Shown here: piece after piece, positions 1-64,000 of the stretch
Numbering within the stretch: the stretch's first letter is position 1
How the letters are laid out: each line of letters opens with the position of its first letter
Assembly: GCA_910574455.1 (NCBI GenBank)
Contig: CAJSYZ010000007.1
Span: forward strand, 310,001-374,000
DNA length: 64,000 nt
Reading direction: 5' to 3'
Origin: Trichaptum fuscoviolaceum
Lineage: Eukaryota > Basidiomycota > Agaricomycetes > Hymenochaetales > Trichaptaceae
The notes under the pieces: generated by a model
Told to the model about the DNA's origin: nothing
Databases searched by the model: none
The model's input: the letters and a program-made list of their open reading frames with translations, nothing else
Made by a program: the position numbers and the translations under genes

Positions 1-1237
1 ATCAAGAGTTGGTGGATCCGCGAGCGCAGAGACGCGGTGAAGAAAGGAAAGATGCGTGAGCGGAAGGACTGCGAGCATGGGCGGACTTGTGGTGATATCA
101 ATGACCCCACACACGGAAAGGAATGTGAGTCTGAATTTTCGTCGCCTTTCTATTAATTAAAATTTTGGGATATTAATACTGAAGTACGACATTGGTACAG
201 TTAATCATATCATTATCCCCATGGAAGAGGAAGAACTTTTCAGAAATCCTTCTCCGGCTGCTTCATCAGCATCATCTTCATCACACGGCGGCTCCTCGTC
301 TTCAACGCCAGTGAATAACTCGATCTCAGGCGGCTCTAGCTCTTCCTCGTCAGCTGGTTCGGTGCCGAACTCGCATTCATCACCATCGTCTTCTGGATCA
401 TCGCCGCGAAGAGCGGCAGGCGCATCGAATGGCCCTCCCGCCAGTCTCCCAGGGCTTGCTGAGCTTGGCATTCCTCTCCCGATCCCGCCCTTCGGTGCCG
501 GGGCGGGTGCGGGATCGTTGCCCCATTTCTTGTTCAACCGTAACGGAGCAGCTGGAAGCCCGGACGGGTTGCAAAGTTTGCATGCTTTCTTGGGTGAACG
601 ATTTATGCGAACAGGCTTACAGCAACAGCAGCAACAAGTTCAGCAGCATACGAGCCAGGAGACTACCCTGCCTACACCGGGCTCGTCGCAGTCGCAGAAC
701 AGTGTCGAAGCGGTGCTTGCGCAGGTTAGTGGGTACGAGAGCGATGGTAGCACTGGCAGCCACTTCCCGTCCCAGTCGGCCAGTCAAGGGCCAAGTCATA
801 GTCATCTCCGGGACGAGCCGCAGCGGTATCATATAGACGGTGGACCATTGAGCCACGTCTCTCCGGAGGCCTGTGCGTCGGACTCTCGTCTGGTAGACGT
901 TATGGAGAGACAGAGAGACCGCGAACGCGAGCGCGAGTTCGAGGCGCGGTACGTCGCGTCGTTCGCACAGGCGCTCCTGAGCACAGAGGAGGCGGAGGCG
1001 GACCTGCGGAGCATCCGCACCGCACAGGCACTCGCGCAGTCGAGCCTGGGCATGGGCATGGACTTGGGCTCGATGGAGTCGATGGAGAACATGGGCGCGG
1101 GGGCGGGGTGGGGAGCTGTTTCGCCGATGGCGTATGAGCAGATGTCGCTGCAGCCGCGGGCCATGGACGGCGTGTTGGGCGCATCTTCTCCCTCAGGCCC
1201 CTCGCAGGTGCATAGCTACCCGTCGTCGCAGTTTTGA
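1..1237 (+). CDS. C-terminal part of a possible RING/PBZ-like E3 ligase (5' end outside window)
   Basis: Two exons are readable: 1-124 (open at the window edge) and 201-1237, joined by a 76-bp intron (GTGAGT...ACAG) that keeps the frame. Exon 1 encodes a basic stretch, then a Cys/His cluster with the spacing CEHGRTC...H...FNH. This resembles the C-terminal zinc module of CHFR-type and PBZ-containing E3 ubiquitin ligases, but has one extra residue between the second Cys and the first His. After it come about 330 residues of low-complexity sequence rich in Ser, Gly and Pro, with a Gln run near 640 and a short charged helix (RQRDREREREFEAR) near 910-950. Any RING or FHA domain would lie upstream of the window. 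The zinc-module assignment is inference; the reading frame and intron are seen directly. The stop at 1235-1237 is followed by a convergent neighbour. Confidence 0.5.
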
Positions 1238-2101
1238 GCCGATTAGGACCTGCCATTCACGACGCTTCGGCATGGATGGACTTTACTTGTCCGAGTCCAC
1301 ATAGACGGAATTATCTCAACTGACTCCTTCACTCTATCATTGTGTTACACTTTCTCGATTACCCGCTTCTCTATTTACTTTTCTCTGTCCTTTCCATATC
1401 GACTAATTAATCACATTCGCCAAGCCGCCACCAGTTGCTCATTCTTGTACACCAGTCATGACGTAGTGGCCCGTTTTCCCTTGACCTTCTTCCCGCCTCG
1501 ATTGCATCTAGGAATTCCCTTACGACTGTGCTTCTCGATTTATCTTGTACCATATGTACCTACCGTAACCCCAAACTCATTTTTTCCTTTGTTTTCTTCA
1601 GCGAAATTATCATTCATCCGGTTTTTTTTTCTTTTCACTGCTGCTGCTGCTGTGCCCACTGTCAACACTGTAAGATAGATCTACACGATATACATTTCTT
1701 TTCTACTGGGTAATATGAAATGACTGGAGAGACTAAAGGGGAATTTAGAGGTCAATAAGATCCAAAGGAGTTTTAGCGTTTTTTTTTTTCTCTAGATAGT
1801 GTAGGTGGGCGGGGGCATAGTAGAGGGTATTACAGGTATCAGCACAAAAAGACGAATGAGATAAATCAAGCAGCGGGTACGGGCCTCCGGGATAATACGA
1901 TGTACGAAAAATGTGAACGAAGAAAAAAGATCCAAAAGAGAGCCAAAACGGTAGGTAGGGTCATATGTCGGGAAAGAAAGGACGGCGGTAGATATCGAAA
2001 AGCCTTCTAAGAACGAGACGCACATATACATGTGTATGTATGTATAACCAAAGAGGGAGAACAGCCAGCCACTGGCATTGGCAGGGCACTTCCGTCGTTG
2101 C
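1238..2101. other. Convergent 3' intergenic region
   Basis: This stretch separates the stops of two convergent genes. It is AT-rich relative to them, with T-runs at about 1620 and 1780, and should hold both 3' UTRs and polyadenylation signals. I see no coding potential beyond short chance frames. Confidence 0.5.
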
Positions 2102-3846
2102 TCAGAGCCCGCCCCAGGTGTTGATCGCACCGCCATACAGCCCGTCCGTCTCCTCGAGCCACTTGTTCGCCTGGCGGCGGCGCTCCTCCGAGCTGCCCGA
2201 GAGCGTCGAGTGCCCGTCCCTCGCCCCTGGGCGGAGCGCACCGGGCGCGCTGGCCTTGAGCTGCAGCGCGAGCTGCTCGATGCGCGCGCGCTCCGCGTCC
2301 TTCTTGCGCCGCTTCTCCGCGGCCTTGGCGGCCTTCTTGACGTCGCGCGCGTCGCTCCACATCGAGGGGTCCGTGCCCGCGTCTGCGTCTGCGTCTGCGC
2401 TGCTCACGGTGGAGGAGGAGAGGAGCGAGGGCGGCGGCGGTTTCTTGGATGCGGTCTGGGTGGGGGCGGGGGCGGGGGTGAGGTTGGACGATTTGGTGGA
2501 TTTGGTGGACTTGGAGGACCGCGAGAAGAGCGAGCGCGTGAAGCTCGTGTGGCGCGTCTCCGAGGGGGACGTTGCGTCGGGCGAGCGCGGGTTTGAGTGC
2601 GTGTCGGAGAAGAGGGAGACGGCGGGCGAGTCGGGCTCGGGTGAGAGTGGCGATGGTGGGGGTTGGGGTTGCGCATGGGCGTGGGAATGAGCATACCCAC
2701 CCGCCGGGGCTGCGCCCAGCTCTGTCGGAGCAGACAGGCGTTCCTTCCACACAGCCAAGTCTGACCCCGCGTTTCCGTTCGCGTTCGGGGTGTGCGCGCG
2801 CGTGCCGCTGACCGTGTCGTCGTCGTACAGGCTCGCCTCCTCGATCGCCGACAGCGGCGCGGAGCCCGCGCCGCTGGAGACCAGTACACCCCCGCCATAG
2901 CCGCCACCGCCACCGGCAGCATGCTTGCTGAAGAACGACGCCTGCGCGGCGCCGAACGGGTCGACGGGCGTCGGGAGCGGCGGCGTCTCGGGCGTGATGG
3001 GCGAGCGCCCGCTGCTGCTGCGCGTGCCCGTGCTAGTCGTGCTCGCCGTGGACGCCGTGCCGGAGAGGTCGCTGTCGCTCGTCCGGGTGCGCGGGATGCC
3101 CAGGCGCGATGGGTATTGGTGCTGCTGGTGTTGGTGCTGTTGGTGCTGATTCGGGTGCTGCTGTTGGTGGTGGTGTTGCTGATGCCGCAGTACCTGCTGC
3201 TGCTGATATCCGGACGCAGAGGCGGAGGCGGACGTGGGCGAGAGCAGCGTGGGCGAGAGTGTCGCCGATGGCTGGCTGGCGTAGTTATTCCTTGTCAACC
3301 GACCAGGCGGCAGCATCTGCGGCGACGTCGAGCGGTCCGTCGTCATCGAGGGCGCCGCGGACCCGTATCCGTGTGTCCCATTCGCGCTGCCGCTATACGT
3401 GCTCGACAGCGCCGGGCTCGACCCGACGCGCCTCATTGGGACAGGAGGGACGAGCGGCGAGGCGTTCGTGTCCGACTCGTCGTGCTCGGGCTCCAGGAAG
3501 TGCTCATGGTCATGGTCGTGGTCGTCCCACGCAGACCCCGCCGTCGACGAATACGGGTCAACCTCGCCATCGCTGTCGTGGTAGTCCTCGTCTGCGGAGT
3601 TGAGCGCCTGGTAGAGGCTGTCGAGGCTCAGGTTCACCGAGTGCTTTATCCTGCTGTGCGCCACAGCGGTCGGGGCGACCGAAGCGGAAGGCGTTAATGA
3701 TGTTGCTGATGGTGTTGATGATGATGATGACGACTGACACGCGGCCTGCACCTGAGCCTGAGCCTGAGGGGTCGTGCCGCCGGGAGCGGGAGCGGGAGCA
3801 AAAAGTCCCTGTCCCTGTCCATATCCCTGGAATCGCGCCTGGCCAC
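2102..3846 (-). CDS. Low-complexity Ser/Gln/His-rich protein, 5' exon unresolved
   Basis: One long exon encodes about 580 residues on the minus strand. It starts at a good acceptor (pyrimidine-rich tract then CAG at 3847-3848), where an upstream in-frame stop rules out extension. The first exon must be short and lie within 3849-4069; I could not fix it. ATG-GAT-T followed by a GTGATC donor would keep frame but is weak. The protein has Ser runs near its start, then a less biased patch (HSVNLSLDSLYQALNSADED) that may be its conserved core. A Gln/His-rich tract, Pro/Ser-rich linkers and a charged helical segment (KKAAKAAEKRRKKDAERAR) precede the C-terminus, which ends GGAINTWGGL. I do not recognise a domain. 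It lies downstream of, and in the same direction as, the Kelch-BTB gene. Confidence 0.6.
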
Positions 3847-4069
3847 CTGTTTATGCACAAAAAAACAGAAACAGAAGCAGAAAACAAAGAACATTCGCGC
3901 AAGAACAGCAGAACAGCAGGAATGGAACGCGTCGATCACAATCCATTGATGATCGGATCGACGATCAGGGAGGGAGCGCATCACAAAAGCGGAACGGAAA
4001 TGCGGAAAAACAGAAACAGAAAATGGGAGAGAGAAAAAAAGGAGAAAGGTTCCAATCAGTTTATTTTGC

Positions 4070-7063
4070 TTAGATCCGCGAGGAGAACAAAGTGTTAAAT
4101 CTACCATCTGTGCCCGAGCTCATCGTACCCAGCGTCCCCGTCGTCCCCAGCGCGCTCGTCCCCACCGGCAGCCCATCGCTCCTCGTCAGCCCCCGCACGT
4201 CCGACATCCCGCGCGGCCGTGCCGTCTGCTGCCCATTCCCGCTCATACCACCACCACCACCGCCGCCGCCGCCGCCTGGTCCGTTGGGATGCTGTCCGTC
4301 GTTCCCGCCTCCGCCTCCACTGGGTCCCGAGCCAGCACCGCCCTGGCCTTGACTGTGCGAGTTGCCCCGATTCCGACCGGCGCCTGCACGCCTGCTCGAC
4401 GCCATGACCGATTTCAGCGCCCTGCAAAACACACATGCATAAAAACTCGGAGTCAGTATCGCAATACCCCCAAACCAACACACACAAACAAAGAATTCTT
4501 TTTTTAAAAGAAAGAATAAATAAAAAATCGACCACGCACCGGATCTGTAAACTCTGGCACGAGCACAGCGTCGCGACCTCGTATACGCCCACGCTCGTCG
4601 CCGGCGTCAGCGCACGGTGCATCGCGTGCCGCACGAGTGCCTGCAGGTGCGGCAGCTCGTACGTCGCGGACAGCAACATCAGCTGGCTCAGCACCGCCGG
4701 CGCGTGCTGCAGCGGCGTCAGCAGCGCCTGCGCGTACAGGTACTGCAGCAGCGCGAGCGTGATCGGGTACGGCTCCGACAGCACCAGCGCGCGCGGCGTC
4801 AACCGCGGGTCCGGGCGTGCCTCTACATCCGTCTCTCCTGTTGGTATTCCTGCTGCTGCTGCTGAGGAGTCGTTTGGCGTGTCGCTGGTGTGGGTGTTGG
4901 AATGCAGCTGCGCGCGCAGAGGCGCCGTCGGGTCCGGCGGGAGCGCGACGTCGCCCTCCGCACGCGGGATCGTCTCGAGCGCGCGCGCGGCTGCGTCGAG
5001 GAGCAGGCGGCGCTGCGTGCGGAACCACGGCCAGCGGTTCTCGAGGAGCTTGCGCGAGCAGCCAATGCGGCGGCCGTCGTCGCACACGAGCTCAAAGTCC
5101 GCGAGGACGCCCTCCTCGAGGGCTGCGAGCCCGAGCACCTGCGCGCGCGGGTCGAGCGCGGCGCGCGGCGGCTGGTAGATCCCGAACGCCTCGAGGTCGA
5201 CGACGGCGACGTCGTCCCACGAGAGCAGCCGCCGGTTGTAGTCCTCCACGAGGTTGCCCGCGCGGTTCCCGAAGATCAGGAGCTTCGCGCTGGAGGAGGG
5301 GCTGTTCCAGAGGGCGGCGCGGAACCACGAGCCGCTGGCGAGCGCGGCGCCGGGGTCGAGGCGCGTCCAGGCCATGCTGACGAGATCGAGCGCCCAGATG
5401 GAGTACGACTGGAAGGAGTGTGCGAGGTACGTGCCGGCGAAGAGGAGGTGCGTGCCGCAGACTGCGCCCGTCGGGAAGCGCAGGCCGGGCGGGAGCGCGG
5501 GGCCCGTCATGTGCGCCGAGCGGTCCGCCAGCGCGAAGTCGCACCCGGCGCCAGGCAGCGGCGCGAACACCTCGAGCTCGCGCTTGACGTCTGTGAACTG
5601 GCGGCAATTTAAGTATAAGGGGAGAAGAGAGGAGAAGGGGGCTCACGTTGTAGTTGCTGTAGAGGTAGATGTCGTTCGGGAACTCGTCCGTCGGTTCGGT
5701 CGAGTAAGGGAGGTGAACGAGACTCTCGCTCGGCGTGTGCTCGCCCTTCTCCCTCCCCGCGTCCACTCTAAACCCTCTCCCCGCCGCCGTCCCCGCCCGC
5801 TCACGGCTCTCCTCGCCCGGAAAGCGCACGCGCAGCTCCGCCGCAACCGCGACGCTGCGGTACGTGCCCGCATGGCGCGGGTACGGGCGCCGCGCGGCCC
5901 AGCGGCGCGCGCGCAGGTCGAACACACACACGTCGTCGAGCCACACGTTGTTGAGGTCCTGCCCGCCGATGACGACGAGCCGGTGCGCGGTCACGCTCGA
6001 GAGGTGTGCGTAGCGCGCGCGCGGGGTGAATGCGTGCGTGTGCGTGTGGGCGGGTTGCGTCTGGGGCTGGGCTTGATGAGTGGATGGATGGGCGAGGCTG
6101 TTGAGGAGCTCCGCAGGCGTCGACGGCGACACGGCGCTCAGATGCGGCTGTCTGTGCTCCAGCGGCCCGTCCTCCGCGCCCGCTCCCATGATGGGATCGC
6201 CCTGCTGCTGACCACCATCGGGCGGGAGCCAGCGACGGCGCGCGAGGTCGAAGAAGCGGACGTCGTTGAGCACGCAGAGGTCGTCTGCGCTCGCGGCGTC
6301 CGGGCGGTGGCCCATCCCGCCGAACACGACGAGGTGGTTGTTCCCTGTCGGTGTGTGAGCGTTGTTTGCGAACAAAAAAAGAAAAAAGAAGAGAAATATG
6401 AAGGTTGTTCAGGCCGCGGTCTGAAGCCTGATAAGCGCGACTCGCTGTCGGATGCCCTCGAGCATAACATTCATCTCGCATCGTCGCTGCAGTACGTATG
6501 CTCGGGACGCACGTTCGTTGTCTCTCTTGTCTTCTCTGCTTCTCCTTCTTCACCTCTCTGTTCTCCCGTTCCCAGGCGGAGAGTCGGAAGGGCGGTGCGC
6601 CATGTGGATGAAACGCGCAAAGGTGGCTGAACGATAAGGCGCCGGTTCTTTGGAAAGGACACAAAAAAGACGAAAGACACAATAATAATAAAGTAGACTC
6701 ACAGGCGTCGGTGCTGTGGAAGTAGCGCGCACCGGGGACGGCGTCGTCCGGGTGCGGGGGCACGCGCGCCCACACGAAGGTCGCGAGGTCGAACTCGTAC
6801 AGGTCGGCGACCATGCGGCGCTCGGTGACGAGCCGGCCGCCCTGTGCGAGCATGAGCAACGACAGCCAAGAGAGAGATGAAAGGGACGCACGAAGAGGTA
6901 CATCTTGTCGCCGACGACGGTCGTGGATGCGCCCTGGGTGAGAGTCAGCGTCAGCGTCAGTGTGGAGAGGGAGGGCAGGGCAGGGCGGACGCACGACGAG
7001 CTTGGGCGGGACGTCGCCCGTCGTCTTGCGCGCGGACGTCGTGAGGTCGGACACGGAGTGCAT
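4070..7063 (-). CDS. Kelch-repeat plus BTB protein, LZTR1/Ral2-like
   Basis: Six exons join in frame to about 785 residues: 7063-6995, 6933-6892, 6841-6703, 6344-5647, 5597-4540 and 4421-4070. The N-terminal half holds Kelch blades with the usual double glycine (MYLFGG, VVFGGMG, VVIGGQD), followed by SYSIWALDL and KLLIFGN blades. The C-terminal half has BTB-like segments: DFELVCDDGRRIGCSRKLL, then after an acidic/Ser insertion YPITLALLQYLYAQALL and LLSATYELPHLQALVRHAM. The tail is Gly/Ser-rich. Kelch-then-BTB order is that of LZTR1 and fission yeast Ral2, which act in Ras signalling and as cullin-3 adaptors; that role is inferred from architecture. The ATG at 7063 gives a start (MHSVSDLTTSARK) leading straight into the first blade. 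Exons are very GC-rich, which creates many long false frames on the other strand. Confidence 0.85.
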
Positions 7064-8012
7064 CGTTGCTTGCTATGCCAGGATTGAGAAAATTTCTGGG
7101 CCTGCGTTCGTGTTTCCTCTCGGTTTGTTCCAAGCGGGTGCGTCGGCGTCCGTGACGAGCTGAACGTCGGTGGCGAGGGCGCGTCTGCACTTGTCGCAGC
7201 GAGCACGAACACAAGAAGGAGGACGACAGTGATGGCTTGTCGTCGGTTGCGACAAGTCTGCGCGCCAGACCCGAAGTTGCGGGACCCTGTCACGTTCTCT
7301 CACGCGCCGCCTGCAACTTCTATCCGATACGTAACACACTCCTCCTCTCATTCGCATGCATCCCTCATGATAACCCGTTCATATGTTATTTTCGACCATA
7401 CTCTCACTGACGGTGTGACGACGGGGAGTGTCACACGTCGTAGCGACTGGGGTCCCGCCTGATTAGCGTTTCAGTAGTCTAGGACCCGGCGTACCTCTGA
7501 TGACCAGCCCAGGCTCACTGTTATCTCATCGGCCGTCTTCCTCTATGATTTCATGCTTTTACCGCACGACACATATGGTCCACTCTCTGGCACATCCTTT
7601 GCCCTTGATCTTCGTGCATGATATCGAGCCACTGGTCGGTCTAGCTTCAAGGTACACTGGCAGCAGTATTTCATCCCATTTCACCTCGATGACTATCCGA
7701 CGTTAGTCCAGGCCCTATCAGCCATCAGCCATCAGTATTTCAGGCTCGCTGTATACAGTATGTACTCCTAACGCAACCTAATTTGACCCCCACCCGTGCC
7801 TAGTCTTCGTCGTCTCCGGGCTCCATCCCACCTTAAGTGCGATTATGATACCAAAAATCAAATTACCGGCCGGGCACGGCGTCCTGTCCTCAGCCTCTGG
7901 AGCATAAATTCTGTCGGCCGCAGCGCTGTCTGCCCATCTTGTCAGTCTAAACCCAACGTACGCGACTACTGAGATTGAAGCTGTACTCGGAAATGCGGGG
8001 GTCAGGCAGCAC
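7064..8012. other. Upstream intergenic region of the Kelch-BTB gene
   Basis: No supported gene. The first 250 bases probably hold the promoter and 5' UTR of the minus-strand Kelch-BTB gene. Short frames here show no domain or splice-consistent continuation. Confidence 0.4.
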
Positions 8013-8014
8013 TA

Positions 8015-8643
8015 CAGTGGGGAAAGGCCACATCCAGCAATTCCGAAGCCCATTTAAATAAGTTCCTTCTCCGGACACAACTTTTAACCAATGACCCTGA
8101 AACAGTGTAAATAGCTTCTAATTCATTGTATCTTTAATTCTTATTGACTAGAATTTCTTAAAATGTATTCCGAAAAAAATGTCACCTTAGAATTTAAAAC
8201 ATGCTGCAAAATTTGGTATTTACCGCCTTTTACAGCTTTCCCATGGGCTCGGAATACTCGGAATCAACTCTGTTCACCAATCCGGTGGTTCCTCACCAAC
8301 GTTTTTGAAGTTTGACCTTCGTTTTTCCGGGTTCGACCCCCCATCGGGAGATGTCCAGAACCAATAACCGGCTACCTCAAAAGGAAAGCCTTGATGGCAA
8401 GACTTTTGAAAATGTTCGGAAATGCTTCAGAACAATATTTCAAGGCATTCCAATTAATCCGAGCTCAATCTAAGAAATTTTAAGATTTTGTCACCAGAAA
8501 AATTTGAAACAAAAGTCCGGAAATTTTTTTATTGCATAAATAAGCGTTTTTCCCTTGGTTTCATTGTAGAATTCTCAAAATCGGAGTTTTACGCTTAAAA
8601 TTGCGGCCTGTTCGGAATTGCGGAAATCGGCCTTTCCCCACTG
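8015..8643. mobile_element. Non-coding MITE with CAGTGGGG termini and TA duplication
   Basis: The 629-bp unit starts CAGTGGGGAAAGGCC at 8015 and ends with its exact reverse complement at 8629-8643. The similarity extends imperfectly to about 33 bp per end (CAATTCCGAA is shared further in). TA lies immediately outside both ends (8013-8014, 8644-8645). The interior is AT-rich and has no open frame of note. TA duplication with CAGT-type termini is characteristic of Tc1/mariner-pogo (Fot1-like) elements, so this is best read as a non-autonomous derivative; that class call is inference. The autonomous partner is not in the window. Confidence 0.8.
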
Positions 8644-8645
8644 TA

Positions 8646-9729
8646 GTACCAAAGCTGTTGTTCTATCGCTAGAGGTCGCACTTGTACTACTATAACCCTA
8701 CAGTACTTGGCGCACCTTCGCACACCGTTACCCTGGAAAGTCGAGCTATAGGCTGGGCAAGCTTGGAGTGCATGTCAGTATTGTAAACAGCAACCGTCCG
8801 CGGCGCAGAAGCACTGTCCGTGCGGTGCGGATTCTCAGGCTACCACACTGGAACACAGACTATCTGCATTTTCAGTCATTGCGGCGGCGGCAGTCCTGGC
8901 ATCTGTCCTCATCCTTGCGACCATGCTCTCGAGAATCCGATCAGCGTTGGGTAACACGGTCACTCGTACATATGTTCCTATGTATTGCAATCCCCAGACC
9001 GTGACTTAATCAGTTAATGAGTATATGCGCATACTAGAGCATGTCACTCTCCCATTTGCGAGACCTTGCAAATTCTGAGATAGGGGCACGGAACACTGAA
9101 AACAGCGATGAGTTGAGAGCATTTACAGAGGCACAAGGAGTATGAGTCGATATGAAAAGCGGCTTTGGCCGGAATGGCCATAGTGTCTGTTGCGTGGCTC
9201 TGCATACCACTTGAAGTTTGCTTGCCACAGTAGTAGTGAATATTGCAGGCGGCGCTCTTAGCTGAAATGGAGTCCGAGCGTGCGAACCTAAACGTGAATC
9301 ATGGAAGGCCTTTGCCGAGTCTAAGCAAAATCCCCTTAACCCACAACGCTTTCAAAACGCTGCGCACTGCAAAGCAGACAAGAAGATGTGAGGCCCACTG
9401 GCACGCGCCCGTCTCATACACTTATTTTTTCTGACTTCTACCCCATTTTGGAAGTCGAGAATGGCCGATCATCTTCACGCAACACGGGAAACTATCGATC
9501 TTCTGCGCGCCGTGTAGTCGACAAGAGTGGACGACAGCAACGGATGCATCAGTGCACAGGCGTTATGGAAAGCAGCACAATGGTATGTGGCTCTAGCTTG
9601 CCAACCTTTCAATATTCTTATGTCGTGCAGTGTGCCCGCCGACGCAAGAAGCTCCGACCCCGCCGTTGCAAGGCAAGGTATCAGACAAATGAAAGATGTA
9701 TTGCACCCTTTTTGTGTCCGCGCTGGGTT
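8646..9729. other. Intergenic region
   Basis: No supported gene. Several short frames are present on both strands but none shows a recognisable motif. The last 350 bases could contain the decayed 5' end of the F-box gene that follows. Confidence 0.35.
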
Positions 9730-11133
9730 CCTCGCATGATGCTTATATCTCTTCCACCCGCCTTCAATTTGGTGTACCATGGTCCACACCTCACACTAGC
9801 CGATCTCCCTAGCAAAACCATCCTCCATATTCTTGGGTATACGGATGACAGCCAGAAAGCAGCATCACTTATCAGATACTCGCACATCTCCTCCAAGATC
9901 CGAAACACTATTCTGGATTTGGCTACTATACGGCTGCACCTCAAGATGCCTGTGCATATAATCGAGACAGTAGCAAACCGAGGCATTGCCTTTGGACTTA
10001 CTGTGGACATCTGCTTTCCGTCTCATGAACCAAATCATTATTCTTTGGAAAATCCAACCTCCAACCCCATGCTGATATCGCTATTGAAGCTCATCGAGTA
10101 TCACCACAGGTGGAAGGATGTAAAGCTCACAATCAAAGGGAGACCAGCAGCCAAATACATTGCGGAGCAGTTCCCTTGCAACTATGCTTCCATCCGCAGA
10201 CTCAATATCAACATTTGTTATTTTGGATTGGGGCCAAATGGAGATTTCTTACGAAATTGGACTATGCCACATCTCGAGGAACTGTTTTGGCAGGGCATAG
10301 ATTCTGTTCCTCCACCACTTGTGAATTCACAGGCATTGTGTTCTTTCTCCTTGGACGTGACCACTGCAAAAGCAACGGACATACTTACATTCTTAACATC
10401 CACTCCAAGCTTGACCAGCTTAGATCTCGTGTCATCAGCATTGTTCGAACCTGAAGAAGATCCAGTGGTAAATCTACCTAAGCTTCAAGATTTGCACCTC
10501 TTTTTGAGAGATGCACCTTAAATGGAGACAGGCAACGCTTCCGCACGCCTCCTCAAAGCCATCTTGTGTCCTACCCTCAAGCGTCTTTCTTACATTCCAT
10601 CTAGTCGCGCAGACTATGAAAATCCGGCACAACATATGCAAGATCACTACCCTCGACATTGGGTGGTCAAGTGCGGGAACGGAGGATGTTGTCGTTGCCG
10701 ATATAATTCAATTGCTGCCGAGCACTATTGAAAAGGTCGAGCTGGTAGATGAACTTAGAAGAGCGGAGCTTATTTCATGCAGACCGGGCACATATGACAA
10801 TGTCCCTTGACCATTGCACTCTTCTTACCACCTGAAGGACTTGGACCTTAGAAGATGTTTCCAACCCTTGTGTGCTGACTTCTATGCCGGCCTGTCCACC
10901 GTCCTAGGGACATTTGGTGTCAAGCTGCAATACTTCGAACCGTGCCAACTCAGAAAAGGAACCTCTGGCGATGAAAGTATATCAAAAGACGAGAGACAAG
11001 GCAATACAGACATTGCAAGATGCGGGAATACTTCAAGTTGTGGCTCATAGATCGACTTCCTAACCGTGCCATTGCATGGAATGGCATCAGACAAATGGGA
11101 GAATTCACTGAAGTCCTGCAATCCTTCACCTAG
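9730..11133 (+). pseudogene. Decayed F-box/LRR-like protein gene
   Basis: The frame from about 9730 to 10518 encodes an F-box-like segment (LTLADLPSKTILHILGY) followed by leucine-rich, repeat-like sequence (LPKLQDLHLFLRDAP), as in the large Agaricomycete F-box families. A TAA at 10519-10521 interrupts it, yet the same frame reopens at once with the same character (ARLLKAILCPTLKRLSYIP). It is then lost by a shift near 10650 to another frame (VVADIIQLLPSTIEKVELVD). A final stretch at about 11018-11133 ends KLWLIDRLPNRAIAWNGIR. Intact relatives would recruit substrates to SCF ubiquitin ligases. One nonsense codon plus one frameshift argue for a pseudogene, although an unrecognised intron around 10510-10660 could explain part of it. 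Confidence 0.6.
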
Positions 11134-11694
11134 CTAATGCTTGGGAAAGCTCTCACATATGGGCCATGCCAGGCACCGAGCAATATGCCTCAAGGGCAAT
11201 ATACAAACGCATAGAAATTAGAAGAGTCGAGTATCACATACACCCCGTCAACGATTCGTTTAAAAAGATCTGTGTGTTGTAAGATTAGCGAGAGACTTGT
11301 CGAACAAGTTATCAATGCTGATGTCGTTCTAGGTAATGTTTAGTGCAAATGACGAGCTATGCGGTGTGTCTTGATGTGTTCAGTCAGTACGACAAGAGGC
11401 CGGGCAATCCGTTACAGTGGTGGGTGCGAGTCAGCAACAAGTCATGGACAGCTTGAGTTATGACGTATGTCAGAATATCTTGGAAGTCAGCCAGCGCGTA
11501 TTCCAAAAAAGACTTCACGACGAGCTCATCGAAGATGGCCCGTCGACGGCAGTCTACTGTATAGGCATTGAGCAAAACAAAAGACTCGTTACACTCTCAT
11601 TCCAGTGAAGGCGTCACTAGATACAAGTATCTATTCTACGCGAAAGAGTCAGCAACCACAATTCCCCAAGGCAAAGGTTCACATACAAAAGAAA
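11134..11694. other. Intergenic region with one short unassigned frame
   Basis: It holds the region beyond the F-box remnant and the 3' flank of the aldolase gene. A 63-codon plus-strand frame at 11417-11608 has no recognisable motif and I do not call it a gene. Confidence 0.35.
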
Positions 11695-12991
11695 TCAAAT
11701 CTGTCCTTTCGCAGCCCCGCTGCACACACCTGCCCTGGCCCTAAACGCCTCCCTCGCGCCCTCCTCGTCGCCCTGCACCCACCGCCGCATCGCGTCCCCC
11801 TGCAGACCGCGCCCGAACGAGAACGTCATCGGCGGCAGCCGCCTGTACGCCGACTGCGCGTCCGCCCTGTCCACGAGCGCATTGACGCGCGCGAGGTACA
11901 GCGCCGCGGTCTCGTCGGGCAGACCGCCCGAGAGGAACACGATCCCTGCGACGCCGATGGGCAGGGACCGCACGAGCGCGGACGCGGTGGCTTCTGCGAT
12001 CTCGTCTGCGGATGTGCTCGACCGTGAGGGATGCTTGAGCCCGGGTTGCGCGAACGAGGGCTTGATGAGTGTTCCTGATATACATACGAATATAAGCTTG
12101 CAATTCAGAGTACATCGTGTCTGCAACAAACCACACACCTTCTGTCAAGACTCCATACGCCGCGCATCGCGCATATATCATGCTGATAATCCTCACATGC
12201 ACCTCCACGCTCCTCCTCAAATCCGCGTCCTCCGCGAAGTCCACATCGGGCTCGACGATCGGCACCAAGCCCGCCTGCTGGCTGACCGCCGCAAAGCGCG
12301 CCAGGCTCTCCGCCTGTGCCTCGAGGCCCGCCTGCGTCGGCAGCGTCGCCGCGGTGCACAGGATCGGCGCACGCCACTTGGTGAAGCGCGCGCCGTGTGC
12401 GCGCGCGGCGCGCAGCCGCGGGAGGAGGTCGTCGAGCCCCTGCGTGGCGGGCTCGATGGGCGAGATGGGGAGCGGGTGCGAGTCGGTGTCGGCGCGCACG
12501 CCTGGGATGATCCCGCGTGCGCTGAGGAGGGGCGCGAGCTTGAAGTCGATGAGCGTCTCGGAGTGCAGGATGACGCCCGAGATGTACTCTGCGTCTGTGG
12601 TCAGCGAGGTCTGTCAATCGTATAAGCGACACTCACCAGTCGGCAGGCTCTCGTACAGACACGCCCTCCACTTCTTCCGCCTCTCCCTCTTCTCTTCTTC
12701 CGTCCACACCTTCTCTTTCCCTTCCTCGCCCGCCGCCGCATGCAAGCGCGCCTCGATGCCGTCTGGCGTCTCGTCCGTCGCGTATATGCCCACACCACGA
12801 GGGTGCACGAGCGCTCGTGCGGTATCGATCAGCTCCCTTGCGACGTCCGGGGAGTGATGTGGGTACAAAAACGCCGTTCCTCCTCCCGCAGGCCCTACGA
12901 GCCCTGTCTGGCCCGCAGGTGCGAATCCATAGCCCGGCGTCGCAGTCGCATTCAGATCCGTAGCCATTGTCGTCTGTTTTCTTGTGCGCAA
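11695..12991 (-). CDS. Class I fructose-bisphosphate aldolase
   Basis: Three exons (12991-12637, 12594-12139, 12074-11695) join in frame to 396 residues; both introns are short (42 and 64 bp). The protein cleaves fructose-1,6-bisphosphate to dihydroxyacetone phosphate and glyceraldehyde-3-phosphate through a lysine Schiff base. The class I signature residues are visible: the acidic motif GIYATDETPDGIEAR, the KWRAP lysine, IVEPDVDF, the Schiff-base lysine in EGTLIKPSF (built across an intron junction), the phosphate-binding FLSGG, and SFGRGLQ. The expected ADES motif reads ATDET. Most fungal glycolysis relies on the metal-dependent class II enzyme, so this gene is probably additional; I cannot see whether a class II copy exists elsewhere. 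The length is close to the usual 350-400. The ATG at 12991 follows no in-frame alternative that fits better. Confidence 0.92.
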
Positions 12992-13732
12992 GGGAAGAGC
13001 AAGCGCAGAGCTTATAGATCTTCTTGATAAGTCTCGCTGAATTTAGAGAGAGCCCATGCAGCAAAGAAGTCACTCGGAGCACGGTTCTCCGCATTCATCT
13101 TCCACACGTTCGTTGCCGAAGGTCAGCTGATGGTCTGCAGTCGTCATTCCAGAATACAGTTCCTCCAGTCATGGGCAGGGTTTGCGTGAAATGAAAGAAC
13201 ATGGAAGATGGGATGGATAGTCCAGTGCCGGAAGCGTCGAGCTCGCGTACAGCCCAGTTTCGCCCCACATAGAACATCTGAGTCAATAACTAAGGAAAGC
13301 GAATGAGATCGTCGTCACTAAGCATCAGAGAAGCTTGCATGTAGAGATAGTCAGAGAGCAAGTCGCTCATCGTACACTACTAGTAGCTCGGGTAGGGAAA
13401 AGAAGAGAACAGTCGGCGGGGACTCTTGCAAATTTTGCGGTTGGTTATTTGTTCGTACAAACAAACTACCCTGGCGAGTTCGGGCACCTCGACAGATTTC
13501 AGTAGGGGAAAGATAAACATGAGCGACATGAAGACCAGAATGTTATCGACAGATAATGATATGTAGATATTACAACTGAGAAAGACCGGTACACGACGGG
13601 TCCATAACTTCTCCTTGAAGTTTCTACACGTCCACGACCCACGTCAGTACGAAGAGCCCTATGTCGAGGAGCAACGCGAGCTCGAACTACCAGTGGGAGG
13701 ATATCCAAATGCCCACTTCTCCCCATCGCCCG
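12992..13732. other. Intergenic region
   Basis: It contains the aldolase promoter and 5' UTR on the left and the 3' UTR of the minus-strand mitochondrial gene on the right. I see no gene in the middle. Confidence 0.4.
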
Positions 13733-14289
13733 TCATCGTTCCTCGCCGTGTTTGCTTTCCTCAGCGGCCACGAGCTGCTTCTCCGACGGGCTCAGCGTGA
13801 AGAACGCGTCCTTCTGTCTTTGCAGCCACCTCCTGGGCTGTTCAAAAAACAACATCAATACGCTGTTCACAGCTGCCGTACCATATACCAGAAGTTAAAT
13901 CGCAACGCACCGGCATAAAGACATGCTCCTCCTGTCCAAAATCATGGAAGAACACGGCGTACACGAGCCCGACTGCAGTATCCCGAAAACACACCGATTC
14001 ACCAATTGAGCGTCAGCGTCGCTTGCTCTCTTCACGCGAGTAGCTAAAGAACAGAGCAGAACATACCAGGTACCAAGACCACCCTCAACAGCGACGACGA
14101 TGCGAGTACCCAGGACGGACGCGCTGGCACGGGCTCGTCTGGGACGAGCCACGGTGCGTCCGTTGGGCCATTTGCGTTCGATTTGGTGGCCTTCGGCGGC
14201 TGTGAGTAACGACGGGTGTTCAGGAAGGCATTCCTGGTCCTGGTCGTGAAGGACGATTGAGTGAGCCGAATCGCAGCATGGCGCTGCAT
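13733..14289 (-). CDS. Small single-pass mitochondrial membrane protein, function unknown
   Basis: Three exons (14289-14067, 13972-13911, 13837-13733) join in frame to 129 residues, with donors GTATGT and GTGCGT and acceptors CTGCAG and GAACAG. The N-terminus (MQRHAAIRLTQSS, then an Arg/Ser-rich stretch ending NTRRYSQ) looks like a cleavable mitochondrial presequence. A Pro-rich linker precedes one hydrophobic segment that runs across the first intron junction (WVLASSSLLRVVLVPG then VGLVYAVFF). The tail is hydrophilic, with RRWLQRQKDAFFTLSPSEKQ. The layout suits a small inner-membrane or respiratory-chain assembly or accessory protein, but I do not recognise the family. An upstream in-frame ATG at 14394 would bury the presequence, so 14289 is preferred. 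Confidence 0.7.
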
Positions 14290-15294
14290 TGACAAGTGCG
14301 ATCGTGTCAAGCCTGGCCGCTGTTGTCCACAAGCTTCAAGAGCTTCGGCATCTCCCGAACTCAGAAAAGTTGCCTTTTTCTGCGGCGCTCCCACTGCGCT
14401 CGACTACATGGTCGATGGTCCAAGTCGACATCGCTGAAGGACAAGCGAATGCTGGTCCGAGTCTGAAGTGAAGCACCTCCACACTGTGGTCCGGATAGAC
14501 TACTGGCATTTACAGCGAAGGTTTTCCTTTTGGGTGTCTGGAAGTCGGTGCTTGACACTGGCATGTGCCTCCGGGGATAAAACAGCTCACTTCGATCGTT
14601 GACATTACTCTACTCAGAAGAACACTCGTAACTAACCTAAAATATTTAGACAGAACGGAAAGCTGGCTCGCAATATGTCCTTCACTTGCCGTTCGCCGCT
14701 TCTTCTTGCGAGGCATGGTAGTGGATGAAACGTCGGCGCTGGGAAAGTTGGATGAGGACGTGTTCGGAGCCTCATAATTTGATCGTAATCCTGGGCTTTT
14801 GCGTCTTATTCAATAGCAGGATCTGAATGCGAGGTAACGGTCGTCTAATTCGGTGATCCTGTCATCGTCACAGGACAAGTCTTTCCCGCTCAGATGCAGG
14901 CCACACAAGAGTTCATTCGCCACAGACGCCGTGCTAGCCCGGGCCGTTGCGCAGAAGACCTACGGCATTCACCTGCATTTCGATGCACCTTGGAATGAAT
15001 GAATGAATGGTATATACTAGTAAGTAACTGCACCCGCAATATGATTCTGTGCGGATTAATGCATCGATCCTACCTGTAACAGGACTAGTGCGCGCGCCGA
15101 ATCTGAAGTTCAAGCTCAAGTTGCACACTGACAATATCAATTGACCCGGGAGTCCATTACTAGTAAGGCACAATGTATTTCCTGGATTGTCAAGCTCGAA
15201 ACGGACTTAAACTTGAAGCCCGGTAAGCCCGGAACTTGAGACAACCAGAAGAGTCGGGATCGATATTGTTATAGTGGTACTCTTGCTTTCCACA
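14290..15294. other. Intergenic region
   Basis: Divergent promoter region between the mitochondrial protein gene (-) and the BTB gene (+). Frames of 60-80 codons occur on both strands, without motifs or splice continuity. Confidence 0.4.
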
Positions 15295-16221
15295 ATGTCC
15301 TCGATCTCCACTGACCAATACCATCATCGATACAAGCATGAGGATGGCGATGTCACTCTATTAACCTCCGATGGACCCAAATTCCGGGTCCATTCGTTTC
15401 TTCTAAAGACACACTCCAGCGTCTTTAGGGATATGCTCGATCTAGCGCGTCCCTCTGACGAAGTCATTCTTACCGAGGACAGCAAGACACTGGCCTCTCT
15501 ACTAGATTTTGTTTACCCTTCAGACGCACCGTCCCTTCCAAAACCAGCTACGCTCAGGGACGTGAATATTTTGGTCGAAGTCGCCGACAAGTATAACATG
15601 CCCCGTGTTATCGCCAGCTTACGATCAATCGTTCTTGGAGAGGAGAAATACCGTACTTCTCCTATAGACCTGTACGCCCTCGCCTGCAAATGGAAGTGGC
15701 AGGATGTTGCGGAGGTGGCGTCGACTGAAACCCTCAAAATCAATCTGAACGAGGACGAGTGCATCGGTGAACTGAAGCAATTGGACGCGGCCGATATTTG
15801 TAGGCTTTTGCAGCTACATGCACAGCGGAAGAGACAGATCGTCCAATGTCTCACCCCTTTTGTCTACGATCGAGGGTATACAGCGCCCGACGTTCAACGA
15901 CACTTCGCAAATTGCTTCTGCTACGAAAAGACGGCTGAAATTGGAGACCCTGACGGTGAACTAGAAGATAACACGGCAAATTCTTCAGCGCTTGCTGCTC
16001 ACAATATCTTGAAGGACTTTATATTAGGCGCTCTCGAACGTAGGCCGCTCGGAGATCATCTGATACCCAATGCATTCTCCCACACCATGTTCAATTTTGT
16101 TCGGAACATTGAGTGTCCGATCTGCAAGAAACGATACTTTAATCTGGATTCCATCGCTGTTGATATTTGGACAGAGGTAGATGAGGGGGCAGTCCGAAGC
16201 ATTCGTGATATCAGGGATTAA
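15295..16221 (+). CDS. BTB/POZ domain protein of the Agaricomycete family
   Basis: An uninterrupted 308-residue frame. Residues about 15-110 form a BTB domain: DGDVTLLTSDGPKFRVHSFL, LKTHSSVFRDML, then LASLLDFVYPSD. This family typically mediates dimerisation and partner binding; members are greatly expanded in mushroom genomes, mostly without known function. The remainder is an alpha-helical region typical of these proteins, with a late Cys pair (ECPICKKRYF, near residue 280) that could bind metal but has no obvious partner pair. The ATG at 15295 (CACAATGTCC) has a better context than the in-frame ATG at 15274. No intron is needed. Confidence 0.85.
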   Translation: MSSISTDQYHHRYKHEDGDVTLLTSDGPKFRVHSFLLKTHSSVFRDMLDLARPSDEVILTEDSKTLASLLDFVYPSDAPSLPKPATLRDVNILVEVADKYNMPRVIASLRSIVLGEEKYRTSPIDLYALACKWKWQDVAEVASTETLKINLNEDECIGELKQLDAADICRLLQLHAQRKRQIVQCLTPFVYDRGYTAPDVQRHFANCFCYEKTAEIGDPDGELEDNTANSSALAAHNILKDFILGALERRPLGDHLIPNAFSHTMFNFVRNIECPICKKRYFNLDSIAVDIWTEVDEGAVRSIRDIRD

Positions 16222-17338
16222 TTCAATGGCTACATTTCTTCCATCACTATTGCGTCCAACTTCATGTACTCACCAACTATATTTTATCACGCCAGAATGC
16301 AATGCGATGTATGTGCGAAAGAGACACTTGTTGGTTTTGAGGCTTTAAGAAGATGAAAATGCCAATGCCACGTGTTGGATGGCCAGAGCTTGATACAAAG
16401 TTAAACTTGAAGCTTGAGTCGAAACTCGAAAGTCCGTAGAGCTCACTTGCCAGTGGGGAAAGAGCCACAAATTAGTCTTAGTAAAATTTGAGGCAAAGGA
16501 AGTCGTGATCATTTGTCTCATTAGTAGAGGATTAATGTTTTACTTCCAAAGAGTGCAAAAAGGGGTCATTGCAAGAAAGACTTGCATTATACATACATGT
16601 GCTCTACCCATAAAAAGTGCTATAACACAGGACCGGAAGTCCTTGTGGATGTAAAAGAGGAACAAACCAATCACGTCGATTGACGGCGAAGTCCATGTCA
16701 AACAAAGAAGCCTCGTCATGGAGTCCCCACTTGAAAGTGCGAACAAGGCCCAGCAGGTCATTTTAGAATACGATCGGATATGAGAGGAACGACTGCACAC
16801 ATTTCAGATCACCCTCTTCAGGTGTGTTAAAGGACCGGAGCACCTTCTGAAATTCAGGATTGCGTGATGAGGCAAATCCAAGATCTGTGCGAACGACTGT
16901 CACCTGCGGCCACTCATATATAAGTTAGTGCGTCCGCCGAGGGTGTCACGGTGTTCAGCGCGCAGACTGTCGCGACGATGGTGGTGGGAACGATTCGGCG
17001 AGCAGAATTCGTGGTAGATAGGGAATAACTTAATAGCATGAGGGCTACTGTCATGGTTGCCGTTCGACGGCGAGCGAAGCTACAATCCTAACGCCACAAA
17101 ATCAGGGATAGCTGTTTCTGTCGCAAAATGAAATATGAGTACGGTACGATCAGAATACACGAAGTATACAATTCAAATATCTATAATTATTCACTTATAC
17201 CTACTGCTGGCTTCGTTTCGATGCTTGCGGCTCTTCATGCGAACCCCGACGATAACAGCACTTCGAGAAGCAACAAAAGCATGGATCATCTTCTCCGATA
17301 ACAGTGGGATACAGGGTGTCCGGCAGTCGAGCTACACC
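16222..17338. other. Intergenic region
   Basis: No supported gene. A single sequence CAGTGGGGAA at 16451-16460 resembles the end of the MITE at 8015-8643, but no matching second end was found nearby, so no element is called. Confidence 0.35.
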
Positions 17339-19222
17339 TTAATTTCCGTGCGACTCTGTCGTCCGTCCCCGATACCGAGTCAGAGGCACAGATGACCAAG
17401 GCGAGTCCGGCGGCGTGTCGAGTGACGGCTGGTAGCTGCTCCTCCGGACGCTCCCGATCGTCTCTGTGAGGAGCACGGTGCTGAACTGCGTGGGCTCGGG
17501 CGTATCGTGCAACGCGGACGTCAGCACATGCAGATGGAGAAGCAGTCTCGTGCAGAGTATGCTCTGTAGAACGCACTGCACTCTATGGCTAATCGTCAGG
17601 AACAAGCTCTTATTGCGACGCTAGAGAGAGGGATTCTCACTGAGTGAATGAGTGGTTCATGATAGGCTATATAGAAAGGGATAAGTTGCAGTAGTATATT
17701 GCTCCGCGACCCACTTACATTGGCTGTCTTGATGATCACCAAGTTAGTAAGAGTAAGACCTGTATTGCATACAAAATATCCTATTCCTGTGTACCGTGAG
17801 CTGAAGCGTGCCTTAATGCATTGATTAAATGGCACATACCATCTCGGATTATGGTTTCCATGAGATTTGACTGAATAGCCCGAACTACATTGATAACCGT
17901 CTCAGATATCATTCGAAGCTAGGAAAGTAGACGCGCTTACAATGCATATAGCTCTTGGTGAGCAGTAATCCCAGTGCCACTGTGATCGAAAGCATAAGCC
18001 TTTTGCGACTCTCCACTCCCAACTTATTGCAAGTCTACACCCACCGACATCCATGATGAATAGATTGATCATCCCCGTCCAGATTGAGTTGTTCAGCGTC
18101 AGAATAATACAAGGCAGCGAGGGCACGGGCGTATGAATGACTGTAACAAGCCGCGTAGATGAGTCTCACATAACACAAACCATGGATGGCGATCAAGATT
18201 AACTCACTCCGGACTCCTGAGAAGAAATCATGCATCGAGTATGCCGACTCGCCCAACGATGTCTGATTATTCCGCGTCAGCTCTTCTCTTGGACTGCAGG
18301 AATCGAAACACACGCCATACACACCAGAAACACACAGGCGATCAGAATGCCGATCGTCGTATTTTTCTCCCAAGCGATGTAAGCGCGTCGTAGAAGAATG
18401 ACTGCAAAATGTAGGTGCATCATGATTAGTGCCCCTAGTCGGGGATGCGCATGCGGGATGACCTTACCGACCGAGAAGACGTAGGAGGAGTAGATCACAG
18501 CTGCCCATCCGATATCAGTAAGCCCGACGTGCAGAGAACCCCGGAATTCAAAATTACGCACCTCCTGCCAACAAGACATGTCCTCGACATCTCTATAATA
18601 GAAAACTATTCGTCATCGTATATTCCCGGACCAAAAAGAGGATCAGGAGGGCGGACTCACATCCGGGTTCGTCTCGGAGAAATACCCTATCAATACCACT
18701 GGTTAGCCCATGGCATGCACAGGACGCTCGGACTACTCGCTCACCGTGCAGTATGATCGGTAAGAGTCCGAACGGGATGTAACGATTGACAAGGAACAGG
18801 ATTTTACCCCACGACAGTTTCATTCCCCATATGTACTCGACCTCGGGATGCAAATTTGGGTCATTCCATGGGTGGGGTGAATGCCAGATCATTCGCGTAC
18901 CTCGCGGTCAAGAGTGACGAAGTAATCATAGACCTGCAACTTGAACCTTCAGCGACAACCTCCTTTCTTCGAACTAATTTGCTAACTGACCAAAAGACCT
19001 GTTACAGAGACTACAGAGCCCCTATTTCGAATCAGCGGAATTATAACGTAGGTTGATTTGGCCTACAAGAGGTATACTGACCAAGGTGGTGGAGAATTAG
19101 CAAACCGTAAGTGAGACTGGTATGGGTGTACGCACAGGATAGAAAAAAAAATGGGATATAATCGAAGCGATATCCTCCGGGTCATTGTCGTCTGCCAAGG
19201 GCCAAATCGCCATCTTTCGCAT
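17339..19222 (-). CDS. DUF6533-type multi-pass membrane protein, copy A
   Basis: A many-exon gene on the minus strand. It starts at ATG 19222 (exon 19222-19136, ending FFFYP before GTGCGT). The clear core exons are 18933-18901 (VYDYFVTLDRE), 18841-18745 (EYIWGMKLSWGKILFLVNRY...), 18686-18661 (YFSETNPD), then AVIYSSYVFSVG and the hydrophobic GILIACVFLVCMACVSI. The second exon and some middle joins are uncertain. The last exons encode LNNSIWTGMINLFIMDVG, TVALGLLLTKSYMHC, AIQSNLMETIIRDG, IGYFVCNTGLTLTNLVIIK and a soluble tail ending at 17339. The (V/L)YDY...E-V-E-IW...GK..(Y/F)L..RY pattern is that of the DUF6533 family, abundant in mushroom fungi, with about seven predicted membrane spans and no established function. 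Copies B and C in this window share exon structure and motifs. Confidence 0.72.
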
Positions 19223-19584
19223 GCCATCAGCGAGTGGGGCGCTGCATGAGAGGGAGGTGGAAAGAGCGTTCGCAAGGGCCTGCGTGCATATGTATTTTAT
19301 CAGGCATCCAAACCGTCCACCCGCCGCGCCGAGATTCGAGATCGGATGAGAATGTTTTCTAATAGACGTTGACGCTATCGCACTCTACTACAGTAACTCC
19401 GGAAGTTCAGGGCGCTGGCACGAAAGAATACACGCCTGCGAGTCGATCCAATTAGGTCGACCATGTCGTACCGAGTGCCTGGCCCTGATAGCGCGAAACA
19501 GACATTTGATATGGAAGCAGGCAACACGCAGCAACCGGACATGCACTTTCATTTTCTAGATAGTTAACCGGGTACGAGATTTAT
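19223..19584. other. Intergenic gap between DUF6533 copy A and the large transposon
   Basis: Upstream flank of DUF6533 copy A, presumably including its promoter. No coding signal is seen. It ends at the TA dinucleotide (19585-19586) that borders the left terminal inverted repeat. Confidence 0.4.
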
Positions 19585-19586
19585 TA

Positions 19587-19662
19587 CAGTCTTTCCCATA
19601 AACCTTGACCCCCCCCTCAAAATCGAAAGTTTTTTTTTGCGGGTCACGTGCGTCACGTGCAC
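19587..19662 (+). repeat. Left terminal inverted repeat of the giant transposon
   Basis: This 76-bp sequence is the exact reverse complement of 43617-43692, homopolymer lengths included (C8 and T9). It begins CAGTC directly after TA and ends GTGCAC. The two copies diverge immediately inside. Confidence 0.9.
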
Positions 19663-20271
19663 CGCCACGTATGCATCAGGGAATCTTCTTTTTCACTTAA
19701 GGTTACTTAAACGGTCTGAAATTTACTGAAGCCCTGGGAAGTGAAATTCTACTGATTTACTGATTTCAGGCATGTGGTTTCATTATTCAGGAAGGGGCCT
19801 GCTGAAATCAGTGCCGTCGACTTAAATCAGCTCTTCAGGCATTCAGTCTTCAGCATTCAAGCATATCAGAAGTTTTTTTCTGGCATTCGAATTGCAGTGC
19901 TCAAGTGTATAAGTGTGTAAGGGGTTCAAGTAGTTCATTCCATAAGTAATTCATCATTTAATCATATAAGCAGACTTTTTTGTCTGTCGGTTTGCAGTAC
20001 TCAAGCGTGTAAGTGCGTAAGAGGTTCCAGAATTACTTCATTTCCACAAGTAATTTAAGACAATAAGTAGAAATCAGTGCATCAGTGTCCCTCAGTAGCT
20101 ACACCACGGCATCCTGAACCAGATTATATTTTGCCACTTCTACCTCGCTGGCAGGCTGTTCCTCGGCATATTCAGAGAACGAATGCCACTGCAAGTTGGT
20201 GGTAGTAAGAGCTTGAATACAGTGGCGGGGTGATGGGTCAAAGCCGAAGCTCACCAGAGATCGACCTGCTC
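19663..20271. repeat. Left subterminal region with CTGAAAT/ATCAG motifs
   Basis: Non-coding. Short motifs recur in both orientations: CTGAAATCAG-like, TTTCAGG, TTCAGC, and paired phrases such as AAGTGTATAAGTGTGTAAG and AAGCGTGTAAGTGCGTAAG. The same motif set recurs near the right end at about 42950-43240. Such subterminal arrays bind transposase in CACTA-like elements; that role is inferred here. Confidence 0.55.
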
Positions 20272-23200
20272 TTAAAAGTCTGCGCCGTCCGTAGCCGAAT
20301 CCCATAATGAACCCTCGTCCTCGCGATCGCCTTCCCCGTCCTCTCTGCCTGCGTCATTCTCCTCGCCCTCAAAACCTCCACTGCGTCCATAACCCATGCT
20401 GAAATTCTCGTCCGCATCCTTGTTCTCATCCTGATCCTGATCCTTGTCCTCCTCCTGATCCTTGTCCTCGTCCTCGTCTCCCTCGCCAAGCACACTCTCG
20501 TCCTCCATATCGTCTTCCCTATCCTTGAAATCCTCGACTTCTTCGCCGTCATTATCCTTATCCTCCTTGCACTTACTACTTCTAGTAGCGCCCTCGCCAT
20601 ATGTATACTCGCCGCTCGCATCCACGTCTCCAACGTCAAGATACAGGGAGAAATCCCTGCCAGTGACACCCGATCCAACAAGTTCGGTGTTCTTTCCCGC
20701 ACTAAAATCTTCAATGGAATTGTAAGCTGCTAGGCGGGATCGGACCTTCTCCCAGTTTGATTCAGTAAAAAACGAGGAATTCGACAATAAGTTAACATAG
20801 TCGTCCGTATGAGGCTGCCACAGAGCACTGGTGAAGTACCACTCAGCGCCACCAAACTCTTCTTTGATCTTTTGCAACCGGGCCACCTGCTTGTCGATTG
20901 CAACCTTGACCTGTTCATGAGAAGTTCAGCGAATAAAGCCACTATAAGAACTGAAGTAGATAGATACCGCGGTTGCCGCAAGAGCGAGGGCACCGATAGG
21001 CTTTCCTATTGTGTTTTTGTCCAGTACTTTATGCCGACCCAGGGCCAAGACTAGGTGTACGGACAACACTGAGATTACGAGATCAGAGCAGAACAACCCT
21101 TGCTTCTGTACTTTCAGAGTCAATGCAGGGACACGAAGGGTGACATAGGGCAAATTTTCACATACCTTATCCATACTATGCCAGCGTTCCCAGAGGAATG
21201 GTTCAGCTTTCTTCTTGTCGACCATCGTCTGCAACATCTTCACAATTTCTTCGGTCTCCACCGACTTAGAACGCTCGTTGCCGACGAAACTCGAAATTGA
21301 TTGTTCGGCTTTCTCGAACAATTTCTTGCGCCAACTATCAGAGCATCTCTGGGCTGCCTACAGGGCAGATCATACTTGATTCAAAATGGCCGATGAAAGA
21401 CAATAAGGGATGACTCAACTAAAGAACAGATGTCGGCCAATTGCGTGTCGTAACTAAGTTCGACAGAATCAAACACCTTCCCCCACAAGGTTCCGATGGA
21501 CTTATTGTCCGGGTTTTGCCATGGAGTTGTGGACTTTCCAACTGCGCGATACAGTGAAGGCAGAAGAATGTGAGTCCAGCCTGCCTGAGTTCCGGGAGGG
21601 AGACACTGATTCGTTGCCCTTTTTTTGCCGGGAACGCGGGATCCCTCCCTTCCGATACTATTTCTATCCTTGTCTTCAAGCCCTACAGATGTCTGCATTT
21701 CTGCAAGTTAGTGGATGTATATCATAGACATGATTTGATTAACGCACAGAGCTAGTAGTCCGAGAGACTTTGCGATGACCATCATGAGCCTTGGTTGCGA
21801 GCACTTCGGGTTCAGGACTGATGGATACTGTCGTCATCGCAGGTGATTGTGCTCGTGGTGTTAGCGACACCTCACAACCACTTGCCTGTTAAAGGAGCCA
21901 TGAATTAGTACACGAATCAATTGCAGCAATTAGCTCACACTTGCAATATGTTGCGCATGAGCCGCCAGAGACCTCTTCAAATTGCGAATAGAAGTAGAAG
22001 ATTTTATCTGTAGCAATTAGAGGAATTGTTACCAAGAAAAGCTCGAAGAGAATTGAATACCAGTATATCAGCCTGAGAATGACTGTCTTGCAGTTTACTC
22101 TTGTTACTAGTAGTGAGGTTCAAATCCTTGTTGCTTAATCAGAAATGATATGAAATGGAGATTAGAAGGATTAACACTAACTGTCGAGGCAGCCTGTGAT
22201 GACGGCTTCTTCATATACACGTTCATGCTAGTCTGTTTTAGATAGTAAGGAAGTGATTTGAATATTGGGTGGAAATGCAAGAATTACCACGGCATGCGAG
22301 TTAGAGTCCGGCGGTGACTTCCTCTTCTTATTATTCGCGATCATGCTGTCCTACAATAAGCAAAGCTTAGTAGACGACCAGATCCTTGCCAAAGAAAGGG
22401 GTGCAGAAAGTTATCCTATTGAGTGTCGATGCCTACACATACCTGCATCTGCAGATACAACGCCGGCGATTGCTCTCTATGTCCATCGACAGTAATACCC
22501 TCCTGACGAGATGACAGGTGAGTAGTGAGGGGATAAAAGCAGAATAAACTTACCGTTACATCAAGCTGGGAGTTGGCGATTCTCTGCATTTTCGCGCCCT
22601 ATTCAGAGTACGGTTTGGTAAGTAATGAAGTAAAGATATGTCGACGCCGAAGGCCACAAGAAAGTCCGGCACCAGATCCATGCTTTGATGTGAAACACTC
22701 ACCTGAACGGCCGATTGTCTCCTGATATTCTTCTTCTCCAGAGCACAAAGAAGGAAGGATAAGTAGCGCGAACGAAGCAAGACATTATGATGCCACTTAC
22801 CAACGTTGTAGGAGCCTGCAACTCGGAGAGAGTGTCGCGGGATAGCTTCCTTTTCTTCGATTTATTGCTGGCTCCATCCTGATACGATACAGAAACATTG
22901 TTAATTAGCCATCGTTGTGCATGCGACTCCACCGATGCATAGTCCCTTGAACTTTAAGCGGCACTCACATTGGCTTGGGGCGGTATTGTAAGTCTCCTCG
23001 CGTCCTAATTAAACGCACAATCAAAATATTAAGATTTCATCTGCCAGTCTAATAAATGCTTTAACCAACTCACATTATCAGTGTCGGAGTCAACAAGATG
23101 TGCCGTCTGTCGCTCGCTCGCAAAGCTATTCTTTACACCTTGAAAACTCGTGAGGGTTACTGTCTCTCCTTCATCCTCCCAAGGACTAAAGTTTGCATCC

Positions 23201-23311
23201 TTCTGCACCGAGGCGGGGAGCCTAAATTTTCCTTGCGTCAGCCAGGCTCACAACTTGAAACAAAGATAAGGATGTGAGCATTATAAGAAGCTGCAACGTT
23301 CGGGTTCATGA
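20272..23311 (-). CDS. Intron-rich acidic accessory protein of the transposon
   Basis: A minus-strand gene of many small exons. Fragments with good splice borders run from about 23221 (LPASVQKDANFSPWEDEGE) through basic, lysine-rich pieces (NKSKKRKLSRDTLSELQ, ANNKKRKSPPDSNSH). A conserved-looking core follows at 21321-20926 (WERWHSMDK, then ALALAATAVSIYFSSYSG) and 20886-20272 (WYFTSALWQPHTDDYVNLL, then a very long Asp/Glu/Lys-rich tail). The core resembles the conserved Agaricomycete proteins usually found beside Plavaka/KDZ-type transposons (DUF6532/DUF6698 class), an assignment I hold weakly. Nuclear-localisation-like KKRK clusters suggest a nuclear, DNA-associated role. The start is uncertain: an ATG near 23311 is possible. 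Some exon joins, notably 21380-21700, are not resolved and the gene could be partly decayed. Confidence 0.5.
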
Positions 23312-23592
23312 TGATCTTGAAGAAGTGTGGCATGGCGGTGACCCGGGCCGCCACGGTCGCTGCCACTGGCAGTGTCACTGGCGCATGCGTGGCACGCTCA
23401 AACTGCCAGTGGCGGGCGCATTCAAGCTATCAGTACTAGTACTAGTAGTAGTAGTAAGTCGTACTACGATGATAAGCTTCAAGTAGCTGAGTTTAAATCA
23501 AGCTTCACACTCACTAGCAACTTGAATTTGTTTGAATTTGAAACTGATCTTTCGTACTATGATGCCAACGGTTGAGTAGTACGACTTCAAAC

Positions 23593-24604
23593 TCACAAGT
23601 CAATATCTTCTACTATCTTCCCTGCGATCTCAGGATTTCTGCCCTCTCCGCCGAAGAAAGTGGATCCATCTGTGTTGCGAAGTGCCCTGACAGGTCGCTT
23701 TGTCTTATCGTTCCGTTTCGACGTATTGGGCGAGTCTATCATGTCTGTATCCTCACCAGAAAGACTGCTGTCCTGTCCTGCAAGCGTACTATGACAGCCA
23801 GTGCCTCCTATGATACGACTTGAAGCCTTTGCGCCCTGCACGCGAGTACGGAAAGGAAGTGCACCTATGGTGTCCTTTTTCCTCGCCTTTTTTGCGCGCT
23901 CTCTATCTGGTCCATTGGAATTGGCTGCATCATAACGTGAGTCAATATGTTCATCTTTCAAAATCTAAAGTCGTAAAGGTAATGCAACTTACGAACATTC
24001 AACTTTGCGTTGCCTTCAGCTTCACAAAAGCTGTCTTTTTCCTCCGAGTCGTTCGTTGATCCTGCAATGCCAATATCTCGTAACTCGACTGTCGCTGTCT
24101 TGAAGATAAGGACTCACTAGCTTCAGGAGTGTCTTTCGGTTTTTTTAGCCCTCGTTTGTCAGTGCCAGCCAGCTTAGGTGCAGTTGAGCCCATCTGGGTG
24201 CGAATGTCAAGAGCCTTCGACAAATTCTTCTCAAGCTCCATCGTCTCCAGTATCGCTGTTTCCTGTTGCTCTGCTGCAGCTCTCTTTTTGCGTACCTTCT
24301 CAGATGCCTCTTGTTCTTTTGCTGCCCGTTTCTGTTCCGCATCAAGTTTTCTCTTCTCTCTCGCATCCGCGGCTTGTTGAGCCGCAGCTTCGCGCAGAGC
24401 TGCCCGTTCTTCCTTCTGTTTTTCCTTCTCCTCCTTTTCCCTCAATGCCTCACCACGCTTTGAGGCCTGCTCTTCTCTCCTTCTCTCCTTCTCTTCTTTC
24501 TCCCTCAATACCTCCTCTTTCGTTCGACGTGTTCTGAGTTTATTGACTATGGCTCCCGGGTGCTGATCGCTATTCTTAGCCCGCGTTTGTCTTCGAGTTG
24601 ACAT
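23593..24604 (-). CDS. Coiled-coil, lysine/glutamate-rich accessory protein
   Basis: Begins at ATG 24604 (MSTRRQTRAKNSDQHPG) and continues as a long heptad-like helix rich in Lys, Glu, Arg and Ala (KEEKERRREEQASKRGEALR). A short exon (LALQDQRTTRRKKTAFVKLK) and a last exon ending at 23593 (NPEIAGKIVEDIDL) follow, separated by two or three short introns; the exact joins are approximate. I recognise the style (basic STRRxTRA opening, long charged coiled coil) from hypothetical proteins that repeatedly neighbour Plavaka-type transposases in mushroom genomes. The function is unknown; DNA-binding or transposase-partner roles are speculation. It lies upstream of, and divergent from, the transposase. 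Confidence 0.55.
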
Positions 24605-24639
24605 TCTTGTGCAGTGTTTCAAGTCGAGGCACGCTGACA

Positions 24640-25239
24640 GGTGCTATGAGTTTCGATGGTGAATCGAGTTGGCAAAGGTGCAAGTTGAAGTTGAAGTTGG
24701 AGATGAGGGCGCCTATTCAAGGAAAATTTACGCCCACTTGCACTTCAAGTTGCACTGCCAGTGCCTGATCCTGCTGGCACTGGCAGCCTGCCACTGGCAG
24801 TGAGTGAGCCTGAGTGACTCCGAGTCTGAGTCATGCCACTGGCACTGGCAGTGATTGGCAGCCTTCAAGTTAGGCTGACTCGGAATGAGCCTGACTCAGA
24901 CTCGGACTTGGACACTCGGATACTCAGGCTAGCTCTATTACTAGTACTATCACAGTGCTACTAGTACTAGTACTACTCACTGGCACTTCAAGTTGCAGGC
25001 TCACTGGCAGGCTGGCGGCGGTGCCACTGAGTCACTGACAGCCTGAGGCTGTGGCTACTCAGGCTACCGGTACTACTACTACTAACTTCAAGTTGTTACG
25101 CGGGCGTCACCGCTGAGCGTGCCATTCAACTTTAAATTTCAAGTTAGCATTTGCGCTCGCTCCTACTTCAAGCTCAACTTGTTGTCAGTACTGCCGGCCG
25201 CCTGACGTACAATAGGCTGTGTTCAAGTTACTGGAACTA
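24640..25239. repeat. Short-motif-rich spacer upstream of the transposase
   Basis: A divergent intergenic spacer made largely of interspersed short motifs: CACTGGCAG/CTGCCAGTG, TTCAAGTT/AACTTGAA, TACTAGTA and GACTCGGA. They occur in both orientations and at irregular spacing, so this is not a simple tandem array. It probably contains the promoters of the accessory gene (-) and the transposase (+). Similar patches occur at about 23270-23590 and 32590-33200. Confidence 0.6.
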
Positions 25240-28200
25240 ATGCCGGTAACTCGGCGAAGGCCCAAACCCGTTCATCTTACAGATATCTTCCCCCCGACTA
25301 TTCAATGCACCTTCTCCTTCTGCAGCAGGAGGTTCAAGAATCAATCCGCAAGAACAAGACATGAATATTCAGCTCACCCATCATCATTTGCAACAAGACC
25401 TGCTGCTTGTGGTTACGACTCGGATTCCTCACCCAAGCGACCCGCACGACCTTCGACACCTCAAGCTCTTCCCGGCTCTCCTGAACTTCCAACAGACTTG
25501 GAGGGCCATCATGAAGATGAAAGCGGCTGCAACTCTTCAAGTTACGACTACGACATTTCTATACTCACACAGGATATCTCGATGCTTAGCATAGGCCGAG
25601 ACGAGCTGCTTCAAGATTTAGACGGTCCTGATTGCCTGCCCCATGCTGACACTGGAGATGACGAACTTGAAGACCAAGACCTATCTTCTGCTGATCCGGA
25701 CTCCGACATTGGAGATTATGAAGAGAACAATGATAACTTAAAGGTGTATCACAGATATTTAAATGGTGCGCGCTAAGTATGATGTCCCCGGTTTACTGTA
25801 GCATTCTGACACCAAATATCGTGCAGCCACTCCATGCGATGAAGAAGGGAACTTGTTAGAAAAGGAAGAACCGCCCGTTTTACGGAACGAACCTGCGTCA
25901 AATGACTGGTTTCCCTATTCGTGCCGAGCAGATTTCGAGCTCGCAGATTTTCTCTATCGCGAAGAGCAAATGTCTGCTGGCAACATAACAAAGCTTCTCG
26001 GAATTATGAAGGCTTATCAACTAATTCAGTCCACGGAGAACGCACAATCTGTTGAATTGGGCGCGACAGATCCCAACTTCGATGACTCAGATCTGGATAC
26101 AGCTGGTACACTGCTTGATGGAGATGCACAAAATTTGTACAAGATCATTGACACTACAAAAGTCGGTGATGTATCTTGGAAATCCTTCAGTAACTTCTAC
26201 ACTACCGACAAGGGCCAAAAAGCGTCAAATGAGAACATCGAGTCATGGAAGAGGAAAGAATATGATGTATGGTATCGGGATCCTTTGGAAGTGATCCGAA
26301 ATTTGGTGGATAATCCGGCTTTAGAAGGCGAATTTGACTTTGTCCCGTTTCGTGAATTTCAGACAAAGGAGGACACCGATAATATCAATGACAAAGAACG
26401 AGTTTTCAGAAATTACATGTCCGGGAATTTTGCTTGGGAACAGGCTGTAAGTCATGACTCATTAACTCGCACAGATACTTATTATCCTTGACTTAGAACA
26501 AGATCTATGCAGAAGATAAAGCAGTCCATGGATCTATGTTCGTCCCGGTCATCTTAGGGAGCGATAAGACAACGGTTTCTGTTGGAACTGGCAATAATGA
26601 ATACTATCCTTTGTATCTCTCGATTGGGAATGTATCAAACAAGGCCCGGCGGTCCCAGAAACTGAATACAGTCCAGCTCATAGCATTTCTGGCAATACCA
26701 AAGAGTATGTGTTAAGTGATCTATTTGATTGAGTTCTGATGCTTTGCAGCTGAGCGGCAATACGAAAAGTCAGATGACTTCCGGCGTTTTCGACATCTGA
26801 TTTTTCATTCGTCTATATCGAGGATCTTAAACTCGCTGAAAACCGCAATGATCATGAACACTCAGAAAACTATTCTCCGGTGCCCTGATGGTCACTTGCG
26901 TAGGTCAGTTTTCGGACTCGGCTCATATATAGCCGATTATCCGGAACAGGTCAGCCTTTGCGCCATATGCACTGGATGGTGCTGCAAGTAAGTCCTAGCT
27001 TTCCTGAAATCAAGCTCTGTTGCGATAACTTACTTTCGACATTATAGATGCACAGCGCCTCACAAGGACCTCGATAATCCGGAATTTGTATCAATTCCTC
27101 GAACAAAAGAGCTGCACGAACAATTGATAGAACAGGTAGACGTCAACAACATGAATAAAGCAACAATTCGGAAAGAGTACGGATTCCACCAGGACATTGT
27201 GGTACGTGCTTCAAATTATTCATTGGATGCGTATATTGCAGCTGATACGTTGCTCCGTAGCCTTTCACCAATGACATTCCGCGCGCAGATATATGCGATC
27301 TCATATCTCCGGACCTGCTGCACCAAATCATCAAAGGCGTGTTCAAGGATCATCTTGTCGAGTGGATATGTCAGAGCTTGACCACGTCAGAGCTGGACAT
27401 TGTGGATAAAAGGTGCTGTTTTTTTACAAGTTGTTTAATGTGAATACCGTTGCTAATCTCCGCGTAGAATCAGAGTTGCTGCTCCTTTTCCTGGACTTCG
27501 CAGATTCCCCGAAGGCCGAGGCTTCAAGCAATGGACAGGCAATGATTCTAAGGCACTTATGAAAGTATGTGACCTTTTTATCTTGTTCGAGGCAGTGGTT
27601 TGCTGATATTTGATGCAATTTGCTTAGGTATATCTTCCGGCTATCGTGGGCATTGCACACGATGATATGATTCGCACATTAAGTGCATTTCTAGACTTCT
27701 GTTACCTTGTGCGTCGGTACACGATTACAGCCTCAACTCTTGATCAAATCAAAGCCTCTTTGGATCACTTTCACCGTTATCGGCAAATATTCATAGCTAA
27801 GGGCATCCGGGATAACTTTTCACTACCACGACAGCATGCTATGGTCCATTATCCAACATTGATCCCTCTGTTCGCTGCACCGAGTGGACTGTGCTCATCG
27901 ATTAGAGAATAAGCATATTTATGCGGTCAAAGAAACATGGCGACGCTCGAACAGAAATGATCCCTTGGGCCAGATGATCACAGCAAATCAACGACTTAGT
28001 AAACTTATTGCATCGAGGTCAGACTTCGAACGGCGTGGAATGCTAGATGATACGCTATCTGAGGCTACGTGGAAAGTTTTGCGAGATGTTCTGCGGAAGA
28101 ATATGTCAGAGCCGGAGGAGGAGGATGCTGAGAGGATCCCGAACCAGAGGGAGCAGATGCAGTGTATTGGTATGCCAGTGGCAGGACTCGGAGCAGCCAA

Positions 28201-29282
28201 TGATACAGATAGTTTCTTCGATGGCATTATGGGTAATCAAGAGCACAACGAAATTGCTGACCTGGATGATTTCGGCAGTTCATCAGTGGGAGGACTGCAG
28301 AGTAGTGTGGTTCTTCATGATGTGGAAAATACAGAACATCGGTTCCGCTTGGGTGGTAGAAGCGACCCTTCAAGCTTAATATTAATGGCTTCAAAACAAC
28401 GTTAGTAACACGAGCTTGAAGTTGTGGCGCTGGACATCTGACTTCTTCGTTGTTATCCTTACAGAGTCCAGTAAGCTGTACCCCAAACAGCTCAATGCTC
28501 TTGTGACAATGAAAGGCCATCCGGAACTCCGGCGGCTCCGACAACTCATCAAAATATACTTATTCTGCAAGTACAAACGGTGCAACTTGAACGAATTAGG
28601 ATACTACGACCTCGGAAGTGCTTCTGACAGCCTGATAGAAGCCGAACAACACTTTGCACTGGACATGGGCAATGACATTGCCATCTTCCATTCAGCTACC
28701 GCGTATTTCGCCTACCGCGGCGAATCGATTCCTATAGAGCAAGCAATGAGGGAGGTGATCAGGTCCAATTCCTCTTGGCGCGGAAAACCACGACGTGATG
28801 TCGTTCTTGTCCAAGTTGATTCTCGCAAAAAGGGGTTTGCGGGCATGCAAATTGCTCGGGTTATGCTTCTTTTCTCCTTCACTGCCAACGGAGAACGGCA
28901 GGAATGCGCCCTCGTCCAGTTTTTCAAGAACATTGGAGACTCACCTGACAGAAAAACAAGAATGTGGATAGTCGAGCCAGAGTATGAGTCAGAGACCTCT
29001 ACCGCGTGCCAGCGTATTGGAAGTTGCCGTCAACTGAGTGACAATGACACCTCAGGCTCAGGCTACCACCGTCACGGTGACTCCAAAACTCCAAAGTTAT
29101 CCGTGATAGCTCTAGGGAGTATCTTCCGTTTAGCTCACCTCCTTGGGGTTCCAAAGGGTGATGAATGTCCTCCGAAGTCATTGACACCTGAGGAGTCCCT
29201 GGACTTTTACGATAGATTCTATGTTAACCGATTTGCTGACATGCACATGCATGAAACATTGTACGAAAGTAGACAACAATAA
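25240..29282 (+). CDS. Plavaka-type transposase, nine exons, one probable frameshift
   Basis: Exons: 25240-25765, 25827-26446, 26497-26704, 26750-26987, 27048-27201, 27261-27412, 27468-27564, 27628-28400 and 28465-29282; every join keeps frame. The N-terminus has a C2H2 finger (CTFSFCSRRFKNQSARTRH...H). Then come Plavaka hallmarks in order: NDWFPYSCRADFELADFLY, EYDVWYRDPLEVIRN, FVPVILGSDKTTVSV, YYPLYLSIGNV, the CPDGH and CAICTGWCCKCTAPH cysteine clusters, RADICDLISPDLLHQIIKG, and the C-terminal SVIALGSIFRLAHLLG and FYVNRFADMHMHE. It would catalyse cut-and-paste transposition of the surrounding unit. Near 27900 the frame passes from GLCSSI to ENKHIYAVKETWRRSN only if one base is dropped (or two restored), so this copy probably encodes a truncated protein; a sequencing error is the alternative. 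Confidence 0.88.
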
Positions 29283-29432
29283 AGATAAACCCTCATTTAG
29301 CACACAAAGTACCTTTAAGTTGAAACTTATGAAGTAAGGATATGACATTTAAATGTTCAACATTGTACGAAGCTAGACAATAATTACTAAGTTAAGCTGT
29401 ACTAGTATCATAGTATTGAGACTTACGTAGTA

Positions 29433-29918
29433 GGTGCGCTCGGTTCCAGTGCTTGCGAAGCAACGATAGCCTTATTTAGTCATCGATTCTTGAGATGCTC
29501 CGTGGGAATAGCTTAACAATTAAAAAAGGGTCTGTGAAACTGGGCTAGGACAGTCAATACTTTGCTGTGACCACTTCGGAGTCGGACATTCCATTTCCGG
29601 TATTTTCTGCTGCATATATGCAAACCTCTTGTCCATGGTTCCCCTTTGTTTTGCACGGAAATAAATACTATGTTAGCTCCTTAATGAGGCTGATTGTAAG
29701 AATAACAGCTTTAAACTGGCTGTTGCACGAATATTAGGAAGAGACTGATGTTCAAGCAAATCAAAGTAATGTAACATGTGTGACTATTATCTTGTAATCA
29801 GTAACCAAGCAGCTAGTACTAGTCGCTATTAGTACGAGAATGTCCGGACCACTTCCGGTTTTGTCCGGCGGTGCTTGAACGCGTCGTTGCGTCGCAAGCA
29901 CTGGAACCGAGCGCACCC
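29433..29918. mobile_element. Second MITE, inserted within the giant transposon
   Basis: A non-coding unit of about 485 bp with 34-bp inverted ends (29433-29466 and 29884-29917) that match at 33 of 34 positions, beginning GGTGCGCTCGGTTCCAG. TA precedes the left end (29431-29432); on the right TA follows one extra base (29919-29920), so one terminal base may have been lost on the left. No coding frame inside. The TA flank suggests a Tc1/mariner-like origin, but its termini are unrelated to those of the MITE at 8015. Confidence 0.75.
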
Positions 29919-30306
29919 TAAGTGTTTTTTTGGCTCGCATTCAAGTTGTACTACAGTTTACATTGCCAGAGCCAGTGGCAACCACATCATAGTATTCAAT
30001 GTTCAAGGTAATATTATTATCAACAAATCTCAAAGCGACATAAGAAAAAACTGAAAATGCAAGCATAGCGCAGAGACTCGGATTACAAGGGTACTCAAAG
30101 TCATAGGTTCACCTCGAAGTCCTCAGCGTTTCCCATGATATAAGTGCCTGGGAGTGGTTGGCTGACAACTTCACTCTGAAACCGCTTGACGGGGAGAACA
30201 GCTACTAGTAAATGCAGTGAGCGTATAATATGGAAATGAGGAGACTTTGTCACTTACAATTATTACTGATTGCTGTGTCCATTGTCAACCCGCCACCTTC
30301 GAAAAA
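29919..30306. other. Spacer within the giant transposon
   Basis: Non-coding as far as I can see. The right half should carry the 3' region of the small minus-strand gene that follows. Confidence 0.35.
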
Positions 30307-30625
30307 CTACTTCGGCTCGTCGCGGTGACCTTCAGGACTTGAAGGCTTGGAGTCATCCTTTGACTCTATCGCCAATTTCACATAATTGCGATACCCTAAG
30401 ACTTCACGAATATCAACGGGATTTTTGACGCCTTCCGGGACTTTTGCCTCGAATGCCGAGCACACCAACTCCGTCAGATAGCGTTGGTATCTCTGCATGT
30501 CATTGTCCTTCAAGTGGCGGAGCTTTGTATCCGATTTCTGTTCGACCTTGCCCTTGCCCTTGCCCTTGCCCTTGCCCTCGTGCTCGGGCTCGGGCTCGGC
30601 CTTATATGCCGCCATGCTCGCCATC
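30307..30625 (-). CDS. Small charged protein with Gly-Lys repeat
   Basis: A 105-residue frame on the minus strand (start MASMAAYKAEPEPEHEG) with a repeated Gly-Lys run, encoded by tandem CCCTTG on the plus strand at about 30548-30578. A globular-looking part (RYQRYLTELVCSAFEAKV, VLGYRNYVKLAIESK) and a polar tail follow. It could be the last exon of the larger gene just upstream (30805-32516) rather than a gene of its own. I do not recognise it. Confidence 0.4.
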
Positions 30626-30804
30626 TCCAACTTGTTATATTCTTCTAAACTTATCAATAGATTCAAGGACAGAATCAGTCATCTCCTCCCCTTGATGTAC
30701 GATCTTGTTTAAGAGGTCGTTTATGATGAACGCCTTTCGACCTCTGCATGACTAGATCGAAAAGACCCCTTCTGGAGACAACCTGCAACCATCTCCTGAC
30801 GATC

Positions 30805-32516
30805 CTAAGCCCATTTATTCAATCTCGTCTGAAGAACGCACAAATCGTCGATGCATTTATTAACCTCATCCACAAATTTTGGTGCAACTTCTAGTGGTAT
30901 GTTTCGATGTAGGTCCGATAGTAGGTTTTCCATCGTGTCGCGAACTTTGGGCGCCCTCGTCGAGACAACTTCATAGTCGGACGAAGTAACTTCATCCGCG
31001 TATTCCCTCCTGTCGTAGAAAGCGTCGTACCGATTGCACAGACCAATCGCCAGTTTCCAGCTTTTAGTTTTCGCACCCTTCGCATCCTTCTCAGCTGGTA
31101 AGTGTAGTAGCATTTCATTGGCAGCGGGTGTCTGGGGTGAAATATGAAAGAGTTCTGACCGCAGGCGTCGAATATTTCGCTTGCAAATTCCCTGATTTTG
31201 ATACCTGTGTGTAGAGTGCTTCCCATGAGAAGCGGATTTCGGTTCTGATCATAAGTCCATTAGCCGAAACTGAGATGGATTGGAGATGGTCTTCGATGGT
31301 TGCGATGAGATCGTAAAGGGCGTCGAAATGGGCCTGGAAGTACGGTAGGAAGATTCGGAAATCATGAAACCAGGGGTCCGACTTGGATGCCTGCAATACC
31401 TCAACACAGTCTTGCTTGAAATCTTCCGCAATACACATTACACCCGATTTGCGATAATTATGCATGCTGTAGTCTTTCGGAGGGGAGTGATCTCGTATGA
31501 CCACCCAGAGTTTCTTTGGCTCTATCTCGTGGAACTTGTAATTATAGGGTAGACTATTTGGGGCCGCGAGGGTGTCGAACACTTCATCTCTAGTGAACCA
31601 GATGACAATTGCGGAGGACTCCATGAAGAAGAACCTTAGACTGTCCAAGAGCTTCCTTACTCTAATAGCGTCGCCCGCTGGCCGTGACTAACAAGCGTAG
31701 GTTATTAGACGTTCTTTTTAGAAACATGATCTTATTACTTACCCCCGTAACATTTGCAGACAAGAGCTCGACCACTTCAGACATCTTTCCCAAAGCTGTG
31801 TTCAACGTTTGAATCTGCGCCTCAAAAGCAGTGCTCATCTGTGCAACCTGTTTCTCCAACTTCATAATCCTATCATCCCCTGAATGAGCTGGATGGTTTG
31901 AAGTCGAGCGAACCGACTGCATGTCATCTGTACCAGTGAGCAATGGGGAAGTAGCAGTGCTCGTCCTTGCAACATTTTCCTCCAAATTCGTAATCATACC
32001 AACCCCTGAATGAGCTGGATGGTTTGAAGTCGAGCGAACCGACTGGTTGTAATCTGTACCAGTGTGAACTGGAATTTCTATAGCTTCTGAAATACTTTTT
32101 GCAGTAACGACCAGGGAATCCAAAGTAGCCGGAGATTGGCTAATGCTCCTTTTTATTGTATGCCCAGGTCCTGCTCTCGTCCCATACGTTGACTCTGACA
32201 GTGATCGCGGTTGCACTGGTGAATCGCTGACAGTGTGCGAATGACTTCTTCCTTTACTTGTCACGTCAGTCGTCTTTGCCCTTTTTGCATCACGATAATC
32301 ATTGTCCGGCTCATTCGTGTTATGACGCTTAGTGCTCGGCTCCCCTGCCAGTGAATCCTCTGCTGAAGGCGGCTGTTAATTGGCTTTGTTTCCAGTCCGA
32401 GGTAAAACGAGCTCACTTTGGTTACTACTATTGTTGTAAGTACGTTTCCGATCTATGATTACTGTTCCCCGTCCCCGACTCGGATTCGATGCACTGGCAT
32501 TTGGTGACGTATACAT
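30805..32516 (-). CDS. Transposon-borne protein with coiled coil, unknown function
   Basis: Starts at ATG 32516 (MYTSPNASASNPSRGRG). A 53-bp intron follows (GTGAGC...TTCAG), then a Ser/Thr-rich exon with a KRH...AKRAK nuclear-signal-like patch and an internal duplication: QSVRSTSNHPAHSG occurs twice about 40 residues apart. A short heptad region (MKLEKQVAQMSTAFEAQIQ) ends at an intron (SANVTG). The next exon is the most protein-like, with MESSAIVIWFTRDEVFDTL and FEIEP-type hydrophobic patterning, and the C-terminus at 30805 ends LQTRLNKWA. Two later joins, around 31090-31230, are approximate. No domain is recognised. It faces the transposase convergently and is enclosed by the same inverted repeats, so it is probably element-encoded rather than host cargo. 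Confidence 0.5.
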
Positions 32517-33214
32517 TGTCTAAGTCTTCTCAGGCTGCTGATTGGGATTATCTACAATTTAGTTATTGTCAGAACCAACAAGGGGGCCCAACTTAAACGC
32601 AGGCTCACTGGATATTTCGAACAAAACTGTGACTTGAAGCCTGAGAGAAGGTTGTATTGCTTTCTCCAACAGCTTCAAGATGTAGTTAAAACTGGTGCTC
32701 AGGCTACTACTACTGGCGCGGCACCACCGACTCGGAGTCGGAACCGAATAGTATCAAGTTGAAGTTCGGTTCGAGTTTCAGAACCCTTTCAAGTTTAGAG
32801 ATCAAATTGCCAGTAGTATAGTAGTAGTACAGTACTACTCGGGCTACAAGTCTGAAGATCTCAGTCAGTGGATGAAGTTAAACTAGGAGACTGAAAGTTG
32901 ACTCACCGCCAGCCTGAGTACTGCCAGTGGCAGCCCCTGAGCTACTAGTAGAATTTAGGTGGCAGGGACTTCAACTACAAGGTGATCGGGCTTCAAGCTG
33001 CTGAAAAGAACAAGCTTGAGAGCTACTAGAGTGTAGACAATGACACGACACGTCGCTGGTCGCTGGCTTTCAAGTTGGCAACTCCTCGTCATTCAAGTTG
33101 ATGGGCATGGGGTAGTCAGGCTACTAAATGCGGAACTTGAATCTGAAGCCAAACTTCTCACGCCACTGCTGGTGCCAGCCTGAGGCTAGTACTCTCCGGC
33201 ACATGTTCTAACCC
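32517..33214. repeat. Short-motif-rich spacer
   Basis: Non-coding, with the same motif set as 24640-25239 (CAGTGGCAG, TACTAGTA, TTCAAGTT, ACTCGGAGTCGG), in both orientations. It may include the promoter of the minus-strand gene starting at 32516. Confidence 0.5.
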
Positions 33215-33868
33215 ATGCTGTTCCAACCTCGCGACGAGACATTCCTCAACAAACTCGGATATCTCGGACGGGCATGCTCTACAATCATCTTCATCTCAAG
33301 CAAGCATTGGAGGGTATGTGCTGATACGCATAGTTCAAGGTGGCCTTGCGGTAGAGCTCATCTTTCTTTCAACAAGCATATCCTCAATGTGGTTTGTCCT
33401 TCCGACCACAGTGATACCAATACCATCACTTGTTTCTTAGGAGGATCAACTTCTTCTCGTTTTTATCTCAGTCGACTCGCTGCTTCGAATAATCCTGCCT
33501 GTCTATGAAGATGGACTGCTATGGCACGAACCACCACGGAGGATTGCTGTAGGGAATGGACTGTGAGGACGCTTGGAGGAATTGAACCAAAGATAGCTTA
33601 CGTGCAGGATGCTATCACCATAGCTATGGGATTGAGCACGGGAGGTTACGTGAGAATAGAATCGGAGTTCATGATGATGGAATTTATGCAGGTCAGTGAC
33701 CTACCAAATAGATGTAGAGATCAGAACTCTAATTTTTGTATCGTTTCGCAGAGCAATGGAGCAAAACAGAATACAGGATGAACGACTGGTGTCCAGCACT
33801 TCTTCATATTCTCTCATCCATCGTAGAACATCCGAACGAGATTCTCTCATTCCATTCGCGTCTATCCC
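33215..33868 (+). other. Unassigned coding-like stretch next to the solo LTR
   Basis: Overlapping short plus-strand frames (YLGRACSTIIFISSKHW; GIEPKIAYVQDAITIAMGLS; DWCPALLHILSSIVEHP) look protein-like and may be exons of one gene, but I could not join them convincingly. A solo LTR interrupts the region immediately after. It may be an inactivated element gene. Confidence 0.25.
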
Positions 33869-33873
33869 TCAAC

Positions 33874-34448
33874 TGTCAGGAATCCGCCTCAGGTTATTTT
33901 ATTTCTTTTATTTTCTTTTATTTTCTTTTACGATCATACTCCGAGTCGGATCCCCGACATGACCGGTCCGAAACCGGACTTTCTTTGACTCCGATTCTCT
34001 TCCTTTTTGCGTAGGTTACTTGCCTGTATGTTTGCAGGCCGCTAGGACAAGCGCCCTGCAAGCAATTCTCTTTTCTTTCTTTCTTCCGCCACTCCGACTC
34101 GAACCTCCGCTCTACCGATGCGGGACCCCGACTAGAGCGGGACCCCGAACTCCGACTTACGTCAGCGGTATAGGTCGGACCTAGTCGGATCAGGGTCCAG
34201 TGGCTTGGTACTGTATAGTTTTTGCCTTTGTTCATCAAAACCGCGGATCCCCCTGCGAAGCACTCCACTTTTGGCCTCTTGTAAAGTGCTTCTCAGGTGA
34301 TGTGTTTATCTTTAGCTCTGATGTGTAGAATAGCTTAATTGACTTGTAAAGTGCTTCTCAGAGTGAGAACCACCGCTCATTGCGTCCGATCGTCGTCTGT
34401 GTCCGATTCAGGGTCTCGAAAGCGAAGGAACCACTCTAGGTCGTAACA
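33874..34448 (+). mobile_element. Solo LTR of the Gypsy family found at 49991-56330
   Basis: This 575-bp sequence runs TGTCAGG...GTAACA on the plus strand and is the reverse complement, with scattered changes, of the LTRs at 49991-50565 and 55756-56330. It has the same length as both. A perfect 5-bp duplication TCAAC flanks it (33869-33873 and 34449-34453). It is the product of LTR-LTR recombination after insertion into the giant transposon. It retains the ACTTTTGGCCT motif (34267-34277) proposed below as the self-primer. Confidence 0.93.
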
Positions 34449-34453
34449 TCAAC

Positions 34454-37400
34454 CGAGCGACATTAACAACCTCTTCTCATTATCTCGAGATTGTATCCTG
34501 CGATGTTGGTCTCCGAATAAAAGATGCCGGTCAGAGGTATCTTTTCCCCTTTAAATGGCAATAGAGAAGGGCCTTCGCTGTTACAGGGGCGTCCGCAAAA
34601 ACTTTTGCTGGCTCACGAGTAATCGGGCCAAACCGAAGACAACTACTCCGTCTTTGTCTTCGTCCCTTCAAGTTCCCTTACTTTAGGTACTTTAGGTGGC
34701 ACTTCTCATATTTATGAGTTCGCATCTGATCAATCATACTGGAATCACATCAACCTCTACCCCCCTAAAAGTGCGCATTGTAGATTACAAGAATTTCTTA
34801 CGGACGGGAGGCTATACGTTCTCTGTGAGAGGAAAGGAGAATCTGTGTGCGAAGTCGCTTATTTCGGTCCTGGTGTGGAAAGGCGTACTTGGACTCCCGC
34901 GGTCTGCGGTCTAACGGACAAACTGCATAGGAAACTTTTGGTGGGTTGCTGTTACAACCAGGCTCGTTAACAGAGAACTTCCTCAGGTTGTCTTACGTCC
35001 TGGTGTATTTTCTGTTTAACACTACGTTCTGCTCTCCAGGATTACATCTTGGCCCGCACCCTCCACTATTGATCGCATCCTATGCAATTATCGGAAAAAG
35101 GAACAGCCGCTGCCGTAGGATGTACAGTTGAGTTGACACGGGATCATCTTACACACTGGCACTGGCAGCCTAGGGCAGGAACCACCTTACAGACACACTT
35201 TATCCAATCATCCAAGATGAGTAAAGCTCTATAAATCGTTGATGGCCTCAAGTGACTTTTCAGTAGCGAACTGACGTAGTCATGGCCTCCTCCTCAACTA
35301 CCACTGTATCCCAACGCCCAAGTCACCGCAGATTCTCTTCTTCACTTTTCTACCAATTTTCAACATCGAATTCCTCCTGCACGTCCCGATTCTCTCTCAA
35401 CACCATGCGGGACCTTGTACAACTCTGATAGACCTCTTTCTTCCGCCGCGCATCTGCCGACTCGCGCTTTGCCTGTCTCGGCACGCTCAAATTGTTCTAT
35501 CGGTTTCAACGCCTCGCGCAGCTCGCGTAAAACGTCTCTAGGCTCGTATGGAAACCAAGGGGGTAGGAGTTCGACCGCTTTTGCAGAGGAACGAAACCAC
35601 TGCCGTCTACGCAATTTACTGCGCCCACAGCAGGCGCCCCAATTCTTGAACCCAGGATTCTCTCGCAGATTTATGCCGACGCGTATTCCCCCACCGACTA
35701 AAGCAATGGCGAGCACACATGCGCACGCGTCCACCTCCACAGTTGACAACACAAACTTCTTCAGCGATTTGTGATGGTAGAGTGGTTACATCCGTCACCA
35801 TATATCATGAGTGAACCTTCTCCGAGGGACAGGGCTATGCCAGAGAGCTCATCGTCAGTGGTGGCTGATGACCAGCTCAGAGAGCAGGACGTTAAAACTG
35901 GTTGCTGCACTTGCATCCGAGGTCCGCTCCTCCCAGGTTTTGAATCGCGAGACGCATCACCGACGTTTCGGATGTGCAAAGAGGCAAGTTACTGAACCGG
36001 CCCTCACAGGCACGAGGAGAGGATGTATGCGTGCAGTAATCAGTGAGCGAAAGCTACTACTGTACTTCTCGAGTAAGCTGTTCTTTTAATTTTTGAATCA
36101 TAATACTCACGGGCTTCTTCAGCTTTGGAGCATCGGCACGGGGAATGTCTATACGTTCTCCGAGAACATCTGCATAAGATTTACGCCGAAAATTATAGTC
36201 TTCTTTTCTTGGGGTGGGGGTAGGGGGATTGGACACATCCGTTCGCGTATGGAATCTGCAAATGGGTATGATTTTCTTCACATTCCTGTATCCCCGACTC
36301 ATCAGTGACAACTTTCCAGTACGACTCCGACTTTCTTGTCACCGGAAGGAACGATGGCCGTGTCAGCTTCTTCTCGTTCCATCATTCCTCTTTTCCTCGA
36401 CCATCTCAAGCTCAACAATAAGCGGCCACAGGACTCGCGCTGAGCAGTCAGTCGGGATGAGTCTCTATCCCTACCGTCTACTCTCACTTCAGGAATCCCT
36501 GCTCAATCGACATCTACAGTCATTGACCATTCCTTTAAACACCACCAGTCCTTTAAACACCATATATTCTCTGCTCTCTACATATCAAGCTCACCACTTT
36601 TATCTCGGTTTATCTATGCTATAGTACATCTCTAGCTCTCGAGAAAATTTCAGGCCGATTGCTGCAGTAATTAATGAGATATGAAGAAAATGATGTTGGC
36701 TTCGTGAAACTTTTGAATTACTAAAATAGTCATCAAACTCGAGAAAATACTGTTAGGTCCGTGCAACCATGTATATGCATGTTCTACCTGTCTATAAAAT
36801 ACTTATGACCATCTTTTATCCGATTCTGCAAGAAAAATGGAGATCTCTGCTATTTTGCTTGCAGTAGAAGCAAAGATTCTTTTTGTTGTACTTTTCGTAC
36901 GAAAATCCTATGCTTCCCAATTCGGCAACTGCATCTCAACAGGGTACTGTTGGTGCTCTGCCGCATCTTCTTCATATCGGATCAGAATAAAACTTAGCAT
37001 ACATAGTGATATAAGGCATACTTACAATCCTAGCAGGTTAATTTGATACGACTACAATTTTAACTCTATGAAACTAGCAAAGGGGAGGTACTTCACCCCG
37101 TGGGAAAATAGGTGTTTAAAGGAATAGGAGGGCCCGAGAGTGGCCAAAACTTTACTTGTACATTTACCATAGAATGGTTGCTGTAATGAGTACAGAAACG
37201 TAGATAGCAATTCTTACAGTGCTATTCTAAGCCTATATGCGAAAAAAATCAATGAAATTGATGGTGAATTGATGAAAATAATGTTGCAAAAATCGGAGTT
37301 TAAAGGAATGGTCAATGACTGTAAGCCTAAGTTCGCCTGGCCTGAGCGGCGTAAAGAGCCCAAAAACATGGGAAGGATGCTGGACAGCGACACTCTCTCA

Positions 37401-38220
37401 CCACATACCACAGTGAGGAGAGGGAAGGTTGCGAAGTTGCGCGGTCGGATTCGTATATACGGGGCTATGTATCACCGGGCAGTTTGATGCATCCCAATAT
37501 TCCGCTTGCATGCACAAAGGTCGACAAAGCAACTCACAACTCAATTTGCAAATGCTGCGAAGGGAAAAATATAACTGCATTTTCGACATCATCCAAGTTG
37601 TTGTCAACTTGTCGTGTCCCCATTCCTTGCCAAACACCTCTGCCCCGCCACCATTGCCGCCTAAACGGAGAACACTCGGTTTCAATGTGCAGTATGAGTC
37701 CATCATCGGCCGACAGCGCAATTCCCTCAGCTCCGAGGACGAGAAACGCGCCTTCATGCAAATTACTCCTTCCGAAGTGGGTTGGGATGCATTCAAGTTG
37801 GCCCATTTCCCATTTTGGCACGGTTCTAGTTCAAGTTTCGGGTTGTGTACAGGGATGACTGTTGTATGGTGAGTTACTCGTGGCTTTCTTCGAAATCCTT
37901 CTAGAGCTGATGGAGCAGCTTCTTGTGCAGTGGGTTGTATCCTCCCGACTTCTTCGGAGTTAACATGACTCATTTTCTTGTTCGTTTGTGCTTAAAATGA
38001 AAAGAAGCCTTATAATCAAGTCATCCGGAAGAAATCATTTGTTATCTCCTATCAGTTCAACTTGCGGTTTATCCGAGTCATAGTACAAAGCACTAATAGC
38101 TCCCTCTCTCTTTCTAGAAGAATGGGAAATCAGAAAACTGACTTCAACTACTTTGTATAAGTGTGAAGTGGGAGCGGGTATTGTCCCCAAGATCATCATC
38201 AAGCCATTCCACCGTGAATC
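34454..38220. other. Gene-poor part of the giant transposon
   Basis: No gene is confidently resolved. Candidate fragments are a plus-strand frame at 34696-34914 (LISVLVWKGVLGLP); a long minus-strand frame at 35360-35752; a minus-strand exon-like piece at 36057-36311 (RRKSYADVLGERIDIPRAD); and a 191-codon minus-strand frame at 37398-37973, overlapped by a plus-strand stretch with a convincing intron (GTGAGT...TTGTGCAG, about 37870-37930). These could be decayed element genes or extra exons of the exonuclease gene that follows. Confidence 0.3.
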
Positions 38221-39262
38221 ATGTTCTCAAATCTTCGTACTATCCTTCTCATCCTCCTCTCCCTTGATTACGCACGCCTGCACCTCAGCACCGTCCTCCG
38301 CTTTCAGCTCGTTCAACGGTGGACAGCAAGGGCTCAAACGAAGGTACTTGTTTCATTCATATCAAGATCTGTACACTGACTTGTTGCTAGATACACAAGA
38401 AACTGCAAACGTTTCTTGATCTTCTCGGGGTACCACCAACACCTCTCTCCGAATTACATCAATATAGGCTCCATAATATAGTTCCGATACAGTGTCGCAC
38501 GGGCTTGGATGTGGACAATGCAGTGACTGCAATATATGCTTCATTGCCACAGGTACCAGCTAGGAGATTTGTCTCGATCGACATCGAGTGGGCAAGTGGC
38601 GGAGAAGGGCCCAATCATCGCGTGGACCTCATCCAACTCGCAGTTCAACACCACATTTATCTAGTCAGGACGCATACTCTTACTGACCTTCCCCCTACGT
38701 TGGCGCAACTCCTTGGAGATGGTACAGTCATGAAAATTTCCGCAGGAATCAACGGTATGAATAACTTATCTTTTCTCCTGCGAGGTGGCCTAACAGAAGA
38801 AATGGCAGGTGACGCAGTGCGTATAAAGCGCAAGTTTCGCACCTCTGTGCGCTCCTGTGTCGATCTGACAGATTGGGCGCGCGTTGTCTACCCGGAAGTC
38901 TGGCCCAAAAACCCGACCTGGTCCCAACTGCTCTTAAACCCTCGTCTCTGGTTCCAGCATCCGACTCCGACTGTCAAGCTCGAAAAAATAGTGGGAGAAG
39001 TATTGAGGCTGAACGTCAAGAAGAGTAGTGAGGTCACAATGAGTGACTGGGCAGCTGACGAGCTATCAGCGGCACAAAAAGAGTGTAAGTTATCATTCTG
39101 TTGTTCAAGATCAACCATCTTCAAGTTCTCACTTGCATGATCTGCTGTACTGGAATACTAGATGCAGCTATTGACGTTCACAGCACGTTTGCTGTAGCTT
39201 TGGCCCTGAGCCAAAGCCACTCACCCTTACCGGATAAGTACATCAAGAACTTCGAGGCTTGA
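38221..39262 (+). CDS. DnaQ/WRN-like 3'-5' exonuclease, transposon-borne
   Basis: Three exons (38221-38343, 38391-39084, 39162-39262) join in frame to 305 residues. The exonuclease fold starts near residue 110: motif I is RFVSIDIEW (the Asp-x-Glu pair), followed by RVDLIQLAVQHHIYLV. Motif III is completed across the last intron (KEYAAIDVHSTFAVAL, the Tyr-x3-Asp signature). In the motif II position the sequence reads KISAGINGMNNLSFLL, where an Asp is expected after the Gly-x-Asn; an Asn replaces it. The enzyme may therefore be weak or non-catalytic. The family trims DNA or RNA 3' ends. The N-terminus (MFSNLRTILLILLSLDYA) is hydrophobic, unusual for this family, and the start may be mis-set. 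It lies inside the giant transposon, in the same orientation as the transposase. Confidence 0.75.
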
Positions 39263-40770
39263 TCTAGTAGGCTGAGGCCCACCAGTAGCAGGTTTGACCA
39301 AATGTGCTTGAGTTATCGAGTAAATTGTTGTGCGCATGCTCTTGTCTTTCAAAGTTGCCAGGAGATTCATGATTAAAATTTATTATTGAATTGCCTTTTT
39401 TTCCCGAATGATCACCGTAGTCTGAGGTATCAAAGTGGTTTGGAAGATGTCGCCAATGGTGTCTGTCTGCTGTTCGGATTGCTTGCCATGATGATGCTTC
39501 CAGTGGTGAACGAGCTTTAAATCTAAAATTGGAACTTGAAGAGTTCAAGTTGCCACCGTGACTCGCACTTGAACTTGAACTTGAACTTGAACTTTTTACC
39601 ACTGCGTCCCCTCAACGACACAGTGTACGTTCTCCAGTCTTGTTATGAGCACTTCTCCGCCATCCCCCACCCATTCCATAAGACCACTTATTGGCCTGAA
39701 CAAGTTATGTTTTATCCTACCCTCAAGCTTGTATTGAACTCGCCTAGACTTCAACATTTCCGAATGAACCAAAAAACGATAGTGTACGTCTGAGAACGTG
39801 CTTCTTGCTTGATCTTATCACTCACATTTGTCTTTAGTACCTGGAAGGAGAAGGTGGGCGGCCTTGTTATAGTGAGAGGAGCTCCGACGTGCACGCTGAA
39901 GCGAGCATCTTCTACCTTTCGAACGACACCCGCTGAGGATAGGCCGATACATGTTGCATCACCAATTGTTGTAATCTTCATCAAAAATAAGTAACAATCC
40001 TTCGTCTTCAACTAGAGTCGACACCGCCTTATAGGAAAGGAAGGGCAAGGGCCGTCCGCTGACGATTGAAGAGGTGGCAGAGGACGCTATTGATGAGGGG
40101 GCAGATGAACTACACGACCGATCCCGCGCCAGCCTTGCGCATGTGTCCTTGGATGCCCCTCGCTTCACATATCAGTTTCCTGCGCCGAAACCGCCATTGC
40201 AACGTAGTAAATCTCGCGTCCGTCAATTGCAGGCTGACGGCCCCGGCCCCGGCCTCGGAACACCACCTCATACCGTCTTGCGAGACACCTTCATACCTCT
40301 AGTTGAATGTGATACACCTCCGATAGTGAAAAACGCAATGAAGCGAGGCGAACATCCTTCCATGAAACAGCTGCCAGCATCTCCCGGCCAATCTCTAGCA
40401 AGTCTCCGGAAGGTAGCGTGAACCTAGGCGCTACATCTAGTTCACACAAGCATCGGACTACGGTGGCGAACATCTATGAGGGCATGCGAGGGAAGAGAAT
40501 AAGCGCAACCTTTGAAGCCTCTGGAACTATAAGTACGGACTTCTCTTCTTGCTATTATATTACTAGGCTTATACTGGTTTATTCATCAGCGAAACCACAT
40601 GCGTCTATTTCGGATACTTTGCTCTTCAAACATATCATATCAACACAGATCTAACCGAAGCTAAATGTGTTAGACAATTATTGATCTGGACAACTTCGCG
40701 GGGCGATGGAGCTCGAGACTGTGACTACTAGTACAGCAAATGGGCGGTCAACCTATGCTGCGCTTTTGTC
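39263..40770 (+). other. Unassigned plus-strand exons between exonuclease and kinase remnant
   Basis: Three protein-like stretches: about 39590-39780 (NDTVYVLQSCYEHFSAIPHP, TYWPEQVMFYPTLKLVL), 39838-39990 (EKVGGLVIVRGAPTCTLKRA) and 40074-40421 (DAPRFTYQFPAPKPPLQRSK). They read as exons of one gene on the same strand, with introns near 39785 and 40000, but the phases did not all close. No domain is recognised. Confidence 0.3.
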
Positions 40771-42490
40771 TTGGAGAGAATTGTCTCACTTTTTCTTTGA
40801 CGCAGTTGAACTTTCAAGTGCGTACCATTGTTGTCGCGACTACGACCGTCGCTCGTGGCGACTTGACGCAGGAGATCGTGGGCGTGTCTGTTCAGGGTGA
40901 TATTCTGGACTTGGCCATCAATGGCATGGTTGACCAGCTGGCTCTCTTCACTGCGGGGGTGACCAAAGTCGCGCGGGAAGTCAGAACGAAAAAACTCGGT
41001 GTTCAAGCTGAAATCGAGAATGTTCATGTCACAGCAAAAAATCACGTATGTTTATTTCACTAGCATTCCGCTGAGTTGTGTAGTGTGGTTTTTACTGAAC
41101 GCACTCCGAATAGAATGGCTGTTGACACCATGGCCGGAAACTTGACGACCGAAGTGCGTGGTTTCGCGCAGATCAGTACTGCAGCTATAAACGGCGACTT
41201 CACGTGTTTCATCACCGTCAAAGGCTCAGGCGAGATGGAATCCTTTGAGACTCATCAAATCAATTAAATTGTGCACTACTTGCGCGAGTCGATTTAGAAG
41301 AACGCCGCCGCTCGTGAAGCTGCCGAACTTGCCAGTCGCTCCAAGTTGGAGTTCTTGGCGAACACGTCTCATGAGATTCGACCCCTATGAACGGTATCAT
41401 TGGCATGAAAGAGTTTACGCTGGATAGCAATTTGAATAAGAGTCAGCGCGAGAGTCTTCTGCTGGTGCATAGTTTGGCTCGGAGTCTGCTATTGATTAAT
41501 GTCGATATTTTGGATATCTCGAAGAGTAAGCTAATCCGCCGCCGATGCTTCCAAATTCAGTTGCTAATATTTCGATTAATTACTACATTCGAAGCAGGCA
41601 GGATGACGATAGAGCAAGTTTGGTATTCACTGAGACACACGGTTTTTGGTAACCTCAAGACTCTCGTTGTACGACCATCGCAAAACAACCTCGACCTCAC
41701 ATATGACGTTTACCCAGACATTCCTGATCAGCTCATCGGTTACTCGCTGCATCTGCGCCAGGTCATTACGAACATTGTCGGCAACGCTATCAAGTTCACC
41801 TCGAGCAAGGTCGTGCGGAACGGACATGCTGCGCTGTCGTGCCGTCTGGTTGGCATCAAGGACTCGATGGTGAAGGTAGAGTTCTGTCTCACGGATACGG
41901 TATCGGTATTACGAAAGGTACAGTGAACTTGATCTGTGGTACGTTCGTGCGAGGGGATGGACAACCACTCGAGTGAGCTCTTCTCGAATAGTCATTTGTT
42001 CCGGCCTGTAGTGGTCTTACTTTCTTAAATCTAGGACTATGGTGGTGCTGTCCTTGGTCAATCAGTATCGAAGTGAGTTGTGTCGCTGATGAATAAGACG
42101 ATGTGAGTTGAGAGCGAGCTGGGCAAGGGAAGTTCACGACCACCTCCTAAATCAGCCAGTTGTCCACCGAGAACGTACTTTCGATGATCCAGGCATTCGC
42201 GAAGCAGAAAATCCGGCTTGCCAATACGCTGGACGACCGAACAGGTGTAGTGATGCGTATCACAGAGCTTATTCTGAAGCCTTACGACGTGAGCGAAGTT
42301 GCAGATAATGAGTGTTGCCTACATATCGATGGGATACTTGTTGATTCGCTGACGGCCGTAAGTCATCTTGTTAAAGTGCATTCAAGCTACAGTATAAAGC
42401 CTTACTCAAACACTTTTCGGATGATCCAGAAGGAACAAACCAGGAGTATGAACACTTGCGATATATACCGATCGTTCTGGCGTCAGACCA
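40771..42490 (+). pseudogene. Decayed fragment of a Nik1/Os-1-type hybrid histidine kinase
   Basis: Pieces follow the order of group III (Nik1/Os-1) kinases, the HAMP-repeat osmosensors and phenylpyrrole targets of fungi. They are HAMP segments (VATTTVARGDLTQEIVGVSV, KLGVQAEIENV), [16 protein letters not shown], the dimerisation/H-box (TSHEIR then, one frame over, NGIIGMKEFTLDSN), SQRESLLLVHSLARSLLLI, DIPDQLIG and VITNIVGNAIKF. A receiver-proximal part follows at 42160-42490 (TELILKPYDVSEVADNE, QEYEHLRYIPIVLA). The catalytic N-box is partly kept, but the G-boxes are missing or scrambled. Frameshifts occur near 41385 and after 41925. Ancestral introns are still present (for example the GTAAGC donor at about 41525), so it was captured as genomic DNA, not from mRNA. 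The upstream two-thirds of the gene are absent. Confidence 0.82.
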
Positions 42491-43616
42491 AAATTCCCTA
42501 TTGAACAAACAACTGCCAGACCGAGATCTACCCCCACTTCCCATCGGAGGCAATCTGCTTCTCAAGGATGTAGAAGCAGAGCTAGATCGATAGGTTGCGG
42601 TGACGAGAATTGACACGAGCGGCTACGGCGGACCATTCAAGGTGGAGGGTAATTCAAGAACATGGACCTTGAGGGAAAATGATCAGAACGTGCGCAATCG
42701 GACAAGAGAGAAATTGCTTTCGGAACAGATTGAAAATAGTATGTCCGAGTCCTCCGAAAACCCGTAGTAAGAACTCTGGAATTTATGTTTGACAATTGTT
42801 TCAGGCGTCAGGAAGAAGATGCCACTTGGGCGGAAGTCGGACAATTCTCGAATCGCTCAAGGCAAATGTGCTTGAGTCGCTCAGCCAACAACGAAAAGCA
42901 TGAACATCCTTATCAGCGAAGGCGAGAGGAAAGCAGCGCGCAGCCTACAATACTGGCGTACTGAATTACTGGTGTACTGATTTGTACTTACTATGACATT
43001 TGAATTGTACATGCTTGTACTTAGTCTTTACTTATGCTTGACTGACCTCCTGATGTACTGACGTACCGAGTGTGTCCTGAAAATTGGCTTATTTCAGTGT
43101 GTTCAGGCCATCAGTTGATTTCAGACAGGCATAGCAACATATCAGTAGATTTCAGACACGCATAGCAACCCTTCAGTCCATTTAAGGCAGCGTCAGGACG
43201 CGTCAGTCGCCTTAAGCAAAAAGTAGTTTCCCTGATGTGCGTGTTCAAGTTGACGAGCGCGCACTCGTTCAGCACTTCATGCACACTGGCGATACAATGT
43301 CGCTGACATTCTATTTCATTTCTAACATAATACAGCATCATATTATTGATGACCTAGATGTAATAACAATGCTTTGCATAAAAAATGTTTTTTTTCTCAT
43401 TTTTGAGTAAAATGTGTAAATTTTTGAGCAAAAAATCGAGAGAAGTGACTACAATCTATTTATAGCTTATTCTAACAAGAAATGAAAGCAACTTTCAACG
43501 GAAAATATCAGCAAACCTATCTACCAAAGCCCCAACTTTGTGGTGCGCAAAGGTCTGAACTCGTGTGCAACTCATCTTGCGCGCAACTTGAACGTTTCAG
43601 GCACTGGCAGGTGCGC
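42491..43616. repeat. Right subterminal region of the giant transposon
   Basis: Mostly non-coding. From about 42950 to 43240 it is dense in ATTTCAG, CATCAG, TTCAG and TACTGA motifs, including two near-identical phrases (GATTTCAGACAGGCATAGCAA and its variant about 30 bp on). These mirror the left subterminal zone. An AT-rich segment (43360-43480) precedes the terminal repeat. Confidence 0.55.
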
Positions 43617-43692
43617 GTGCACGTGACGCACGTGACCCGCAAAAAAAAACTTTCGATTTTGAGGGGGGGGTCAAGGTTTATGGGAAAGACTG
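43617..43692 (-). repeat. Right terminal inverted repeat of the giant transposon
   Basis: Exact reverse complement of 19587-19662 over 76 bp, ending GACTG directly before TA (43693-43694). Confidence 0.9.
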
Positions 43693-43694
43693 TA

Positions 43695-44035
43695 ATTGGA
43701 CTGTGCGTATAAGTAAACATACATATATCACATAGGGTACGTCCATAGAGGCTTCTCATCATTAGCCTTTGCCTGCTACCTTTGCCTTCGCTTGCTACCT
43801 TCACCCATGATACCAAATCAAGGAGAAGGTTAAGAATAAAAGAACCCGAAGCATGCAACAGCTAGTGTCGGCGCATACTACACCCGAGCTCAACAAAGCC
43901 CTTGTCGGTAATTCCGAAGCCTATTTATTACCAGCTTCGAGTTGCCGGGTGGCATGTTGTGTCCCCAGCTCGACCTCGGCACGAATAATCGCCGGAGGCG
44001 CTTGTACTTTCTCCAACCACCTTCAAGATCCTACC
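43695..44035. other. Flank between the giant transposon and DUF6533 copy B
   Basis: No gene seen. This should be the 3' flank of DUF6533 copy B. Confidence 0.4.
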
Positions 44036-45880
44036 TCAGTCAACATCTGATTGCAATATTCGCCTCCGGTGCCGGGAGATTGGAAGTGTCAGCCAGCGCG
44101 GATCCTGCGCCGAGCTGAGCGACCACCGATAGCTCGTGTTCCGCAGACTCTCGATCGTCTCAGTGAATCCGACGGTGCTGAACTCAGTTGCAGTTGGCTG
44201 CTCCGGAAGACTGGCCGTTATGACGTGAAGGTGCAAGAGGAGGCGCGTACACAGCACGCTTTGCAGGACGGACTGAACTCTAACGGCGAGGAAAGTTAGT
44301 GGGCCCAAGACTAACCAATATTTCTCCTTTGTACTCACTGAGCGAAAAAGTGGTTCATGAGGGGCTATCGACCTGTCAGAACGGCCTATAAGTGAACCAG
44401 CCTGAACCACTTACATTAGTCGTATTGATGATCGCCATGTTGATGATAGTCAAAACGATGTTGCATAGAAAGTAACCGATACCTAGAAACATGTGAGACC
44501 TTGGATGTGGAAGGCAAGTATGAGATTATAATACCATCTCGGACCATGGTTTGCATGAGGTTCGAGTGTATCGAACGAACTGGGGACAAAAAAATACATA
44601 TCAGAGCTTACGAACGCTTGCCAATACGCCAACTTACAGTGAATAAAGCTTTTAGCGAGAATCAAGCCTAATGCCACTGTGAACTCGATTATTATGAGAT
44701 ATTATCTCGTTATATCATCCATGTAAGTAACTCACCAACGTCCAAAATAACCAAATTGATCATGCCGAACCACATTGTGTTATCCAGCGTCATAATTGCA
44801 CAGGGAAGGATACGGGTAGGCATCGAAATAACTGCAAAACACAGTACACCATTGGCCTTCCGCAAGTCAAGGAGGATGCGGATGCTCACTCACTTCGGAC
44901 GCCCGATAAAAGACTGTGCATCGTATACGCCGATTCCGCCAACGACGCCTACATGAAGTTTCAGAACCCTCTATTGCTCATATGGCTCGGTAAAACTAGA
45001 CTCACGAAGAAAACAAAGACCACCAAGGAGCCGACTGATGCTCGCCTTTCCCATGCAACAAAGGCGCGGCGAAGCAGAATGACTGAGGTCAACGGCAATG
45101 AGCGATATGTCAGAGTTCTTTGCCAGGCAAGCAACTCACTGACGGCGACACCATAGGTAAAGTATATAATCACTGAAGTTTTGCTCGTCATCAGTCCGAG
45201 ATGAAGAACGGGAAGATTTGCGACCCTCACTTCCTCCAATAACAGCTTCCTTCCGACACCTCTAAGCGAACTATCAGTTCCTGGAATATGCTGATAGTAC
45301 CGTGTAACGACATAACCTCACATTCGGATTAGTTTCGAAGAAAAACCCTGTCAAGAATGTGAGTCAACATAGCGACACCTCATGCGCCCACTTTCAGCGA
45401 TTGCTCACCGTGGACGACGAGCGGAATCAGGCCGAATGGCAAGTAACGGTTGACGAAGAACAAAATCTTTCCCCATGACAAGCTTATCCCCCAAATATAT
45501 TCGATCTAGAGCATGTGTGCAAGACGTAAGAGAAAAACATCCTCGGTGAAGATAAAAGGCCATTACCTCGCGATCAAGAGTGATGAAGTAATCATAGATC
45601 TAAAATTTTGTCGATTGTCAAACTTCGCCTCTTTCACAACAGCAAAGAACAACAGACCAGTAAAGCCGACATCGCCACTGCATATTTCGTATTCGTCCGT
45701 CAATATGATTTCAAAGAGGTAAGACCTGGGCGCACCAGACGTGTACTGGTGAATTTACACGATTAGCAATTGAAGAGATTTGAAATGGACGAAGTAGACA
45801 CGCACAGGGTAGATGAGCGACTGCGACACAATTTCCGAAACCTCCTGAGGACTGGCTGCAGTTCTGAAGAACGTCTTCAT
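44036..45880 (-). CDS. DUF6533-type multi-pass membrane protein, copy B
   Basis: A many-exon minus-strand gene paralogous to copy A. It starts at ATG 45880 (MKTFFRTAASPQEVSEIVSQ, exon ending IYP before GTGCGTG, as in copy A). Recognisable exons are IYDYFITLDRE, IEYIWGISLSWGKILFFVN followed by RYLPFGLIPLVVHG, FFFETNPN, a hydrophobic exon (LVVFVFFVSLVLPSH) and the last exon. The last exon (VQSVLQSVLCTRLLLHLHV) aligns with that of copy A and ends at 44036. The second exon is uncertain: the family-like reading KYAVAMSALL meets an upstream in-frame stop unless spliced. As for the family, a membrane protein of unknown function with about seven spans is expected. Neighbour relations suggest tandem duplication before the giant transposon arrived. 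Confidence 0.7.
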
Positions 45881-48628
45881 TCCCAGTTGAGGTGAAGGTA
45901 GAAGTGGTGGAGGTGTGCAAGACACAGGCTCTGTTGTGCGATGTGGGGGGGTTAAAGAGAGGCTAAAGGCGAACCAGGATGAAGTCGGCCTGCTTATGAC
46001 GTGCATGAGAGGACTCATTAGGTTTAAAGCGACGACTAGACTGCTCACCAACACTTCATTCCTTTGGTAAACCCAACATTCGTGCCGTACGCATCACAAC
46101 GTGTGGTGTGACGACGTCGACGCTGCAAGAGAAGTTGTCGCCAAAAACAGAACCACCTGTACTAATGAAAAATTACGCGGGTCAGCCGGCCGTGAGGGAC
46201 ATTCATTCAGCTGTCTTAGCCGACCTTTCCTTGATGTTTGGTGAGAGAAGATAACCCTTAACGCGAGGCATTGAATTGAAGCTTGAAGCTTGGAAGGCCC
46301 TGACTGGCGCTATAATCGGGCGACCATCTTAATCGTCCACGAATGAAAATGGATCCTAGTGTGAATTCGCAAGCGAAAGGAAGATAGCATTGATAAATGA
46401 CAGTGCATCCAAATGGTGGAGGTTGGCTCTCTAGTGGGACAGGGGACCGGAAATGTTGTGGAATTCGACACGAAGGGCGGCAGACTATGTTTGTCTGTAT
46501 TTGTTTCAAGTTCTTATGTTCTCTTCAACGACTCAGATGAGTGTTCTAGTATAGTAAATTGAATGCAGCTTACAATAACAGAACTACTATAACATAAAGT
46601 CAATTCACCGATGATGTCGTCTAAACGAAGCGCAACTACTTCGGAATAATATATCACATTCAAGCTTTATCTTCTCACTCCCAACTTATCACGATGGAGA
46701 GTGAATGGGAGGAAGTCTCCAAGAGTCTTCGGTGCCGCCGTCGGTGACAGTGATCGTCGTCCTGGGCTTCCCGGAAACATTCCTTTTGTTCCAGGCACGG
46801 CGCGGAGGAGTCCTGCGATAGGTCCGAAGATCCTAGTAATATCCCGGCAGACTCTCGTTCGTCCAATTGATTACTCAATGAGGACTGGATTCGGACGCAA
46901 AAGATGAGGAGATATCCAAAATATCCCGTTGCCCATGACACTACGCTGGAGGAAAACGAAGGCAAAAGCCGATAGCCGAAGCAAGTTCTGTTGGTCCTCG
47001 AAGGATGAAAGCGGAAGGATTGTGGAGTTAAACATCGCTATGGTCGTGTCTACATAGTGAGGCAGAGTCAATCGAAGGCACAAGCCGCAATTGTTGTCAG
47101 CCCGTTCGTTGCTATAACCAAATTCCGGCTACGTGCAACCGCTTCCTTCCTAGTATGAGCCGCCACTCACGGGTCCTCTAGTTCTTGACGAGGAGACGAA
47201 GTTCGTACCGCAGACGACGAACATGAAGCAACAAGGCCGGGCCCGAGATCACGCGTAAACGTGAAGAGGTGCTTGACTCTTGTCTCTCTTGAGACATCGG
47301 CGTCTTGCTAAGTTTCACAGGTCCCGACGGTTCAAGTTCCACATATAGTGCACTGGCACGCAAATGTCCCGGAGGAGCATTTCTGCAACTGTTTCTACAC
47401 AACGAGCGGAGGAGGGACATTCTGGACAATGTAAAAATCGTGAGGAGATTTATATCTGTTGCAACAGACATACCCTTCAGGATAGATCCACTCCCTAACA
47501 CTCTGTCTTATACGTCTTCCCTATCACCTCCTGCATCAACAAAAATTTATATGTCCGAGAGATCTTCAAATTCGTGAAAAGGGGCAAAAAGAAACCGATT
47601 AAAAGCAAGTCATGAGGAACTCTGGTAACGTACCATACCAAGCTTGCGCATGCGGCCACAAGGGAGTTGTGCACCTCCCCCCTACACGTACACCAGTTAC
47701 CAATGACTATCCTCCTCAAGCAACCTCCTTCGATAAGCACAGGATATTCTCCAAGTTCCGTTTCCTTTCCTTTGAAGTTTGTGAGAAACGGGAAGTATTG
47801 AGTTGGGTATGCGAAGTGTCAGACAGGGCCGCTGCATCGTCTTCTTGGAATTCAGAAGGTTGTGCCTCTTGGACTTTCGCGTCCGCAAACTCATCTCTTT
47901 CTCCGTGCGTTTCTCCAGATGAACCATCTGTTCTGCCACGCTCGGCGTCCTCTGCCCTTTGTTCGGATTCCTCAGACGTGCTAACAGGATGCCCATGTCA
48001 TCCGCTTGGAAATCCTTGACTCGCGTGCCATCTTGTAGCTGAGCACGGAATCTGGCAGTTGCAACCAGACCTTTCCCTTGTAATCTGAGGCGAAGCCGAC
48101 ATGGAATGCTGGATGCTGTTCGTTCTCGGTCGCCTCAGCCGTCGCCTAGAGTGTTTTCTGTATATTCAAGTTCAGCATCGGTGAGTGCTTGAAAGCCTTT
48201 GAGATAATGTGCGTGCTCATGAGGACCAGCGCAATTGTCGTTCAACGTCGTCGTCGCTGGCGTTGCCCTGGACCCCGGGCTTTCAAGTTAGCAATTACTA
48301 CTAGTGCTAGTATGAGCCTGCCCTAACTCAAGTTAGTCCTCAGGCTCTTCAAACGCCGCCATAAACACAACTTAGAAAATCACGCTTGACTTGTTGATGA
48401 CAATACTACAGGTTTGAAATTGTACCCAAAAGAACAAGAGACCGTAGCAAGATAAATAACATAAAATTTCGAAAATACTTCGCGCTGCTGGGCTAAATGT
48501 TAGTTTCATGGAGTCGTGCATGTAAGTAAAATCCGGGATACCACTATTAGGCTAGGCTCGCAAGCCAGCCGTTAGTGTAGTGTTGTAGTAACAAACGACT
48601 GGTTTACGAGTCTACTATTAGGCTAACT
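45881..48628. other. Region without a resolved gene
   Basis: No gene is confidently called. Coding-like minus-strand fragments occur at 46675-46965 (WATGYFGYLLIFCVRIQSS), 46871-47083 (LSSFEDQQNLLRLSAFAFVF), 47178-47501 and 47697-48019 (LARLRNPNKGQRTPSVAEQ). They might be exons of one minus-strand gene, but I could not close the joins. Confidence 0.3.
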
Positions 48629-49990
48629 TCAACAACTTTCGCCCAATTCAGCCTGAGGGACAGAGAGCGCACTTGAGGGGTTTTGACGCCCACTTGCGAA
48701 TCTCATTCGGCTCAGAACTGGCCCCGGTTTGGTGGGGTTTTTGCCGAAGGCTGCTTGGTGGAGGTTGAGAAGCAAGCGCGTACACAGTAGGCTCTGAAGA
48801 GTACACTGAACTCTAATGGAATGTCTATATGACTTCTCCTTAGAGTGTGATATACTAAGGTAACTCACATTAGGAAGAAGGTCCTGATCGAGCTCTATTG
48901 AGATGATTAGCATAACATGGACGATCTAGTATGGGTTAGTAACTCACATTGCTCATGAGGACAACAAAGAGGTCTGCAATACTTAGTACTGGGGGTGCAC
49001 AGTTAGTACTATCATCTCAGTCTGTCTATCCAAGAAAGCCTTGGCCTGACCTGTGTTGCATATGAAGTATCCCACACCTGTATTTTCTATGAGAAATGTG
49101 GTGCATTGAAAATCATGGTGCATACCATCATGGACTATTGTCTGCATTAAAGTAGATTCCGTGTCACGATCTATTGAATAGAAAAACCAGTAATGTGACT
49201 TTGTTCGTGGGACAGGGCTTGGTTAATTACTTAGTGGATGGGCCTTGATGAGCAATGCAATCAATGCTTCTACGATGCAGAAAGAGTCAGTCTTTACACT
49301 TGGTACATTACTGCAAGCTATTACTCACCAATGTCACAGATAAAGAGAACAGTCAATGCAATCCACAATTTGTTGCCTTCAAAGTTAACCGCACAATGGA
49401 TTGAAGGAATACTCTCCAGGATTGTCGCTAAACAGGTCATTCATAAGATGCAGTTTGTTTGAAACTGTTCTAACATACATGTCTCTTCCTTTAGGACCTG
49501 TACTGCAGAGTACGACGAGACACCGGAAGTTGCCTAATCATAATAAATAGATCGTGTTAGACTTAGTGACCGAACAACAGCGTAGCCGAACATCAATTTA
49601 CAAGTACACTCAACCATAATGGAACCATGATCAGCTTCCTTCCACCCCACATGACATGAACCCTTCTGAATAAGATGACTAAAGTATACGTTAATGTCTT
49701 CAAGTTGTGATCTTGATCTTGGGAAACTTGAATATGTAGAATCACTTACTTACAACAACGGTATAACATATATGGATTATGCCTAGGGATTATGGAAGTA
49801 AGCTCCTTATTCAAGTTGGTTAACAGGCATAGGATTACATGTTGACACAATTGGTAGAACTTGACAAAGCTGTGAATTAAACATTCAGTTTTACTGACTG
49901 CAAAAGTGATCGAGAAAAATGATTACTTTCGGTGATATATTGAAAAACAGCCCTGAAGCTGTTACGACCTGGGGGGAACCTGGGGGCCAG

Positions 49991-50565
49991 TGTTACGACC
50001 TAGAGTGGTTCCTTCGCTTTCGAGACCCTGAATCGGACACGGACGACGATCGGACGCAATGAGCGGTGGTTCTCACTCTGAGAAGCACTTTACAAGTCAA
50101 TTAAGCTATTCTACACATCAGAGCTAAAGATAAACACATCACCTGAGAAGCACTTTACAAGAGGCCAAAAGTGGAGTGCTTCGCAGGGGGATCCGCGGTT
50201 TTGATGAACAAAGGTAAAAACTATACAGTACCAAGCCACTGGACCCTGATCCGACTAGGTCCGACCTATACCGCTGACGTAAGTCGGAGTTCGGGGTCCC
50301 GGTCTAGTCGGGGTCCCGCATCGGTAGAGCGGAGGTTCGAGTCGGAGTGGCGGAAGAAAGAAAGAAAAGAGAATTGCTTGCAGGGCGCTTGTCCTAGTGG
50401 CCTGCAAACATACAGGCAAGTAATCTACGCAAAAAGGAAGAGAATCGGAGTCAAAGAAAGTCCGGTTTCGGACCGGACATGTCGGGGATCCGACTCGGAG
50501 TGTGATCGTAAAAGAAAATAAAAGAAAATAAAAGAAATAAAATAACCTGAGGCGGATTCCTGACA
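49991..50565 (-). repeat. 3' LTR of Gypsy element A
   Basis: 575 bp, TGTTACG...CTGACA as read on the plus strand. It contains two copies of GAAGCACTTTACAAG (near 50083 and 50148) and the AGGCCAAAAGT motif. Identical in length to the 5' LTR and to the solo LTR at 33874. Confidence 0.95.
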
Positions 50566-50590
50566 TTATCCCCCTCCAAGGGCGCTCCTA
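50566..50590 (-). other. Polypurine tract of Gypsy element A
   Basis: On the minus strand the sequence GGAGGGGGATAA abuts the 3' LTR start (TGTCAGG). This is the expected plus-strand primer site for reverse transcription. Confidence 0.8.
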
Positions 50591-50607
50591 AAGAGCGCGC
50601 GCGTTCG

Positions 50608-53600
50608 TTAGCGAATGGCGTCGGGGTACCGACGATAGAACTTTCGGATAACGGCGGGGGCATGCTCCATGTTCGCGGCATCGATCCATTGGTCTTCCTC
50701 GGGTCCATAGCCTTTCCAGCGAACCAAATACTGCAGAGTCCGACCTCGACCGCTTCGGCGCGAATTAAGGACTTCGGATACTTCGTATTCGACGTCGCCG
50801 TCGACGTTTACGGGCTCTGGCGGTGTCTGGACGCGACCAGGAATAGTGTCCGGTGTATACTTCGTGAGAAGCGACACATGGAACACTGGGTGAATCCGCA
50901 TAGTCGCAGGCAGCTGAAGCTCGTAATTCAAGAGTCCGATCTTCCGCAAAACCGTGTAGGGTCCGAGTCTCCGCGGATTCAGCTTGCGCGTGCCCGGTAT
51001 TGCGATATTCCGTGCGTCGAGCCATACCTTGTCTCCTGGTCGAATGTCCGGCGTGTCTGCATGTCCCTGGTCGTAATACCGCTTCATCCGCTCCGCTGCG
51101 ACTTCGAGAGCCGCGCGAGCGTCCTCCTGAGCCTTCTGAAGCAGGTCGAGTCGGTCATCCGCTGCGGGTACCGTCGAAAGTCCGGCACTCGGTACGATGG
51201 TGAACTCGGGGTCGTATCCATACAACAGCGCGAAGGGAGACACCTTGGTAGCGGAGTGCGCTCGAGTGTTGTGCGCAAACTCCGCCATGGGCAGTAACTC
51301 CGACCAATTTTCCTGTCGGACGTCGGTGAACGCGCGGAGATATTGTTCCAACTCCTGGTTCACCCGCTCGGTCTGACCGTCCGTTTGCGGGTGGAAGGAT
51401 GTCGATGTCGCGCCCTCGATCCCGAGTCGATGGAGTACCGCTTTCATAAACCGGGAGACAAACTGCGTACCCCGGTCCGAAATGACTTTGCGCGGTGTGC
51501 CATGGTGTTTCCAGACTTCGGACACAAACAAGTCGGCCGTCCGCGCGGAGTCAATATCCGAGGTCGTTGGTATGAAATGGGCCTGCTTGGTGAGTCGGTC
51601 TACAACCACAAAGATGGCGTCGTATTCACCGGACTGTGGCAGCTGTGTAATGAAGTCGCACGAAATGACCTGCCACGGTCCGTCTGGTACTTCGTTGGGC
51701 TGAAGCGGACCAACCGGACGTTGCGGGATATTCTTCGTCCGCATGCAAGTGTCACAGCCCGACACGTACCGCTCGACGAAGGTAGACATACCAGGCCACC
51801 AGTAGTTCCGACTCACCAGCTCGTAGGTCTTCCAACGACCCGGATGTCCGACCGGAAGCGAATCGTGGTGTAACTTGACAATATCGCGGCGGATCTCCTC
51901 GTCCTTCGGCACATAGACCTTACCCCGGTACAGCAGCAGCCCATCCTCCGTGTTCCACTCCTCCAGATCGTTCGCCAGCGCGCGCGGAGCCCCTTCCTTC
52001 ACCTTCTCAATCGCCTCGACCAATTCCTCGTCAAACCTCTCGGACTCCCGAATCCTCCGCAACAACTCCGTATCCCCCTCGGCCCGGACCATCCCTCGTC
52101 GCATCGCCAACGTGTAGAAGCGGTTCGTGTCCAGCAGGACCTTGTTCGTATTGTCCGGTCCGTCAGGGCGAAGATCTTCGCGCCTGGACAAAGCATCTGG
52201 CTTTCCACCGAGTCGTCCGGGACGGTGACGGATCAGAAAGTCAAAACGGCTAAGGAACAAGCTCCAGCGGGCCTGGCGTCTCGTAAGGTTTCGGGCTTCC
52301 GCGAAGAAGAGTAGGTTTCGGTGGTCCGACACAATATCAATTTTGTGCGGACTTCCTTCGAGATAGTGCCGCCACTCGTCCAAGGCTCGGACGATGGCTA
52401 GGAGCTCTTTGTCGTGGATCTCATAGTTCCTCTCCGCATCGCCCAAGGACTTCGAATAGTAGGCCACTGGGTGAATGTCACCATCTGGTCCGATCTGCGA
52501 AAGTACCGCTCCGGTCGCGAAGTCCGAAGCATCGCATTCGAGGATGAAGGGTTTCTCAAGGTCGGGCATCGCGAGGACCGGTGCCTCAGCAAACTTCTTC
52601 TTCAGACCATCGAAGGACTCTTGCTGGCGGGTAGTCCAGTGCCACTGGACATCCTTCCGCAACAATTCGGTCATGGGAACCGCCAGCTTCGAGAAGTCCT
52701 TGATAAAACGTCGGTAGAAGTTTGCGAACCCCAAGAAAGCCTGAATGTCCTTCACCTTCGCCGGAGTCGGCCAGTCGGCCACCGCTTCGACCTTCTTCGG
52801 ATCCATTGAGATAATTCCAGAGCCAATGATCATGCCCAAGTACTCGATGGAGTCCTTGTGGAACTCGCACTTTTCGGGCTTACAGAACAGGTCATACTTT
52901 TCCAAACGTCGGAGTACCTCCTTAACGTGTTCCTCGTGCTCCGACTCGTTCTCCGAAAATATGCAGATGTCATCGAGGTAGATAATGACAATAACATCCA
53001 GCATGTCCTTGAAGAGCTCGTTCATCATCCGCTGAAACGTAGCAGGTGCGTTCGTAAGTCCGAAAGTCATAACGGTCGGTTCGAAGTGTCCTTCCTGAGT
53101 CCGAAAAGCGGCCTTCCACTCGTCGCCTTCCTTGATGCGGATATTGTTGTATCCGGCCCGCAAGTCGAGCTTCGTGAAAACGCGGGCCTTCTTCAAGGAG
53201 TCGATGAGTTCAGTGGTCAGGGGAAGCGGGTACCGATTTTTGACGGTGATCTCGTTGAGTTTTCGGTAGTCGACGACCATCCGAAGCGATCCGTCTTTCT
53301 TTTTGATGAAGAAGACCGGAGCAGCGGCGGGGGACTTCGACGGATGGATGTAGCCCTTGCGGAGGTTCTCCTCAATGAACTCCTTCAAGGCTGCACGTTC
53401 CGCCGGTGCCATAGGATAGATCTTACTGTACGAAGGGGTCGATCCGGGCTCCAAGTCGATCGCATGGTCAAACGGTTTCCTTTCGGGCAACCGTTCGGCC
53501 TCTGACTTAGAAAACACCTTCGCAAACTCGCGGTACTGCGGGGGGACCATCTCCTCGAAGGACTTGTCGCCCTCCTTCACTGCCGACTTCTCCGCAATCG

Positions 53601-54420
53601 CCTGCGACCAGGTATACGAGGCCGAAACTTTATGCACAAAGTCCGGATCGTCCGCCACATAGAACTGCTCCGCGTCATGGTAGATGTCCATGTAAGTTTC
53701 GGAGTACCGAAATCCGGGGGGAATCTTCGCAAGGTCGTCAGACTCACTGTCCGACTCATCTGAATCATCACCGACTTCCGCAACGCAGACTCTCGCATGG
53801 GGCTGCGGTCGCGGTCGCATCTGTCGACTGTTCTTGCATCGCGCGGTCCGCAACTTGCGAACGGCGCGGGGTAGCGGTTGTCCGGCTTCTACGACTCTTG
53901 CCGCTTCGACAGGGCGGCATTCGTTCGGACATCGCGTAAAGCTGATGGTCTCGTCGTTCCAATCAATCTCCGGGTTATGGTGGTGTAGCCAATCTATCCC
54001 AATGATCAACGGATAGTCTCCGATGTTTGCCACTGTGGCATCGACTTCTTCTTTGTGTCCACCGATCTCCAGAGTAAGTCGGACTTGGTCTGTAATCGGA
54101 CCACTCTGGTTCAGCGAATCGTCGGCGTTGTACACCTTGATCGGTCGGTCGAGAGGACAAGTACGTAGTCCGAACTTCCGCACCAACTTCTGGTTGATAA
54201 TCACCGAAAATGCACCGCAGTCTAGCAGCGCTCTCATGCTCAAAATCTTTCGGCCGTCACTTATTCTCACTGGGACATGGATGAATCGACGCAAACTCTT
54301 GTGTATTAGCGAAGTACGATTGTACACAGAGGGATCGGACACATCATCATCATCTAACAGCGAAAATCGGTTCGGGGTCTTTGGCGGAACGACCGCGCGC
54401 CTAGACCCACTCAAAAACCC
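50608..54420 (-). CDS. Gypsy pol polyprotein: protease, RT, RNase H, integrase, chromodomain
   Basis: About 1,270 codons, uninterrupted. Order: aspartic protease (ALLDCGAFSVIIN; DCG in place of the usual DSG/DTG), reverse transcriptase (MVVDYRKLNEITVKNRYPLP; catalytic IIYLDD), RNase H (ILECDASDFATGAVLSQ; YEIHDKELLAIVRAL), and integrase HHCC (KLHHDSLPVGH ... CDTCMRTK). The integrase core follows with its DDE residues (SCDFITQLP, ISDRGTQFVS, TERVNQELEQ), then a GPY-like module (RRLGPYTVLRK) and a C-terminal chromodomain (VEYEVSEVLNSRR, YLVRWKGYGPEEDQW). The frame has no ATG at its 5' end: the first codon after the gag stop region is TTG, so pol is made as a gag-pol fusion by -1 frameshifting. 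The chromodomain may direct insertion to marked chromatin. All catalytic motifs are intact. Confidence 0.95.
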   Translation of the reverse strand, partial: GFLSGSRRAVVPPKTPNRFSLLDDDDVSDPSVYNRTSLIHKSLRRFIHVPVRISDGRKILSMRALLDCGAFSVIINQKLVRKFGLRTCPLDRPIKVYNADDSLNQSGPITDQVRLTLEIGGHKEEVDATVANIGDYPLIIGIDWLHHHNPEIDWNDETISFTRCPNECRPVEAARVVEAGQPLPRAVRKLRTARCKNSRQMRPRPQPHARVCVAEVGDDSDESDSESDDLAKIPPGFRYSETYMDIYHDAEQFYVADDPDFVHKVSASYTWSQAIAEKSAVKEGDKSFEEMVPPQYREFAKVFSKSEAERLPERKPFDHAIDLEPGSTPSYSKIYPMAPAERAALKEFIEENLRKGYIHPSKSPAAAPVFFIKKKDGSLRMVVDYRKLNEITVKNRYPLPLTTELIDSLKKARVFTKLDLRAGYNNIRIKEGDEWKAAFRTQEGHFEPTVMTFGLTNAPATFQRMMNELFKDMLDVIVIIYLDDICIFSENESEHEEHVKEVLRRLEKYDLFCKPEKCEFHKDSIEYLGMIIGSGIISMDPKKVEAVADWPTPAKVKDIQAFLGFANFYRRFIKDFSKLAVPMTELLRKDVQWHWTTRQQESFDGLKKKFAEAPVLAMPDLEKPFILECDASDFATGAVLSQIGPDGDIHPVAYYSKSLGDAERNYEIHDKELLAIVRALDEWRHYLEGSPHKIDIVSDHRNLLFFAEARNLTRRQARWSLFLSRFDFLIRHRPGRLGGKPDALSRREDLRPDGPDNTNKVLLDTNRFYTLAMRRGMVRAEGDTELLRRIRESERFDEELVEAIEKVKEGAPRALANDLEEWNTEDGLLLYRGKVYVPKDEEIRRDIVKLHHDSLPVGHPGRWKTYELVSRNYWWPGMSTFVERYVSGCDTCMRTKNIPQRPVGPLQPNEVPDGPWQVISCDFITQLPQSGEYDAIFVVVDRLTKQAHFIPTTSDIDSARTADLFVSEVWKHHGTPRKVISDRGTQFVSRFMKAVLHRLGIEGATSTSFHPQTDGQTERVNQELEQYLRAFTDVRQENWSELLPMAEFAHNTRAHSATKVSPFALLYGYDPEFTIVPSAGLSTVPAADDRLDLLQKAQEDARAALEVAAERMKRYYDQGHADTPDIRPGDKVWLDARNIAIPGTRKLNPRRLGPYTVLRKIGLLNYELQLPATMRIHPVFHVSLLTKYTPDTIPGRVQTPPEPVNVDGDVEYEVSEVLNSRRSGRGRTLQYLVRWKGYGPEEDQWIDAANMEHAPAVIRKFYRRYPDAIR

Positions 54421-55691
54421 TGACTCTTGAGAGCAGCAGCAACCGCTTTGGCGATCTCGTCAACGGTCGGAGTGCGAGCGGCATTCACGGTCGGAGTCTC
54501 GTCGCGGACTTCCTCGAGGGTCGCAGTCGGTGTCTTGGAAGCGGCGGTGGGCGCAGAGGCGGCGGGCGGAGCGGTGGACGACGAGGCGGCGGTCTGTGAA
54601 GCCACCTTCGATCGGCCATTCGATCTCTTGCTCCGCTGCGGACAGTCTCGAGCCAGGTGTCCATGCTCACCGCACTGGAAGCAGAGTCCGCGGCGCATCA
54701 TCTCTTCGGTGCTCAAGCGGTCGATGTCCATCGCGTCGGGGTCCCGAGTCGGTCCGCGCGAAGCGGAGTGGTGTGTCTGCGAGCGGGAGCCCCAGTTCGG
54801 ACTCCAGTTGTTCTGCTTGAAGCCAGTCCGACGTGCACGCAAGTCCTCATCGTATTCGCAAAGCAGTCGGACCCACTGGTCGAAGCTCTTCGTCTCCCGG
54901 ATCTCCTTGCTCGCCAGATCGTAGCGGAACTGGCTGCTGAGTCCGGTCTCGAACACCAGCATCTTCCCCTCCATCCCCCAGTCCACCTCCGACTCCACCA
55001 GCAACGCACGAAACTTCGCCGCATACTCCGACACTGTGTCCTTGCCCTGGCGCAGTTTCATAAGCTCCTGTCCGGCGTGGCGCTTGATGTTCGGACGTCC
55101 GAACGCGGACTGGAGGGACGCCAGGAAGAGTTCCAAGTCGGTCATGAGAGCGGGGACTTCGGTGCCCTCGAGGGCGGCGGTCGTGTGCGGACGAGCCCAT
55201 TGTTCAGCGGGCCCGCGGAGTAGCAAAGCAGCCCATAGACAGGCCATCGTCGGACTGCCTACAAACTCCTGGGGGCGCATCCGGACATAAAGTCGGACCT
55301 TCTGCGACCACTCCTCAAAGCTGATACTCTCCGCCTCCTTATCTTTCGGCGTACGCCCATAGAACGCGGGCGGGGCACCGACCTTCGGACCCTTGGGAGT
55401 GCGGGTCGCGCCTTCCTGCGCATTTCGGACAAACAGGTTCATGAAGTCGTGGAGGCGTTGGTTTTCGGCGGTCACCTCCTGCAGGTGTGACTGGAGAGGT
55501 CGGGTGGCATCATTGATAGCCTGGAGGACGTCTGGGGGGAGGTCTCCGCTCTGCTGGGGCGGCGGTGCGGCCTGTGGGGGAGCAGCACCCGGAGTCGGAG
55601 TTGGAGCAGCGCCTGGCGCGGGCGCTGCTTGCGCGGGGTTGATCGGGTCGGTCATATCTTCGTCGGAGTCTTCTTGTCCGAATCTTCCCAT
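54411..55691 (-). CDS. Gypsy gag protein
   Basis: 426 residues from ATG 55691 (MGRFGQEDSDEDMTDPINPA). The order is a Pro/Ala-rich segment, the capsid-like retrotransposon gag domain (SFEEWSQKVRLYV; LELFLASLQSAFGRPN; DTVSEYAAKFRALL), and one CCHC zinc knuckle (CFQCGEHGHLARDC) near residue 330. A Ser/Ala/Thr-rich tail ends KSQGF. The stop TGA (54413-54411) sits directly after the slippery heptamer that gives access to pol. Gag forms the cytoplasmic particle in which reverse transcription occurs. Confidence 0.95.
   Translation of the reverse strand: MGRFGQEDSDEDMTDPINPAQAAPAPGAAPTPTPGAAPPQAAPPPQQSGDLPPDVLQAINDATRPLQSHLQEVTAENQRLHDFMNLFVRNAQEGATRTPKGPKVGAPPAFYGRTPKDKEAESISFEEWSQKVRLYVRMRPQEFVGSPTMACLWAALLLRGPAEQWARPHTTAALEGTEVPALMTDLELFLASLQSAFGRPNIKRHAGQELMKLRQGKDTVSEYAAKFRALLVESEVDWGMEGKMLVFETGLSSQFRYDLASKEIRETKSFDQWVRLLCEYDEDLRARRTGFKQNNWSPNWGSRSQTHHSASRGPTRDPDAMDIDRLSTEEMMRRGLCFQCGEHGHLARDCPQRSKRSNGRSKVASQTAASSSTAPPAASAPTAASKTPTATLEEVRDETPTVNAARTPTVDEIAKAVAAALKSQGF
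54414..54420 (-). promoter_or_regulatory. Putative -1 ribosomal frameshift site between gag and pol
   Basis: On the minus strand the gag frame reads CAG GGT TTT TGA. The heptamer G-GGT-TTT fits the X-XXY-YYZ slippery consensus in the correct phase, with the gag stop immediately after. Pol is open in the -1 frame from the next codon. Whether a downstream RNA structure stimulates slippage was not checked. Confidence 0.75.
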
Positions 55692-55742
55692 TCAGAGGGA
55701 TCAAAAATCGGTCGGTGCAATCGCAGGGCGTCGAAAGAACAA

Positions 55743-55753
55743 ACTTTTGGCCT
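55743..55753 (-). other. Putative self-priming PBS of Gypsy element A
   Basis: On the minus strand AGGCCAAAAGT lies two bases downstream of the 5' LTR. It is exactly complementary to ACTTTTGGCCT inside the LTR (minus strand, 55937 to 55927). The common fungal tRNA-primed PBS was not apparent. The Tf1/sushi group primes reverse transcription by folding the mRNA 5' end onto the PBS, which this pairing would allow. Confidence 0.7.
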
Positions 55754-55755
55754 AA

Positions 55756-56330
55756 TGTTACGACCTAGAGTGGTTCCTTCGCTTTCGAGACCCTGAATCG
55801 GACACGGACGACGATCGGACGCAATGAGCGGTGGTTCTCACTCTGAGAAGCACTTTACAAGTCAATTAAGCTATTCTACACATCAGAGCTAAAGATAAAC
55901 ACATCACCTGAGAAGCACTTTACAAGAGGCCAAAAGTGGAGTGCTTCGCAGGGGGATCCGCGGTTTTGATGAACAAAGGTAAAAACTATACAGTACCAAG
56001 CCACTGGACCCTGATCCGACTAGGTCCGACCTATACCGCTGACGTAAGTCGGAGTTCGGGGTCCCGGTCTAGTCGGGGTCCCGCATTGGTAGAGCGGAGG
56101 TTCGAGTCGGAGTGGCGGAAGAAAGAAAGAAAAGAGAATTGCTTGCAGGGCGCTTGTCCTAGTGGCCTGCAAACATACAGGCAAGTAATCTACGCAAAAA
56201 GGAAGAGAATCGGAGTCAAAGAAAGTCCGGTTTCGGACCGGACATGTCGGGGATCCGACTCGGAGTGTGATCGTAAAAGAAAATAGAAGAAAATAAAAGA
56301 AATAAAATAACCTGAGGCGGATTCCTGACA
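55756..56330 (-). repeat. 5' LTR of Gypsy element A
   Basis: 575 bp, nearly identical to 49991-50565. Differences seen are C/T in the GCATCGGTAGAG/GCATTGGTAGAG region and A/G in the adenine-rich end. If self-priming is correct, the transcript should start near 55937 on the minus strand. Confidence 0.95.
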
Positions 56331-56499
56331 GCCAGGGCGCGTTAGCGGCATCCGGGGCAAGGCCTGGGAGAGCGCGCGGCAGCGGAGAAGGCGAAGGGGA
56401 ACCGTTAAGGACGCTACAAGGCCAACGGAGTCGCGTGGGAAGCGGGGCTACGAGGGCGAGATGCAAGGGGGCTTGAGGCGAGGACAGGGCGGAGTCAGA

Positions 56500-56730
56500 G
56501 TCGAGGCGCGGGGAGACAGAGTCGAGGCGCGGGGAGACAGAGTCGAGGCGCGGGGAGACAGAGTCGAGGCGCGGGGAGACAGAGTCGAGGCGCGGGGAGA
56601 CAGAGTCGAGGCGCGGGGAGACAGAGTCGAGGCGCGGGGAGACAGAGTCGAGGCGCGGGGAGACAGAGTCGAGGCGCGGGGAGACAGAGTCGAGGCGCGG
56701 GGAGACAGAGTCGAGGCGCGGGGAAACGCG
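56500..56730. repeat. 21-bp minisatellite inside LTR C
   Basis: Ten perfect units of GTCGAGGCGCGGGGAGACAG plus A (56500-56709), then one diverged unit. It is followed (about 56745-56920) by a 36-bp unit containing GATTCTGGCGGGAATCGCAG repeated about four times. The 21-bp period keeps both strands open as repetitive frames, which are not genes. Confidence 0.95.
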
Positions 56731-59587
56731 CAGACCGGGAATTGCAAAGCGGGATTCTGGCGGGAATCTAGATTCGTGCGGGAATCGCAGAGCGGGAATT
56801 GTTCGGGATTCTGGCGGGAATCGCAGAGCGGGAATTGTTCGGGATTCTGGCGGGAATCGCAGAGCGGGAATCGTTCGGGATTCTGGCGGGAATCGCAGAG
56901 CGGGAATCGTTCGTGATTCGGGCGGGAATCTCAGAGCGGGATTCTGGCGGGAATCTCAGAGCGGGATTCTGGCGGGAATCTGAGAGCGGGATTCTGGGCA
57001 GGACTCAGGGCGGGATTCGCAGAGCGGGATCCAGGACAAGACAGAGACAAGAGAGCCAGAGAGCAGGCGTGCTCAAGACGAGAGCAGAGAGCTCAGGATA
57101 ACCAGGATCTCCAGGCAACACTTCTGTATCAGGAGGAGGTTCCCTAAGGAAGCACTCGACAAGTCAGCATTGTAAAACTACACTAGAGACAAGACAGAAA
57201 CACACCTAAGGAAGCACTCAACAAGAGGACAAAAGTGAGTGCTCCTTACGGTGGCGACAGGTATTTATCTACTGGGCAGAATCTACAGGGAACGGGCATG
57301 CACAAACGCGCAACTAACTAGTTACACAATCTTGCGGGCGAAGGCCGCGCATACGGTGACGTGAATCCGGGATTTGGGATTCGGTGCGGGAACATCTGGG
57401 CAAGATCTAAGGGAACGAGCGTGAGGCATGGTCAAGTGAAACAAAGAGAACTAAAAGAATGTAATTGTGCGCGAGGTATCAAGCTGGCGCACAGGCAGCG
57501 GGGTAACGAGCGTGGGGGGCGGATGTAATGCCTACATCGTCTTGGGATAAGTTGCAGGCAACTTCTGGCGTGGATCAGGGTCGCGGGAGATCGACAGGGA
57601 CCAACTTCGAAGAAGCCGGTGCTTCGATGTCGTAACAAAGCCTAATCGCGAGGTGCGCGCGGGGCAGGGCGACTAAGGACGGGGTTCGAGTCCTTGCGGA
57701 CAATGAGATCCATCCCGCACACGGGGTGGCGGGAATCTGGTCTACGGGCCGGGACAGGACGCTACTAACGAGACTAGTTGGCTGGCACGTGCGTGGCCAG
57801 GCCAATCACCTGGGGCTATCTCAAGACGAGGTTAGCATTGAGGAGCGGGGAAGCTAAGGGGTTTCCCTTGGACAACGGGAAACTCGCGCGATTCACGACG
57901 GGATCATGCAGGGAATCTGGTTCGGGTTTCGACCGGGAATCGAGTTTGGGTTTCGACTGGGAATTGAGTTTGGGTTTCGACCGGGAATCGAGACAGGGTT
58001 CGACCGGGAATTGTAGCGGGAATCTTTCGGGAATCAGAGCGGGAACTTAGCTGGGGTTGCGATGGGAATCGCGGCGAGATCGAAGGCGGGAATCCTGCGG
58101 GGGATTTGCGCAGGGATTCGAGACGGGACGCGAGGCGGGAAACGAGCGGGATTTCGACTGGGATCGTGCGGGGGAAAGGAGCGGGATTCCAACCGGGAAG
58201 CGAGCGGGGTTTCTACCGGGAATGAGCGGGGGAGTCTGGCGAGACTCTAGTCGGGAAACGAGCGGGGGGAGTCTTGACGGGACTCCAACCGGGACGAGTG
58301 GGGGAGTCTTGACGGGACTCCAACCGGGAACGAGCGTGAGTTGCGGGATTGTCAGAGAGGATGCTTGACAGCGTTCGCGGCAAGGCGGGATTCCTGGCGG
58401 GGCAGGCTGTGGACGAACAAGGGCAGGTCGAGAGGCACAGGATGTCGAAGGGGTTAGCTAGGGCACCGTGGCAGGACGAGCGCAGGGCAGGGTTCGTGAC
58501 CGGGCAGGATTGCGGGATAGCAATCCTTGACCACTGTTGTGTTGGCTTACTCAAGGCCAGACAGAGGTCGGCTTGGACGCAGTGGATCAATCTCCTAACT
58601 GCACTTCATGACTGTGGATGCGAGGCCGGGATCTGGTATCCGGGCATAGTCGAGAACCTACGAGGTCTGGGATAGCTATGGCTATGGCTATGGCTGTGGC
58701 TATGGCGAGTGACTTCGGGACTATGGCGAGGTACGGGGTTCGCTGGGGCGGGGAACAGAGCATGACGGGAGCGGGGAGCGAGCGGGGGATCATCCTAGAG
58801 TCGGGGGAACGACGAGGCGGGCTAGGGATGGATCAAGACACGGGGACGAGGCGGGGGACTGACGAGGAGACGTGGGTGAGGACAAGCAGGGGCAAGGAGG
58901 TCGTAGCGGGGCGGAACTCTTAGCAGGAGAATGCATGGCGAAGCAGAGGTTCTTCCGGGATCAGAGAGCGGGGGATCCTTTCGGGATCTTGGCCAAGGTC
59001 GCGATTTCGGGTTTCAGTATACCGGGTTCTGTTCGGGATTGCCTTAGACATGTTGGGGTCCTGGGGGATCCCGACAGAAGCTGTTTGCAATCAATTATGC
59101 AAGAAATAGGACATCTTTGATTTACCAGCTATTGCGAGGTATGTCACGCTAAAAGGGAGATATCGGTTTATCAAGAATAGGATCTTCCCTACAGAGACTG
59201 TTGCTGTCCATATATATGTGACCTAATCATGATGAAAGTCAATAAAAGCTTGCAAAACAAGAAGAGTAGTGTTATTGTGCACCTCGGATTCCAAAGTACA
59301 GATATAATCGTAGAGCTGCAAAGGTGGTTTCATACAAACATCTTGTGTGAATAACATAGCGTAGAATTACCTGCAAGGTTACCATTGCGACTACGAAGCA
59401 TGATTAGGCGGCGATAGACGAAGAACCAAACGAAGCATTACCAGTAGCAAACTGTAAGCAAATATCACCTGAGTCAGACTCTGTCGGACTCTGTATTCTA
59501 TATCGGAAAGAATATAACTCACTCGATAAACGGAAGCACTTTTAATTACCATATCTACCTCTTCAAAAAGAGTTTGTATCTCGGACA

Positions 59588-60020
59588 TGGTCGGTGCTGT
59601 ATCGTAGCGGGTGAGGAGAGAAAGCTGATGATTTATAGCATAGAGCACTTCAGGTTTTATATCTGAGTGCAACAGAAGGTATATGTAATGTATGCATAGA
59701 TATAGAGATGATTTGATGAGAGGGCTGCGTACCAGTTTGAATTATCAAGGAAGATTCATCGAATAGGTCGGCTTCTGCGTCATTCCGAGATGAGAGTATA
59801 GGCATTAGAGATACTAGAAATGCATGCTGCTGTGTTGCATGAAGGAGATCACAGAAATCCTATTTGATTGAGAGGAATTGATGCTTTAGGACCGTTCAAT
59901 AAGGTGGCAGAGTAGACTGCTGATATCTACGACTTATTTCAGCTTCACATCCTTATCTCTGAGTTAAAGCCCTCATCGCCGATTGAGCTGTCTCATATGC
60001 AACACTATTCTCGATGGAAG
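59588..60020. other. Intergenic gap left of Gypsy element B
   Basis: Upstream flank of DUF6533 copy C. No coding signal is seen. It ends at the likely target-site bases AAATC (60021-60025). Confidence 0.4.
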
Positions 60021-60025
60021 AAATC

Positions 60026-60854
60026 TGTTACGACCGTCGGGAATTGTAGCGGGAAACAGTTTCGGGAAACTGGAATTCGCGACAAGAACCCGTGTTCGGG
60101 AATCTGGATTCGCGACTGGGAACGAGCGTGGGAATTCAGGCGGGAAACGCGCGGGATTCTATCCAGGCGCGTCGCGGGATTCTCAAGGCCAGCTGGGACT
60201 CTTCACTGCTTTGAACGTCAAGTAAGCGGATCCCTAAGGAAGCACTCCACAAGTAAGTATTGCGCAACTAACTACACAGGAGAAAAGAGAGAGATCGCAC
60301 CTAAGGAAGCACTCCACAAGAGGTCAAAAGTGGGGTGCTCCTTACGATGCCTACAGCTATTTTCTACTTCGTAAAGACTGTATAGTTAATCTACGCTAAG
60401 TGTCCTTGCGCAATGCGCACCTATCTACTACAAACGATACATGCTACGACCGCACTGCTAGGCATGTCTATCCCGTCTCTCCAGATGGCTACGGCCTGTC
60501 CGTGGACGTCAGCGTCCGGTCCGGGGCCGCGACTAGCCAGACTAGGTATGCCAGACTGTTGCAGGTCGTCACCTTGAGGTACTAACGGATTAATGAGCGT
60601 ATGTTGATAAGTGAATGTACGTGTGCCGTGGCGGGTCGTCGTAAATGAATGTGTGTATGCGTGCATGGTGGTCGGGACGGTGGTGCGGGATAGGTCACGT
60701 GAGCGGGGGATCTTGCGGGGGATCGTGCGAGTCGGGAAAGGGGTTTCGCGCGGGGAATCCAATGGCGGGATTCTCCCCGCGGGATTGTCTGCTCATGTCG
60801 GGATCCTTGGCGGGAAAGTGCGGGAAATGAGAAAAGGAGCCCGGGATCTCGACA
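60026..60854 (-). repeat. 3' LTR of Gypsy element B
   Basis: 829 bp from TGTTACGACCGTCGGG to GATCTCGACA (plus-strand reading). It contains twin AAGCACTCCACAAG motifs, AGGTCAAAAGT (60321-60331) and scattered GCGGGAATC-type phrases like those that dominate LTR C. A polypurine tract (GGAGGGGGGTAA on the minus strand) abuts it at 60855. Confidence 0.88.
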
Positions 60855-63800
60855 TTACCCCCCTCCAAAGGCGCAACTCCGGGGCGCCAAGCTTGAATCT
60901 TGCTCAGGTCACAGAGCTCGATAGCGTTGACTTCTCGAGGGGCGTCCGGGTGTTTTCGATAGAAACTGCGAATTTTAGCCTTTGCATTACCCATATCCTT
61001 TGCGGGAATCCATGTATCTTCCGCGCTCGAATATCCCTTCCATCGTACCAAATATTCAAACCTCCGTCTAAACCGTCTAGCGTCCAGTACCTCTTCCACC
61101 TCGTATTCCAGATCTCCTTCTACTTCGACTGGGGGCGGCGGGGGTTGCGTTCGACCGGGAATATCGTCTTCGTGGTATGGCGAGAGCAGCGATACGTGAA
61201 ATACGGGATGAATCTTCAGCGACGCGGGGAGTTCGAGTTCGTAGGTGAGGTCACTTAGCTTTGCCTTCACTTTATACGGCCCTAGTCGTTTCGGTAATAA
61301 TTTGCGCGCTCCCGGTCGCCGAACGTTCGTCGCTTCGAGCCAGACTTTATCCCCGACTGCGTACTGCGGGGCCTCGTTCCGGGCCTGATCGTAGTGCTGC
61401 TTCATGCGCTCTGCCGCAACCTCCAAAGCCGCTCTTGCCTCTTCCTGTGCCTGCTGAAGCTCCTGTAGTCGTGCGTCCGCGGCGGGGACCGTGGATAGGC
61501 CGTCGCTCGGGGCAATCGTGAATTCGGGATTGTAGCCGTAGACAAGCGCGAACGGAGATTGTCGTGTTGCCGCGTGCGCTTTCGTGTTGTGCGCGAACTC
61601 TGCCATTGGGAGTAATCCTGCCCAGTTTTCTTGTCGTGTATCTATGAAAGCCCGTAAATACTGTTCCAGCTCTTGGTTTACCCTTTCGGTTTGCCCATCC
61701 GTCTGCGGGTGATACGCAGTCGACGTGGTACCCTTGATACCGAGTCGGGAAAAGAGGGCCTTCATGAACTGCGCGACAAACTGTGGTCCGCGGTCGGATA
61801 TGATCTGGCGGGGGGTTCCGTGCAGCTTCCAGACGTGCTGCAGGAATAGTTCCGCAGTTTCCGGTGCATCGATGTCAGACGTGGTCGGGATAAAATGCGC
61901 TTGCTTGGTGAGACGGTCGACCACCACGAAAATTGCGTCGTAACCCTCAGAGCGGGGGAGCTGGGTGATGAAGTCGCACGAAATCGCCTGCCAGGGGCCC
62001 TGCGGGATTTCGTTCGGTTGCAGGAGTCCTACCGGGCGTTGGGATCGGTTCTTCGTGCGTGCACAGGTATCGCATCCCGAAACGTATCGTTCTACGAAGT
62101 TAGACATCCCGGGCCACCAGTAGTTGCGGCTTACCATCTCAAACGTTTTCCAACGTCCAGGATGTCCGGCGGGGAGACTGTCGTGGTAATCTTCACCACA
62201 TCCCGGCGAATGGTCTCGTCTTTCGGGACGTAAACCTTACCCTGGTACAGGATGAGGCCTTCCTCGGTGCTCCAGTCCTCAAGTTCCTTGGTCAGGACTC
62301 GAGGCGCCTTGGACTTGACCAGCTCGATCGCGTCCACCAGTTCGTCTTCATATTGATCTGACTTACGAATGCGTCGTAGGAGGGCCTGATCCCCGTGTAC
62401 CTGCGTCATTCCCCGACGAATTGCCTTTAGTCGAAACATTTCGGGGGTCAAGAGGGTCCGTCCCGTGTTGTCTTCGCCTTCTGGTTGAAGATCGACGCGT
62501 CGTGACATGGCGTCGGGTTTGCCCCCGAGTCGCCCTGGGCGATGGCGAATCGTAAAATCGAAGCGGGTGAGGAACAGACTCCACCGGGCTTGGCGTCGCG
62601 TCAGCGTTCGGGATTCAGAGAAATATAGCAGATTCTTGTGGTCAGACACGATATCGAGTTTATGACTCGCACCTTCGAGATAATGTCGCCACTCGTCAAG
62701 AGCTCTAATAATCGCGAGTAGCTCCTTGTCATAAATCTCGTAGTTGCGTTCCGCATCGTTGAGGGATTTCGAGAAAAAGGCGACCGGATGTATCAGCCCG
62801 TCGTTGCCTTCCTGGGACAAGACCGCGCCGGTCGCGAAATCAGAGGCGTCGCATTCCACGATGAATTGTCGCGACATGTCTGGCATCATTAGGACGGGGG
62901 CGGTCGTGAACATGCGCTTGAGATAGTCGAAAGCGAACTGCTGGTTTTCTGTCCAGACCCAGCGAACATCCTTCTTCAGCAGCGTCGTGAGCGGTTTGAC
63001 GATGTGCGAGAAATCCCGAATGAAGCGTCGATAGAAATTCGCGAACCCGAGGAAGGCTTGAATGTCTTTCACCTTTTTCGGGGTAGGCCAGTCGAGGACC
63101 GCCTGTACCTTGGCGGGATCCATCGCCACCTTTCCCTGCGAAATAATCATCCCGAGATACTCGACGGAAGTCTGTTTGAATTTGCACTTTTCGGGTTTAC
63201 AGAACAAGTCGTTTTCGCGCAGCCGCTTAAGGACTTCCCGTACGTGTTCCTCGTGCTGCGATTCATCTTCGGAAAAGATTAGCAAGTCGTCAAGATAGAT
63301 GATCACGTATACTCCAATGAGATCTTTGAAGATATCGTTCATCATATGCTGGAAGGTCGCCGGGGCATTCGTGAGCCCGAATGTCATCACCGTTGGTTCG
63401 AAATGTCCCGCCTGAGTCCGAAAGGCGGCCTTCCACTCGTCGCCTTGCTTCAGTCGCACGTTGTGGTAGCCCCATCGCAAATCTAACGTCGTGAAAACCT
63501 TCGCCTTTTGCAGCGCGTCTACGAGTTCCATCGTGAGGGGAAGCGGGTATCGATTCTTGACCGTGATATCGTTCAGTCGTCGGTAATCGACTACCATGCG
63601 CAAGGTTCCGTCCTTTTTCTTGATAAAGAAGACGGGAGCCGCTGCAGGGGATTTCGAAGGTCGTATGTACCCTTTGCGCAGGTTTTCGTCAACGAATTCG
63701 CGAAGGGCGTCGCGTTCAGCCGGGGCCAACGGATAGATTTTGCTGTACGGGGGAACCTTCCCGGGTTCTAAATCTATGGCGTGATCATACGGTTTGCGCA

Positions 63801-64000
63801 GTGGAAGCCTTTCGGATTCAACTTTCGAGAAAACGTCGGCAAACTCACGAAATTCGGGGGGAACTAGTTCTTCGAAGGTTTTCTCGCCTTCCTTCACTGC
63901 TGACTTCTCAGCGATGGCCTGGGAGTGGGTGTACGAGGCGGCAATTTTGTACGCGAAATGGTCGTCCGTCGTGACGAAGTAGGATTCAGCGTCGTGGTAC
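60855..64000 (-). pseudogene. Gypsy element B pol, frameshifted in the integrase zinc finger
   Basis: From the window edge to about 62190 the frame encodes the protease-RT linker, RT (VVDYRRLNDITVKNRYPLP; IIYLDD), RNase H (IVECDASDFATGAVLSQ; YEIYDKELLAIIRAL) and the linker to integrase. Near 62190 it leaves the correct frame (RRDVVKITTTVSPPDIL). The neighbouring frame continues with integrase (NYWWPGMSNF, CDTCARTK, SCDFITQLP, IISDRGPQFV, RVNQELEQ) and the chromodomain (YEVEEVLDARR, YLVRWKGYSSAEDTW). Comparison with element A shows that a single base is missing exactly where the first zinc-binding His should be. The C-terminal frame also runs past the polypurine tract into the LTR with no stop until 60695. 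This copy is probably inactive; the 5' end is outside the window. Confidence 0.85.

Follow-up and report, generated by a model that had tools for sequence, protein, structure and literature searches.

A giant Plavaka-type transposon nested within a short MITE in Trichaptum fuscoviolaceum

A stretch of 64,000 nucleotides from Trichaptum fuscoviolaceum (contig CAJSYZ010000007.1, positions 310,001 to 374,000; hereafter the window) contains two perfect inverted repeats that delimit a span of 24.1 kb, and the question raised by this locus is whether these repeats mark the unit that moves. In the sequence-only reading they had been taken as the ends of one cargo-carrying DNA transposon. The repeats themselves are as described there: they are identical over 76 of 76 bp (19587-19662 versus 43617-43692), both are adjoined by TA (19585-19586 and 43693-43694), the inverted match extends to 80/80 if the abutting ATTA/TAAT is counted (19583-19662 versus 43617-43696), and a match of such length is no chance event. 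What they enclose is almost certainly a set of nested insertions, namely a MITE of ~540 bp interrupted by a separate 23.6-kb Plavaka element, plus two later small elements.

A genome-wide search with the 76-bp end returned 29 matches, from which 12 further MITE copies were tabulated; 11 of these are uninterrupted, carry both 76-bp-type ends and measure 522-545 bp, while the twelfth (L009) reaches 2,744 bp owing to an insert, in which our own gene finder detected no clear gene (the sole insert among the 29 end matches inspected for genes). The repeats are thus the borders of a ~540-bp MITE, present whole at other loci, rather than those of a 24.1-kb element, and the finding that the earlier reading had named as fatal to it, that each end comes from a separate smaller element, was in substance what these whole MITEs revealed. 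The window MITE consists of a left part of 87 bp (19587-19673, forward strand), whose continuation is seen in the uninterrupted copies, and a right part of 453 bp (43240-43692, forward strand), each including its 76-bp terminal inverted repeat, and the TA pair is its target duplication. The flanks read TTA on the left and TAA on the right (TAG in one case) in all 13 tabulated MITE units and in a further unit on C2; two copies, L011 and L012, have common flanks and therefore represent a single insertion that was later duplicated. In its shortness, long inverted repeats beginning with CAG, TA duplication and several copies this MITE resembles TA-duplicating MITEs and is presumably Tc1/mariner- or pogo-like; a possible difference from them is that no autonomous partner was recognised among the 29 end matches.

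Window-type MITE copies cross the point at which the window MITE is interrupted, and the uninterrupted copies L010-L017 run from the left part, after a few bases, into the sequence from 43249 onward. At this junction the window MITE departs from the others by one base and, beyond a TG duplication, by ~6 bp, so that the empty site of the window is not letter-perfect, in contrast to the C2 case described below. The TG is present as a left copy at 19672-19673 and a right copy at 43238-43239, and between them lies the giant Plavaka-type DNA transposon of 23,564 bp (19674-43237, forward strand) with ends CATCAGGGAA...TTTCCCTGATG, whose borders are common to copies free of MITE sequence. Other giants match the window from 19672/19674 to 43237/43239 and contain none of the MITE; the 76-bp ends are missing from these other copies of the interior, which carry their own ends instead. 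Both sets of borders and both target duplications are directly observed. The earlier proposal of a giant Plavaka transposon with a kinase-like fragment therefore stands, while the borders, terminal repeats and target duplication that had been assigned to it do not.

The exact ends of the window giant occur 80 times (left) and 70 times (right) in the genome, with 0 occurrences of the reversed-pattern controls and with 453 right-end matches in all, and 62 units could be paired by exact ends, a procedure that shorter units with variant ends would escape. The 23 end pairs examined were picked from copies with matchable ends rather than at random, with L084/L085 (no left end) and L083 (no partner) outside the count, and 21 of them have a 2-bp repeat on their flanks (binomial P 2e-17 with the rate expected by chance assumed to be 1/8); the two pairs lacking the repeat span 45 kb and 27.9 kb, and the former may be mispaired. 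As a separate observation, CACTGGCA/TGCCAGTG is commoner near 20 insertions than in the part of the window outside the element. A Helitron had at one time been considered for the right part, given a common right end and a variable left extent, and was dropped once left ends had been located, together with ends in inverted form and 2-bp duplications.

These paired ends and duplications of the other copies refute, as far as origin is concerned, the notion of one 24.1-kb element with 76-bp inverted repeats and a TA duplication from which the MITEs would have arisen by internal deletion. The MITEs do contain both ends of the 24.1-kb unit, and such ends likewise enclose a second unit, of 24.9 kb, on C2; against this, the interior copies stop at 19674 and 43237, where they adjoin other flanks and show 2-bp duplications, continuous MITE sequence spans the junction, and the interiors of the two giants with 76-bp-type ends come from different multicopy families, so that this explanation retains next to no credibility. 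Since each MITE is a left end joined to a right end, the MITEs had for a time been read as such deletion derivatives, a view that was overturned by a multicopy interior with other borders.

The unit on C2 is a second independent case of a giant inside a MITE, here a cousin of the window MITE. Its core is 71-80% identical to that of the window giant and has 39 other loci at 91-100%, and removal of the C2 giant between its TT duplication yields a sequence identical, over the bases compared, to that of L018 and L019, two uninterrupted MITEs. It might still be supposed that the composite in the window could be mobilised as a whole, by a transposase that works on the 76-bp ends and takes the MITE along with its 23.6-kb passenger, since both ends are complete and identical. 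Just two large units were found among the 29 end matches, however, and their interiors belong to different families, which makes such mobility very improbable.

The nested-insertion reading implies a succession of events. The non-coding ~540-bp MITE with its 76-bp terminal inverted repeats and TA duplication would have entered a TTAA-like site; the 23.6-kb Plavaka element would then have entered the MITE 87 bp in, duplicating 2 bp (TG); and two small elements would have entered the giant afterwards. The latter are a MITE of ~575 bp (33874-34448) and an element of ~805 bp with 29-bp inverted ends and a TA duplication (36517-37321), both lacking in sister copy E. The giant looks young because of its near-identity to sister copies, which amounts to 99.64-99.71% with the sole sister copy compared whole and 99.48-99.67% over 4.25 kb with six copies; the youth previously deduced from the identical 76-bp ends is an argument that applies to the MITE and not to the giant. 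The two small insertions, together with the fact that 29 of the 62 paired units exceed 30 kb, probably through nesting, would also suit a small Plavaka element of the ordinary kind that unrelated insertions had enlarged by nesting. This we consider very unlikely: no exact-end pair is shorter than 20 kb, 17 of the 62 units lie within 35 bp of one another (25,336-25,371 bp), and transposase, gene D and exonuclease recur near one another on one strand in diverged families, although all three fall within the set limits at no more than 7 of 19 D-like loci. The multicopy status of the giant and the near-uniform length of many whole copies are likewise observed.

The transposase gene (25240-29282, forward strand; 9 exons according to the copy F model) has an N-terminal motif that we take to be C2H2-like. 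Its identification as a transposase of the EnSpm/CMC-like Plavaka group, presumably of DDE type, was borne out: a single window exon matches PF18759 with E 5.1e-24 (85.5 bits versus a cut-off of 26.3), and a spliced sister-copy model covers positions 4-325 of 325 with E 3.9e-115 (385 bits). The suspected frameshift was also confirmed, as a 2-bp gap within an exon of the window copy that is missing from six sister copies (the comparison comprised the window and these six, with L035 and L042, which are in pieces, dropped); the remaining changes of frame are consistent with introns in the gene model. All models are predictions of our own splice finder, and short indels are bridged in them by false introns, which affects the copy E model used in the Pfam scan and dN/dS as well as the window transposase model. 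The encoded transposase probably moves the giant by way of its CATCAGGG ends.

Transposase and companion genes A and B form the conserved core of the giant, which is observed to be under purifying selection. Gene A (approximately 20272-21697, reverse strand; sister-copy models of 412 and 491 aa) shows Pfam matches below cut-off to vRNAP_dom and DUF6532 and a Nei-Gojobori dN/dS of 0.13 when copy F is compared with the C2 lineage, while gene B (approximately 23593-24606, reverse strand; 316-aa sister-copy model) has no Pfam match and gives 0.88 between copies E and F on few changes; codons were taken only from stretches in which half or more of the residues are identical, a choice that biases such values downward, the exonuclease dN/dS is built on few changes, and the C2 transposase model represents the first part only (620 aa). 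Gene D (approximately 30390-32520, reverse strand; 671-aa sister-copy model) has no Pfam match either, and among the matches listed 17 of 19 diverged loci have their D-region DNA downstream of a Plavaka match (control 0).

The exonuclease recognised in the interior by the sequence-only reading (38391-39140, forward strand) is a 3'-5' exonuclease-like gene whose match to PF01612 is weak (E 5e-4, under the Pfam cut-off), with no PDB sequence match at 1e-3. In diverged families it turns up repeatedly beside Plavaka matches, at 22 of 27 loci in the 59% set and 20 of 25 in the 91-93% set among the matches listed (controls 1 and 1). These counts and that for gene D used 115 of 165 Plavaka matches, the weaker ones omitted, and the exonuclease rows are those of the two identity sets, with short pieces mostly set aside. 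The idea of random cargo was rejected on account of this recurrence, and the exonuclease, like genes A and B, may assist transposition.

With a transposase model that covers the whole Plavaka domain, short inverted ends and a short target duplication, the giant resembles Plavaka transposons, from which it differs in its unit length of 22.2-25.4 kb, its variable middle block and its companions, namely genes A and B and an exonuclease. Starships, the giant transposons of ascomycetes, are likewise tens of kb long, carry variable cargo and have a DUF3435 tyrosine recombinase as captain; the giant similarly has variable cargo amid conserved parts and differs in its inverted ends and Plavaka transposase, with no DUF3435 match at E up to 0.1 in 20 of the 27 ORFs that reach 120 aa, and none at E up to 0.01 in ten models built on sister or related copies. 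It is a tentative proposal, given well under even confidence, that the Plavaka elements of this fungus are a class of giant cut-and-paste transposons with multiple genes, in which the transposase cooperates with a dedicated 3'-5' exonuclease as well as two conserved companion proteins, and central cargo blocks are traded between families while the backbone stays fixed; if true, modular cargo carriers would have a counterpart among eukaryotic DNA transposons. The perfect long inverted repeats on either side of 24 kb were a misleading guide to the mobile unit, the real one being a cut-and-paste transposon of 22-25 kb with 62 end-paired units, near-uniform in length in many. Questions that can now be tested are by what means a transposase moves 25 kb, whether the exonuclease participates, and how giants exchange and spread their cargo, to which a host-like kinase fragment belongs.

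As regards cargo, the exchangeable middle block lies at 29360-34950 (borders approximate, converted from copy E), and copy F (C8:2168605-2193941) has a different block of 8.2 kb at this position; one copy each of two lineages is thus observed to have a common backbone and different middle blocks, which may have been swapped by recombination between families. The kinase fragment noticed earlier in the interior (41375-41926, forward strand) was substantiated by histidine kinases in the PDB, which match it at E values as low as 2.9e-14, with HisKA and HATPase_c profiles below cut-off, and the host may have been its source. From 41500 on, the kinase-like fragment is found in at least 39 other copies.

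Beneath the 24.1-kb unit lies a giant Plavaka element that belongs to a high-copy family, and this member sits inside a small non-coding element of ~540 bp (MITE). The sequence-only reading had described a giant cargo-carrying transposon, and such a transposon does exist, but its borders, ends and target duplication differ from those claimed. The 76-bp inverted ends are present (19583-19662 against 43617-43696, 80 of 80 bases complementary) and both are adjoined by TA. The window corresponds to C7:310001-374000 of a genome of 59.1 Mb in 12 contigs; its intron-rich genes and Plavaka content point to a fungal source. In this genome the end has 29 matches. Two form the window pair and two a pair on contig C2 separated by 24.9 kb; one stands alone, and the rest make up 12 pairs that face inward, of which 11 are spaced by 522-545 bp and one by 2,744 bp. 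Window-type MITEs correspond to the two extremities of the 24.1-kb unit, its first 87 bp and its last ~444 bp. The owner of the 76-bp ends is the MITE, so the argument that their identity marks a young giant is not borne out. The early interpretation of the MITEs as internal-deletion derivatives of the 24.1-kb unit is ruled out by a separate multicopy interior with its own limits. All 13 tabulated MITE units, as well as the C2 unit, have TTA on the left and TAA on the right (TAG once), from which it follows that the MITE target is a TTAA-like site whose TA is duplicated; L011 and L012, with identical flanks, were counted as a single insertion. Within another MITE copy (L009:930-3140) there is a ~2.2-kb insert with inverted ends, for which no match was obtained in the window, the C2 stretch or two sister giants, copies E and F.

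The interior is a multicopy element distinct from the MITE. When 29300-43250 was used as query, pieces were found elsewhere in the genome at 99-100% identity, and the part from 41500 onward has at least 39 other copies, 37 of which end within 43237-43241, while one reaches ~43258 and one stops short at ~43142. Stretch 29300-33300 has at least eight other full-length copies (97-100% identity), at least two further ones spanning >95% and diverged relatives; 24700-29500 has at least 11 other full-length copies at 99-100%, besides partial copies and others at 92-97%. For the left part (19700-24700), the matches listed form two sets, at about 99-100% and 98%. Border alignments place the limits shared with other giant copies at 19672 and 43237-43239, and those shared with window-type MITEs at 19671-19674 and 43249. 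The giant thus delimited (19674-43237, 23,564 bp) starts with CATCAGGGAATC, finishes with AGTTTCCCTGATG and is adjoined on both sides by TG. The nesting order is shown to be the MITE, then the giant, then two small elements.

Genome searches with the left 29-mer of the giant returned 92 matches at up to two mismatches (80 exact) and those with the right 25-mer 453 (70 exact), compared to none for reversed-pattern controls. Pairing of exact ends on the same strand and at most 80 kb apart, a rule to which shorter units with variant ends are invisible, yielded 62 units, none below 20 kb, 33 of 20-30 kb and 29 of 30-76 kb, with recurring lengths of 22,180 bp (n=2) and 25,336-25,371 bp (n=17). Units above 30 kb probably contain nested insertions, and several still have matching 2-bp flanks. 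The Plavaka domain has at least 165 matches genome-wide, with 123 candidates scored out of 834 and some matches being fragments of a single gene; Plavaka elements, from several families, are very abundant in this genome. Among 23 copies with both ends found, window included (two further sets gave no complete pair), 21 end pairs are flanked by an identical dinucleotide (P 2e-17 if chance is assumed to give 1/8) and the other two have no repeat. In the 20 printed sites, i.e. these 21 minus the window, C or G precedes the duplicated pair in 19 and the pair begins with T in 16; at the window site, A precedes the duplicated TG. The motifs CACTGGCA/TGCCAGTG occur 10 times in 4.4 kb flanking 20 giant insertions versus seven times in the 39.7 kb of window outside the element, and may mark preferred target regions.

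A second case was found at C2:5686044-5710942, where the outer ends CAGCCTGTAA belong to a cousin MITE (L018-L020) and the core of the giant inside shows 71-80% identity to the window core in aligned pieces. Once this giant is taken out together with one copy of its TT duplication, the joined flanks read like the uninterrupted MITEs L018 and L019 over the bases compared, and a 3.4-kb piece of its core recurs at 91-100% identity in at least 39 other loci (40 of 474 candidates scored). Thus, each of two MITEs houses a different giant, and in both cases (window, 19673; C2, L022-L024) the insertion lies 84-87 bp in from an end of the MITE, just within the inverted repeat. With ~7 kb of MITE DNA found in 59 Mb, our arithmetic gives about 0.05 expected hits from ~450 insertions; the two observed exceed this and may reflect targeting or chance. 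The predicted non-core genes of the C2 giant are of another kind, comprising three related ORFs with motifs which we take to be GDSG-like and one 571-aa gene; a Pfam scan of two of the three ORFs and the 571-aa gene gave nothing above cut-off.

The Plavaka transposase gene (25240-29282, plus strand) has a full Plavaka domain in a sister-copy model. Compared with the window over 4.25 kb, six other copies show 99.48-99.67% identity, and at least one private 1-2-bp indel occurs in every one of the seven. Of 30 private substitutions, 22 are C>T or G>A, a pattern such as deamination of methylated DNA would produce. Copy F (C8:2168605-2193941, 25,337 bp) has an open predicted transposase of 1,206 aa. 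Core genes A and B are encoded on the strand opposite to the transposase. Comparison of copy F with the C2 lineage gave dN/dS values of 0.13 for A, 0.22 for B and 0.17 for the first part of the transposase; for copy E (22,180 bp) against F the values are 0.13 for A and 0.24 for the transposase, and, on few changes, 0.21 for the exonuclease and 0.88 for B.

With one copy taken per lineage, E and F have in common the left 9.6 kb (93-97% identity in three pieces) and, at 97.5% with gaps counted, 7.5 kb on the right. The middle of F (8.2 kb) has predicted genes of 563 aa (minus strand) and 908 aa (plus strand), and in the same place E has 5.0 kb, which contain gene D. At 1e-10, blastn revealed nothing shared by the two middles; its one hit, of 109 bp, falls in a different part of E, and tblastn of D against F gave no match. 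When 500-bp bins are compared and gaps left aside, identity in the right block reaches 98.5-99.8%. This exceeds the left block and points to mosaic descent. The exonuclease-like ORF has 153 genome matches, some being pieces of one gene, and 56 of the 57 first listed (99-100% identity, at least 238 of 249 residues, window included) have no internal stop. In the 59% exonuclease set, 22 of 27 loci have a same-strand Plavaka match within 40 kb upstream, as do 20 of 25 in the 91-93% set (mirrored on the opposite strand, one each); for D-like DNA, 17 of 19 loci have one within 15 kb upstream (mirrored, none). Shorter versions of these lists gave 15/17 and 19/23. A 59%-set exonuclease follows D-like loci within 15 kb in 7 of 19 cases among the matches listed, a count that may be low.

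Taken as a mechanism, the Plavaka transposase would cut at CATCAGGG ends and integration, often into S-T-R sites, would involve a 2-bp stagger; companion proteins and the exonuclease may assist. Blocks may be traded via recombination between co-resident families, and the kinase fragment would be cargo of host origin.

Other repeats of the window include an ~805-bp element (36515-37323) with inverted CAGTCATTGACC ends and a TA duplication, which does not occur in copy E, and three copies, 98-99% alike, of a ~576-bp repeat (33873-34449, 49991-50565 and 55755-56331), one being an insertion in the giant. Tandem arrays with units of 21 bp and 36 bp occupy 56428-56990. Finally, a 45-nt stretch is present at 87% identity on either side of the insertion (18898-18942 and 45564-45608), perhaps reflecting paralogous genes.
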